From the NCBI RefSeq assembly GCF_019649055.1, contig NW_026570221.1:1178001-1242000 (forward strand): DNA of 64,000 nucleotides, in the 5' to 3' direction. Positions 1 through 64,000 of this stretch are shown here, piece by piece. Numbering within the stretch: the first letter of the stretch is position 1; the number at the start of each line of letters is the position of its first letter. A program made the translations under genes and the position numbers. The DNA is from Paramacrobiotus metropolitanus (taxonomy: Eukaryota; Tardigrada; Eutardigrada; Parachela; Macrobiotidae). Below the pieces are notes generated by a model, which did not search any database, had not been told where the DNA came from, and saw only the letters and a list, made by a program, of their open reading frames with translations.

Positions 1-90
1 TAATATAAGTAAATATTATAGATATTATATTATAGATCGATAATAATATATAGATAATATATCTATATTATAGATATTATATGTACGTAC
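1..90. repeat. AT-rich low-complexity tract
   Basis: The tract is built from imperfect tata/gata/tatt units with internal inverted symmetry, for example tatagatattat repeated several times. It is simple-sequence DNA and may extend past the left edge of the window. Confidence 0.6.
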
Positions 91-2908
91 AGTATACTTT
101 CGGAACGGTACAATATAATCTGTGTACCGTGCTTACGTATATAACGAACACCGCGGAAGTATGTACTGTAAAACGTTTGTTCATTTTATTTTTCCTTTTT
201 CTGTTCATTAATCCTATGATTAATTAACAGAACACATTAAACAGTTACAATAGCTGAACTCCCATAGCAGACGCGCACGGACGCGTGCGTGATAATATTA
301 CTAGTATAAAAAAAGTCTCTTATCACAAGTTATCAGGATTTCACACGGAGTCGCGTCGCAACGGCTGAATGTGCCATATGTACAGTCCCATGGTGTGCGG
401 CAAAAGTTGTCAGTGCGATGCAAACTCAAAATTTGATATTTTAGTCGATCGCAAGCTTCATACCGCACTGCACCACTAAATCTTGATTTCACTGGTCTTG
501 CGTTTCCAAGTAAATAATTATCGGCGGCAGCTCATATGGAACTATTTAATTAATTGGGATATCAACAGGAGCAACAAGCTGTGTCACTGCGTCTTTAGGC
601 AAAGATTTTGAAATCGTCTGAACAGTGCAGCCGCATTTTATTACAAACTGATGCCTGCCTACGATGCTCGTATTTCTTTGCTTTGGTGAATTGTTGCATG
701 GTTATTGTGCGCATTGCACTGTTATGAATCCCTGATTGCTTCACAATCAAACCGCACGTTAAAATTTAATGCTAATCAAGCCAGAATTGGAGTGGATGGT
801 TTGAATAAACCATCCACGCAGAAACCTGCAGCTGTCTGCATGCAGAATGCAGTGACCAAAAGTTATTTTTCCAGGAAACGATGAATACAATTTTGCCCAA
901 ACTGTTATTAATTAACTGTTCGATGCCAGTGTCATTTCTGTATCAGCCGAAAACTATTGCCACATTGATACATACACCACAACAACCAAATCCAGATTGC
1001 CCTGCTGATTAATGAAGAAAAGCGCCGAAACAAATGAATCCGCACAATCGCATTAAAATTACTAGTATCGTACTACAGAATACATATAACGGATAATATG
1101 TATAATATTTAGAATACAGCCGCAATTAATTTCATAAACGATTGGGGGGCGGGGAGGGCACAATTCGTACCGACAAAATTATTACGTTATGTCGGATTAC
1201 GACAAAAAACTTCCAGGACAAATTTTGTCTTTTTCTAGACGAAAAAACACTGATTTAAGGGTGATTGTGATTCATACGTTTCCCGTATGAGTTAACGTCT
1301 AAATACTTGTACCGATATTACTATGATTCATATTTTTAATATTGATGGGGTAGGTAGAAGTATACATACATGTCACTACACTGTAGGAGAACGACGTTGT
1401 TTCCGTTTTATTAACTTGCTTTCGCGCTAAAAATTGCCATTAATGTTACCGCTAATTTAGCATTTTAACCTACTAAATAGTGCTGCAGACATAATTAACA
1501 GCATGATTAAAGTCAGAGTTTGCGTACAAACTGCACAGGATACGCCCAATACAATTCTTCAATCACAAGACGATCAGTACTTTAGGATAATGTAACAAGC
1601 GTGGATGATGCCGGGAATGAAACCAAAGATCGTTAGCAATATGTTAATAAGGAGATCTTTTCCGCATCCCTTCTCCGCCAGCACTCCCAGTGGAGGTAAA
1701 AATAAGGCAAGGATAAATTTGCAGATATCCGTACACGTCAGCGCCATTTCTGCATAACGTAGATTGCTTTAATATACGTGTCATATATAGATATTTATGT
1801 GATTGAAATAAGTCAAGACAACGCAATCACACACTGCGATACCGAACACAAAGATTTTACAAAAAAATCTGTACATACAAAAAATATCACAATTGGGATC
1901 TACGTGAATAAAAAGGATGAATTAGTGAATTAAAATATGCTGACCGACCGGTGACGAGAAAAGTACGTAAACTCAATGGCCGGCTTATATGATTATTAAA
2001 CGGCGTTTTGCTCGTTTAAGTCATTGTCGAATAGTATTAAAAATAATCGTATAAAATTGCTACTATAGCTTGTAAATACAAAAAGATGACACCATTATTC
2101 ACTTACCGGTCAAGGAGATCCTTTGACTGCTGGAAAAATTTTACGTATCACTAGAAGATCTGCACAACACCGCCTTAATTTCTTGGAACTCTCTGGGTTA
2201 CGCCGGCGAAATGGTTATGCTTAAACGACAATTTATGGACACCCTCGATTTTATGCAATATGCTTTACACATTTGACTGGATGGAGAGAATCGAAATCGG
2301 ATAAGTTTACAAAAGGCTGACTCACCGATAATAACGCGACTGTCGTACCTGCGATAACACATTACCTTCGTCCATGCTGTTATATACGCGAGAATAGTTA
2401 CGCAAACAATACAATCTACAAAGCTCCGGCATATTACATGCCGATAAGGGCAACACATGAAATATATGTTTAACTTGTTTACACCAAACTATGAGAAACG
2501 CCGTTACTCATACTGATAAGCCTAAACTTTTGTGTTCGCTAAGCGCTTACGGTGTTCAAATTCCGCTAACGAAATAATAATGGCAGCAGCTAAATGGATC
2601 AGAGTTCAATAAGGCGGAAAACTAAATCAGGAGCTATGTTTGAATTTTAATTTACTCCTATTTTATTTCGCTCTATTGTAATTGGGAACACAAAGGTACT
2701 CATGACTTAAAATTTTCGTTTGGCAGCAAAGATCTTGTTTGAAATTTGATATTTCGCAGTTCGTACACATGCTAGCAATCTTATCAAAGTCTTATGGATC
2801 CCAGGCTATCGTACTATGCTAAAATTTTCAATTTACGTAGTGGCTCAACATGAGGAACCTAAACGAAAATCAGTGAAACAGAAAGCCAAAAGACTCGTAT
2901 GTTCACTC

Positions 2909-2914
2909 TTTATT
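2909..2914 (-). terminator. Candidate polyadenylation signal of slingshot
   Basis: TTTATT on the plus strand reads AATAAA on the minus strand, about 155 nt beyond the slingshot stop codon at 3070. The distance is reasonable for a short 3' UTR. The assignment is positional only. Confidence 0.4.
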
Positions 2915-3069
2915 GACAACGTCAGTAAAACCAGAATAAATGCGATTATAAAATTCATTTTAAAATGTAAACCAAGAATCAGAAAAACCATTTCACTAGA
3001 AAAAAAACGAACGCAGAATCGATATAAACACGTGTGTCGTTTACCCCATCAAAGTTCGGGTTGTTCATA

Positions 3070-6000
3070 TTACACCTGGGCAGCTTGGGGCGCGGGATTA
3101 GCCGCATGCGGCGGCGAGCCGACATTCAGCTCGTCAAAATATTTCACCAAGGTCTGTACAGGATCTTTGGGCTTTAAATAGGACGATACGTGGATGGAGG
3201 CGGGTCGCCGGTGTGCACTGTAATACTTATTCTCCTTCACAGGCGGCACGCCACTGCCACTCCCCTCCATCTGCAGACTGCCGAAAATCTGCCGGGATTT
3301 CGCTTTGGGGATGGTGGTGGAGGCGAAACTGCTGGCGGCCTGTCGCAGATGCTCCGTAATGGCGCGCGTCCCACTGGACGCCGCTTTCGAGCCATCCGGC
3401 TTCTTTCCGCCGTCCCCCACAAAATTCCGCTCGGTCAATATATCACCACGATGCTTCGTACAACCGGGATCAAACAGGCCCGCTCCGGGTATGTCGGACG
3501 TCGTCTTCCGTAGTTTCTGCACCGACGTGACTCGGCGGGTAATCTCCAGGTTCTCGGATCGTTGCTTCGTGTAGGAGAAACTCCCACTGCGATCGGCCGG
3601 CTTGTCACTGGACCGCTGCGAGGAATCCGCACCCCGGGAGGGTTCCAGGACGATGCGGAACATCCCGAAGGCGTCCTCGGGTTCCTCCTTGGAGACGTTC
3701 TCCTCAATGGCCTCCCACTTGCTCTCCCGCTTTTCCCGTTTGGCTTTGGCGGCCTTGGAGCTCGAGGAATCCGTATCACCGGCAAGATAGAACGTGGCAG
3801 GACGGGAGGGCAACTTGAGGGATTCGGAGCGCTGCGGGACCGCGGGGGCAAGGTTGGGGGCCGAGAAGAATTCCGAGGAGGTCCGTCGCAGGTTGGACAG
3901 GTCCAGGTCATCCAGTTCGGACGCGGAGAATTTGTTGGGGGAGCGGGTGTCGTTGAGCGACAGTGTGGATCCGGTTGTGGATACCGACTGCCAACTACTG
4001 CGATGCTTGCTGCAAAGAAGACAAACAATGTCATCAAATGAATAACTGCTTTAAAAATCGGTAGTAACACTAATGACTAAATAATACGTCAACTTTTACA
4101 ATAAATAAGGATGTTGTGATATGTTGTGTTGAATAATGACTGAATATATCGACACCTACTGGATGCATCGTGCTAGCGTAGTGTAATGGCATTTTCGTAA
4201 CAATAGCCGCTTTAACACTGCAATTATGCCCAGACCGACACAGTGCAGTTGCGACTTACGAGTACACAATATACAGTACTTCATTTTTAAATTTTTCCAT
4301 AATTATTTTTATAACGGGAAAAGGAATGTCAATCGAAAACATGTACCCATATCCGGCATCCAAGGATTAGAAAATTTCAGAGAAAATAAAACAAGAAAAT
4401 AAAACAATTTATCTTACTGCTTTTTCTACTTGTATCATGGCCCGTCAGTACCATACAGTTTTAACAAGAACCATACCTCGCTTCCAGTATGCCTTGATAT
4501 ACCTCCAACTGTTTCATAAATCCCGGATTAGGTTGCACGCAGCTCCGCCTCTCCTTGACAAACTGCATGGCCTTCTCCAGATCCCAATCGTTGGCTTTCA
4601 TAGCATAAGCAATCACTACGGATGCCGACCGACTAACACCCATCTTACAGTGCACCAGCACCTTCTTCCCCTCCTTCTTCGCATCCGCAATGTACCGGAA
4701 CGCCCGCTCCCAGTGCTGCAGCATATCCTCCTCCTCCGTATCGTTCACCCGGATGTTCTGGTAATGAAAGAGGTTCGGGAAGAAGTTGTTGATTTCCGTC
4801 GTGACGTTGAGGACCAGCTCGATGCCTTTCTTCCGGAGTTCCTCCAGATTTCCCGCATTCCATTCCGTACCAAGGTACAGGTGGTCAAAGATCTCCGACG
4901 CAGAATCCATCTGGCCCAGAATCACAAGAATTTCATGGTCAATGAAGGATTTGTACGCCGAAAGGTCCATTTTCAAGGTGGATTCGACGCGCTGTCGGAT
5001 TTCTTTACTGTTGACTTGCTCCAGATCCAGTGTCAACATTACATCACGGAGGTGCTGGCGGATTTTCATCTCAGTTGGTGTGTATACCTTCAAGGAACAA
5101 TCACAAAATTTATTCACTATAATTCGATTCAACGGTTTCTTCAGCACCAAAGCGAAGAAAAGTAGCGCATCATTAATCACAAATGCATTTTGCCACAGAA
5201 TACAACAGTAAAAAGCGAAACTGTAAATATAATAATCCCGAAGAATGTGTAGGTCCGGTAAGCACCAACCAAACTAACAACGAAAAAACAAAACAATTTT
5301 TCAAAATATTCAATCAAAAATAAAAGCAGTAAAGCAAATAGCAGCTGGTCCAGAATATTGTATTCAACTCCAGGAAGGCACAGAAAAACATTTTTCAAAA
5401 TCCTTTTATTAATCGGCATCCTATGCTGTTAACCCAGAAAATACCACTTATTAAATTAACATATGTTTTGTTTTTAACACAATTACTTCTTAAATAATTA
5501 TTTTTCAATTTTTATTAATTAGGTTTCCTAAATTACAAAGCTTATATCACCTGCTGCCGGTGTCGCGACATATGGGGGCTCAAGGGCCTCCGCGTCTTCT
5601 CCCCACCCCCACCATGTCCCTCCGTGGTCAGACTGACAATATCATCGAAGATCAGATGCCATTCTTTCACCCACAGGGACTGCGAATCAATTTTTCGCGC
5701 ATAATGATCCACCCAGCTGTGGGTGGCCGCGGCGGTCATCTGCTCCAGACTGACCATGGAACTGGTCTCCTGCTGCGTCAGTGTCGTCGTGGAGGAGCCC
5801 GGGGTGGTGGTGGTGGTCGTGGAGAGGGAGATAGTGGAGGAACACGTATGTAGTAGACGGTGTGCGGACTGCACGAAGCGTTTGGCATTTTCGCTGGCTT
5901 TCAGCAGGGTCTGCAGGACCGACCACATGGCCTGGACGCTCACCGGCTTGAAGATGTGGTGGTACAACCGGTTATCAATCCGGAAGCCCCTGCAAACGTA

Positions 6001-9000
6001 CCAGGAAACACTGTCGGAAAGCAGTTCGAACAACATGCTGGCTTCCAGAATGTACAGCCGGTCTGAGCGACTTTTTTTAATTCCAAGGTTAAGCTATTAG
6101 CTATGCAGCAAATGAAAAACTAAGGCTGGTTGGTCAGTGGTTATGTATACTTCTACTTCTACGTACGGAAGGACCCGATATTATGCAAAACTGATCGAAA
6201 CGTGTGCCGCATGTCAACCGGGATGATATTGCGCATTTCCGCGTTGTAAATGCGCATTCGAATACAATCGGTTTAAAAAGCGGTAGAGCGCGAAAGAATG
6301 CTAATGTCAATGGTCTGTCACACGTAGACAAATAACCGATATTTCTTCCATTTATGGGTATAACGCACATTGTCCGCTCGTGCACGCAGATGACAGCGCA
6401 ACCGCACTTTTGACGTAAAGCCCTAAACAAACTGCAGTAACTCATATTCAGTAACTCATATTTATTGAAAATGCCGTCATAAATGGCAGTTTGGAATCAA
6501 ATTATAAAAATTTTCCTGAAGTAAACGGACGGTGCACTCACTATACGAATTATTACTTTGTAGTGCGAACTCGTTGGCAGTTTTTGTGCTTTATTTTATA
6601 CATCGCCTGCAGAACGAGACCTACAATTAATTAATTCGCAAGATCACTGTACTCCAAAAATAAAGTTTCAAACTATGAGTGTTCATGCGGGCAAGTTTGC
6701 TACGCGTAAATCTGGTTTTTGCATTAACGAACTCGTTCAAAAGATCTTTTTTCTGATTACTCTTTCTGCTTACCACAACTTCCCTTTAATGATTTGATCA
6801 AAACCAATCACAGCGGAACTAATCGATGCATATCGATCGAGCCACAAAAACAAGTGCTTACTTCCGACGAGAGTAATCCCAAAAGGAAACGAATACGCAC
6901 TGGCTGCTTTTGTCATACATATGAAATCCGTTGACTAAAGTAAGTAATACGATTTACGGCTCCCTTACATAACGCCCCGTCTGCGTAAAATGAAACCTTA
7001 ACAAACAGTTCCCTTCACGTCAGCATAAACCACTCAAACCGTACACATATCCCACAACATTCGGTAAAAAACTGTTCAAACAAAAGATTATTAGCGGAAA
7101 CCTCGATGTCCGTCGACAATATCTGGCAAATTTCCCACGTTTTAACGAGAAAAAATTATACTTAAATATTCTTCCGTTATTTAAGTGGTACCGAACAAAA
7201 GAACATCTGCAGGCTGGCGAAAAAACTTTCCGGTCTGAATACAATTTGTTTAAAAGGGAACCAAATAAAAACAAAAATATATGCAAAATATTAGTACCTG
7301 CATAAAAAAGGGACGGAACAATTTCATATACAAGTATGATTAATACAAAGATATGAAATTCTTATGGCAATTTCCTCACGTTTTTAGAAAAGCTGAACTG
7401 AAATACTATTTCGTAATCAAGGAGCACCGAAAAACAAAACATCTGGCTGGTAACAAAATTTTGAATTCCATAGTTTGTATAAGAAAGTAACGTACGTATA
7501 AAATATGTATAGAAAGTGAATAAACATTTCGAAGCGTCCAAGGATCTTACCCGTCTCCATCCAGCGTGATCTTCATATCCGCCGTGATAGGCAATGCCAA
7601 ACCCACGCAGATCTTCACGTCCTCTTTTTCCCCGTCCGTTTTCAAATCATCCAGCTTAATCACCACACTGGAGGAGATGCTGGGCCGTTTGGCCATCCGC
7701 GGGGATGTCGGACTGGGCTGCTGGGTGTGCTGTTTGGTCTGGCTCTTCTGTTTTGGCAGGGTAAGGAACTTGCGGGTGCGGGACGCGATGCGCGACCCAA
7801 TCCCCTGGTGCTGGTCCGGCGACACGGTGGAGTGCGAGCGCTGGGCCTTCTGTGGGGAACCGGGAGCGGAGGTGGAGACCGCGGCGGGCTGGAGGGCGGG
7901 GGAAGGGGTGTGCAGGAGGGGATTGGTGGGGGTGATGGGCACGTCGATGCCCAGGATGCAGAACTCCTCCGGGAAAGACTCCAGTTGGGTCAGGTCTGTT
8001 AATGAGACGGATAGCCGGGGATCCTTGGTGGAGATGACGGCCAGGTAGCGGATGTGGTCATCCCAGGTTAACAGTGACTCCAGACGGACCACCTACAACA
8101 GCAAAAGATTTCATACAAATCGATGAAATTTAATCAATAATTTAGTTGACCTGCATTTTACTGCAGCCCCGTTTGTAAAAAGGCAGTCTCCGTTTAATTG
8201 TCAAGAGTGGTACAATATAATCGACTGCCGCTTTGCATCCGAATATGTAAATCGATGCAATATTAATGTGTACAGTTTACGAAGCGATCCTACACTGTAG
8301 TGTAGATAGTCAGGTATCTTTGACAGCGATACAAAATAAAATACTGCTGAATGTTCAAACAAAACATACGTAAACGGTAAAGGACCAGAAAACTAATAAA
8401 CACAACGAAACAGCACGTAAACAGCACTTTTTTTACAAGTAAAACGGCAATATTTTCAGCGCTTAAACGCTACAATGAATAAAACAGTATCAATAAAAAT
8501 CAGCAGAATAAATACAAGTAGGATACCCATAACAAAAATTTTGTAACACGGAATTACAGGAAAAAAGTTGGAGTAACTGAAAATTAACCAAGAGCTCCCA
8601 TAAACTTATACAACCCTTTTTCTTCCCGTTCTAATACCAGCTGGCCTATGAAGATGATCCTGACTTACTTTCAAAAATCTATTAAAGTCAAGCTTTTTCC
8701 AGTGGATAAAATTATAAATATACTATTCAGCCAGGTGATTCGTCATGAAAAAAATGGGTCAATCTACGAAAAAAGCTCTCGAGCACGTGTGACGCGATGC
8801 CATAGGAATACTAATGCAATTCCCAAACAAGACACATCCGGTCAACAACCTCCTTCTGTTAAATATCTTTGGGCTTCGAATTTCTCCACAACCCACGTTA
8901 TAATACTGCACGAATAAAAAATTCCGAAAAATAGGAAATTTTCTGAATAACTGTCTCCTGCTAAGAAAGACTTTCAACGACTAGCAAATGGCATTTTCGA

Positions 9001-9348
9001 GGCTTTAAAGAAAACTGCCAACCTTCAAAATCATGCCTTGATATTTCATTAACATTTTTTATAAAGCTAGCAACGCTCATCAGCCACCACAACAAACTGG
9101 AAGAAAAAAACAACGCTAAAACAATTAAAAAATTATCGAAATCTGGCTCGATCTCTACTTCGAAAACCCGCTGTTCTCAAAAAATGCTTGATTTCATTTA
9201 GGAAAAAACCTACCATTTTTAGTTGATCCTGCGGCCTCAGGAGCTTGAGCACCGCGGCCAAATGTTTCACCACCTCGCTAACGACATTGGGATGCGATGA
9301 GTGAATCGTGGCCAGCGATGAATCACTGTGCACGCTGATCTGCGACAT
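3070..9348 (-). CDS. ssh: Slingshot-type cofilin phosphatase
   Basis: Slingshot dephosphorylates and reactivates ADF/cofilin, promoting actin turnover in the cytoplasm. Five coding exons: 9214-9348, 7551-8092, 5551-5989, 4477-5087 and 3070-4009. They sum to 2667 nt, an exact multiple of three, giving about 888 residues; all junctions are GT-AG and phase-consistent. In order: an SSH-N domain (includes LRPQDQLKM, LDGDGGF and HIFKPVSVQAMW), a DEK-C-like helical domain (about residues 378-430), then a dual-specificity phosphatase domain with the HCKMGVSRSA loop, catalytic Cys near residue 519. The roughly 310-residue tail is Ser/Pro-rich and low in recognisable domains, as in family members. SSH-N is interrupted by about 125 Ser/Pro/Thr-rich residues in exon 2. 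The start ATG at 9348 precedes the conserved LLRPQD block by about 36 residues. The last exon ends at a TAA just after a possible CAG|GT, so a further short exon cannot be excluded. Confidence 0.93.
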
Positions 9349-11765
9349 GGCTCCTCTGGCGCGTTATCCCGCGAATTCTCCCCACTCCCACGTCGACTCA
9401 CACGGACCACAGCGTCCACAAGACGCTCACACCGTCATCTGGCGTAACCACCAAACGGAACAGGAGAACTCATCATAAAAACACAGGAAGAAGCAACAAC
9501 ATGTCGTCGACCTCGACAGACACCATCACACTGCCAACAACTGTCAACTGCGGATTAGGACACCCTCAATCCGCTGGGTAGTCCCGGGATAAAACAATCA
9601 CGCCATGGAGTATCGATCGGGGCATGCGAAGACGGTGCTGACGGAGGGGAAGCGCATCTGTTTACCATGGGACGATGCAGGCGACTTCAAGGGCGATGTT
9701 GACGTTTCCGATCCGCACTGATAACACACTGCGTAGCACTAACAGCGCCTTTTGGTTAAAAATAAAACACTAAAACCGAACCATTTCCCCCTTTCCTTCC
9801 CCGTTTTCAATTCGAATCGTGCGGAAATGTCGGGCTATTTTACAAAAAACTTTCCGGAGTGAAAAAACATAACAGGAAAAAAAGTGGCGTGTTGCGGTTA
9901 TTAACATCTAATTAAATTCTCATTTGCATTTTATACGCATGATGTTGCTTTACTCTCTCTGCTGTCGTGCCAGGCTGCCAGCCAGTGTTGTGCTTTATTG
10001 GTGATTAGACAAAATACTTGACGTAAATGGAGATGCCCGAAGAAAGCATGTGGGACTTGAGAGTTGTGAAAGACATTCCATTCGTACATAAACTGTATAG
10101 CTTGGGCTGGAATTCCATTCTCCACACCGGAAATGCTTAGCGATGGTAGTAGTAATAACCGCCGCCTCGAGGTAGCGAGACACAGCCGCGCCGAGCAACC
10201 GAAAAATTATGTTTTGCAGTTTACTGTTAACTATTGAGGAGCAGAAAGTTGACACCGAAATTAAATGGTTCAACGTCCAGAAGATGGGTATCTTTTAACC
10301 GACAAAATTATCGTTCCCTTGCACAAATAAGGGTAATGATACGTTGCAAGTAATTAGCACTTCTTCAAGGCACTGACTCGAGTTGCTTACAAAATGCAGA
10401 CGAAGTTACGAAGAGGCTTTAATATCCCTTTATTATCCCTTGCATAATACGTGCATGCATTAGCGTTTCCATTCCGAATCCCAGCAGAAGTTTGCATGCA
10501 AACGCAGTTGTTAGTATAAGCATATTTTAGTTTTTATTGCGCATTCAGAAATCCTATCGTTACTTTCGTTAGTGTATGATGATCAGGATTCATCACTGAT
10601 TGCAAGTTATTAGCCACTGATGCTCACTTCGATTGCTTATTTTTCCGATACACTTGCTGTATACTAGTGATATGTTACCTTAATTAGCAAGTACAACCTG
10701 ATGAATGTGAATTGTGATTTGCTTCGATCCAGGTACCGTGATCTACGATCGCTGCATCAGTAATCCGTGAAAACTAAAAACGCTTGACACCCGGATCATA
10801 ACAATCGAACTGTATTTCTTTCGACAGGCAAGTGGCATTAAGCAGTACAGTACTTGTTATTTATAGTAAGTACAAGTATTGTAGTGGTAGGTTTACATTT
10901 ACGGCACCAATATTGGATGCCCCGGGGTGATGTTGATATATTTTGTGGCCATATTCCGGGAAAAGAAGTCAGACGGGTATTTTTCACTAAAAACTCCGAA
11001 GACCAGCTAGAGCGAGACGGCATAATATGGCAAGAAGCTGTAGCAGCAGTTAAAAAGTTCCACTACGCTGAATATAGGTTGACTACCGCGTGTAGCTAGC
11101 GTTGTGGTTTGCAGCTCAAGCTGCACGAGAGCCATTAATAGATGTTGAAACTTTCAACTTGAAAGTGTCTCTCGTATGATATTTTTAAAATTTGTATAAA
11201 TTATTACCGTTATTAGGAACGGTAGTCTTTTTCTAGAGTGATATAGTAGAGTATCATGAACAGTTTTGCCGGTAAGCTGAAGGTAAGTGCTAGAGCGCGT
11301 GTTGATAATATTTGCAAATTCAAAGTTAACTAAAGAATTAAAGAAACTGTATTCACTGGTAATCCTCGTAAGAATAGTCACAGCTCTTGATTAGCTTATT
11401 TTCTGGTTGGGAATACTTTAATGTTTAAATGATCGTAACTCGTAAACGAATGTGAGCTCTATCCTATTACCCGGAATTTTTACAGTCTTCTACTCTGTTA
11501 CAGTGTTACTTCGCGCATTTCCTGACATAGTATGCCCGTATTAGTATGTAGATTAAAGTTGCACAATATTTACGGCCGAATTGCGGATAACAATATTTAT
11601 TCATAACGCATTGGCGGCTCACTATAAAAAATCACTCGTAAGTTGTAGTGTACGTAAGATTTATCGGTTAGCGCATTTCTGCAGAAAATCAGGGAGCGGT
11701 CGCAAAGTCCGGGACGAGCACTGTCTCCCGAACGGAAGGCGGGATTAACAGGTCGCGGTACCTCC
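9349..11765. other. Intergenic: divergent 5' region of slingshot and V-ATPase H
   Basis: The interval lies upstream of both the minus-strand slingshot gene and the plus-strand V-ATPase gene, so it should hold both promoters and 5' UTRs. I found no clear TATA box. The open stretches (for example 10854-11099 on plus) match no family I know and lack supporting splice sites. Around 11130-11165 there is a small inverted repeat, ttgaaactttcaa. Confidence 0.4.
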
Positions 11766-11916
11766 GTGCTGCCCTCGCATGTCGCAAGTGGGAGTCTGTC
11801 GCCAACGCAAAACCGGAAACTGGAACCAGTTCGGAAAATATCACAAGAATTCAACCAGAAGCTGTGGATCCGGCCCACCCTGGCGGCCGACACGGAAGTC
11901 ATCGAAGACGTCAAAG
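11766..11916 (+). other. Possible alternative first exon of V-ATPase H
   Basis: This stretch is open, GC-richer than its surroundings, and ends at AAAG|GTCAGA in phase 1. The acceptor at 12130 continues the same frame into the MPISAF exon, so the two would join without a stop. It would add about 53 residues, longer than subunit H amino termini that I know, so it may instead be 5' UTR. The weak donor is a further reason for caution. Confidence 0.3.
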
Positions 11917-12138
11917 GTCAGATCGTAAATTATACAGTTACGGTGCGCGCCGAAATTTGCATTAATTTTAGTGATTTTAATAGCACACGATGGAACAAGT
12001 TAAGAATTTCTACTTGTATGTCATTCAAGAAAATAGATAATGTATAACGTTGTTGTATAATGTTTACACTTTCGAGATGATTATGTATTGTACAAACACT
12101 GTGTAACGTGAGTTTCCGTTGCTTATGCAGAAGGAAAA

Positions 12139-15100
12139 ATGCCGATTTCCGCGTTTTCGCAAAAAAGAGCGGAGATCCGGGAAAGAAAAATCAACTGGGG
12201 CGCTTATCTACAAAGCGGACTCATCACACAGGAACAGTTTGATGTCATCATCAACGTCGACAAATATTCACCGGAAAAGCGAGGATGGATATTCCGCGAT
12301 CAGGGGGTTTTTGTAGCTGAATGCTTTATCGAATTGCTGAACAATATATCCAAAGACGATACCATCCAATATTTACTGACACTTATCGATGATTCCCTTG
12401 AGGTATACCATGAAATATAATTTCACTGGCTGATATCTACCGAATTAGGCATATAGCAAGATGACTAGAATGTTATTCACTTTCTGTTATCTGATGTCTT
12501 CTGCCGATTAGAGTATAATATATTATTTTAATACACAATACACAATAGGTGTATACTTTTTTGTGCCATAGACTTGCGCTTCGTATGTGTCTTGAACAAC
12601 AGCATGTGGTGCCGCAAATTACATTGCGACGCTAATCTATTGTGCGAGTGCTAATGCGGCTGATTCTCGTACGCACCTTAATTATTGTGAGAATTGTTAT
12701 TTATTATTTATTAACATTTGTTGCAGCAAGATCGCACCCGCATCGGAGGACTGAATATTTACGCGGAAAATCAGGCCGTCACAGTGGCCAGCCTGTTCAT
12801 CCCATTCCTTAACCGGACAGATTTGTACATTATGCACCAAACTGCCCGCATTATTGCCAAATGTGCATGTTGGAGTGCGTCCCTGATGGAGGAGCCCGAT
12901 CTGTCCAGTTATCTGGTTTTCCTTAAACTGATTCTACGCTCATCGGTAATTTCAAAGATTTGGGAAAATATAAAATTATGATCACCTGGAAAGTGGATGC
13001 TACCGGTGTAGTGTGGGTGTACTAATACGCCGATATCTCTCAAGAAAGGGAAATATCATTTGAACTGGTTCAGATTAGACGTCCTACCCTAGTGCCTGCG
13101 CACATTATTAATACAAAAACACTTCTGAAGTTTTAACTGTAAGAAATAAAATTACCGTAATCATGAAAACGTAAGACAGTTGAAATTGTTTGCACTAAAA
13201 AAACCGGTGTTTGCCTTTAGAATAACGAGTACAAGGAAACAACCGTTCGCTGCCTGCAAATGATGCTACGGATCCGTGAATACCGATTGGCTTTCCTTCA
13301 AAATGACGGTATCACGGGGTAATTAATCTTTAAGAACAGTCATCCATATGAACGCTGACTATGGTGGACCAATATGTTTAATAGTCCCACTCAACAGTGC
13401 TTAATATATCGTCGATGGAAGTATCAAATTTTAATTTTGATTATTTTTCAGAATCGTCAATGCGTTGAACGCTAATGCCAGCAACAGTCAATTACAGTAT
13501 CAACTGATTTTCTGTTTGTGGTGTCTGACATTCGACGCGGACGTTGCCAAAGAATTTCTCAGGTAAACGTAATAACTGTGTGCGTTTCATGAACATAATA
13601 AAACTTGCAAATGTTTTGATAGCCATAACGTGGTTCCAATCATGGGAAAGATTCTTACGGATTGTCAGAAGGAAAAGGTCATTCGTATTACCTTGGCGAT
13701 ATTGCGGGTACGTCGGATTATACGTAGGTGCTTATTTGTACAATGTACATTTTTTCGTTATCAAAAATTAATGTGATCTGACTTAAAAATATGTAAAATT
13801 AAATTTGAAAGACGTTTCAATCTTGTGAAGTATTGTATTTTGACTTTTTAGCAAAACACGTTTTACTTACGATTAATACGGAAATATTTTCGTATATCTA
13901 TAGAACTTATTAGAGAAGTGCGACGATGACCCGGAAGTCTTGAAGGAGCTGGGGATTTGTATGGTGCATGCCAGAATAATTCGTTCTCTGGAGCACATTG
14001 AGAAACGCCGTTTAGTTGACCCCGATTTACTGGAAGATGTGGAATATCTCGTGACGGCACTGCACAAAGCCGCTGAACATATCAGGTAACTTGCGTATTT
14101 AAGAAATGCGTACAGCTTGTTGCAGTACAGCTATGCGTATACAGTGTGCAAATGTACCTTTACTGATAAATTACCGGTACTGTGTTAGTTTTATGTGCGA
14201 GGTAATAAGCAACAAGTAATGTAAATAAATATTAACATTATATCGCAGTTAATGAGTGTACAGAGTGGTACACATGTGGTTAAAACGGTACGTGATTTTG
14301 TTGTACTTATTATTGATTACTGAATTGTTTTCAGTTCTTTCGACGAATATATGGCCGAATTGAAGAGCGGCAGTCTGGAATGGAGTCCCGCTCATAAGAG
14401 TGAAACATTCTGGAGAGAAAACGCTGCCCGGTTTAGCGAAGCCAATTACGAACTGCTTAAGTAAGCAGCCGCTATCGCGAAGTTTTCGTTCGAAATGTAC
14501 TCGTACTCTGTGTGTAACTTGTAAGTATAAATCAAGCGCTGATTTTCCAGGATCCTGGTATATCTCATGCAACGCTCCAAAGAGCCGCTTGTATTAAGCG
14601 TGGCCGTGCACGATATTGGTCAATACGTTCGCTTCAGCCCTCGGGGGAAAGCGTAAGTTTGTGATTAACGTCGTGAAATTGTTTTGTGGAAATTGTAAAA
14701 CAATTTTTTGTTATCGAACTACGCACACAGTCTAAGAAAAATAAATAATTATATGTAATATATTTATCGTTTATTTTTAGTCTGTGCATAGTTTACTTTC
14801 TTTCTCTCACGGAAACTGCATAATGTTGAAAATGAATTGCCTACTTAGAATATTGTTTCGCTGAAATAAGGGGTGTTTAAATTACAAAACACCAAAAACA
14901 GCAAAAAATGCACCGTAATGCGTAAAACTAAATGTATTTACTCTGTAGATGCTAGCATCTTATGAAAGTTTGCTTGCGAATGATGAAATACCATTAAATA
15001 TTTTACTTATTGTAATAATACTTTTAGGATAATTGATAAAGTCGGAGGAAAAGAGGCTGCAATGGCACTTCTTTCCCATGCGGACGCTGATGTGCGTTAC

Positions 15101-15477
15101 CAAGCCCTGCTGGCCGTTCAAAAAATGATGGTGACGAACTGGTATGTGATAAAACTATAGTCATGTATTGTGCATGCCCGCACATATAAAATTAAAATAG
15201 CATAAATATTATCGAGACATCATGTAAGGTTAAAGGATTAAGAAACACGATAACTTTGCAATATTCTTCGAATCTTTTATTTTTTGATGGTATTACAACA
15301 AGTGCCTTAACGAAAGCCTAATCGTGCTGTTCTGCCTTTAAGAAAAATCTTGAGCTGAGTTTCGGTATCGCCGCAATTTGTTAAAGTATGCAGCATGCAT
15401 TTTTGTTTTACAGGGAATTTCTCGGCAAAAAGTCGGAGAAAGATCAAAACCAACAAGAAGTTAGCGTAAAATCATAA
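12139..15477 (+). CDS. ATP6V1H: V-type proton ATPase subunit H
   Basis: Subunit H (SFD/Vma13) belongs to the peripheral V1 sector, couples V1 to Vo and silences free V1. Ten coding exons: 12139-12402, 12727-12945, 13221-13318, 13452-13562, 13623-13707, 13904-14085, 14335-14460, 14551-14652, 15028-15141 and 15414-15477. They total 1365 nt, giving 454 residues against about 480 in mammals. Recognisable blocks run in order: [83 protein letters not shown], and [20 protein letters not shown] at the end. It is an all-helical HEAT-like protein. All junctions are GT-AG and in phase. The start chosen is the ATG 18 residues before INW; an upstream in-frame exon (11766-11916) is an alternative. The order is collinear with the human protein and nothing appears missing. 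Confidence 0.95.
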
Positions 15478-16074
15478 CAAATTCTTACTGTCTGTTATAA
15501 TTTTTGTTAGTAAAATGCGTATATGTGTCTTCAACACGAAAAAAACGGTGGGGGGAAGTTATGGGTTTGTTGGTAGGCATCATGGCTTCTTTATGCAGAA
15601 ACTTATTAATATTAGTAAAAATTCGTCACTATTCCATTGCGCCGACTTTGAAGTTATAACCATGTCGGTGGCCGATATCATCGTAACACATCCCAACACA
15701 TTATTATATTTTAGACTGTACAACACAAGCCAAAGTAAAAGCTACAGCGGTAGACAAAGAATAATTGTCCTGCAGTATAAGAAATCCTGAATGAAAATTT
15801 ACATAGGCAGAAAAAATAAAAATTTACGGTACAAAAATGCACCAAGATCGACCAAACCAAAAGGAAACATCTACCATTATATGAACGGTAGTGTTACGAT
15901 ATTTTGCACTGCAATGAGTATTTACAATCAACGGGGTCACTATGACAGCACAAATTTATCGCGCCGTTCGCAAAGGTTATTGGAGAAAAGGAATGGAATG
16001 TGTTAAAAGTTCAACAAGCTATACAATCGAAGAGGGTTCCTGCGGAGAATTCTTGTTTATCCTTTTACCAAGTG
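15478..16074. other. Convergent 3' intergenic region
   Basis: The interval separates the V-ATPase H stop from the stop of the minus-strand otp gene and should hold both 3' UTRs. AATAAA-like runs occur near 15812-15822. An open stretch at 15515-15790 resembles nothing known. Confidence 0.4.
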
Positions 16075-19000
16075 TCAACGCATACTGTTCATGCCCTGCA
16101 CGGCATGCTCCAGTGCCTTCCGTCGGAAACTGGAGATTGTGGAGTTAACGTTGCGCCAACCGTCGCCATGGGCTTCCGGGAAGGGATTCATTAGGATGTC
16201 CGGCAGGGCGTTTCCGGCCAGGGAGTATCCGGACTGGGTGCCCACCAGGGTAGGCGGGCACGTTGAGTAATTCGCATAGGGATTGCCCGCTGAGGAAAAC
16301 AGTTGGCTGTTGTTGTTGTCCGGGATTTGATGCGGCACACCTGTCACTACCGGCGAACTCACCCATCCGTATTCTGTGGAGTATATGACGGGGACTATAT
16401 ACAAGTATGCCGAAAATATATTTTGTTGCTGGCCGTGTATTTGTGTTTAATTCTTTATTAACTAACGTAATAATTCAGCTGTTCTAAATGAAAGTCTCAA
16501 AACGAAAATAACCTACTAATGCTCAATATAAACTGTTTCGGTTTTTATCAGTATATTTCGTAAATGCTTCCTGGACAGCTATTCTGATGCATAATTACTA
16601 AACTACGATTCCAAAAAACGACTATTATTGCGAAATTTACACTGTTGAAAAAGAAATGTGCAGAATAAAGAAGTCGGCAAATTTACCTGCGTTATTCACC
16701 GGAAGGTTACTGGAATATTTGCTGGCGGCATTGGGAGCACCGCTCATTGGCGCAAATGCTGCTGCTCCCGGCCAAGTGCACGCACGTCCATCCGGCATAT
16801 TTTGTCCGGCGTTCCCCGCGGCGGCGGCCGCAGCTGCCACATTAACGCCGAATGTCGCCGCTGCCATGGTGTTATTGGCGAAGCACTCCACCGCGGTGGC
16901 ACCGAATCCCGGCAGACCTGGATGCGAGGGCAACAGAGCGCCGGGTGGACGCAGCAGACTAATGGCCTTCTTGCGTTTCTTCCACTTAGCTCGACGATTC
17001 TGGAACCACACCTGCAACACCCACAGGCGTGATATGCGGGATTTACGTAATATACAAATTCTGCATTTGCTTATAAGCTCCATATGTTGTATTAACATTC
17101 GTAGTGTAAAAGGTCACTTAACTTTGATAATGATTTCGTGATATACGAGTATGTATGTATGTGTGATTAGCCCTTGACAGAATTCTTGGTTTATAATCTG
17201 CATGTTTTTCTCTACAGGGTCATTTTTTACTTACCGTTTTACGCCACAAATTGTTGCGGTCTAACACAGTAGCAAGTAAATAATTTAGGATTTTCAGTAA
17301 ACGGCGGTGCGTATTCGACCTTTTAACCAAGCAAACGAATTCCTGCATAAGTTTATTTGTGAGTCGGAAAACTTTCACTTAGGTGTGATAAGTAAATTAC
17401 CGCAGTCAAAATGTACAAACAGTGCCCTTTGTCAGTAGCCGTTTGAAGTGCATCCTAATCCAATAATGGTCGCGTGTTAGGGCAGTGACGCGTGCGGGAA
17501 AGGCCACTTTAAGTCCGAGCCACTTGATTACGCACAAATGGTACAATATGGACGAAATTTGTTTGCCCTTAGCGTAACAGCCGAGTGACGGCCGAGTGGA
17601 AGAAAAGAGGCCTTAATGGCCTTTGACCAGAATACTGACCGAAATGCAGGTGGAACAAATTGCCCCTACTCTAACATCGCATGGAGAGCACCCTATCTTT
17701 TCATCTACACGTGTACATCTATTTTCATGTTGATTTACGCGACAAGCAAAACATCAGAAGTTCTTGTGATAATCATACGCAAATTAACGCAGGGTTGATA
17801 AGTATTTTCGGTTGTTATTTTTCTAGGCAATTCCCTGCGCATTTTATCATAAGATTTGATTCATTAACTTGTTTAAAAAAGTATTATTGGTGCGTTTGTT
17901 GAAGGTAAAAAGGCATAATTAGATTAAAGGTATTCTGTGAAACCTCAGTTCCGAGTGAGTACTTTAAAACAAGATGAATATCTTCAAAAGGATTTTGCAG
18001 TCGGTGAAAAATGCATTTTATAGTAGAATACCAGAGTTAATTAAACTATACGAGTAGGTATAATCAACAGACGATGCCGCAGCGAATTGATTTATAGCCA
18101 ATCAACACCACCGGCCAGCGCCGCCCGCATCCGGGATGGCGGGTGGTCAAGCGATTTACAAGCGCACATTTGTCGCGTCAGTGTAAGCGCGCGGGTGTTA
18201 ATGCCTGCTAATTGGACATACCGCCAAGATAAAAGCCGGCACTGCGCCATTACGCCATTAACTGTCACACTGTGCTGGAGCAGCAGCTTAATCTGTCCAC
18301 TGTCCATGCGCGCCGCGCGCCCCTCAGTAAACACGTGGCCAGCGGCTAGTCGCGACAATGGCCACAGCGCACAGCCGCTATGTCAACAACGCACTACGCG
18401 GTAATTGCAGTCCGGCCAGACACAAACAAGATATGGGCATCAATTTTTATGATAGGTTCATCAGGATTCTTGGCATTCTTCGCGACTGGCTTAAGAACAA
18501 TTTTGTGGTGGATGTTTACACAACGCTTTTTACCTGCACACGGGATTCCGTTAGGCCGATACGCATCGCAATCTCCTCACCTGCAAAAACATGTCAGAAA
18601 CTGATCACTGTGATCTGTTTCGATACGGTATCGGAAGAGGACGCAGTTCCCTAATTAGACATGACAGCCTGCTTTCAGAAGCGGGTGTTAGATGGTGCAA
18701 AAACATGTCAGATACTGCTCTGTTTAGAACAATTTAGATACAGTATCGGAAGAAGGAAGCTGGCCAATTAACGTCAATCTGCCTGTAAAACCTGGTGCCA
18801 GAGGCAAGATGTTGCAAAAAGAACTTTTAAATAAGTTTTGCCGGAAAACATTTTTGCCGAATAAAACTTTAAGCGGTACGGTTAGTTCTCATCCACGACA
18901 TTTGAACCTTAGTTAGATTTTCCCTGAATACTCCTGTTTGCAACAGCTGTACGACTGCAAAACAGGAAAGAAATAAAGTGTCCGCATATGCATGGCCGGT

Positions 19001-19483
19001 GCAAAATAACAGATACTAGGGGTCTACTCAGTACGACAGCCAGAAAAATAATAGACCGCCGCCTCTAGCGAACCCGCTTCTTCGGTTTTATGGTTAGAAC
19101 CCATTTCACAAAAATTTCTGTAACTACGTTTTTGGAATTCAAACACCGTAGACCCCAATCATAACGCTTCTTAAACACCGCTGCATCAGTTCACTATTAT
19201 TCCACAAAAATCGGTTCATATGCCACTTACGAACAAAAATATCTGGATAATGAGTTTTGGCGAAACATCGCTCCAGTTCATGCAGCTGTGGTGGGGTAAA
19301 CCGGGTTCGATGGCGTTTCTGTTTGATGACCTTATCGGTGGAAGTGGTTAGCTCACACGCCTGCGACAAACTGGAGTCGCTCAAATCCCGGCTGGACGTA
19401 GTCTTTGGATGCATTGGCTCCTCGGTCTTAATGCCATGGATAACCGATCGCTGAATGGATTCTGTAAAGGTCACCGCCAACAT
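16075..19483 (-). CDS. otp: Orthopedia homeobox transcription factor
   Basis: Orthopedia is a paired-like homeodomain factor specifying neurosecretory and hypothalamic-type neurons in bilaterians. Four coding exons: 19231-19483, 18534-18580, 16687-17011 and 16075-16394, total 945 nt, 314 residues. The homeodomain (about 54-113) starts [20 protein letters not shown], continues through the 47-nt exon ([15 protein letters not shown]) and ends [15 protein letters not shown], with Gln at position 50. The region after it (PPGALLPSH) is diagnostic of Otp. The C-terminus carries an OAR motif, [13 protein letters not shown]. The middle protein is Ala/Gly-rich. The last exon may instead begin at 16373, an in-frame acceptor 21 nt downstream. 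Introns of about 0.65 and 1.5 kb hold GC-rich blocks that could be regulatory. The first ATG is assumed; an extra 5' exon is possible. Confidence 0.93.
17470..17640. promoter_or_regulatory. Candidate intronic regulatory block of otp
   Basis: GC-richer than the surrounding intron and without coding sense, this block contains GCCACTTTAAGT and CCACTTGATTA about 20 nt apart, which resemble Nkx-class homeodomain sites. Function is inferred only from location and motif likeness. Confidence 0.2.
18100..18400. promoter_or_regulatory. Candidate intronic enhancer of otp
   Basis: This ~300-bp GC-rich island lies in otp intron 2, next to the microexon. It holds several TAAT/ATTA cores (ctaattgg, gcttaatc, ccattaac) in sequence much less AT-biased than the rest of the intron. 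Open frames exist on both strands but none looks like a protein, so I read it as non-coding. Confidence 0.25.
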
Positions 19484-20248
19484 ATGAAACTTGCTGGGAC
19501 AGTTTTCAATAGTTGTGACTCATATAGACTGAAGAATGCTTTTCAAAACGAGTAAAATAATGGACACCAGTGTAGTGTAATAATGTAGTAGTAAATTAAT
19601 TGCAATTATTTACTAACCCTCTGCCAGCTGCGGCACGGCTGTCAAATTTCGGCGATCCATTGATGAGCTTATTTAGCGAAATTAACTACGAACACTTTTG
19701 CAGAAATCCAGTTTAGCCAGTTAGCTGCTAAATAATTTTCTCTGCTCATTATCCACCCCGCCGAAATACACCAAGGTGCCAATGAGAGTCTAATCCGTTT
19801 CTGACAAGCGGCTAAATGAGGTTTAATCAGCGGCCCGTCGTGTCTTTAAATGCGCCCATTTACCGCCGCCACACGGCGTCCAAACTGACCAATGGCAGTT
19901 TGGCTGTCTGCGTCGACCAATCGCAGCGTCGCGTGTTATATAGGCAGGAATGTATGACACACGGGAAGCGTAAGTGGGTAGGCTGCATGTTGATTGGGAC
20001 GCTAATCGAATTAAGCCTGAAGAAGGGATGGACAAATTGGATGTAGGGCATTCAAGTGGCGGATACTGTGCGCGTTTCCGTTGGTCTAATTGATTAATGG
20101 ACGGTTTATGCGGCGTAAACCGAAATCTGTAATTGAGTGATCAGCATGCTAATGGAATGTTGATCTTCCCGTTACGTGCGTTTACCTGTTTGTAATGGAA
20201 GTGCCCTTTTCACCCCCGGGAAAACGCAATGACTGGCCGGGTAACGTT
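19484..20248. other. Intergenic: otp 5' region and IRL1 3' region
   Basis: No gene is visible. The left part is upstream of otp and contains a reverse-strand TATATAA near 19936 preceded by a CCAAT-box-like ATTGG. The right part would contain the 3' UTR of IRL1. Open stretches at 19816-20046 are not recognisable. Confidence 0.4.
19936..19942 (-). promoter_or_regulatory. Possible TATA box upstream of otp
   Basis: TATATAA on the minus strand lies about 450 nt upstream of the otp start codon. It would require a long 5' UTR or an untranslated first exon, so this is a weak positional call. Confidence 0.2.
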
Positions 20249-22807
20249 TTATTTCTCGGTTGAACAAACATCTCGACTTTTTACAAACAGTTCGCCGAGG
20301 AGAAAAAGGCCACTGACGGCAAACATCGACAAGATTAGATTAAGAGTAGATTTTAAAACTAAGATCCGAATGGGAGTGTTATTGTTATCTTTATTGACTG
20401 GTGGCAGTTGGAATTTCATAGGTTCTCGGTGCGCCGCGTAGCCAATGGTTTTGTGAAGATCGATGAAATGTTGTAGAATCCCAGTTTTGGCTAGACGGTC
20501 CATTCTAGATATACAGTAAACTGCAGTGCATGATGCATCTTTGCTAATAAATCAGACATGTTAACGAAAATGGTTATACATGCAAACGGCAGCGCGTACA
20601 GTTCAGTAATATTCCGCGCAAAGGGCGATTGGTGTGGCAGCTGGAAAATGGCAATAAAACCAAAAAGGTTTGTTGGTGTAACCGGGATGAATCCTCCTTT
20701 GAGGAACACCGCCGTCTCTTCCGTGGCAATCAAGGCAATATTGCTGGTCTGCGATAGCGTTGTCGCATAGTCTACAAACTTGTCCACAGAGCTTCCCGAG
20801 TCATAGATCATCACTTTCGGGAGCACTTCGCGTAAACCACTGCTGTTCTGAAATCAAACAAATTATTCGCTGTGTACATTTATTTTCAATAGGGCTTTGT
20901 TAGAATGTATCTATGAGAGTAGAAAATTATATAACGGTCGCGCCCTAGTCTGCGTACTTTATTTACTTTATCTGCGTAACAGTTGCAAATAAGAAGTTTT
21001 ATTGGTTTTAATTTATCACGGTTTTATGGTTTATTATCAGTTTCATCTACAGAGATGTGTTCTTATTATAATTATTATCGTAACATGTAATAATTACAGC
21101 AAATGCGGACCATTAAAGCAAGTTGTATCGTTCCCGCTTGGAGTAGTGGCACGAAATTGGAAGTGACGAATTCCGACACACTTTGAAATGGTGGTACAAA
21201 TGGTGATGCCGTCAAACTAGAACTTAACCGGGCATCCATTATACTGGAAGTTACCAGCGAATACATTAGCAAAATTAATCCGGCGAGATTTGTTCCGTGG
21301 AAACGCCCAGGTCGGTAACGTTCACCTACATCAGACGCCCTGACTATCTCAGCGATTATGGTGAAATATGATACACAATTACACATGCCACGCCTTACTG
21401 CAAACATTAATTATGAAACTGTAATACTATTCTCGTGATTTAACGCTAACTTTTCAAGTTAAAATGACAACATTAGATAGCAAAAGCCTTCTGCGGTTTA
21501 TTCACTTTATACTGCGGTTTATTCACTTTATTGTAATGCTTTTGTATATTTATATATTTATCAAACAACTTTATCAGATTGCGCTCTTACACTGCTTGAA
21601 AATACTAGCCGCGATCTTGAAGCCAACTTGTAAGGCATCCTGTCCCATAAATACAAACCGATCCCACATCGATTCGCTGTTTAATGCGCTGTCACCCTGA
21701 ACAGATATCACAGTTCCACCGCTGACGGGTTTATGGTAGCGCCTATTGATTAACCGCTTTGTTATGTGGTTTGTCACCAGTGTCACGCATCCCAATCCGA
21801 ATGCAGCCACCAGCATTCCCGGCCAGAGTTCCTGTAGCGAATTCCACACCAACGTCGTCAAGATGGGTTGCGACGTCATGGTAGCATCGAGGAAAGACCG
21901 GTTGTGCACGGAAATGTAGTAATCACGTGTGATGTATCCGGCAATCAGTTCGAAATCGCGGACACGTGCCGGATTGGCGGCCAGCGGACACGCGCTCATC
22001 ATGACGTTGCCTAATAATACGTCGGCCGGCGAGCCATCGTACGACACGTTGTCCGATGTCCTAAACTTGTTTAGCGGTGACTTGGCAAAAATCAGCTGGA
22101 ATCTGCACGAAATTTTAAGAAATCTTTTTTCTTGCATAAAGGTTACTAAAGTTATTATACAGTATACAACAATGTGATTTTTGGAAATACAAATAATACC
22201 GTAATTGTACAAAGTACTTATGGCTGATTTTACTCAATATCTAATTGAACCCACAGATAATTATATTTCCAACACAGTGTTAGGTGAAAGCCTTCGATTT
22301 TTTTAATTTGCAATGGTTCGAGAATTTTAAGCAGTAACTCGCAAGTAAAGTTTGTGCATCATGAACAATAGAGTGTCTTGATCAATTTTATGAAGTCTCT
22401 ATGAATTGGTTACGGGCCGTAACGTATAGAGACTTACGGCCACAGTATTTGTAGAGTGTAGACTGTAGTGGATGAAAATCACAGAAAATTATACTTGTAT
22501 TTATATTCGTATCATGCACGATTTTGCTGTTCGATACATACCGATAATTCAACTCCTTGGAAATAATGGACAGAATGCTAATGGACACTCCGCAAAAGCA
22601 TCCAGAATTAGGGGGACTTTCGAAATTCCATGGCGGATTATCGGATACACTAACCGTTATGTAACGATCATCCCGGTGGTTGGCCTTTTCATGGGCATGA
22701 TCGTAGTATGAGTAATCTCCATATTGGTCAGTGCAGATTCGTAGATGTAACAACTGACACAAACGGTATTGTCCACTGCGATTCATTTCAGTTATAAGGT
22801 CTTCCAT
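20249..22807 (-). CDS. IR-like ionotropic glutamate receptor 1 (IRL1)
   Basis: Predicted ligand-gated channel subunit of the ionotropic glutamate receptor superfamily, plasma membrane. Five exons: 22542-22807, 21591-22102, 21111-21325, 20600-20847 and 20249-20504, phases 2-1-0-2. Exon 1 encodes the start of the S1 half-domain (TVSVSDNPPWNFESPPNSG, then a CFCG cysteine pair). Exon 2 holds the rest of S1 with CPLAANPAR, whose Arg matches the glutamate-carboxylate Arg of classical receptors, and membrane segment 1. Exon 3 carries the third membrane segment with LSSSLTASP. Exon 4 is S2 with an acidic EET motif. Exon 5 is the last membrane helix. The pore-loop end reads FKQC rather than the QG of its relatives. 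There is no amino-terminal domain and no clear signal peptide. It is the most divergent member and lies apart from the rest, separated by the peptide gene and retroelement. All frames are open. Confidence 0.85.
21491..21531. repeat. 21-bp tandem duplication
   Basis: The unit ctgcggtttattcactttat occurs twice in a row with one base between. It lies just beyond the splice donor of IRL1 exon 2, inside intron 2. Confidence 0.8.
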
Positions 22808-24106
22808 AGAGGAGAAAACTGTGTGGACCTACAACTACAAGTAATAATTACTGCGAGTTCCTTCAAATGGAAAAGCAGTAGATTTCCATAATTCTGAACT
22901 AGATATTGGATTACAACCTACGGATTCAGCCTGTATTTTTATAATAGTCTATAAACGGCATTGTTGTACAGATCGCTGGTAATCGGCCATTCGATACGAA
23001 GGTTTCACGTTGCAGTCGCAGCTTCGCTCCACTTCCGGTTGCCATACAGCTGCTCAAACATCATGATTCTGCTGTTATCGAGGTTACTACCCATTTTGCG
23101 TTGTGCCAAAGGACGTTTTGAAATTTTATTGCAAAGTTACATATTCTGAAAATGGGTAACTACATCAAAGCTTAATTTTCATTTATTATATTTGTCGCCA
23201 TTACTATTAGAATTATTACATGATTAGAATTAGCGCTTTTTCTATTCTAGACCTTAAGTTAGTCTATAATTATGATTCTAAAAAAACGTTTCCAATATAG
23301 TTCTACTTAGTTCCGTAACAAAAACCGGTTTTGATGTTTTTCTTTATATATGCATAGACTTCATTTAATTTAAAATTAGCATTTTACTGACAATCATAAA
23401 ATTAAAATATCGCTGCATCATTTTTTATATAATGCTGCAGTACAATTCGATTTTAGCGAAGCGGGAAGATGGAAAAAGCTGTTCGTGTTTGTACTATAAA
23501 ACGGAAATTGGAAGATTAACGTATTTGTATTGTTAAGCGGAAATTTAACGTTGAAGACTCTGCTTTGCTGGCAAATGTCCAGAAATGGCTGAGTAGGCCA
23601 CTATTAATAATATTGCACTCTGTAGTCGTCGATCGAATAAACAACCATGTGTGTAGATTTCACGTTTGTGATCAAGGTGTAGCGCACCTGTATAAATGAT
23701 TAACGACTTAGTTATGCTGCTTTGGAGTTCCTTCAAAAAATCTTTCCAATGCCTAATTTTGCATGCCAATAAATTCCATTCACCCATGGCCAAAAAGTGC
23801 TGTAACTTCTTCACTGAAGAAACCGTATTCACTTGATTGCCATGCGCTGTATTATGTTCAAATCGGCATGTGTATAATTATCGTTTATTTAGTTCGTCCG
23901 CCAAAACCCTTACCTACCACGTTTCTCGCATTGATGAACAAATTATTCGATTTTTTTCATAGTAATGATTACCGGCGCGTTTAACTTATGCGGCACACTT
24001 GTATGTGCATAATTAACGCTTCTGCTGGAGCGGCGCGTGGTGGAAATATGTTTTCTGTGTAGTCATGATCACATTTCGCCCGCAAGGTATTTGTGGAGGT
24101 AAACCG
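22808..24106. other. Intergenic between IRL1 and the secreted peptide gene
   Basis: The sequence is AT-rich. The longest open stretch (minus, 23545-23832) shows no recognisable domain, signal peptide or splice context. It should include the IRL1 promoter near 22810-23100. I see nothing else. Confidence 0.4.
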
Positions 24107-24112
24107 TATAAA
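24107..24112 (+). promoter_or_regulatory. TATA box of the small secreted peptide gene
   Basis: TATAAAG lies about 145 nt upstream of the ATG at 24253, placing a start site near 24137 and leaving a ~115-nt 5' UTR. It is the best-formed TATA element I noticed, consistent with a strongly expressed small gene. Confidence 0.45.
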
Positions 24113-24252
24113 GGCCCGGTTGACTCTGCGGACTAAGTTATTGCATATCATTGAACGGATTATTAATCGATCGCGTGCTACTTCAATAAACATTTTTAGC
24201 AGACGTGTTGGTGACCTTTCTTCATTTCCTCTGTTCCGCTAAATAATTCAGA

Positions 24253-24692
24253 ATGAAGCTTTTAGCCATTGTTTTTGGAATAATCTTCGTGATTTGCGCC
24301 TTGACTCAGTCAGGTAATCTATTTTTACCTCTCACATTACTTACTTCCATATTAAGTGTACTGACGTGTTTCTGTAGTTAACATTAAACGATGGTACATC
24401 ACTTAAATTAGTGTACGTAACAATTTATCACTAGCATAAACAAAATCATTTTTACTCTGCCTAATTGATTTGTCTCAGCGGAGTTACTGGAAATCTATTA
24501 GTACTTCTCTGCAGGATATTAGGAATTTCCGTTATGTACAAGTTATAATGCCTTATGTTCTTTTTTATAGCCTTGGCGCAAGGTGACATCTGGATTGGTG
24601 GTGGTGGATCCGGACCTGGAGGTGTCATATTTATGGCAAAAAATCCGCAGCCGAAGGACTTCCCATCGCTTCTCCAGGCTTTAAGAAAATAA
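24253..24692 (+). CDS. Small secreted glycine-rich peptide precursor
   Basis: Two exons, 24253-24313 and 24571-24692, give a 60-residue product. The first 20-24 residues (MKLLAIVFGIIFVICALTQS, then ALA) form a textbook signal peptide. The mature part of about 36 residues begins QGDIWIGGGGSGPGGVIF and ends in LLQALRK, followed directly by TAA that overlaps an AATAAA signal. The intron is GT-AG in phase 1, a common position at the end of signal sequences in secreted peptide genes. There are no cysteines in the mature region, and I see no dibasic processing sites except possibly the terminal RK. I do not recognise the family. It could be a neuropeptide-like, cuticular or antimicrobial peptide. 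The TATA box, signal peptide and correct splice sites make a real gene likely. Confidence 0.6.
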
Positions 24693-26112
24693 ACCCAATC
24701 GCTAACCGCACCGCTTTGCCGCGACAACATGACAAAAAGACGGATTCAAAACGTTTCTTGGGTTCTCATAACATTCATCATTTTACCGTGAACTGCTTTT
24801 ATGCTTTTTGGCGTGCACACCCCATGACACTGTTCGATCGCTGTTCTGCGCTAGTTTGTTGACTTGACCACGCCCGCACCAGCGTGGCTGTCAAGTATAC
24901 CTACAGATGCTGTTGTTTTAAACAGTCATGCGACTACTGAGCATTTTGTATAAACTTTTTTGTCCTTTCTTAAAACAAAAAATGTTTGTAATTCGCAGTT
25001 AACACCGGCAGGCTATTAAACTTCAGAACGATAAACTACTTCATAGCTTACTGGTAGTCAAACATTGCTCTTACCTTGATGAAATGTCAGTTTTTACCAG
25101 AATGCCAGATTGTGTGGTTTTATTGTCACCATAACTTGGGAAACTTTGCATTATTTTACACGTTACAGTAAAATAGCATTCGACGTACAAAAACACGGTG
25201 ACAACTTTACGATACTGGTCAAACCCTGTATTCAAGAAAGCAGGCAACAGCTGCATTCACCGCGTGTAGTTGTCATATACTCGTATATATGTCAGCGATA
25301 CAACTTTTAATAGTTTCTCTTTCAAATTTTCCTATTCCTGTTTTAGATATCGATACTATAAACACGAGCTCTTTAAATTTAATGATTGTGTGTACGTTTT
25401 TTCAGTGAAAAAACTTGGTAAACAATGCTTTTGAAGTTTTTTAACCTTGGAGAGAGCTCGTTGGGCTCGAGTGCCCATAGTTTTACCATGCAAGAAAGGT
25501 CAACAATTGAGAACTCTTCTTGCATTTTGCCTTCCAGTGACTGCAGCTGCAGATGTGCTAATCATAAAATTAATATCGTCCAGTGACGCATATAGGTAGT
25601 TATATTCGTACCGTATGTTTACAATAGCGCGCTAAAAAGTGTGGTCGTAAAAGGTTACATAAACAAAATTCTTATGTCGTGCACGTCCGTTAACTGCGCA
25701 GACCGGATACCGATAGGTATTTGCATTTAAACAGGCGCCAACATTTCCTGAAACCGGTAGCCACCAAATGTCACCTAGACAGCGTTCCTTCCATTGTCTG
25801 GGTGACTTTCGGTGGCCACCAAGTTGGCACTGTCAGATATTCTACCCTACTCTAAGAAAGGCACGAGAAATACAACTTGTCACACGCGCGTGTGTGCATC
25901 TTTAAAATATATGTCTGTAAAAGACATCATTGTACAGGCTACACTTCGTACCTGCAGTAAAAGACTTGGTCGGATGTAGAGTACTCGTACTACGTAGGTA
26001 CCTGGAAAAATGTTAAGAAAAACCCGCACGTTGGCTGAGAAGAAACCGGTTGTAACTGTTGCGCTGCTTACTCATGCTGGTTTGTTAGCGGCATCTGTGT
26101 TCACTTCCGAGG
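24693..26112. other. Intergenic region with hairpin; left edge of retroelement unresolved
   Basis: No gene is evident. A hairpin-forming inverted repeat occupies 25756-25820. Somewhere after about 26000 the DIRS-type element begins, but I could not find its terminal repeat, so the left boundary is uncertain. Confidence 0.4.
25756..25820. repeat. Imperfect inverted repeat (hairpin)
   Basis: The left arm ggtagccaccaaatgtcacc pairs with the right-arm sequence gggtgactttcggtggccacc. About 23 of 28 positions match across a roughly 9-nt loop. It may be a foldback element remnant or a structured RNA. Confidence 0.55.
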
Positions 26113-27469
26113 TTGGGATGTACAAGTATTCGTCTACGTACAATGTGCCTGCATGAAAGCGGTGAATACACAAAAGGAACGGCACTGAAAGGAATCACTA
26201 TCGACCAGTGGCTCGCGTATGATAGGCAGTTCCGGTTAGCTGTCTGTCGAAATCCGAACGATGTCATGCAATGGTCACACAGAAACGATGATGCATATAC
26301 CGAGTACTTGCTGCAACCACTTGGGCATGACGCTGGTCAACCCACAGGCGGTGTAAGCAGAAATACTACGGTTCAGTGCTACAACTGCTGGGAATTCGGA
26401 CACATCAGGCCTGAATGTCCGACGTTGCATAGTAACACCAGCAATCGTCGTTCTTCATGGGTTGGGCAGTCGTTTCTCAGTCCCCCGCTGGAAGCGGGGG
26501 AGCAAAAGTTGACGAAGTCTGCCACCTCTGGAACAAAGGTCACTGCACAGCCGGTCTGTTCTGCCGATATGGTCGCCAACACCGATGTACCAGCTGTGGT
26601 CAACGTGAACACCGCGACTTCCAGTGCAAATCAAGAGCCAGTAACAGTTCCCAGTAATATCATTACTCCGTTGAAAGCTGAAGCTTTTGCAAACTATCTT
26701 CGTGAACACCCAGATCAGGATTATGTTTCATATATTTTGTGTATTTTGCGTTATGGTGCTGATATCGGATACCGTGGTCCAATTCGGAGCATTTCTACGC
26801 CTAATGCCGCATCTGCACGCATGTATTCCGATCACTTGCAGGCGCAGATTAATGCGGAAGTATCTTTATCGCATTCAGTACAGTAGGTCCTTTCTCTAAC
26901 CCGCCATTTCCAGTACTTCTAGTTAATTCGCTGGGCGTAAGACCAAAACCGGATGGGAAATTTCGTATACTGATGGACATGTCCCGGCCAGCTGGTGAAA
27001 GCGTCAATGATTATATCAGCAAGGATGATTACTCTCTAGCATTCTGCAGTGTAGATGACGCCGTTCGCATGCTTATTAAACTGGGCACAGGAGCTTTAAT
27101 GGCTTATTTATTTGATTTGCAGCATGCTTTCCGACTTGTTCCGGTAAGACCTGCCGACTGGCATTTATTAGGCTATCAGTGCGACGGGTTGTACTACAGA
27201 CTGTACTTCGATATCGTACTTCCTTTCGGTTCTCCCTCCTCTCCATTTCTATTCTGTCTAATATCGAATGCGGTACATTGGATATTCGTACATATAAACG
27301 GGCATGTTTTTATGCTACATTACGTTGACGACTTTTTTATCGCAACGTCGGCTGATCATCTCCTCTGCATGTCACTTATGAATAAATTTCCTGAATTGTG
27401 CGCAATTCTCGGTGTCCCATTAGCTGATAAAAAAACTGAAGGCCCGTCTACAACGCTTAACGGGATGTA
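26113..27469 (+). mobile_element. DIRS-type retroelement: gag-like and reverse transcriptase remnant
   Basis: Three open blocks in different frames read in element order. The first (26113-26886) has a CCHC knuckle, CYNCWEFGHIRPEC, and later LRYGADIGYRGP, typical of the segment before the reverse transcriptase in DIRS-order elements. A second zinc-finger-like stretch (HLWNKGHCTAGLFCRYG, then CTSCGQREHRDFQC) lies in another frame at about 26510-26640. The third (26900-27469) is the reverse transcriptase itself, with FRILMDMSRP, YISKDDYSL, ADWHLLGYQCDG, PFGSPSSPF and the catalytic box YVDDFF, then KKTEGPSTTL. The frames are broken by stops and shifts, so the element is inactive. No long terminal or split repeats were found. 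Confidence 0.8.
26482..26500. repeat. Perfect 8-bp stem hairpin inside the retroelement
   Basis: CCCCCGCT and AGCGGGGG flank a 3-nt loop. It sits between the CCHC knuckle and the second zinc-finger-like block, near the point where the coding frame switches. Confidence 0.6.
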
Positions 27470-28312
27470 ACTGTTTACAACATGCCAATTTTATTGACAA
27501 CTTTGAGAATTTGTTGTGCGCCTTTGGTTGGTCTGTTCTCGAAGTGCAAAGATTCATTAGAAACCTTATAAATTGCACTTTTTAACATATAAGTTTTAAA
27601 ATGAAGCCTAAAAGTGCAAACGGGATATAAAATATTAAGTTGTATGTGCCCCAAAAACTACGCTGAAGCACCCAATGGGGCAACTTCAAGTTTGCTGTTT
27701 CTAAATATAACGTATAATTTTTTTACATATTGATTTATTTGGAAAAATCTTATGTAAAAATAGTAAAGATATAAATTTTAAACATGAAACTAATTCCCTA
27801 ACTGAGAAAACCACTGAGCGTTGGAATTCGAATTGACTCCAAAACCAAAAAACCCAGTATGTAAAATAATTTTGTCTTCCAACGGTACCAAGAACAGCCA
27901 ATTCCATTGCGGCAATGGATTACAAGGCGCGTAGAACTGTCCAAACTTTAATTCTAGTAAATATGGGTTTTGTTTTCGAAAATGGTCCTCTGCATCGGCG
28001 CAGAAAGTAAACATACCACCACGCTACCTGCAGGCTGCATATAGCGTTCATCAAATCGCAGTCTGCGCGCGGTAGCAGCGCAACGCAGACACGCAGCCCG
28101 CGTGCGGTTGTTTGCGGTTCGGTTTGAGAGGAGATGGCAGTTAAGTGAATCGAACGTACTGCTGGACCCGAGCGTCGTTTTAGACCCACGGTACCTTTTG
28201 ATCTTTTACACAGTTGTGCTTTTATTTGGATCTTCGATTTTCGAAAAAACATCCATTTTAAAGAGCATTTTTTTCTACCTGGGAAACTGTAGCTATTGTA
28301 ACTCCTCTGAAA
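27470..28312. other. Interruption between reverse transcriptase and RNase H of the element
   Basis: Coding similarity to DIRS reverse transcriptase stops after KKTEGPSTTL and resumes near 28320 with RLKCLGIVLGS. The intervening ~0.85 kb has no recognised coding content. The 7-mer tgaaggc occurs at 27437 and again at 28314, which could be a target-site duplication from a secondary insertion. No terminal inverted repeats were obvious. Confidence 0.4.
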
Positions 28313-29044
28313 ATGAAGGCAAAACAATTACCTCGCCTTAAGTGTCTTGGCATTGTGCTTGGTTCTGTTTCGCAGACACTCAGTCTACCGCACGGGAAAC
28401 TAGCTGATATAATAGCTCTTCTTAATACCTGGAAATTTAAAAGTGTGTGCAACCGTACAGAATTGCAAAGTCTAATTGGATCTCTCATGTTTGCATCGAA
28501 GTGTGTGCCGGTTGGTCGTCTGTTTACGAGGAGGCTTATTGCACAACTGTCAGTGGTAAAAAATTTAACTGAAAATAAGATCAGTCTCGACGACGATTTT
28601 CAAGGGGATATCGACTGGTGGCTTGAACTTCTTCCAAAGTGGAATGGTACAGCTAAATTTCTCGAACCAGATTGGACTCGTTGCGATACAATCCAGCTGT
28701 ACACCGATGCATCAGCTACTATCGGTTGTGCCGGATATTTTAATGGCGCTTGGTTTCAGTATCGCTGGCCAGCTTATATATTGGATGCAGAACTATCAAT
28801 AGAGTGCCTTGAGATGATTCCCATACTTGCTGCACTAACACTATGGGAATCAAAGTTGTGCAGGCGAAAAGTAATTTTTCACTGCGATAATCTCGGCGCC
28901 TCTCAAGCCTGGGAAAACTATACATCTTGTAGCAGAATTGTCCTCGAAATAATGCGTCGGATGGTGGCTATCGCAGCTCAACTTAATTTTTCTATTACTA
29001 TTAAGCATATATCTGGTATTAACAATAGCATTGCTGATTCTTAA
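28313..29044 (+). mobile_element. DIRS-type retroelement: RNase H segment
   Basis: The open frame continues the element: LGIVLGSVSQTLSLPHGKL, a helical connection with LQSLIGSLMFASKCVPVGR, then RNase H with LYTDASATIGCAGYF, ELSIECLEMIPI, IFHCDNLGASQAW and HISGINNSIADS. The Asp and Glu positions of RNase H are present (YTDAS, IECLE, FHCDN). A stop follows IADS. It is in the same orientation as the reverse transcriptase block and separated from it by about 0.85 kb. Confidence 0.8.
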
Positions 29045-29149
29045 TGACGGTTTTAGATGAAACCTTTTTTGCCAGCCTTGTGCCAAACGCAGATTCATTA
29101 CAGCTAAATGTACCGGAAAGTCTACTGATCGATCTGCTAAATTGTCATG

Positions 29150-29640
29150 CGCTTCATCGCTAGATTGCCTTGATAAAACAGTCAACAGACTACGATTTCA
29201 TCATATTGCGCTACCTTCTAGAAAAACCTGTGGAAGTGGCATGAATAAATTTACCGATTTCTGCCAGCTGTAACAGTTATCTCCGTTAAATATCACTCAA
29301 TCAACAATATTGCGGTATTTGGCTTTTTCTGTTTGAAAGTGGTATTTCTTATTCTTCTGTCAAAGTTTACTTATCAGCGGTTTACAATTCGCTTAAAAAA
29401 ACGGTTCAACTTTCGACTTTAGCTCCCTAGTATTTCTCAGTGTCTTCTCGGTTTTAAGCGTCTACAAGGCGTAATTACGGACAGCAGATTGCCAATTACC
29501 ATTGATCACATGCGCGTTATCAAGTCAAATATCGATCGATCGGCGGTTTTATCAGTGCACGAAAAACATTCATATTGGAGCATGTTTAAATTGTGTTTCT
29601 TACAGCATGTTTACATTACATTGATTAATAGAAAATTATT
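29150..29640 (+). mobile_element. Tyrosine-recombinase remnant of the DIRS-type element
   Basis: Degenerate coding sequence in shifting frames reads like the recombinase of DIRS/Ngaro elements: FTDFCQL, a YSSVKVYLSAVYNSLKK stretch (core-binding region), then FKRLQGVITDSRLPITIDHM and a SYWSMFKLCF segment. Stops and frame changes are frequent, so it is a relic. Its presence after RNase H is what assigns the element to the tyrosine-recombinase retroelements rather than to LTR elements. Confidence 0.6.
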
Positions 29641-29917
29641 ATCTCTTGAGAGATGATTACACGTTGCGCCCGTTCCAACTCAAAAAGAAAGACTACTCAA
29701 AAAGAGATCATATTGTCGCAACTTTGCTGTCAATGGTTTAAGAGCTCTGCTGTTCTGGAACAGGCAAGAGAAGATTTACTAAGCGTATACAAATTATAAG
29801 CGGCACTTGACCTTTAAGTTAATTTAAGGTGTTTTTAAGCGCTGCATTTTAACGACAGCAAAAACATGAGGACGCATCTTATGGGACAAAAACACACATG
29901 GTACAATTGGTATGTAC
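29641..29917. other. Non-coding stretch between retroelement relic and IRL2
   Basis: I see no exon 4 or 5 of the adjacent IR-like gene here, although all intact paralogues have exon 4 within about 0.5 kb of exon 3. The sequence is unassigned. Confidence 0.4.
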
Positions 29918-31143
29918 CATAAATTCAATGGAAGCCGTCTTGGCGAGAAACAGTGGATCAAATCCGGAGTCAACAAAACCGGTAATGGTCCGGAATGGCG
30001 GTACCCAAAGCGACCCGGCCGCTAAACGCGAACTAATATTTGCGTTCATCAAACTGGTTGCAAAATATGTGTAGAAGAGCCACTGCAGGAGCAAGAATTT
30101 AGCGCTGTGGTAGGTCTTGGGCGTCGAGATGTCATCTGGTCAGAATAAAAAGAAGTTCAAAATACGAAATTTATAATCATCTGATAAGGCCAAAAATGTT
30201 GACCTTGGTTGAAGAAGCCACTAACGACGTCGTGAAGGCTTCGAGAAATTACATTGACATTCTGCAAAGATTTCAGGCTGTGGGTAGCAGAACTGCGCAT
30301 AACTGGTGTTCGTTTTCCATGATCATCTTCACCCACCGTACGAACAAAAATTAGAACCAAAAAAACGCAGAGCGACATCAGCAAGAGTTCCAGCCACAAG
30401 TACGTCAAGGCTTTGTAAAATAAAGCGTCAATGACTGAATTAGCTGCAACCGCGGAATCCACCAGCCAGCGCTTGTGGATGGCAATATCGCAACTGCGTA
30501 ACAGAAATCCTGTTATCAGTTCGAAACGACGGACACGCGCTGGCGTAGCGGTCAAGGGACAAAGGCTCATATCGACATTGCCAGCTAAAAACTCGGCTGG
30601 CGCTCCTTCGTAGTCAGTTCCATAAGTAGTGAATTTTGTTGGAGCAGCAGTGACAGGTAACATAAGCAATCTTAAATAAAAGCAAAGATGATAAATTTTA
30701 CAACAATTAATGATATACAGAGTCATATAGGTATGAATAACGTCATATAGGTATGAATAACAATTATAGCAGTTTATCCTTAGGGATACTATCACCTAGT
30801 CTGCATCGAGCCATTAATACATTTCACAACAGACTGCCATTCGATAATCGTTTTCGTATCCTACATTTTAGGAGCGTGCAAAATAGTTGCTCACCGCAGT
30901 CCTATGGTTTTCCTATTAACTGCAAAACTTTATAGATATTCCACAGAAGCACCCTGAACCATGCGGGTTTTCGAAGTTCCATGGGGGGTTATCCGAGACA
31001 GCGACGGTAAACCATGTACTGGAATTCAGCACCCCGAAATCTTCGCTACCACGTTTTCCCACCTCCGATTGCGACTGATTATTGCAGATAGTGAGCGATA
31101 GCTCGTCGCAGGCTCTGTGCAGCTTTTGATAACTATTTTCCAT
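29918..31143 (-). pseudogene. IR-like receptor 2 (IRL2), truncated pseudogene
   Basis: Exons 1-3 are recognisable at about 30895-31143, 30204-30670 and 29918-30135. Exon 1 (MENSYQKLHRACDELSL, then VSDNPPWNFENP) carries a 1-nt deletion after CGISI, and a TAG follows in the restored frame before the donor. Exons 2 and 3 stay open and include CPLTATPAR, the QG pore-loop end, NANISSRLAAG and FVDSGFDPLFLAK. Exons 4 and 5, the S2 half and last membrane helix, are absent; the DIRS-type relic lies just downstream. It therefore cannot make a receptor. Closest relatives in the window are IRL3, IRL4, IRL5 and IRL7. Either the frameshift or the 3' loss could have come first. Confidence 0.8.
30722..30761. 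repeat. Perfect 20-bp tandem duplication
   Basis: The unit gtcatataggtatgaataac occurs twice head to tail, inside intron 1 of the IRL2 pseudogene. Confidence 0.9.
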
Positions 31144-32327
31144 CCGAAAATGGAAATAACGTTATCAAAAATTAAAAACTACAAAAACAGGGCTGATCTG
31201 AGCGATAATCAGTCAAGTTAGTATCGCATCATGGTTGCTTTAGGGAGTATGTATGCTGCGCAAGTCAACATACTTAAGAAGTACTTAAACTGACCATTAA
31301 TCTGCCCTCTGTGCTAGCAAATAAAGTATGCCACATGAAGATCTTTGGGGAAACTTGCAGTCGCTAGCGCCCCATCGCTGTCTGCCAACATATGTAGACT
31401 TGTTTTATCACCTTTTCCTCGCCTGTTGTTTCAGATGCACACTATTGCACTCGAGTTGCATTCGCCAACAGTTACTGTCGTACGAGTATGTGTTCACAAA
31501 TTTGGCGTCCGTATTATACGTACGCGCGAAGTACGCATTGTATGGAAAGTATGCAGAAAGATTATTAATTTTTCATTTTTTCATTTCGATTCTGCTCCAG
31601 TTGTAGCCGAAGGGGCGATTTGGTGCAGAACCTTAAATTAGAGACGAGTCACTGAGTCAACTGTCTGACCATAAACTTTAAACTAGAGTACACAGAGAGG
31701 GCGTGCAGGTATATCTTTACTTTAACGTCCTGCCAACGAATCTTCGGGCATGTCCGAAATCGGCCCCGAAAAATTTATTTGTGCAAAACAATTGCGAAGA
31801 AAACTTGTGAATAAACCTTTTTAGTGGTTAATTTTTAGCGGAATCCTTTCGTCGAATATTTTACCCGGTTTCGTGCAGAATCGCTGATGTTCCGTTGTAC
31901 AAGAAACTGAGGGAAGTATAAGCAATATAATTCCTGTTCGAAGCGGTCGAGGTTTCAGTTTCTTACAGGCGCTGTAATTGTTGTCGTACATATTACATAG
32001 CAACTTCCACAGCGTCATGTTAGCTGTTTGTGTTGCCATTAAAATATCGGCTGCTCGAGGTAGAAGCTTTGTCGACTTGGCGTCGATTGGAATCATACAA
32101 TCGCACAAGGACGGGTAGCAGACTAGCAGGAAGTGGAAAATCGGCGTTGGGAGGTAAATAATACAGCTTTGACCGTCATTTTTATTGAATCATTATGCTG
32201 CTGTCGGCTTTTTGGTTTTCACATATTTAAGAAGTTACCACTGCCCATAAATATGACGTAAAGTACTACAAGTACATTCCGAAAATCAAGTACTTACTAC
32301 GTACAACGTAGTAGATAATCAAGAAAA
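31144..32327. other. Intergenic between IRL2 and IRL3
   Basis: Open stretches on both strands (31328-31641 plus, 31821-32108 minus) match nothing I know and overlap in several frames, as random sequence would. The left part should be the former IRL2 promoter. Confidence 0.4.
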
Positions 32328-34816
32328 TCAACCAGGAACGATCGATGGAAATGTTTTACGGTATGCTCTGCTTTTGCCGACCTCCATGAAGAACACGACT
32401 GCAGCCATAAAAAGCATTCCCAAAACCGTATAAATCGTGGTTAACAGAACCGGCATACGAATCTGAGCGACCCGTTTTTTGTTACGCTGGGATTCAGGAA
32501 TGTACGGCACACTGTACGCAGAATAAAGCTGATCGAAATGGAGATCTACGATGCGCTGCAAGTTGCCGGTTTTAGCTAGTCGAACTACCCTGCAAATAAA
32601 TTGGGTAAGTATCTGTATTTTGAAGAACAGAGTACAAAATGAACTATCGCCATATTGGCACAGAAAAGTTAAAAGCGCGGCGCATTCGATACCAGTATAA
32701 TCACTTTTATTACTAGTATTGTACATGTCGGTTACTAAATTAAATTAATTCAAATTGTACAGTTAATGATGAAATAAGAAAGTAAAGATTACATTGTCCT
32801 ACATGTCATCAATTTTAGAAGATAGCGATGACTGGTTTGGAAGCTGGTAGAAGGCAATATAGTTGTAGAAAGGTGCCTTAACCGCGGTGACAAAGCCTGC
32901 TTTCCGGAACAGCGGTGTTTCGTCCATGCTGAAAATAGCCACCTTATCGTACTCTGAAACTGATGCAGCGTATTCAAGGAACAAGGCCAAAGAGCTTCCG
33001 GAATCATATTGTCGCATCTTTGGAGTCAACGGTTTTAACACCCGGCTGTTCTAAAATGTACACTCATGCTAAGACTAAACACAGTATTAGGTCCATGAAA
33101 ATTATTTTGGTTGGGTTACTATGATACGTACACAGTGTACAAACCCATTATTATCATAAAAACGAATGAAATGAATACAAAAATATGCCAACAAAGAGGA
33201 ACCAACCATAAATTCAATAGACGCGGTTTTTGCGAGAAACAGTGGATCGAAACCGGAGTGTACGAAGCCGGTAACGGTCTGGAAGGGCGCTACCAAAATC
33301 GATCCCGTTAAACTCGAGCTAACATTGGCGTTCATCAAAGTGATGGCGAAGTACGTGTAGAACAGCCATTGCAGGACGACTAATTTCGCTCCATGGTACG
33401 TTTTGGGTGTCGCAATGTCACCTGTACGTATAATATAGAATTAACGTTCAAAACATGCAAGGTCACAACGATGTGGTAGAATCAAAGCCAGAGGTGACCT
33501 TGATTGAAGAAACCGGTGACAATGTCGTGCAGACTCCGAAGAACGACGTTGACATGGCGCGCAGAAGCCTGGCTTTTGCAGGAAGAACAAGACTTCGATG
33601 TATGTTTTTCTTGTGTAGTATGAAGATCACCAGCTGTTCGCACAAAAATCAAGACCAGGAAAGCGCAGAGCGTCGTCAACAGTAGTCCCAGCCACGAATC
33701 GCTCATGGCTTGATAAAGTAAGCCATTGATGATTGAATCAGCTGCAATTCCTGAATCCACTAGCCAACGCTCATGGATAGCAATATGGCAGTTTCGTAAG
33801 AGATAGCCAGTAATCAATTGGAAGTGGCGGACACGAGCGGGCGTGGCGGCCAAGGGACAAATGCTCATGTCAGCGTTTCCCGTTAGTAAATCGGCTGGTG
33901 CTCCCTCGTATTTAATTCCATCAGCGGTGGTAAATTTTGTAAGAGGAGGAGTAACCGGTGACAGCAAAAACCTTTGCAGAAATTGAAAGTGAGGGTGATT
34001 TAGGAAATTATTTGACATGCTTTCGAAAATTACAGTAATCGTAAGTTTATACAGATAGTAAAGTATCATGAATTACTAATTGACCAGTGCATATATTTCA
34101 TCATGTAACGCGCTGTCACGTGGACTGTGACATGATCAGCTGTAGAACCATGATGTGGGCTAGCAATCTACCGTAGTTCTACACATCCTAGAACGGGTCC
34201 CCACCAAAAGAAAACTAGTTCTTCTGTTATCTGTATTGGTCAATTCGTAGCAAACTAGTTCTTCTGTGATCTGTATTGGTCAAACACATATTTATAGTTT
34301 TCAGCTATTAAATGTATTGTGCTTTTGTAAGGATAGCGCGGGCCAGATACTTATGCATGCAATATTAGACGTTCAGTCAATACATGTATTACGTATATAC
34401 AGAACAATCTATGTAATACAAACCTTCAACTTTTTACTTGATTAAAAAAGACATTAATTTAAGGCAAAACAGTAAAAACTTAAAATGAACTCTCTTTAAA
34501 CCTGTCTTTGAAGGTCTTAAGACATCGAATACATATGTTTGTGCATTTTTTTCTGAGCTCATTACCGTAATCCAAGCCTTTTCCCGATTAACCGTAAAAC
34601 TGTTATGGATATTCCACAGAAACACCCGGAACCAGGTGGACTTTCGAAATTCCATGGTGGATTATCTGACACAGCGACCGTAAATAAGACACTGGAATTG
34701 TAAGCCATAAAATCTTCATTATCAGTTTCTGCCGTTCCAGATTGCGAGTGATCACTACATAGAATCAGTGAAAGCTCTTTACAGGTTCTGTATAACTTTT
34801 GATAACTGCTTTCCAT
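32328..34816 (-). CDS. IR-like ionotropic glutamate receptor 3 (IRL3)
   Basis: Intact five-exon channel subunit: 34566-34816, 33499-33971, 33207-33421, 32803-33050 and 32328-32589, about 482 residues. Exon 1 begins MESSYQKLYRTCKELSL and reaches PPWNFESPPGSGCFCG, the start of S1. Exon 2 has CPLAATPARVRHF with the ligand-type Arg, membrane segment 1 (LLLTTLCAFLVLIFV) and the pore-loop end FFNQG. Exon 3 has NANVSSSLTGSILVAPF, the third membrane segment. Exon 4, S2, has YDSGSSLALF and the acidic SMDETPLFRKAGF. Exon 5 starts VVRLAKTGNLQ and ends with a membrane helix and a basic tail. There is no amino-terminal domain. It is the best reference member of the PPWNFESPPGSG subgroup. Confidence 0.87.
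34212..34283. repeat. Direct repeat of 32 bp at 40-bp spacing
   Basis: aaactagttcttctgt followed by atctgtattggtcaa occurs at 34212 and again at 34252 with one mismatch (t/g). It lies in intron 1 of IRL3. Confidence 0.75.
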
Positions 34817-35590
34817 CGGGCGGTCAGTGGTGGAACTGCGTCAAATTCGGCCAAACTAGAGCAAACTTACGGTTGTTTTGACTGTTAGTGTGAACTGTAA
34901 AGTTAAAATCGCGCAAGTGTCTGCGCCGAATCGGGGTGAAACAAACATTTTAGATCATGAAACAGTCAGAAAGTCGGCGTCAACATGTTGAGGTCAATTT
35001 GCAACTTTCATATGCAAATATTTATGAAGTGCTGCGTGAGCTCCACAAAGCATTGTGCGGCATAGGAATCATGAAAGTCGATACTCGGTGCATCACTATC
35101 CCCTGGGAACCCCAAAGGTCATTCATTACTGATCTGCATAAATATGGAGCAAGACAAAATAAATTAAGTTATCGGTACATTTACTATCCGTAAATACTTA
35201 GCCTAACCAGGACAAACGAGCAAAATCGTATATACGATCATATGTGACGAAGCCGTACTATGGCAAGCCCGAGTGGACTAAAGATACTAGTACTTTGTAG
35301 TGAAAATGTTAAACCGACTCGTTTTGCTAAAGCCTATACTGTACTTCACACTTTTTTAGGTACTAGCGGCAAAGGTAACAACGGCGATTGACAACGGCAC
35401 AGAATGCCGCATTTTACAGCAAATCATTCACAACTTCGTTGCCAAGACCAGATGACGGTACCAAAGTTCATTTAGTGCCAAAGTCATCGCTTAACATGGT
35501 AGTTGATTTGCGCTTTGAGTGATTTCTCCTGTGCGCCCGTTTTGCTGCATAAACTTCTACCAACAGTACCATGCCAGAAAAGACAAGTAA
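34817..35590. other. Intergenic between IRL3 and IRL4
   Basis: The right end contains the displaced tail of IRL4 exon 5, reading MVLLVEVYAAKRAH on the minus strand near 35520-35575. The rest shows no recognisable gene; an open frame at 34957-35193 on plus has no known relatives to my eye. Confidence 0.4.
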
Positions 35591-35726
35591 ATCAGCATGT
35601 AAAGCGTAGAATGCAAAACCGGCATTCTTATAGACGTTGTTCGCTGCTTGATTGGCGGATCAGCATGTAAAGCGTAGAATGCAAAACCGGCATTCTTATA
35701 GACGTTGTTCGCTGCTTGATTGGCGG
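35591..35726. repeat. Perfect 68-bp tandem duplication in IRL4 exon 5
   Basis: Copies at 35591-35658 and 35659-35726 are identical over all 68 bases, beginning atcagcatgtaaagcgtag. Because 68 is not a multiple of three the duplication shifts the frame. Perfect identity suggests it is recent. Confidence 0.95.
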
Positions 35727-37420
35727 ATTCGAAAAGAACGGTACTCTGTACGCTGAATATAGCAGAGTCATATGTAGCTCAATCAATCGCTTTAAACTTC
35801 CTGATTTTGCCATCCAGATAACCCTAAATGGAACAGCAAAGGTTCGTAATTAGTAAACGTATTCTGTTCTCAGGAACTGTAAGTTAGACCAGAAGTATGC
35901 ATAACCCCTTGTATTATTCGCTAGTTTGCTTAAGCTTACAAGTTGTTAATATGCGGGCTCAAAGGTGACCGCAGAGGCAGCTGGTACATTGCGACATGAT
36001 TGTAGAACGGCGTACGAGCGGCCACAATAAACCCCGCTTTTTGCGGCAACGGGCGCATTGAACAACGCAATTTTCTCATCGGAAGAAAGCGATGCGACGT
36101 AATTGATAAAGAGTTCGAAAGAAGTTCCAGCATCGTATTGCCGCATTCGTGTCCGAAGCGGGCGCAGTGTTGCGCTATTCTACAGTATTTGCAGAATAGA
36201 GACGAATGGGTTAACAACAAACATGAATAATAACTGAAAAGGGCGTTCATAAAGGGGGTATTTTATAGGATGCATGTATATTGATGCCCCATGCTTTAAA
36301 GTTTAAGGGGAAACTTCGAACAGGTTTATTACACCAGATAATATTAACCAACAGCTTAGGGAACATTTTGATTATTAGTGCAGTACATACCATAAATTCG
36401 ATAGATGCCGTTTTCGCCTGGAACATTGGATCAAACCCTGATTGTACAAAGCCCGTAACTGTGCGAAAGGGTGGTTCCAGAAACGATCCAGCCAGACTGG
36501 AACTAACGTTAGCGCCCATTAGATTGATTGCAAAGAAGGAGTACAGCAGCCATTGCACTACTGCCAGTTGTGCTCCGTGATAGTGCGGTATTTCGACGCC
36601 GCCTGTATTGCAAAAATTCGAACGGTTGCGCACTAAATTCTATTATTTCATTAATTTTTTGGTTTTCTCACCTTGACCAAAAAAGCTGCGAAATAAATCA
36701 TACGCTGTGTCGAACAAAGCAATGATTTTCGAAAAGATCACGTTCTTCCAAAATTCACCAATCCATACGGCATTTGGCTTGCCAATGCTGCGCATAAACA
36801 GCAGGATGAAAAAAACACATATACCCGATAATAATAATCCCGGCCAAGAATCGCTCATTGCTTTGGAAAACAGGCCATTCAGGATGGAATTTCCCACAAT
36901 CCCCGAATCGACCAACCACCGTTTGTGAATCTGAATTTCGTATTCCCGCAGGAAGAACCCGTTAATAAGTTCTAAATGACGTACCCGAGTTGTTGACGCA
37001 GCCAACGGAATAATACTCATGTTAACCTTCCCTGAAAGCAAATCCGCTGGCGCCCCATCGTATCTGGTCCCATCAGATGTAACAAAGGTTGTTACCGGTG
37101 CCGTAGCTGCCTTGAGAAGAAATCTGTTGATTTAAAACGAAATTGCTTAAATAGTTATAAAACTATTATTGTGACAACACTCACTGCAGTCCGAGCTTTT
37201 GACCTATCAGCGCTAACACAGCTATAGAAATCCCACAAAAACATCCGGAACCAGGCGGACTTTCAAAGTTCCACGGCGGATGGTCGGAAGCACTAATCGT
37301 GAGCACTTCCATGGTACCATTAAAGTTATCTACTGCCTTGCTATCTTCATCAGATCGAGGGTTGCACAGTGTTATAAACAGCGTTTCGCAAGCTCGATAG
37401 AGGCGCTGCTTTTCATCCAT
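35591..37420 (-). pseudogene. IR-like receptor 4 (IRL4), pseudogene
   Basis: All five exons can be traced: 37185-37420, 36672-37123, 36391-36602, 35940-36179 and about 35591-35823. Exons 1-3 are open, with PPWNFESPPGSGCFCG, IIPLAASTTRVRHLEL, SFFGQG and NVSSSLAGSFLEPPF. In exon 4 the frame breaks after KIALF: the expected acidic motif is lost and reading resumes one frame over at PQKAGFIVAARTPF. In exon 5 a perfect 68-bp tandem duplication throws the frame to a stop within the last membrane helix. Independently, the tail after the duplication is about 4 nt shorter than in paralogues and sits in another frame. Exon 3 at 212 nt has a clean codon loss. At least two independent disabling changes make this a pseudogene. 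Confidence 0.85.
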
Positions 37421-38246
37421 AGATTCACAAGTTCATTGCCTACTAGAAATATACATCTAGCACTTCACTGATTCAACACAAATTAGAAGAGGAACACAGG
37501 ATTCCGGTATAAAATAAAAGCACGATCACGAAGTGACGAAGGTCAAGCTTTCTGTGCAGGCACACAGTGACAAGTATCCACTCTATTGTTTGCAGTAACG
37601 CAGGTGAACAGATATGTTTTATAGGGAAGCCTGGTTGGAGCGGAAACGTCCTACGCGGTGTACACGCTAGTTACTAATCAATCACTTTTAGTTTCAGGGT
37701 CGAAAACTGACATTTGAGCGTGACGTAGATCGTTTTAACAGGTTCTATCTAACTACTGCAGGATATACCACGTTTTAATTCTCTGTCTTTATAGGTACAT
37801 AGTAGGTATGCACTCTCAACTGACAGGTACGAATAGTACTACCAATACCTATTTCTTTTTGTGAGAGCATAGTATGTCCCGCGAGGCTGGCTGCTTTATT
37901 GCTTCATTGCAGTAAAAATGCATTAATGCCCGAATTTTCGAGGTACATAATCTAACAGTTACTGTCGGTTAGCACAAAACAGGTACTCGAAATCGGAATA
38001 CTTCTGCAGTATCATGATCAGATTCAGCATGTTCCGCCCGGTGTGTACGTTTATACTGCGTGAATTTCACGGTAGAACATAATATTATTATGCTCTTCGT
38101 TTCTTCAGCAAAACGATGCATAACGACGAATACGTTTCTGCTAACGCGTTTTATTTTGCAGTGCCTAGACGACGAGCGAAAAAACAAAAGGTTAACCTTT
38201 TAATAAGCAGCTGATGCTTGTTACTTTAGACAAATCATTTTAAAAA
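37421..38246. other. Intergenic between IRL4 and IRL5
   Basis: The region has no recognised gene. It contains the IRL4 promoter side and the IRL5 3' UTR. The minus-strand open frame at 37969-38187 has no features. Confidence 0.4.
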
Positions 38247-40394
38247 TCACGTTTGCTGGGAGGATTTCTTTCTTTGCGCGAACTGTATCTCCAACGCTAA
38301 TATAACGCCAGCAAAAACAAAAAAAGCAGATACAATATAAAAAGTAGAAAACAGTACAGGCAGTCTAATTGATGCAGTGCGATGCTTATTTGGCTTGGAA
38401 TCGGGGAAATATGGCGCATCGTACGCCGAGTAAAGCATGTCCAAATGTACGCTGATGATACGCTTCAGACTGCCGGTTTTTGCCATTCGCATGACCCTAG
38501 TGCATTGCGGTTCGTTATTTACCAAGAAAAAACTGTAAAAGGAAATTTTAGGACCGGGTTATATCGTTTCTGTACTCAAAGATTTGCGGTTCCGATTCCG
38601 ATACCCTGGTAAAACTAAAATAATTTTTTTTCTTACATGTAATTTATTTTAGGACTCAACGGTGATCGAAGTGGAAGTTGGTACATAGCGATGTAGTTGT
38701 AGAACTGCGATGCAACAGCAACAACAAATCCTGCTTTTTGATATAACGGCGTCTCATCCATGCTGAAAATGGCGATTCTTTCGGTCTGCGAAAGTTGCGC
38801 GGCGTAATCGAGAAACAGCGCTAAAGAGCTACCGGAATCATGCTGTCTGGCTCTAGGAGCTAATGGTTTCAACACGGTACTGTTCTGAAGCGAAAAATGC
38901 ATACGAAATCAACTTTATTCACGCATGCTGCCAGCGCGTATATTTATGCCTTACCATAAATTCGATAGGAGCAGTTTTGGCAAGGAATAACGGATCAAAC
39001 CCAGAGTGCACGAATCCTGTCACCGTCTGAAACGGCGGCACCAGAAACGATCCCGCCAGACTTGAACTAACGCTGGCATTCATCAAACTAATTGCAAAAT
39101 AGGAATACAGTAGCCATTGCAGCACAGCAAGTTGCGCACCCGTGTAATACTTTGGCATACGGATTTCGTCTGAAAACATCAAAATTTGCAGTATTATTAT
39201 CCAGATTTTATTTCCAAATTCGCGTTAACGGAAATTCATTTACCTTGATTAAAGAAATTAGAGATGATTACGGTCGCAGTGCGCACGAAAATCTTCCCAA
39301 ATGACAGAATGCGGTTCGCAAAGGTCGTATGTCTGGTTTGCCGTGAAGCCGTGTATTTACTGTAAATTGATCCGGGTCTACCAACGGTTCGTACAAAAAT
39401 CAGTGTAAGGAAAACGCATAAGGATGTCAGCAGCAATCCTGGCCACGAATTAGTCATGGCTTGGTGGAACAACCCGTTTATTATAGAATTGCCCACAATT
39501 CCAGAATCCACAAGCCATCGCTCATGGATGGAAAGGTGGTAGTCGCGTAGCAGAAAACCGGTAATGAGTTCAAAGTGACGTAAGCGTGTGGGCGTTGTGG
39601 CCAACGGACATGCACTCATTTGGACCTTTCCGGCTAGAAGGTCAGCTGGCGCTCCTTCAAACTTTGTTCCGTCCGGTGTAGTAAACTTCGTTAATGGTGG
39701 GACAGCGGGCATTAGGAATATCCTGTACAAATAAAACTGTAGCAAATGTGCAGACACTGACGATGTGCATACTTTAATGTCCTTAAAAGTTTATATCATC
39801 AACCGGAAACTGATAGAGTAAGCATTGTACATAATATACTCTGTACACAGAGCGTGTAATGTATTTGGTATCTGCTTTCACCATTTTCATACAGAAAATT
39901 ATTTTGTACACGTCAAACAAAAATAACTATTTTAAAGCGGGACCAATATACCGTAAGTTTCTTCGGATCATAATGCCTAAACATTTTCATGGAAAGAACA
40001 GAGAAATGAGTGATCATGGGTGAATTAGCTTAGATCAAATGCTTTAATGCTTTACGATGGCTCAGAAATATTTCTTTTTGTACCATGAAAAAGTAGGTAT
40101 GCAAAGTAATTTCAACATTTATCTTTGAAATCACTAGCATTAATTTTACAAATTTTTTTCGTACCGTACTCCAAGCTTTTTTCCGATAATTGCCAGTAAC
40201 GCTATAGAAATACCACAGAAACATCCGGAACCGGGTGGGCTTTCGAAATTCCACGGAGCGTTATCAGATACACTGACCGTCAAGTACTGTGCAGAACTGG
40301 AATTTAGAAATTCCCGATTCGTAGTGGACTGACCATTACATACAGTCAACGACAAGGCTTTGCACGCTCTGTACAGTTTCTGATTGCTATCCAT
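38247..40394 (-). CDS. IR-like ionotropic glutamate receptor 5 (IRL5)
   Basis: Intact five-exon gene: 40165-40394, 39244-39722, 38955-39169, 38637-38884 and 38247-38496, about 473 residues. Landmarks in order: MDSNQKLYRACKALSL; NAPWNFESPPGSGCFCG; KFTTPDGTKFEGAPADLLAG; CPLATTPTRLRHFEL with the ligand-type Arg; HERWLVDSG; membrane segment 1 (LLLTSLCVFLTLIFV); a ~45-residue basic loop; pore-loop end FFNQG; NASVSSSLAGSFLVPPF; S2 with HDSGSSLALF and SMDETPLYQKAGF; and final helix STFYIVSAFFVFAGVILALE. It belongs to the IRL2-5/7 subgroup. The upstream sequence before the ATG shows no clear signal-peptide exon. All splice junctions are GT-AG. Confidence 0.87.
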
Positions 40395-41039
40395 TGAGCT
40401 ATACGTTCGTTTAGCTAACGTGAATGACCTATCGTACCAGGCTTTATCCTACTTTTATTTTGTGTTGACGCGGTCCGGGATGCGGCTTGTGAGATGTGAC
40501 AGCTTGTCAATGTGTTTGTTTTATCATTACTTACTTTGACAGCAAACGGGCTACAAGACAGCCACAAAAATTTTCGGATAATACAATATCTTGCGTTTCA
40601 GAGAGTATTTGCTTTGGCTATCAGCTAAACACATATAAAGGGAAATATGCAGGTTTGTACTGGAACATGCCTAAAACGCTTCTCATCTCGTTACGCTAAT
40701 GCAAGGCCAGGAATGCCAGGCATGCGTACGATAGGGGCTGGTCATGCCCGGGCACAGATATCGACCTCCGTTATACATTCTGAAATCTAGCTATCTGAAA
40801 ACGTCGTAGCACACGTTTGGCGCATCATTTGTACTTCTATTTATTATCATCAGTCCAGGTGGTTTGCAATGGCTTAAACGATGACAGATATACATGACCT
40901 TTGTAGCACTTGTAAAATCGTAAATTTTTAAAGCTTTCATTGACGTTAGGAAACGTGCATCCCCGTAATGAAAGCTTTTCGCATTTCCTTGTGTTTGACA
41001 CTACTGCCCTTTAGTCCTGTACCATAGTAGCACGCTGGA
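40395..41039. other. Intergenic between IRL5 and IRL6
   Basis: Nothing recognisable is present. It should hold the IRL5 promoter and IRL6 3' UTR. Confidence 0.4.
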
Positions 41040-42760
41040 TCAACGATTTCCAGCCCGTTGTTTAAATTTTAGTTCGATAATAAATGCTAAGCACCCTAGA
41101 AAAATAACCGTAAACAATAAATAAAACGTCGAATCGAGTGACCGCAAATTGATGGGGTAAGCTGTTCGAAATCCTGGCAGCGGTTTAACAGTAGGTGGCA
41201 AGGCATCATGCGCAATAAATGATATTGCCCGATGGAGATTAATTGTTCGTTTCGTGATTCCCGTAATGGCCAATCTCGTTATTCTGAAAAAACCGCTGTT
41301 ATTCACAAAAAAATTAATTAAGGAAGGCGCATCAAGAAACTCCATCTTACGTGTCAGTGATGGGTGCATACAATGGTGAACCCAGAGGCAGCTGAAAAAT
41401 AGACGGGAAATTTTGCAATCCCATTGGGGTGGCGGTTACGAAACCCTCTGATCGACAGTAAGTACTCTCCTCCATATCGCAGATAATTGCAAGCTTTTCT
41501 GTTTGGGACAGTTCTCGCGCATGCGCCGTAAATAATGTGACAACTGACCCGGAATCATAGAATTTGACCTTGGGGAGCACGGTTGAAAGACCAACGCTCT
41601 TCTGTATAATAAGTTTTACGATATAAATTTGTTGGGCTTTAAAGTAAAGAAATTATGAAATTTTCTCACCATGAGTAGTTCTTGTGAGCTGCTGGACTGC
41701 AGCAAAGGATAAAAGTCTGACTGGTCAAATTCGTGTACAGAACGGAAAGGAGGAATAAGCGGTGACCCGGTCAAACTGGAACTCAAATACGCATCCAGTA
41801 TTGCGGCTGTTATCAATCCAAACAGTGACCACAGCAGAATGGTCGCAGATAATGCCGTGAAAATGGACCGTGGTACTAATACCCCTGCAAAGTGCGGTGC
41901 GCGCATACAGCTAAATTAGTTTTATCACGGCAGAGGAATTCAAAGGTTTTACCTTGCCCAAAAAAGCTACTAAACATTTCCAGGAAAGTCCGAAAAAATC
42001 CCTCCACAGCAACCGGAAGATTAGCACTTTTTTGTAACCGGAAACTCAGTAATTTCGTGAGCCAAAGAATTGTAAAAACAATTAAAACAGTAAAAGTTAA
42101 CGTGGGCCATGATCGGTGCACAAAGAATGTCTCCAACACGCCCACAAGAATCGATTTGCTTTGTAAACTGGATTCCACCATCCAACGCTGGTGCACGGCA
42201 ATGTAATATTCTCGCACACTGTAGGCTGGCACTAACAGAAAATGTTTCATGCGGTTCGCGTTGATAGCCAAAGGACACATGCTCATCATTGCGGTACCCA
42301 ATAGCAGATCGGCAGGCGCACCGTCGTAAGAAATGTTATCTGGTGTCCGATACTTCGATAATGCGCCCGGTACGGCGGGAGTCAAATTTAATCTAACGAG
42401 ACAATAAATTCATAATTAGTCGAGCATGGAAATCTAAAATATGAAAACGGCATGCTTAAACCGCTAATTTTTTTTTTGTATATGCATAATGCATTTGCAC
42501 GAAAACCCGGTTGAAATGGAAATGAATTACCTGTAATTTAGTTTTGCAGCAACATAGCTGAGCAAGGTGATAGCGACTCCACAAAAGCAGCCCGATCCAA
42601 CAGGACTTTCGTAGTTATATGGCGGATTGTCAGAGACACTAACTGTCAACACCAGCCGGTTGGGACCAGTTGCTTCCTTTGTTGGCAGCATCTCCGAACA
42701 CACTGTCAAGCGCAACAACTGACATGCCAAATGCTCTCTAGGAGTGGCCGCGCTTTCCAT
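41040..42760 (-). CDS. IR-like ionotropic glutamate receptor 6 (IRL6)
   Basis: Intact five-exon gene: 42531-42760, 41953-42392, 41670-41884, 41351-41601 and 41040-41283, about 459 residues. It belongs to a second subgroup with IRL8, marked by NPPYNYESPVGSGCFCG in exon 1, a DNISYDGAPADLLLG block, and CPLAINANRMKHF in place of CPLxxTPARxRHF. The S1 Arg is at the equivalent position, seven residues after Pro. The pore loop ends SSFFGQG and the third membrane segment reads AYLSSSLTGSPLIPPF. S2 has the acidic DMEESTYC, close to the LLEST box of classical glutamate receptors. The last exon ends in a helix (FYLLFTVIFLGCLAFIIEL) and a short basic tail. Introns are shorter than in the neighbours. Confidence 0.87.
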
Positions 42761-43634
42761 ATTAGAATGTTTGTAGCAGCGACGTGCTAAGAAATGTCAG
42801 ATTATCTTTTAGTATACGTTTTTATAATATGCACATAAACGTAATTAACAAAGAAGTAGTTGAAATTAAGTAGTTCGGAGCTAAAGGTCCCAATCGAATT
42901 TGAATAGCCCGACTGGGAATGAAATACGACAAGTCGATTAACTGTACGTACAACACCGACAAACAGCTGCGTAACCAGGTGTCAATTGTGGCATTTGCAT
43001 GCGGACACTAAAATGTATTTGCGCAGTGTCTAATGTGTAATGCTATAAAGCATAAAGTTTTGTACCTAAAAATCTCAATTTTGTTCTTATTGTACACATT
43101 TTGCTATTACTGTTACTATTTGCTTCAACTGGCAATAATAAGCAATCAGTATAGCAAAGCGGCGGCAAAACTGGCATCACTACTTCCTGATTGAAAATTT
43201 TCAAATATTAAAAACACCCATAAATAAACAACAGCGTTCCACCCATAGGTGAAAAAATAAATAATCAACACGGCCGTGTAGGTGTTCGAAGTCCAGCATT
43301 GTTAACAAGATTTGGTAGGATGTGCTTCCTCTGTTGTAACCTTTGATGCTTCGTCGGCCAACAAATTGAACCAGAACGCTTAAAGGCCTCACAAACTCTC
43401 AACCTTTTAACCGCAGATTAAAAGTAAAAACAGATTCAAGCATTCAGTATCGGGAAAAGCACGGCTCTTTCGTTTCGATATTTTGGCTAACTGGGCGATG
43501 CTTCAAGCTTTCTTTACCACTGCCATCCTGTTGCGCAGTAGGTGGTTTTGTCCCGTACTCCGTTCGTTAACCTTACTTACAAGTTGCAGTTGTACAAGTA
43601 ACAAGTTACCGAACACTAGTCAATCAGTACCGCG
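42761..43634. other. Intergenic between IRL6 and IRL7
   Basis: AT-rich sequence with only short open stretches. I see no gene. Confidence 0.4.
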
Positions 43635-46521
43635 TCATTCAACTAAAACGTTTAGTGACCTTGTTTGTGCACAAAGTTCTAAGCAGAAAGCTAAAAGCGC
43701 GCAACCAAACAGAATTAGAACAATGTAGATAGAAGACATCAAACTCGATATTCGAATGGATGCCATTTGGGGTCCCATTTTATGAGACCCATGTCCAGGA
43801 AGGAAAGGAACCTTATAGGCTAAATTAGCCATGTCAACATGTAGAGCAGCTAGATGCCTCAGATTTCCAGTTTTCGCCATCCAGATAATTCTTGTTAAAG
43901 GTCAGAGAAAAATAACATGATATTAATGCGCATGTACGAGAGTATGATCATTTAAATACAATATTTAACCATGCGCTGCATTGTGTTGCAAATAACAGCA
44001 TTCTTACATATTATTAATGGTTTCGTCTAGGGGTGAATTGGTAGGCAGTTGATACAGCGCTACATAGCTATGGAAAGGGGACTCCACAGCAGCGATAAAC
44101 CCGGCTTTTCTATACATTGGTGTTTCATAGTCGCCGAAGATCGCGATCTTTTCCGTTTTTGACAAGGAAACAGCGTAATCAATCCTGTCCGAGAAACTGT
44201 CGGCATCATACTGCATTAACTTTGAGGCTAGTGGTTTCAACGATGGACTATTCTAAAAGATCAAGAAATAAGGTCTCAGAAATTGCTGCGAATTCAACAT
44301 TCCCGAATTCAAAAACAACCAGGTTCAAAATCCTATGCTAGACATCATCCTAGCTCGATATGGGCTACCTACACTGACTCGAAATAAATTAAATTAACAC
44401 TGCCAGTTACATTAACGATTAGTTAATGTCGTCTTCCATGCCATCCACACATAGCGTTGTTACAGAAACTGAGGAAGCTGGTAACTGGAAACGCGCACCA
44501 GGTTTAACAACGGTGATCGCCGCACAAGAAAAGCGTTATTTTGGTTTAGTGCCACCAAAAAACAAAATGCAGCGGATGCGCGACGCGCGGGAGGACACAA
44601 TATTATAATTGTTTCGATAGTAAAGTCAGTAGTTCAGAATGCGGAGCGCACAGTTCGAAGAAGGCGGCTAACAAAGATACCAGCGATGCCGTATGTGCAG
44701 AATGCCTGTAATTTGTACGTACGTCGTTATATACGTACGGTTTACCTATTCTTGTCTTGGGATTCTGATCGCTAATCTATCAGCAATTCTGAGTGGGGAT
44801 TATGATTAGTATGAGTTTTTGGTTTTGGCCTCTTGAGTCTCGCAGTTTTGAGAGGGAGAGCCTGGATGCAGCGCGTGCAGTCTTCGGATGTGTTATCTGA
44901 TCCTCAGTGACCTTCTTGTGGAGGATAACATCCAGATACTGGATGCGTGCGTACGGGTAGATCACCGTTAAGAGCAGATATTCCCGCTATACCGACTAAG
45001 TTGGTTGGTCATCTAGTACGAAAGTTGCACTACCTACTACGGAAATTGTAGTGCAACTTCCGTAGAAGTACTCGTATAGCATGTCACCAGCGTGCTGGAC
45101 GGCGAACCGCGCGAATGACGGTCCTGTTTGAATGGTCGAGGCGACGAGCAGAAAGCAGAAGAAGCGTACCATTAACTTCACGTAACGACAACTAACGTCA
45201 ACGTAACGTAACGTTAACTTCACTTCTTCGAGTCAATTAGCCATTAATAATTAGTTATTCCTCGTTTCTGCCTTGCGTGGCATTTATTATGTAGAAAAGC
45301 AGTTTGACGCCTTTACCTACCATAAATTCAATCGTTCCTGGTTTACCAAGAAAGAGCGGTTTGAATCCCGAATTAACGAAGCGATAACTGTTTGAAAGGG
45401 TGATACTAAGAACGACCTCGTCAAACTGGAATTCACACTGGCACACATTAGGCTTGTTACAAAATAAGAGTATAAAAACCATTGTAACAGCGCAAACCGG
45501 GCGGCATGACGGTGCTTTGGCATTTTGATGGCATCTACAAAAAGGTTAGCAAAGTAACCGATAATCATAATACCTTTAAGCAAACAGGTATCATAGTGAG
45601 GGAATCTCTTTTACTTGGTGCAATAATAATATTAAATCCCGGCGTGCGTTACCTTTACTAAAGAAACTGCTCAATCGCGTTGATAAAATATCCACCGAAG
45701 GCGGTAAATAAATTGTAACTACGGCCCACTACTGCATTTCTGGTGCGAAAGGAATGTATCGGAAGAATGACCTGTACTTTATTACTAGTACGCAAAACAT
45801 TCAGCACGAAAAACACGCATAAGCCGGTTAGGAGCAATCCTGGCCAATAATCCACTAATGTCTTCCGAAACAGACCATCAGCGATCGAGCTGGCGACGCT
45901 TTCTGACTCTGTTAACCATCGCTCATGAATAAGAATATGATAGTCTCTCATTAGGACTCCCGTAATGAGCTCAAAATGGCGCACACGTGCTGGTGTCACT
46001 GATAAAGGGCAAATGCTGACATTGACTTTCCCCGCGAGCAGATCAGCTGGTGCACCGCTGTATTTAGTTCCGTCCGGTGTGGTGAATTTTGTTAACGGCG
46101 AAATGGCTGCGGATAGTATTAGCCTAGACAAAATTAAGTTGATAACCTTTGTTAAAACATTCTGCAGCAGGTAACATTCGTAGTACAGTTGGTATTATTA
46201 CAAAAGTATATAATACATAGTTTTACAAAGCGTATTTCAGTTTTCAGTAACTTGTAAACAAAACTTCCTGTACCTCATTCTTAGCTTTTGCTGTATAAGA
46301 GCTAGTAACGTTATAGAAATTCCACAAAAGCATCCAGATCCAGGCGGGCTTTCGAAGTTCCAAGGAGGATTATCAGAAATGCTGACAGTAAGTACGTCAG
46401 CACTACTGCCGCCGAGGGCTGACCCATTGCGTGTGTCATTCACGGAGAAAATTGTCCGATCGCTGCATAATGTTAATGATAAAGATTCACATATCTGATG
46501 TAGCCGCGTGCTGGAGTCCAT
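43635..46521 (-). pseudogene. IR-like receptor 7 (IRL7), pseudogene
   Basis: Five exons are present: 46274-46521, 45658-46123, 45321-45534, 44008-44252 and 43635-43890. Exon 1 (MDSSTRLHQICESLSL, PPWNFESPPGSGCFCG) and exons 4-5 are open. Exon 2 shifts by one base just before its end: the expected SSFFSKG reads in another frame, and a TAG appears in the original one. Exon 3 is 214 nt instead of the family's 215, and its frame breaks after SPFQTVI, exactly one base short of a ...GFVNSGF continuation. Intron 3 is about 1.07 kb, five or more times longer than in paralogues, suggesting an insertion. The acidic S2 position is altered to FGDYETPMY. Two small lesions and otherwise good conservation imply recent inactivation, or sequencing errors. 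Confidence 0.78.
45022..45059. repeat. Perfect 12-bp inverted repeat in IRL7 intron 3
   Basis: aagttgcactac (45022-45033) and gtagtgcaactt (45048-45059) are exact reverse complements around a 14-nt loop, inside the unusually long intron 3. It could be part of an inserted element or a structured RNA. Confidence 0.7.
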
Positions 46522-47693
46522 ACTTCACGGATATGAAGTCTCGAGCGTTGCGTTATTTTGTTGTACAACATGAGAGATGGGTTTTTCTGTAATAATTATT
46601 GAATTTTAATGGTGAAGGATAGTTGAACGTCAATTATTGTGGATCTGAAGAGAGCGAGTAAGCGCATACGAAATTCAGCAATGTTTGTAGCAGTAGTTAC
46701 ACAAGTACCGCATCAGTGCATCACTGCTTATTTGAAGAAGAGCAAAACAGTGCGCAAGGGAATTCCAGAAGAGACTCTACGTACTACCGTCATCAGTGAT
46801 AAATAAATGCAAGTTGTATGTCTCTTGGTTGAGTGCACAAACATCATCATAATTCCAAATAGAAGAAAAGCTGTTACAAAAAATAAATGAAGTCTATTTT
46901 ATTGTAACCAGTCAGCTAGTGCGACAGGCTTTGCGCTTTTAGCATACGATGCAGCTGTAAAGTAAGCAGAAAAAGCCGTTGTTTCTATGGATCTTTTATT
47001 CCCTTGGGAAATATGGGATATGAAATTCATACCATTGTGTAAGTTTACCGTTTTCGGTGACCTTTTTCCTTTGTTAAAAACAATCAGTTCAAGCTCTGTA
47101 CTATGAAAATAAAGCAAGCCAAATAAACCAGCCAGCATAAGTAACCCATGGAAAAGAATCCTGTAGCGGCGGTAATGGTGCTGGTTGCGTTGGTACGAAA
47201 GCATCCTTAATATTGAACATTCATACCGTGCTTTGAGCGAGGTAAAATCAACTGCGTAAACTGAAAACTCAAACGACAAAACAGGCATGAAACACGAAGT
47301 AGGAAGTCACTTGAGAAACTAAGCTCATGAACATTAGCAGCATTTTTACGATAATAAACTGCAATAAATTTCCTTTTGTATCGTCCTAACAAACAAAGTT
47401 AAATCAAAAAATCGTCTCTCTCATCGACCCCGACTAAATGGCGATCAAAATCTGAAAGACAACGTTTGACCAAACCGTCGTATCGCCGTATGCATGTGAC
47501 CAGGTCAGGGAGTCCTGAGTCACCAGATTGGTCAGATTGAGTCACCAGGCCGCGTGATGACTTGTTGAGACAATATCTACTGCAGTTAATTAAGTATATC
47601 CTTCCGTCTTAATACAGTAAGCATTAACTTTACATTTACGCATCATCCTCTTTAAATACACATATACTTTCGCCGCGGTAACAAGTTGTATGA
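46522..47693. other. Intergenic between IRL7 and IRL8
   Basis: Apart from the hypothetical membrane-protein frame listed separately (46899-47288), nothing is recognised. The right end should be the IRL8 3' UTR. Confidence 0.35.
46899..47288 (-). CDS. Hypothetical single-pass membrane protein
   Basis: This single open frame of about 129 residues has one clear hydrophobic helix (ILFHGLLMLAGLFGLLYFHS) after a basic, Tyr/His-rich amino-terminal part (YQRNQHHYRRYR), which suggests type II topology. The stop TAA overlaps a reverse-strand AATAAA. I do not recognise the family. The amino-terminal end is uncertain, and a splice acceptor could shorten it. It could be a chance open frame in intergenic DNA between two receptor genes; the helix and the coincident polyadenylation signal are the only positive evidence. 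Confidence 0.25.
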   Translation of the reverse strand: MPVLSFEFSVYAVDFTSLKARYECSILRMLSYQRNQHHYRRYRILFHGLLMLAGLFGLLYFHSTELELIVFNKGKRSPKTVNLHNGMNFISHISQGNKRSIETTAFSAYFTAASYAKSAKPVALADWLQ

Positions 47694-49542
47694 CTATGCA
47701 TTAGGTGCTATCAAATTTTTCTTTCTTCTACTTTTGCATTTCACAAGCTCCAATGCAAACATAAGCGCAGCAGCAGTCATGGAATATATCAGTAAGTAAA
47801 ATGTTGAGCCTAGTGCCGTAGCAGTAATGGGGGTGGCTTTTTGTCGCTGCGGTAATGGAGCGGATGGTGGTGGGATGTTGCGCGTGATGAATGTTACTGC
47901 CGTGTGGATATTGACAATGCGTTTAATGGCTCCTGTGCGTGCTAGATGGGTTACCCTATCGGAGCAAAAATGAGCCGATTTTTTACTGTGCTTACTGTAA
48001 GCAGGGCGTTTACTTACACGTTCGTAATCGGTTCATACAGCGGCGATCCCATTGGCAGCTGGAACATGGTCACAAAGTTGTACAATCCCATTCTGGTAGC
48101 AGTGACAAAGTTCTCTACTTGACAGTAGGCACTCTCATGCATGGCACAGATAACGGCGACACGCTCACCGTACTCCGAAATTGCACGGGCGTGAGCGGCA
48201 AACTGTTGTACGCTGCTACCGGAATCGTAGGTTCTTACTCTAGGAAGCATTTCTCGAAGGCCCATACTGTTCTACGATAAAAAAAACTTCGCCAAACATG
48301 TAGCAATATTCTGAAAACAGCATAAAACAACCTACCGGTTTAAAGGCATGCAAACGTATTGCTGATATCAACTACACACGTATTTGTGCATGTTCCGAAA
48401 TCTTGTTTCAGAAAACTGTGTAGTAATTAAATGCTATTACAATTTTAAAGAGGATCCTATTACTGAATATGTTTACCATGAGAGCAGGTTGCGAACTGCC
48501 AAACTGTAATAACGGATAAAACTTGGAATTCAAGAATTCAGTAACCGATCGAAACGGCGGGACGAGCTCAGTTGCCGTTAAATTCGAGCTCAAGAAAGCA
48601 TTCATGACGGTAACAGCCAACAGACAGTAAAGAAGCCACACGATGATTGACAAATAGCTCCCAAGAAACTGTTGCGGTTGATCAATGTCAGCTGCAAATG
48701 AAGAAAAATCGAAATTTAGATATGTATTTTATACACCTGAATCCAAACCGTTCTAAAACAACTGCTTTGCGTGTGGGCTGTACTTGCTTTGGCTTAGAAA
48801 GTTTCCGATAAGATTAAAGAAAACGTTAATCAAATCCGCTACTGTCGTTCGCAACGTTCGCCTACTCCACTTCATTCGACCTCGCTTCCGGATATTGCCG
48901 CGCTGCCTTCGCCACACGCGTATAAAAACCAATATTCCCAGCATGCACACTACGGTCCCGGCTAGTCCCGGCCATGTATCCCGTCCAAAGAAGCTCTTAA
49001 AGATACCAAATAAGATAGACTCGGATAAGACGCCGGAATCTACTAGCCATCGCCTGTGCACGGAAATATAATATTCCCGGACGATGTAGCCGGGTACCAG
49101 CATGAAATGTCGCATCCGGTTGGCATTGACGGCTAAAGGGCACACGCTCATCATGACCGTACCCCACAATAATTCCGCTGGAGCGCCATCGTAGCTTACG
49201 TTATCGGCTGTTTTGAATTTGGTCAGTGGTGGCACGGCAGCTTGCAAAACCAATCTACAAAAGTACTGACGTAAAAGCTGAAGTCGTTTTTGTGATTTCT
49301 CCCTAAAATTTTAAGCACATTTACCTATAATTCAGTCGTTTAGCCATGTAGCTTAGAAGTGTAATGGAAAGGCCGCAGAAACATCCCGAACCGACTGGGC
49401 TTTCGTAATTGTACGGTGGATTGTCGGAGATGCTGACCGTTACTACCGTCTGATTATGGACATCCCAGCCAATCTTATCGGAACACACGGTTAACTGCAG
49501 CGCCTGGCAGAGGCGATGTTCGCGATCTGTAGCCATGGCCAT
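47694..49542 (-). CDS. IR-like ionotropic glutamate receptor 8 (IRL8)
   Basis: Five exons: 49325-49542, 48788-49254, 48477-48691, 48018-48271 and 47694-47955, about 471 residues. It pairs with IRL6: NPPYNYESPVGSGCFCG, DNVSYDGAPAELLWG, CPLAVNANRMRHF with the ligand-type Arg, AFLSSNLTATELVPPF, S2 with YDSGSSVQQF and AMHESAYC, and final helix STFYLLIYSMTAAALMFALE. Exon 3 is the family-standard 215 nt. Phase bookkeeping at the exon 2 end works only if the intron begins GCAAGT, a GC-AG intron. The nearest GT, 4 nt further, would break the frame with exon 3. The start is the second or third Met of a longer open stretch, chosen because it matches the position of the starts in paralogues. Confidence 0.85.
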
Positions 49543-50295
49543 CCTTGTAAAAGTAGAAGTAGCGATCAGCACGCAGCAACATGAAGTCTTATTCCCGCAC
49601 TGCTTGCAAACAATCAAATACTGAAATTATCCACGCAGTGGCCAAGAAACTAAAGAGCTATCCATCAATGGTGCCACCGGCACTGACAGTTATAGTGAGA
49701 ATTACACAAATCCATCCAGTTATCCATGCGATCGCGGATCGACAAACCAGGAAGCGCAACGCTGTAGGCTTATTTGTTTCCCAAAGAATCACGTACTTGT
49801 GACATATGAAACGTCTATTGACAAACAGAAAATTACCTAACTTCGTTTTCTGGCGATATTCAATATTCTGCAACTGAAAGTCTCTGCAAACATATGACTT
49901 GGACTGGTGCGCGTGCGTTTGAATACTGCGCGGTGAAGCTCAATCAAACTAATGTTGCCGATCGGTCTACTCGGAAGTCGATGAAGCGCACCTTTGTTTG
50001 CAAAATTAGGCTTTAATGCTGATTCGTATAAAAAAAGTATCTACTGAGAGGGGCTTTAAATAAACATAGTGTATCCACTATCCAGCGCACAGCGGTAGTC
50101 TCCTACTCGTAAAACCAAAAAACGAAAGCACATAATGGGTGAAATGCTATGTTTTCCCAGTATTGGCACGAGTATGAGGATAAAAAAGAGCAAGATTAAC
50201 AAAATGCACCTTAAAATTAGTACGCTACCAATAAGAAATCATTCAAAGTGTATGCATGCATGCTTGTTTTACTGGTCAGTGAACCATAGAGAAAT
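49543..50295. other. Divergent intergenic region at the orientation switch
   Basis: IRL8 (minus) and IRL9 (plus) are head to head across about 750 nt, so both promoters should be here. I see no clear shared element or TATA box, and no coding sequence beyond short chance frames. Confidence 0.4.
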
Positions 50296-52227
50296 ATGGA
50301 TGACATGAAGTTATACCGCGCCTGTGAAACTCTCCGGCTTACTGTGTGCGCCCATTGGCCTTTTTCCGAAGCCGACGCCAACGATCACATTTTCCTGCAC
50401 GAGAACAAATTCAACATTTCCAATGTGATCACAGTAAGCGTGAACAACGATCCTCCATGGAGCTTTCAAAGTCCACCCAATTTCGGATGTTTTTGCGGAA
50501 TATCCGTTTCAATTCTAGAGTTAATTGGACGCGATCTCGGACTTCGGTAAATTAACGTTTCTAACTTGATGGTTTGAACCGAGGCATTAATTACGGAGCG
50601 TCTAAGTTTCTGTTTTCGATACATGCGCTGCTTTAATTACAAGTTTTCCCTGCATTTTAATAACATATTTAACAAGCTAGAAGCAATATGGTTTCAGTTT
50701 TATTTTACGCACGGAAAGCCGACTGGGCACTCTTGCGAAAACACCGGATGGTGTAAAGTATTACGGAGCAGCAGGTGATTTGCTCTTTGGATACGCCGAT
50801 ATGAGCATTGCTTCGTTATCTGTGACCTCGACTCGGCTGCAGCATTTCTGCATGGTGACCGGTTACCTGCTGCGGACCTACAAGGTATCCGTTCACGAGC
50901 GGTGGTTGGTTAAATCCAGTTCAGCGGCTGAGTCCATATTGGAAGCTTTGTTCTACACCGCCATGGCTAGCACGTGGCCAATAGTGTTAGTAACAGCCGT
51001 CTGTCTGTTTGTCACATTGATCTTGATGCGCTTTGTCAAGCACAAAAGTCTTCGGAAACACGCAGACGCGCATAAAGTGGTACCTCTGCATGTGCAATGC
51101 TTGGAGACCGGTTGGACAGTCATAAGCAACTTTTTCAGCCAAGGTAACCTCTTTGAATCAATGTTGGTTTTGTACTGTATTTACAGTTTCTATGCAAAAT
51201 TGTTTTTTCTATGCAAAATGTTTCAAGTGATATAATTAAATTAGCCGTTCACATTTTACTCGAGACTGTTAATTTCGTGCACTAAAATAATCGCAGTAGA
51301 ATGTTTCCCGGCAGATGACATGCAGCGACCTCGGCGCTTTGTGGGTGCAGCGCTAACAGTTACTGTCTGGTTGGTATGCCTATACTTCACCACCGCGATC
51401 ATGTTCGCCCGCGTCAACTCCAGTTTAACGGGCTCCATTTGGGTACCACCTTTCTCTACGGTGCCACAGTTTGCTGAATCCGATTACAGCCCCATGCTGC
51501 TTACCGCAACTTCGCCCATCGAATTCATGGTAAACTGCTTGGAAAAATTAGTTTTAAAATTTTTTATGCGAAAAGCACCAACAGACGAGGTAGATGCAAC
51601 GTCGTTAATAAAAGTATTTTGATATCGCGCAGACTGGCCGCGGAATGCAAATTTTGTTGAAGAGATTGCGTCGGTACGATGGTATCACTGTATTAGATGA
51701 TTTATTGTCATTGGCCGCGATGCTTTCGGAGACAGAAAAAATCGCGATTTTTACCAACGATGACGAAACACCCATTTATCGAAAGAAGGGCTTCACTGCC
51801 GCAATAGAACTGGCATATGGAACATCAGTCGCTCCGTTTCAGCTACCGCTGGGGTCGCCAAAAGCACCACAGATGCAAAAACTGTATGCGGTACAGTGGG
51901 TACACCCACCTGAATTAATCAATGCCTTCATGTTTGGGTTTGCATAGCTTCTTTTTAAGGATTGAATGGCTAACCATGACGGGCAATACAAAGGCTCTAA
52001 TTAATTTACACAAAGAAATCTTGTACCTGGCTCATGATTTTCCATTCGTGCCCAAATCGAAAATGGCTGTAAAGCGAGTGGCGTCAATCGGCACTGAAAG
52101 CTTGGAATCGACGATGAATGTTGTATTGATTCTTCTTGGCATTGCAGCTTTGTTGCTAGTTTTGGAAATTTCATGGCACTGGTTAGCTGTTTCGATGAAC
52201 CGCTCTTATCCGGCAGCGGTACGCTGA
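50296..52227 (+). CDS. IR-like ionotropic glutamate receptor 9 (IRL9)
   Basis: Intact plus-strand gene with five exons: 50296-50546, 50698-51143, 51315-51529, 51633-51883 and 51960-52227, about 476 residues. Exon 1 starts MDDMKLYRACETLRL and contains DPPWSFQSPPNFGCFCG. Exon 2 has KYYGAAGDLLFGYADMSIA and ASLSVTSTRLQHF; the S1 Arg is kept although the preceding Pro is lost. It continues with HERWLVKSS, membrane segment 1 and pore-loop end FFSQG. Exon 3 has ARVNSSLTGSIWVPPF. Exon 4 (S2) has RYDGITVLDDL and the acidic TNDDETPIYRKKGF. Exon 5 starts IEWLTMTGNTKALINLH and ends with a membrane helix. It forms a third subgroup with IRL10. Introns of about 75-170 nt are the shortest in the array. Confidence 0.87.
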
Positions 52228-52617
52228 GAAACTTTGCAAATTATCATGAGTGCAACTTCCGATTAAAGTGCTCGGCATTTGTTTGTGTAACCCGGTCGCA
52301 CTTTGTCAATACCGGGTACGCTTAGTTAGGAAACTGGTGCTCCACAATGGATACGCTTACAAGGTACTTCGGCTCCCCACGGTATACGCAGACAATCGAA
52401 CCGAATTCGATGGCACAGTTCTACTTCAAAGTAGAAGCAGCATACGTCACACCCTTTACCTTATATTCCAGTTTTAAGTTGCTATAATATTATATGTTTT
52501 TGAAGAAGCAACTGAGTAAGGTGGATTTACAAAACAAAGTGCAACACCTAAAAATATTGTAAATTTGTGCAAATCACGCATCCCCATTAGCATTTGCCAT
52601 TTATCGAGCAAAGGTTG
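52228..52617. other. Intergenic between IRL9 and IRL10
   Basis: The gap of about 390 nt has no recognisable feature. The two plus-strand genes are in tandem. Confidence 0.4.
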
Positions 52618-54581
52618 ATGGAAAAAGAAAAACTTTATCGTGTTTGTGAGGCTCTGCAGTTAACGATCTGTGCGCCTCAGTTTCTAGCGCAATCGGCTTC
52701 CGAAACTAGAGGTGGCGTTTTCGTGCACGAACTCGCTGCCAACACTTCGAGCATACTTACTGCCAGTGTCGCCGAAGAGCCGCCTTGGAGTTTTGAAAGT
52801 CCACCTGGTTCGGGATGTTTTTGTGGGATAAGCATTACAGCACTGTATTTCATTGGGCAAAAGCTTGGACTAAGGTATATACGCTGCACAATAGCATTTA
52901 GCTGAGTCTTGATCACTAGAACGGCATCTTTGACCTTTTTTTTACCGATGCAACATATTTTGGCACATTTTTTCAGTTGATCGTAGCACCTTTGCCCTTA
53001 TTTTCTAGGTTCATACTAAGTTCAGAGAATGTTAACGTAACTGTGGTGCGTAACGGGATCAAGTATTACGGAGCCCCCGCAGAGGTTATTCGAGGACATG
53101 CTGACGTCAGTATCTCGGCGCTATCCGTTATTTATACACGCCTGCAGCATTTAAACATGGTCACCGGTTATTTATTGCGGACTTATAAAATCTGTGTGCA
53201 TGAGCGCTGGTATATGGATTCCGGATGGGCGGCACAATCCATCCTTGACGGGCTGTTTGATAAAGCCTTAACCGGCACTTGGCCGGCGCTCTTACTAACG
53301 GGAATCTCACTTTTTGCGGCACTGAGGTTGTTGCGTTCAGCTAGGGAAATCAGAAGGATCTCTCGCGCCTCCTTGGGATCCAAACAACAAAATCAGCTCA
53401 GATATACGCTGCTATACGATGTTTGGGCACTTGTAACCAGCTTCTTTAGTCAAGGTATGTAAAGAATAATTTTCCGCCGCAAGAGAGTAAAGATTTACAA
53501 GCGTGCTCCAAACCGCAGGCGATATTCATAAGCCACACCGATTTGGTGGAGCGGCGCTGGCGGTGGTGATCTGGCTTCTGTATATCTATTTTTTAACTGC
53601 TATGATGATTGCCAATATTAGCTCTAGTTTGACTGGAACCTTTCTGACGCCTCCATTTAATACAATATCGGAGTTTGCCGATTCGGATTATCAGCCACTT
53701 CTATGGACCGAAACATCTCCGATTGAATATATGGTAGGTGCACGGTACACCATTGCACAGATTACCTAAGTACATAGCGTTTATAAGAAAACGAAGCGCG
53801 AGCTTTTTCAGAAAACACGCTAGACGCTAAAGTTTGTTTGCTAAAAAACAGATTTTAGCGTCCGTGCTTGCAAAATCTAGGCACTCAAGGCATTCGTTAG
53901 TGTATTTAATAAAAAATGCATCTCCATGATTAATCACTTTAATGAGGGAGCGTTGTGGTTTATATAGAGTGGCAATCAACTGGCGCCACTTTTAGGCAGG
54001 ATGCAGCGATTCGACAAAATCCCGACACTTGACGCATTTGTTGCCGTAGCCAGAAATCTTTCCGAGGATGTTAAAATTGCGACCTTTACCAAGGACGATC
54101 AAATTGCAATTTTTAAGCAAATGGGATTTATCTCATCCATCGAAAGGGCATACGAACGATTTATCTCTATGTACCAACTGCCACTTGGATCGCCTGTAGC
54201 ACCTCGGTTTACACACTTGTATCCATACAAGTCTTCCTATATTATTTTATTAATTTTATTATTTATTGTTTAATCGTTGAAACTTAATTCTGCATTTTCA
54301 GGGTTAATTGGATGGGTATGACTGGAAGTCTAAAACCTACAATCAGTTTACAAAGAGAATTGATTTATCTGGCGCATGGAGTACCGTCCGACAGCCGGCC
54401 CCAACGCTTTATTAAAGAGGCACAGTCGATTGGAGCGGAGAGCTTAAGATCAACTATGTATGCCGTCGGAGGCATGCTGTGCTTGTCCAGTATTTTATGT
54501 CTAATGGAAATTTTGTTCTGGAAATGTAGTCACAGAAAACGGTTTGTGACAGGTGCGGCTTCACCTGAGATTATGCAATAG
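52618..54581 (+). CDS. IR-like ionotropic glutamate receptor 10 (IRL10)
   Basis: Intact plus-strand gene: 52618-52874, 53009-53454, 53519-53733, 53968-54218 and 54302-54581, about 482 residues. Exon 1 starts MEKEKLYRVCEALQL and includes EEPPWSFESPPGSGCFCG. Exon 2 has KYYGAPAEVIRGHADVSIS and SALSVIYTRLQHL with the S1 Arg, HERWYMDSG, membrane segment 1 and the pore-loop end FFSQG. Exon 3 has ANISSSLTGTFLTPPF. Exon 4 begins SGNQLAPLLGRMQRFDKI, aligning residue for residue with IRL9, and has TKDDQIAIFKQ, in which the usual Glu/Thr of the acidic box is altered. Exon 5 starts VNWMGMTGSLK and ends with a helix and basic tail. The chosen exon 4 acceptor (53967) is not the first AG but restores the family length of 251 nt. 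Its 3' end converges on GC1. Confidence 0.87.
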
Positions 54582-54772
54582 CGTACCCTTGAGTAGGGTC
54601 ATACGATAACTCTAACAGGCGTGAGTAATATATATTAAGATGGTTTATAAATTTGTTAATCTTGAATTGCGAAGCCGCTTACAACTAGTCACAGCATAAC
54701 CAAAACAACACAAAGACTAGTGACTGAACCACGGTGACTTGAATAAAATAAGTACTGCGGACTGCAAAAGGT

Positions 54773-57700
54773 TTACTGCGCAATATCCAGCCAATATGTG
54801 ACCATTTTGCCTTTACCTTTGATAAGCACCTCTCCTCTAGAAATACACTGGAGGTTGCTTGTTGCTTTTACCAGAGCAGCGGCATCGCCACTTAGATGAA
54901 TTTTCGAACCCTCTCCGTGACTTTCCATTCGAGATGTGGTATTCACTGTGTCGCCAAAGCTACAAAACTACTTTACAAACCATTCACGATGCAGATAAGT
55001 ACCTATATGCAGTTTTATGCAAGTTCACGTGCTTCAATTTCGATCACAGTTTTTCGTTCGCTTACAGACAGTATCGTGGTCGCTGTAGTCCGGCCACCGC
55101 AGTGACGCATGGTCCTGCAGCAGAAAACAGATTCGAAAAGACTAGAACTATGGGGATTTGTGGATAATAATTATTGCATACCACTATGAATCCCAATGCG
55201 CAACTGCATTTTTGTGTATCCTAGCTTGTGGCCGAAAGTATGTATCAGGCGCCGTGCTACACGGCACATTTCTGAAGCGTGTTTGTCTCCGTTAGGCTTC
55301 GGTAATCCACTGGCAATCTACAGCCAAATGTAATACCAATGCTTTGGCAATCAAAATCTGCAGACAAAACTTCCTCGTATTAAGTATTTATAACACTCAC
55401 AAAATATGAATCGCTTATTGTTTCCACTTTGTACACGTCGAAGCCTCCGATAACCTCATCGAATAATCCGTGGGACTTGTTCAAAAACTCCACAACACTG
55501 AATGGCTGCATTTCACGCACAAATTCCAGGAAACCTACGATATCGCTAAACTGCAAGGTAACACAGGAATAACTCTCCGGAAGAACGGTTTCACGACGTC
55601 GTAGTTTTTCCACGACGCTTCTGTAAAATGAACCAAATTACTTTCGGCGATGTGGACTGCACTGTCGACCAGTTAATGAGCAAGTCAAATGGTGATTTTC
55701 ACGGCTCATGCTGAATACTCACGCTGGGAGCATATGTTGCAAAAGGGCATCACACTTGGCTCGTTCTACCAGGAGATCCTGAGTACGGAGTGCTACCGCA
55801 TGCTCCAGTTCAGAAGCGTATTTTGCCAGCGTCTGCATTACTCTTTCGACCACGGTTCGTTTTCCGTTTGCTTCCCGCAGGAGTCCGCACAAAGTCTCCA
55901 TGGTTGTCCGCTCCGATGGATTGTTGTCCATACATTTCAATAAAGCCTGCGCCAACGAGGTGCTCTTGAAAGTATTATGTTCTTGAGTAGCGCCTAACGC
56001 AAAGGTCAGTTAATTTAGTCCCCTAGCTGTTATGTTTTCAGAATGTATTGAGAAAGCCAATGGCATATTGTACCGACCGTCTTTCACAGAAATTGTATTG
56101 TCTTCATAACATTTCTCCGCAAAGATTTCCCAGAGTAGCGTTCCAGCGGCATACATGTTACTTCTACTCGAAGCCTTGCCGCAGTCGTCAACGGCGATAA
56201 TTTCCGGGGCGATGTGGTACATATCAAAAGCCGTGCATCTTCCGAAGCCTTGCACACCGAATCCAAACTTTAACATGCTGTAGACTGAGAAGTCCACCAG
56301 TTTTAGGTTGAAGTGATTATCGACCATACACGTTGAGCAGCTGATCAGTCCATGTTGGCGAAACGGAATGCATGTGTTAACAATTTTCACCGCCTACGAC
56401 ACAAGCAATCTTTAAAGAAGAAATTCAAGAAGAAAGGCGTTGCTGTCACGCTGCAGCTTTACGGCTGCTCTTTATACCTGTAGTAAATCAACCGCCAAGC
56501 TAATTTTTAAATTCCAGTCGAGCGTTATACCCGGTAATAGGAGAAACTGTTGTAAGGTGCCCCGCTGACAGTATTCATGCAGAAACATAACAGTTGTTGC
56601 TGATCGTTGAATTCCAATAAATCGCGCAAAATTTGCATGTATTAGTTCCATTCTCTGGAAAATCACTCAATATTGTTGCAGGCTGTGGCAAACTTCACTA
56701 ACGATGTCATCAGATTATTTGTTTAACGTACCGTTTTAACGCAAAGAAGGAAATCGCGCTTCATTCGGGCTTGCCGGAATCTAACTGCGCTGTCTAGCGC
56801 ACAGATTGTTACCGTAACCGGGCGGTCCTTGTATATAGCTTTCGTGTGGAATTGAAGATCTTTTGTCATTGTCTAACAGAGGCTGTGGTTTCTCGTCGCT
56901 TGTCGGGAAATCAGAAAATAACTACGTACCGTTTCAACTAATCCATCGTCAAAAATAACTGGTTCTTCAACTCCGTATTTGATTTTGTCAAGTTCCGCAT
57001 CCATCATGACCTTTCTGATAACCTCAGTAAAACATTATTCAGAACAGAATTAAGATCATTGCGCTAATATCATCGAATTAAGATCATTCGTATTTATCAC
57101 ATTGTAGTACATTTTATGTATATCATAGTGTACTTCCAGGCCAATACCTGAGAACGATTACGGTAGCAGCAACAAACAGTAGCACTCCGCCAACAATTTC
57201 AAAGATGTTCCGCCGGGAACTTTCTAAATAAGTCCGAACTTGGAGGAGCCGCAATGGAGTCAAAAGGGGATCTGATTAATGGTGACCGATTATTGAACTA
57301 ACCGGCACACGGCCCAGTTTTTCCGCTGAAGCCGCACTCTGGCATATCGAGAGGCATTTCTCCGCTGAACCATTCAACTGGTTTGATAGGCTTCAGCCAA
57401 AAAGTTGCGGCATCCTGGATCATAACGGGCTACAAAAATATTCAGCACGCAAACTTGAATTTATCGTCTGCTACTGCCGCTGTTGACGTAGAACCTCAAA
57501 AAGTCAGAGCGAACCTCGAAATTTCCGGTACTGAAATTCAGCTGCTGCACCTCCAGCTGTATTTGTCGTTCGCCAACCTCATCAAAACTAATTGTCCCCA
57601 CCGGTGTTTCAACGGTGCGATTCCAAAACCATTTGGCCATAAACCCGCTTTCTGGGATAATGGAATCGGATGAAGTCAACGTGGACAACGTCGCGTTGAT

Positions 57701-59697
57701 TACCTACCGGTTAGAACAAAATTCAGATATTAATGGTCATTAATTATAGTACGTAGTCAGTTCTCCAAACTCGCTCACCATTCCTAACATTCGCATACAG
57801 GCGTACTGCGTAATAGCGATCGGAGTGGGCTAACAGAAATCAGTCAAGAAAAATTATGCGGAAAATATAGCAAAATCCAAAAGCTAACCACATCGTTTTG
57901 CCGGTATGTATAATTGTAATCTGCTTTGGATCGACGTATCAGCTCTGGATATAGCGATTCTCTTGTACGCCTAGCCGCTGGACTGGATGGTGATGGAATA
58001 ACCAGAAGGAGTGATCTGTATGCTGCAAAAGCAATCTGCAAACAGCGTATTTCACAAGTCAGTGCTGCCGAAAAATCACACGCAATAAGAATGTCTTGGG
58101 AAATGCTGCCTACTTCGTCCCATTCGTCGTAGTTCTGCCATGTCACGTTACCATATAACGATGTGAAATATTCATACGGCGTCATGGTAATGTAAACCTG
58201 CCAAATGCGTTCGACATTTAATTTAGAAGAGTACTGGGAATTCGCAACTTACATAATCGCCATCCGTCATATTGTTCTGAGCTGCCTGAATCTAAATGGA
58301 AGAAAGCCGGCGGAAATTGCCGCGCAGCTTGTACAACCCCGTGACATCGTCGAATGAAAGGTCTTACCATGAAGTTGCGGAGAATATCGGCATGTCCAAA
58401 AAACATTACAACTATGATAAACACTGCCTTATACAAAGGTTAAGGCAAAAATAATGCATAACTCAGAACGTACTGCGAGCCGTCTTTTTAATTTCTTGGA
58501 GCACCGTTGCGAAGGACTGACTTTTGCTGGAATCGACAGTGGTAAAATAAGCTGCCGCATGAGGCGTGGCTTGTATTTGCCCCGCAATGGCTTGGCTGAT
58601 GACCGAAGCTACGATACCGGCCGTTCCGCCTATATCACACACCACATACACCGTCCGCCAGTTAAACCTTTGCAAAATGGACATCATGATTGCAATGTTT
58701 GGTCTGCTCATGATGGGTCCGGCCTGAATGATGTTCGGGAACAAAGCTTTATTCCGCCATGAGAATTCGTTGTAGGAGCTACCAATATGTTTACAACTTA
58801 TGGTTAGTCGAAGAGACAGTTCTAAACATACCGGCTGCGACGGCTGTATAGTACGACTTACATAATATGCTGATAAACTAAACTAATTCGTACACGAAAA
58901 CTCAGTCTGAAATAATGCATTTTTTTGCGTATCATAACAATAATCTAGTAACTTTATAGTGCCACCATGTACACGAGTACTTGTTGCACCTAACCTACCC
59001 AACGAGAACAAACTGGTTCCAGCCTGAAAAAACGAAGGACCAAGTAAAAAACCCAGTTAAGTGATGTCACGGTTGTGGAATCTATTTTATAATTGTAAAA
59101 GATAAAGGGTTAATTCTTACCTGTCGCAAGTCGAGCCACAGCAACCGCTTCACTGAAGCAACCTGCAATACTGACACTTTGGATGCGGACTTCGGCACAT
59201 ACATATTAGACTGACTCCTATTAATTAATTATCTTAATAACTGATTTAGCAAATTCCGAAGACATGGCACGAATAGTACGTAAGCCCAATTATATTTATA
59301 CTTCGTACTGTCTAGAATCGAATCACTACAACAGTACTAGTACGTCAGCGGCGCCTTCACCTGGGTAAGCAAAAACCACTATAGTGGAATTCAGGCGCCG
59401 TCGGTAATAATAATCAGAGAGCATAAAGTGAAACCCATCGGCTGCATCATCGCAAGTTGCAAAGGAATGGTTGAAAATATACGTTTGTTTAACCGAGAAA
59501 AATTCTGCGTAAATCTTTTGAATGTGTTCCAGCCCGAGATCCATGGCCGGGCCCGTCAACGGAAGATTGCTCATTCCAAAGGCGCGGATCATTCCCGGCG
59601 TAATGATTTCCACAGTAAAGTGTGTGCAGTTCGATCGTGTTACCAAATATCCGACGAGCACGACAAAACAGCAAACGCTTAGCCAAGCACCAAGCAT
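54773..59697 (-). CDS. Receptor guanylate cyclase (GC1)
   Basis: Single-pass receptor that makes cGMP from GTP. About twenty exons: 59361-59697, 59121-59162, 58999-59023, 58474-58778, 58368-58423, 58253-58285, 57889-58197, 57779-57829, 57515-57703, 57303-57429, 57148-57223, 56930-57014, 56732-56872, 56478-56654, 56078-56393, 55723-55993, 55401-55620, 55182-55317, 55066-55114 and 54773-54959. Order: signal peptide, ANF-type ligand-binding domain (AVAVARLATGWNQ, GDYVYITMTPYEYF), Cys motif (MPECGFSGKTGPC), membrane helix (FEIVGGVLLFVAATVIVL), kinase-homology domain lacking the catalytic HRD and DFG residues (HGLISC, VDFSVY), helical linker (TLAKYASELEHAV), cyclase domain. The cyclase keeps [17 protein letters not shown], the guanine-contact Cys in PRYCLFGD, and NTTSRMES. 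The 56078/55993 junction is the least certain: the intervening 84 nt are in frame except for one TAA. A GC-typical IGDAY is ISDSY here. Confidence 0.9.
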
Positions 59698-60809
59698 TTC
59701 TGGATTGTGGCTAATTCATTGTTTATGCACACTACTACAGCGATAACAGTCACTTCCGGAAATATTCGTCAAATACGAAACTGCAGCAGGCTTAATGGCA
59801 AGATGCCCTTCTCAGTGCCTGGAGGCTGGATATATTATTGCGCTGAACTTGATGATACGAGCATCTGGCGGAGTCTGATGCTGTCACGATGGATACGTGC
59901 AAATGGAAGTGACCAACGCGATATTAACATCATCCATTTTTAATCTGCAGCGATGCTGCCTAATTCGCAGTTGCACCTGATGAAAAAATCTGATTGTTTC
60001 GAAAAACCACACGATATGTATCAGCAAATGTATGATATCCATCTACTGACTGATACATGTGTCTCTACTCTGAGTCTATTCGATTTATGCAAGTACGAGA
60101 AAATGCCCTTGAGTCAAAGCATCGTTACCAGCAGCCGAGGAATTCCATAGGGCGTACCTATAATGAATAATTTATATTCTTATTCCACCGCAGCCAGCGA
60201 TATCCACGCAGTCTGGAAGAATAGAACTGTGAAGGGCTTTCCCGTTTACACAACTGTCACGTAAACATTCCGGTGGCACTTCGGCGCGGATGGATTTGTC
60301 ACTCATGCACGGGGACACGCTTATTACGTGCATGGCGCGAATGCAACATGTGACTGTCAGGCGTCTAGTGGCGTGCCTGTGCCGCAAGGACCAAAGTTGG
60401 AGCGGTTTTCACTGTTGCGACTCAATGCTGGGTTACCCATTGCGGGCAGCGTTTGTGGCCACTGATGATTCCTTCGCTACAAAGCGATGAAAATATTGCT
60501 TTTGGTACAAATTCGATCTACTTTACCATTTTTGCCGGCATCTGGTTTTGCCGGGCTGAGTAATTGTGTGATTGACATACCGAAAATATTCCTCTAAGCA
60601 CCTTCTAGCGGTTGTGGTTCACAGTGGTTATACTTTGTGCGAGTAGTATTTGAGTAGTGTAAACTACTCGTTAACGTTCTTACAGAATATTGTGGTCCTT
60701 TAGAATGCGAGCGCGCCTTACTCGTACAGTCTTGATAGTCCCAAACCTTTCGTTATTGTATTAGATCAGATTATTAGTAAATTAAAAATCTTGTATATAT
60801 GGGAGAACA
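59698..60809. other. Intergenic between GC1 and GC2
   Basis: It holds the GC1 promoter and GC2 3' UTR. A minus-strand open frame at 60172-60387 has a moderately GC-rich, cysteine-containing end (PPECLRDSCVNGKALHSS, then CVDIAGCGG) but no signal peptide or supporting splice sites. I could not assign it to a family, and it may be chance or an orphan exon. Confidence 0.35.
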
Positions 60810-63800
60810 TTATTCATTTCTTGCTAGCCAGAATGTTTCCATCTTTCCTTTCCCTTTTATTTCGGTGGCGCCTCGTGGTATGCATCGTGTGTCCGAATGC
60901 TTCTCGTTCAACATTATGGCCGTTGTACTGCTTAGATGAATCCTGGAGCCTTCACCATGGCTCTGCATTCTCGCTGCCGTATTAACGGTGTCACCAAAAC
61001 TGCAATCCCAATGCAAATTAGAAGAGCTATACATTTGTTAAACCATTAGGGCTATGGTCAGTTGTGGCCGTCACTACTGTACTCCTCCTACATGGTAACT
61101 CAGTCAGTTATCGGATTAGTAAAATTGCCCTATCTTATGTGCGTAACTATGATTGGTCACGTACAGACAATATCTAGGCCGCTGAAGGCCCGCCACAGCC
61201 GCGACACAAGATCCTAAACGAATATAAAGCAACGATGATTTCAGTAATGAAAGGTAAAACCGTCTTGCGACGTAAGAGAGGAAGATCTAATTAAAGGCTT
61301 AGAAGAGAAATGATTCTGTTTGATATACCGCTGTGAATCCCAATTCGCAGCTGCATTGTCGTTTGAGGGAACTTATTTTGAAAATCCATCATTAGACGCA
61401 TTGCTACCCGGCACATTTCGTAAGCATGCCGATCGCCAATACTGTTGGGCACACCACTGGCAATCTGGGGGTTAAAAAAAATTACAATGATATTCAGTGG
61501 TGCTGCTTGAATGAGAGTTAATTACAAAATAAGAATCGCTGATGGTCTCCACTTTATAGACATCGTATGTGCTGATTGCATGATCGAATAGACCGTGCGA
61601 TTTGTTCAAGAAATCAATGACCTCCCATGGAAGAACGGTCTGTGCGAACTCCATGAATCCCACAATATCGCTGAACTGTAAAGTAATTGCGTCAAACACT
61701 TCCGGCAAAATAGGTTCGCGACGCCGCAGTTTTTCCACTACCAACCTGAAAATAACATTAAAACTTACTCCTGAAAAAAAATTGTGAAGAGGGGAAATAA
61801 GCTCCATAAGGATGCGTGCGTTATTACGTACAAGGGGAGCATGTGCAAGAGAAGAGCGTCGCATTTTGACCTCTCGGCCATAATCTCCTGAGTACGGACT
61901 GCTACTGCATACTCTAAATCGCTTGCATATCTAGAGAGCGTTTTTAGCAGTTTTTCGGCAACTGAACTCTTTTCCCGGCCGGCTTTGAAAAACGCTTTCA
62001 AAGGATCCAGATTGGTACGCTTTGAAGCGTTCTGCTCAATACAGCTATTCAGTGCCTTTTCCAATGCTGGGTTCTTTATGTCATCTAAAAGAACGGAAAC
62101 ACTAGGAATGACTAAGCAACGGTATAATGTGCTGCGATGTGTTTGCAGATACCTACATTTTGTTAGATGGTGCTCCAGAATGGTTTCCGTGAGAATCTCG
62201 AGGATAATCGTGGCAACAGAGTATGCGTTGGTCTTGGTGGAAGTGCTACCGAGCTTCCTTGTAGCAATAATTTCGGGTGCGATGTGAAACCGATCACATA
62301 CGCTGCAGTTTTCCAAATAGTCCACGCCGAAACCACATCGTAGCATGTTCGGCACAGTAAAGTCCGTTAGTCTCAGATTGAAGTGATTATTAATCATGCA
62401 AGTAGAGCAGCTGATTACTCCGTGATATCGCAACGGAATGTTGGTGTTGACGAATTTTGCAATCTTTCAGGACGACAAAATTTGTTGTTTATCCGGACCA
62501 AGAGAACTGAACTATCATAAAAAGGTCACAAAAGGACATTATCATACTTACTCGGAATAAATCGTCTGCTAAGCCCATTTTCAGCTCCCAGTCGATGGTT
62601 ATGGGTGGTGATGCCAAAAATTGTTTCAAGGGCCCTCTTTGGCAGCAGTCATACACAAAAGTAACGATATCTTCGGTCAGTTCAATTCCCCAAAATCGGG
62701 CAACGTTAGGATGAAGCAAACTCAACGTCTACATAGTTCCTGAATTTAAATAAATACAAAGAAAAGTGTAGGTTACCTCGCAATTTCTCTTTACCATTTT
62801 TATACATCGTACAAAATCTCGGTTTTTGGTCAGTTGATGTTTTGACTTCTCTGTGTTGGAATACCGGCAAACTGTTAGACCAACAGGTTGTTCCTTGTAA
62901 GAAGCAGTTGCGTGAGTTATTAGTTGCGTTGTCGCCTGTCAACAAGCGAACTAATTTAGAGATATGAACCCCCTGTAACTGTGGAATTGCTTTGAACAGT
63001 TTTACTTCTTAATCCTACCATAGAGAGGAGATTTTGGTTCCGATTTGTGACACCGTCGAGCAAGAATGTCACTGACCTTAGCTGGATTTCCAATATGACC
63101 TTTCTGTATCATCACATTGCAAATTGTTAAGCATTTACAGTAGTATCGTGGGTCTACTAACTTAATTACAGTTTACAGTATTTATATTGTACCTTATAAC
63201 TAACACTCCAACCACAAGAAGGAGGATCACACCAGCAATTATACAGGCGTCCGTCACTGATGTGAACCATCCCTGGCGTTCTGAAAGTGAACCAAGAAAC
63301 TCATCGTTCAGAAAAATGTTTCAACTCAAGTCTCAACGTCTTACCGACCATCGTGGTTTTTGCTAGTAGTTTTACTTCGTTCCCCACCAACTTACCTGCT
63401 ATCAATGCGCATGGTCCAGTTTGCCCAGTAAAACCACATTCCGGAGTGTCACGTGGTATACTACCGCTAAACCAAGTCAGCGGTTTTATTTCGGACAGTT
63501 GGAATGAGCCTGGTGTTTGGATCAGAAAAGCCTACACAAAGGGCCAAAAACAGTTTGCGTATTTCCTCCCGATTAAACTTTTGGAGTATGTATATAACGT
63601 AGTAAGGCGAGAAAATCAGTGCATAGAAGGATTCGGACCGATATGGTCAGTCATCCAGAAAGTCTTTTTTTTCTATACGACCTTACAGCACGCGGTCAGT
63701 GGTACTCAGAACGAGAGTACTCGTCAAATTATTCTTTACCTCAAATCTTCCACTGGTGATATTCATCTGCTGTATTTCTAGTTGTATAATTCTTGAGCCC

Positions 63801-63976
63801 ACTTCATCAAAGGTAAGAGAACCCACGGGGGTCGTGAATGTTCTGTTGAAAAAACGAGTAGCCAGCCCACCACTTTCTTGAAAGGTCACATCACGACTGT
63901 CCGCCATAAGCGTTTCGTTAATGACCGCTCCCAGCATGTGCATACATGCATATTGGGTAATTACAATTGGTGTTGG
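60810..63976 (-). CDS. Receptor guanylate cyclase (GC2), amino-terminal part beyond window
   Basis: Tandem paralogue of GC1; exons upstream of 63976 lie outside the window. Exons: 63740-63976, 63396-63531, 63193-63280, 63019-63103, 62795-62935, 62552-62728, 62157-62463, 61832-62084, 61526-61745, 61329-61464, 61165-61213 and 60810-60999. Order: end of the ANF-type ligand domain ([16 protein letters not shown]), Cys motif ([13 protein letters not shown]), membrane helix ([14 protein letters not shown]), kinase-homology domain without catalytic residues ([25 protein letters not shown]), linker ([13 protein letters not shown]), and cyclase domain ([41 protein letters not shown]). Lengths of many exons equal those of GC1 (85, 141, 177, 220, 136 and 49 nt). 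One GC1 intron, after MLG, is absent here. The intron at 62085-62156 is 72 nt and has no stop in frame, so it might be retained. All catalytic positions I can check are present. Confidence 0.9.
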
Positions 63977-64000
63977 CTGAAAATGTACAAGGTTTCATAA

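Follow-up and report, generated by a model that had tools for sequence, protein, structure and literature searches.

What kind of genes make up the array of ten loci resembling ionotropic glutamate receptors (iGluRs) and ionotropic receptors (IRs) at positions 20249-54581 of the 64,000-nt stretch of Paramacrobiotus metropolitanus DNA analyzed here (the window), and are all of them working genes? A preliminary description had treated them as ten genes sharing five exons, with a layout for which it knew of no described counterpart and which may be a lineage-specific expansion. We consider it fairly likely, judging from sequence, that the array belongs to an as yet undescribed branch of the iGluR superfamily in a tardigrade, large and divergent, whose members resemble the divergent IRs of arthropods in build and probably in mode of action. 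Not all ten loci can be working genes, since I2 is truncated and the frames of I4 and I7 are lost, leaving seven open loci (Table 1).

Table 1. Receptor-like loci of the array, numbered by rising coordinate (window positions; E, exon)
Locus	State	Span (strand)	Exons	Remarks
I1	intact, 498 aa	20249..22807 (-)	E1 22807-22542, E2 22102-21591, E3 21325-21111, E4 20847-20600, E5 20504-20249	
I1, alternative E2		21754-21689 (-)		E2 split by 66-nt intron in spliced alignment
I2	broken	29707..31143 (-)	E2 30670-30204, E3 30135-29918, E4 29754-29707	E3 218 nt; only 48 nt of E4
I3	intact, 482 aa	32328..34816 (-)	E1 34816-34566, E2 33971-33499, E3 33421-33207, E4 33050-32803, E5 32589-32328	
I4	broken	35591..37420 (-)	E1 37420-37185, E2 37123-36672, E3 36602-36391, E4 36179-35940, E5 from 35823	E3 212 nt, in frame; E4 240 nt
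I5	intact, 473 aa	38247..40394 (-)	E1 40394-40165, E2 39722-39244, E3 39169-38955, E4 38884-38637, E5 38496-38247	
I6	intact, 459 aa	41040..42760 (-)	E1 42760-42531, E2 42392-41953, E3 41884-41670, E4 41601-41351, E5 41283-41040	
I7	broken	43638..46521 (-)	E1 46521-46274, E2 from 46123, E3 45534-45321, E4 44252-44008, E5 43890-about 43638	E3 214 nt
I8	intact, 471 aa	47694..49542 (-)	E1 49542-49325, E2 49254-48788, E3 48691-48477, E4 48271-48018, E5 47955-47694	
I9	intact, 476 aa	50296..52227 (+)	E1 50296-50546, E2 50698-51143, E3 51315-51529, E4 51633-51883, E5 51960-52227	
I10	intact, 482 aa	52618..54581 (+)	E1 52618-52874, E2 53009-53454, E3 53519-53733, E4 53968-54218, E5 54302-54581	

The lesions differ from locus to locus. 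Exon 1 of I2 loses its frame downstream of the CFCGISI motif, and neither a pattern search nor a protein search that scored 90 of 128 candidates found an exon 4/5 there. The frame of I4 is lost in exon 4 near 36047, and its exon 5 contains a perfect 68-bp tandem duplication (35591-35728). In I7 the frame is lost near the 3' end of exon 2 and again in exon 3 near 45385. I8 and I9 lie head to head with their start codons 753 nt apart, and an open frame in I8 requires a GC-AG donor at intron 2. No Rfam family matched at its gathering score inside the window.

The shared exon plan is borne out, with the exception that I2 does not extend beyond the first 48 nt of exon 4. Exon 3 has exactly the lengths described before, 215 nt in seven loci and 212, 218, and 214 nt in I4, I2, and I7, respectively; the 214-nt length breaks the frame of I7, which had been missed. 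Intron phases 2-1-0-2 fit all seven intact loci in a junction listing that imposed those phases, and the same phases were obtained for I3, I5, I6, I8, I9, and I10 by spliced alignment without phase preference, using a profile built from the very same window proteins. I1 may have six exons, since this alignment splits its exon 2. The intact window proteins resemble one another far above chance (all-against-all BLASTP, E = 1.5e-65 or better). Numbering by coordinate reproduces the subgroups recognized earlier, which the tree backs for the seven intact members (I6 and I8, 100/98; I3 and I5 with locus L005, 98/99; I9 and I10 with L010A, 100/99; I1 apart), with I2, I4, and I7 being absent from the tree.

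Membership in the iGluR superfamily is supported by profile searches along the S1-M4 region and by introns resembling those of canonical genes. Against PDB chains, a profile of seven sequences matched GluA2 (E = 7.7e-12, profile positions 70-474) and a profile of 21 sequences matched GluD1 (E = 4.7e-20), with the best 60 of 249 and the best 60 of 342 matches, respectively, all being iGluRs or iGluR-derived constructs. The 21-sequence alignment (A3), which underlies both this second search and the Pfam scan below, holds one chimeric row, L012B786, with a foreign exon 1 and exons 2-4 from a neighboring gene. By sequence, the proteins run from the S1 half of the ligand-binding domain through three hydrophobic segments, where the pore region in most cases retains an x-Q-(G/D) site, to the S2 half and M4. 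AlphaFold2 models of six window proteins had mean pLDDT values of 39.4 and 38.4 in two runs, too low for use.

A search with PF10613 and PF00060, proposed in the preliminary description as a check, gave a divided outcome. Scanned singly at E ≤ 1, the 21 members yielded matches to PF00060 in 16, to SBP_bac_3 in 14, and to PF10613 in 12 (best E = 1.5e-9); the amino-terminal domain PF01094 was absent among the 18 families listed, and the first conserved Cys lies at residue 2-17 in the 26 open models described below. In a scan against the gathering cutoffs that left out the chimera, the PF00060 cutoff (30.8 bits) was passed by 3 of 14 proteins from outside the window (L009 at 37.0 bits and two L011 genes at 38.3 and 30.9 bits), that of PF10613 by none of the 21, and none of the seven intact window proteins passed any Pfam iGluR cutoff. 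In six-frame searches of the genome, PF00060 finds L033 and L030, which we take to be IR25a-like and IR93a-like, respectively, and none of the 44 loci of the family described here was among the matches to either profile.

Those 44 loci, spread over 18 contigs, show that the repertoire exceeds the window array. They fall into two clades, clade A with the five-exon plan and clade B, in which exons 3 and 4 form a single exon (phase plan 2-1-2), and their introns are spread along the gene, with four in most clade A models and three in most intact clade B models. L015 (contig C91) was assigned to clade A on the strength of its exon plan, despite a higher score with the clade B profile (333 versus 271), and C118 (E = 3.6e-4), from a search that had the chimera L012B786 as query, was left out of the count. 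Models that are open over the aligned part number 26, a set that leaves out two pieces from L013; the L003 model A869, with a doubtful 5-nt exon, is included in the 26-model sequon, charge, and tree sets, and the models of L010B and L019 stop before M4.

No signal peptide is recognizable in these models, which start at a conserved ATG and continue without a hydrophobic N-terminal stretch. Outside the window the start was taken by rule as the nearest in-frame ATG, so each model's initial methionine is there by construction; the evidence for this ATG is its steady distance from a conserved Cys pair, a survey of upstream AG dinucleotides, and the point at which similarity between paralogues begins. 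A signal peptide may instead be encoded by an overlooked 5' exon, in which case the N-terminus would be ordinary. This has a substantial, though less than even, chance of being correct, considering that in most genes the interval from the upstream stop to the ATG contains AG dinucleotides (in a survey that lacks a motif position for three rows, one of L010, at 2377, and two of I8), that short, fast-evolving exons are easily overlooked, and that the upstream comparison covers about 1.1-1.7 kb. Against it, the intact L002 and L005 contain no AG in the interval that runs from the in-frame stop to the ATG, and in eight of nine paralogue pairs matched by BLASTN (two more pairs gave no match) similarity sets in at a point ranging from 2 nt before the ATG to 16 nt past it, and no further block lies upstream; in the ninth pair, L019/L013, it extends 147 nt upstream. 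The apparent absence of a signal peptide from proteins with an extracellular ligand-binding domain counts against the reading preferred here.

It is unlikely that most of the cluster is the remnant of a family in decay, with little function at present. Besides the three broken window loci, frameshifts occur outside the window in models of L006, L007, L008, L017, L020, L021, L022, L023, L026, and one L011 gene, and the L015 model carries a stop; some of these lesions could be assembly errors, because the source assembly is described as nanopore based and Illumina polished (PMC8277472). The 26 open models argue against general decay, as do second codon positions, which differ far less than third positions in five pairs of intact window paralogues (0.21 versus 0.59 for I3/I5), indicating that the proteins have been under constraint. 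Since dS is saturated between window paralogues, only dN and codon-position differences were used, and conservation at this depth requires that the constraint has been long.

That these are ordinary glutamate-gated synaptic iGluRs minus the amino-terminal domain appears very unlikely once ligand contacts are compared with 11 canonical rows from the same genome (of which the L029 model is poor at these columns). The equivalent of R485 is arginine in all 26 family models and in 9 of 11 canonical rows, as a synaptic receptor would have it; retention of this arginine in every member is unusual for IRs. At T480, the family has Thr in 1, Ser in 12, and Ala, Gly, or Phe in 13 models, versus Thr in 8 and Ser in 2 (L031 and L033) of the canonical rows, so that only 13 of 26 clearly lose this contact. 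The E705-equivalent, in an alignment-dependent column, is never Glu in the family, versus Glu in 7 and Asp in 2 of 11 canonical rows. Introns are common to both sets of genes, with three of the four family introns resembling, in place and phase by eye, introns of the genome's iGluR or IR25a-like genes. Of 10 canonical models, one (L036) has an intron at the place of family intron 2 (phase 1, at pore Q|G), three (L036, L031, and L028) at that of intron 3 (phase 0, with a one-residue length difference), and one (L033) at that of intron 4 (phase 2). The family nevertheless differs from most iGluR loci in this genome in its dozens of copies, its long branches, and its gene death, although contig C75 also carries several iGluR copies.

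In the tree, a 100/100 branch separates the 26 family rows from the 11 canonical rows, and the family does not group there with the IR25a-like or IR93a-like gene, although the AU test does not reject such a grouping (with the former, P = 0.377; with the latter, P = 0.074; with both, P = 0.225). The label "IR" therefore refers to architecture and altered ligand contacts and not to a resolved descent with IR25a inside the non-NMDA clade. IRs are defined by a ligand-binding domain without one or more glutamate-contact residues, and all but a few have a short N-terminus without an amino-terminal domain (PMC2924276). The family has both properties, the former with the alignment-dependent E705 column, and lacks the amino-terminal domain and the full R485/T480/E705 set of canonical iGluRs.

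The N-terminal linker and S1 hold more N-glycosylation sequons than shuffled sequences do (21 versus 8.5 and 29 versus 12.3, respectively), with 0 of 5,000 shuffles as high in either case, and all 26 models carry a net positive charge in the loop that follows M1; together, these two features place the N-terminus putatively outside. An inverted topology with a cytoplasmic ligand-binding domain sensing an internal ligand, proposed because the start codon is followed by no signal peptide or hydrophobic stretch, is highly improbable given these two signals, even though the M1-M2 loop is not significantly depleted of sequons (763 of 5,000 shuffles as low) and the C-terminal tail, expected inside, has 4 sequons versus 2.4 expected (a cruder count that includes the chimeric row L012B786).

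For a divergent tardigrade iGluR branch working like arthropod IRs, we propose that four subunits would assemble into a cation channel, the genome's IR25a-like or IR93a-like subunit perhaps being one of the partners. A small external ligand, probably bearing a carboxylate since the carboxylate-gripping arginine is invariant, would close the S1/S2 clamshell, M3 would be pulled open, and the sensory cell would then depolarize; the family is viewed as probably chemosensory. The repertoire would have grown by DNA duplication, as suggested by the kept introns, with gene death ongoing.

A close likeness is to insect divergent IRs (Croset et al. 2010, PMC2924276), which share an iGluR-type pore, a split ligand-binding domain without an amino-terminal domain, changed glutamate contacts, pseudogenes, and repertoires that are large within a species and comprise both tandem arrays and scattered copies. 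Unlike the mostly single-exon divergent IRs of Drosophila, the family has introns along the whole gene and not the few or no, 5'-biased introns of the insect type, and its CFC motif is preceded by only about 40-70 residues, compared with about 200 before the domain in most fly IRs (PMC2924276). The invariant arginine, the conserved N-terminal Cys pair and CFC motif, and the lack of a recognized signal peptide are further differences. With the IR25a and IR93a coreceptors the family has the superfamily and, for L033, the position and phase of intron 4 in common, and differs in evading the genome search with PF00060. Like AMPA, kainate, and delta iGluRs, it gives profile matches over S1, pore, S2, and M4, and it has introns 2 and 3 in common with this genome's iGluR genes; unlike them, it has no amino-terminal domain, incomplete ligand contacts, and models of about 400-500 aa.

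We met no described counterpart of this layout in the open-license literature searched, in agreement with the preliminary description, and found no description there of tardigrade IR repertoires. A bolder reading, which we hold to be possible but doubtful, is that a tardigrade-lineage family of at least 44 loci has lost both the amino-terminal domain and the signal peptide and, given that the gripping arginine survives in every intact model, would serve water bears as a dedicated repertoire for sensing carboxylates or amino acids, one that has escaped notice since most of it falls below Pfam cutoffs. If so, M1 would have to lead an N-tail of about 145-180 residues, including the first lobe of the extracellular ligand-binding domain, across the membrane, and a confirmed absence of the signal peptide would make these proteins a simple test of how a long extracellular N-terminus is inserted. 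Most of a repertoire can go undetected when IRs are surveyed by Pfam alone, and a family of this size that mostly evades PF10613/PF00060 searches would alter chemoreceptor gene counts for the phylum and could help to establish when, near the root of the arthropods, divergent IRs arose.

The ten iGluR/IR-like loci of the window array (I1-I10, numbered by rising coordinate) belong to a family of at least 44 loci on 18 contigs, a figure obtained from five protein searches of the genome (169,799,020 bases, 533 contigs; the window is C1:1178001-1242000, on a contig of 4,484,719 bases) with matches grouped by hand, and one that may include haplotype copies. The family falls into two clades with distinct exon plans, clade A having five exons with intron phases 2-1-0-2 and clade B having exons 3 and 4 fused, giving 2-1-2. 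Outside the window, the exact 2-1-0-2 plan is found without frameshift in 9 of 14 clade A loci, one of the 9 carrying a stop. The exact 2-1-2 plan is found in 7 of the 17 clade B loci modelled, the remainder being variants or frameshifted, and one clade B gene on C164 has exons 1 and 2 fused as well. A second dense neighborhood lies at 45-165 kb of C164 (L010-L014; contig of 235 kb), with about eight clade B genes and one clade A gene over 120 kb.

Features of the window and genomic distribution of the family (array at 20249-54581; C, contigs)
Feature	Position	Strand	Remarks
Dual-specificity phosphatase and DEK_C domain	4464-5273	minus	2.6e-37 and 3.5e-13
Exon with first 30 homeodomain positions	19142-19519	minus	8.7e-8
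I1-I8		minus	
I9-I10		plus	I9 head to head with I8
Retroelement-like stretch	26089-29041	plus	Between I1 and I2; zinc knuckle (weak, below cut-off), reverse transcriptase PF00078 (1.1e-11)
Receptor guanylate cyclase-like exons	54776-56666	minus	Adjoin I10; kinase-like part PF07714 weak, below cut-off; cyclase part by eye
Clade A, 24 loci	10 in window; 3 at C1:1114-1125 kb; 3 on C71; one each on C32, C8, C52, C102, C85, C164, C91, C223		
Clade B, 20 loci	8 on C164; 3 on C93; 3 on C31; one each on C10, C59, C23, C396, C148, C116		

The preliminary description had presented all ten window loci as five-exon genes with phases 2-1-0-2, which fits the seven that read open through the splices, with the phases regained in six of these by a gene finder that had no phase preference and was guided by a profile built from the same seven proteins; it does not hold for I2, I4, and I7, which are broken. 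The exon 3 lengths it gave are correct (215 nt in seven loci, and 212, 218, and 214 nt in I4, I2, and I7, respectively). I2 loses frame in exon 1 and ends 48 nt into exon 4, with no exon 5 found; in I4, exon 4 measures 240 rather than 248 nt, and exon 5 contains a perfect tandem duplication of 68 bp; I7 loses frame twice, close to the end of exon 2 and within exon 3. Since the source assembly was built from nanopore reads and then polished using both nanopore and Illumina data (PMC8277472), single-base lesions in these loci could be assembly errors, an explanation that is unlikely for the truncation of I2.

With respect to superfamily membership, a profile from the seven open window proteins matches GluA2 from S1, the first half of the ligand-binding domain, to the last membrane segment, M4 (E = 7.7e-12), and a profile from 21 sequences, including one chimera row with a foreign exon 1, matches GluD1 (E = 4.7e-20). 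The Pfam check with PF10613 and PF00060 proposed earlier gave a divided outcome: the PF00060 cut-off (30.8 bits) is passed by 3 of 14 proteins outside the window (L009 and two L011 genes) but by no window protein (I10, 30.3 bits; I9, 28.3; I8, 26.7; I6, 20.2; no match listed for I1, I3, and I5 in the single-protein scan), and six-frame genome searches with both models, which may miss weak matches, hit none of the 44 loci. One protein outside the window (L003) passes the cut-off of SBP_bac_3, a solute-binding fold from bacteria to which the ligand-binding domain of iGluRs is related.

The genome also encodes canonical receptors, comprising an AMPA-like gene, named for its grouping with GluA2 in the tree, and genes that we presume to be kainate-like, GluN1-like, IR25a-like, and IR93a-like. 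In the tree, a 100/100 branch separates 26 family rows from 11 canonical rows, with values of 96/81 for clade A and 99/99 for clade B. Given long branches, AU tests allow more than one sister, with P values of 0.377 for the IR25a-like row, 0.074 for the IR93a-like row, and 0.225 for both. Introns were compared by eye with 10 canonical models, with no chance level computed and with intron 1 omitted because the upstream part of several models is unreliable. Intron 2 (phase 1, at the pore Q|G) coincides with that of L036 (SLMMQ|GCD; 1 of 10 models), intron 3 (phase 0) lies at the site of introns in L036, L031, and L028 (3 of 10, with a one-residue length difference), and intron 4 (phase 2, after SPLxxx(I/L)xx) matches the IR25a-like L033 (1 of 10). 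Because I9/I10 fall with L010A and I5, weakly, with L005 (86/53), partners that lie on other contigs, the array is, as judged from the tree, not one simple tandem burst, and dN of 0.31 to 0.47 between the nearest intact window pairs, with dS saturated, indicates that its duplications are old.

Two conserved cysteines lie 7 to 9 residues apart near the N terminus (the first at residue 2 to 17; 26 models open over the aligned part), and no signal-peptide-like hydrophobic stretch was found in the first 43 residues (top 19-residue mean, 1.08; 22 proteins, one a chimera). Either the long N-terminal tail is translocated by M1, or a leader exon has been overlooked upstream of the ATG, the latter being a tentative reading to which we give clearly less than an even chance. 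The intact L002 and L005 have no AG between the in-frame stop and the ATG; an upstream match was seen in 9 of 11 paralogue pairs, starting in eight from 2 nt before to 16 nt after the ATG, and that of the L019/L013 pair extends to 147 nt upstream of it. As for topology, enrichment of sequons is seen in the N-terminal linker (21 versus 8.5 on shuffling) and in S1 (29 versus 12.3), each with 0 of 5,000 shuffles as high, and their depletion in the M1-M2 loop is not significant (3 versus 5.7; 763 of 5,000 as low); the shuffle figures overstate the weight, given the dependence among the 26 related rows. In all 26 models, the loop that follows M1 carries a net positive charge. A cruder count (22 proteins, one a chimera) gave 27 versus 20.3 expected in S2 and 4 versus 2.4 in the C-terminal tail, the latter, on this count, contrary to the prediction for an inside tail. 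Predicted signal peptides are also absent from many insect annotations, being present in 26 of 49 mosquito iGluRs/IRs (PMC5769321).

Several further observations concern the surroundings. The retroelement-like stretch lies about 0.7 kb from the point where I2 breaks off, and the open reading frame after its reverse transcriptase has no Pfam match. The phosphatase-DEK_C combination is what we take to be the layout of Slingshot phosphatases. Elsewhere, C75 carries several nearby PF00060/PF10613 genes at 252-277 kb and 625-632 kb, L032 among them, as a separate expanded iGluR-like set outside the family, and a gustatory-receptor-like family (7tm_7, PF08395) gives 36 matches, many in single open frames. 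PF00982 matches occur on three contigs; trehalose-synthesis (TPS-TPP) genes have been reported for Paramacrobiotus sp. TYO (P. metropolitanus) (PMC8277472).

Among the matches listed in the open-licence literature on receptors and gene families of tardigrades, including Hypsibius, such a family is not described, an absence that is not proof; neither "glutamate" nor "ionotropic" occurs in the main text of PMC5531438, a paper comparing tardigrades, and neither "receptor" nor "glutamate" in that of PMC8277472.

The pore site x-Q-(G/D) is mostly retained, and M3 aligns with SYTANLAAF. At the glutamate-contact positions of canonical iGluRs, the R485 equivalent is arginine in 26 of 26 models, the T480 equivalent is threonine in 1, serine in 12, and alanine, glycine, or phenylalanine in 13, and the E705 equivalent is never glutamate, in a column that is alignment dependent and often followed a few places on by an acidic residue; the 11 canonical control rows have arginine in 9, threonine in 8 (serine in 2), and glutamate in 7 (aspartate in 2). 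The retained arginine suggests, as a prediction, that the ligands would be carboxylates, and by analogy with the IRs (PMC2924276) we infer that family members may be ligand-gated cation channels of sensory cells.
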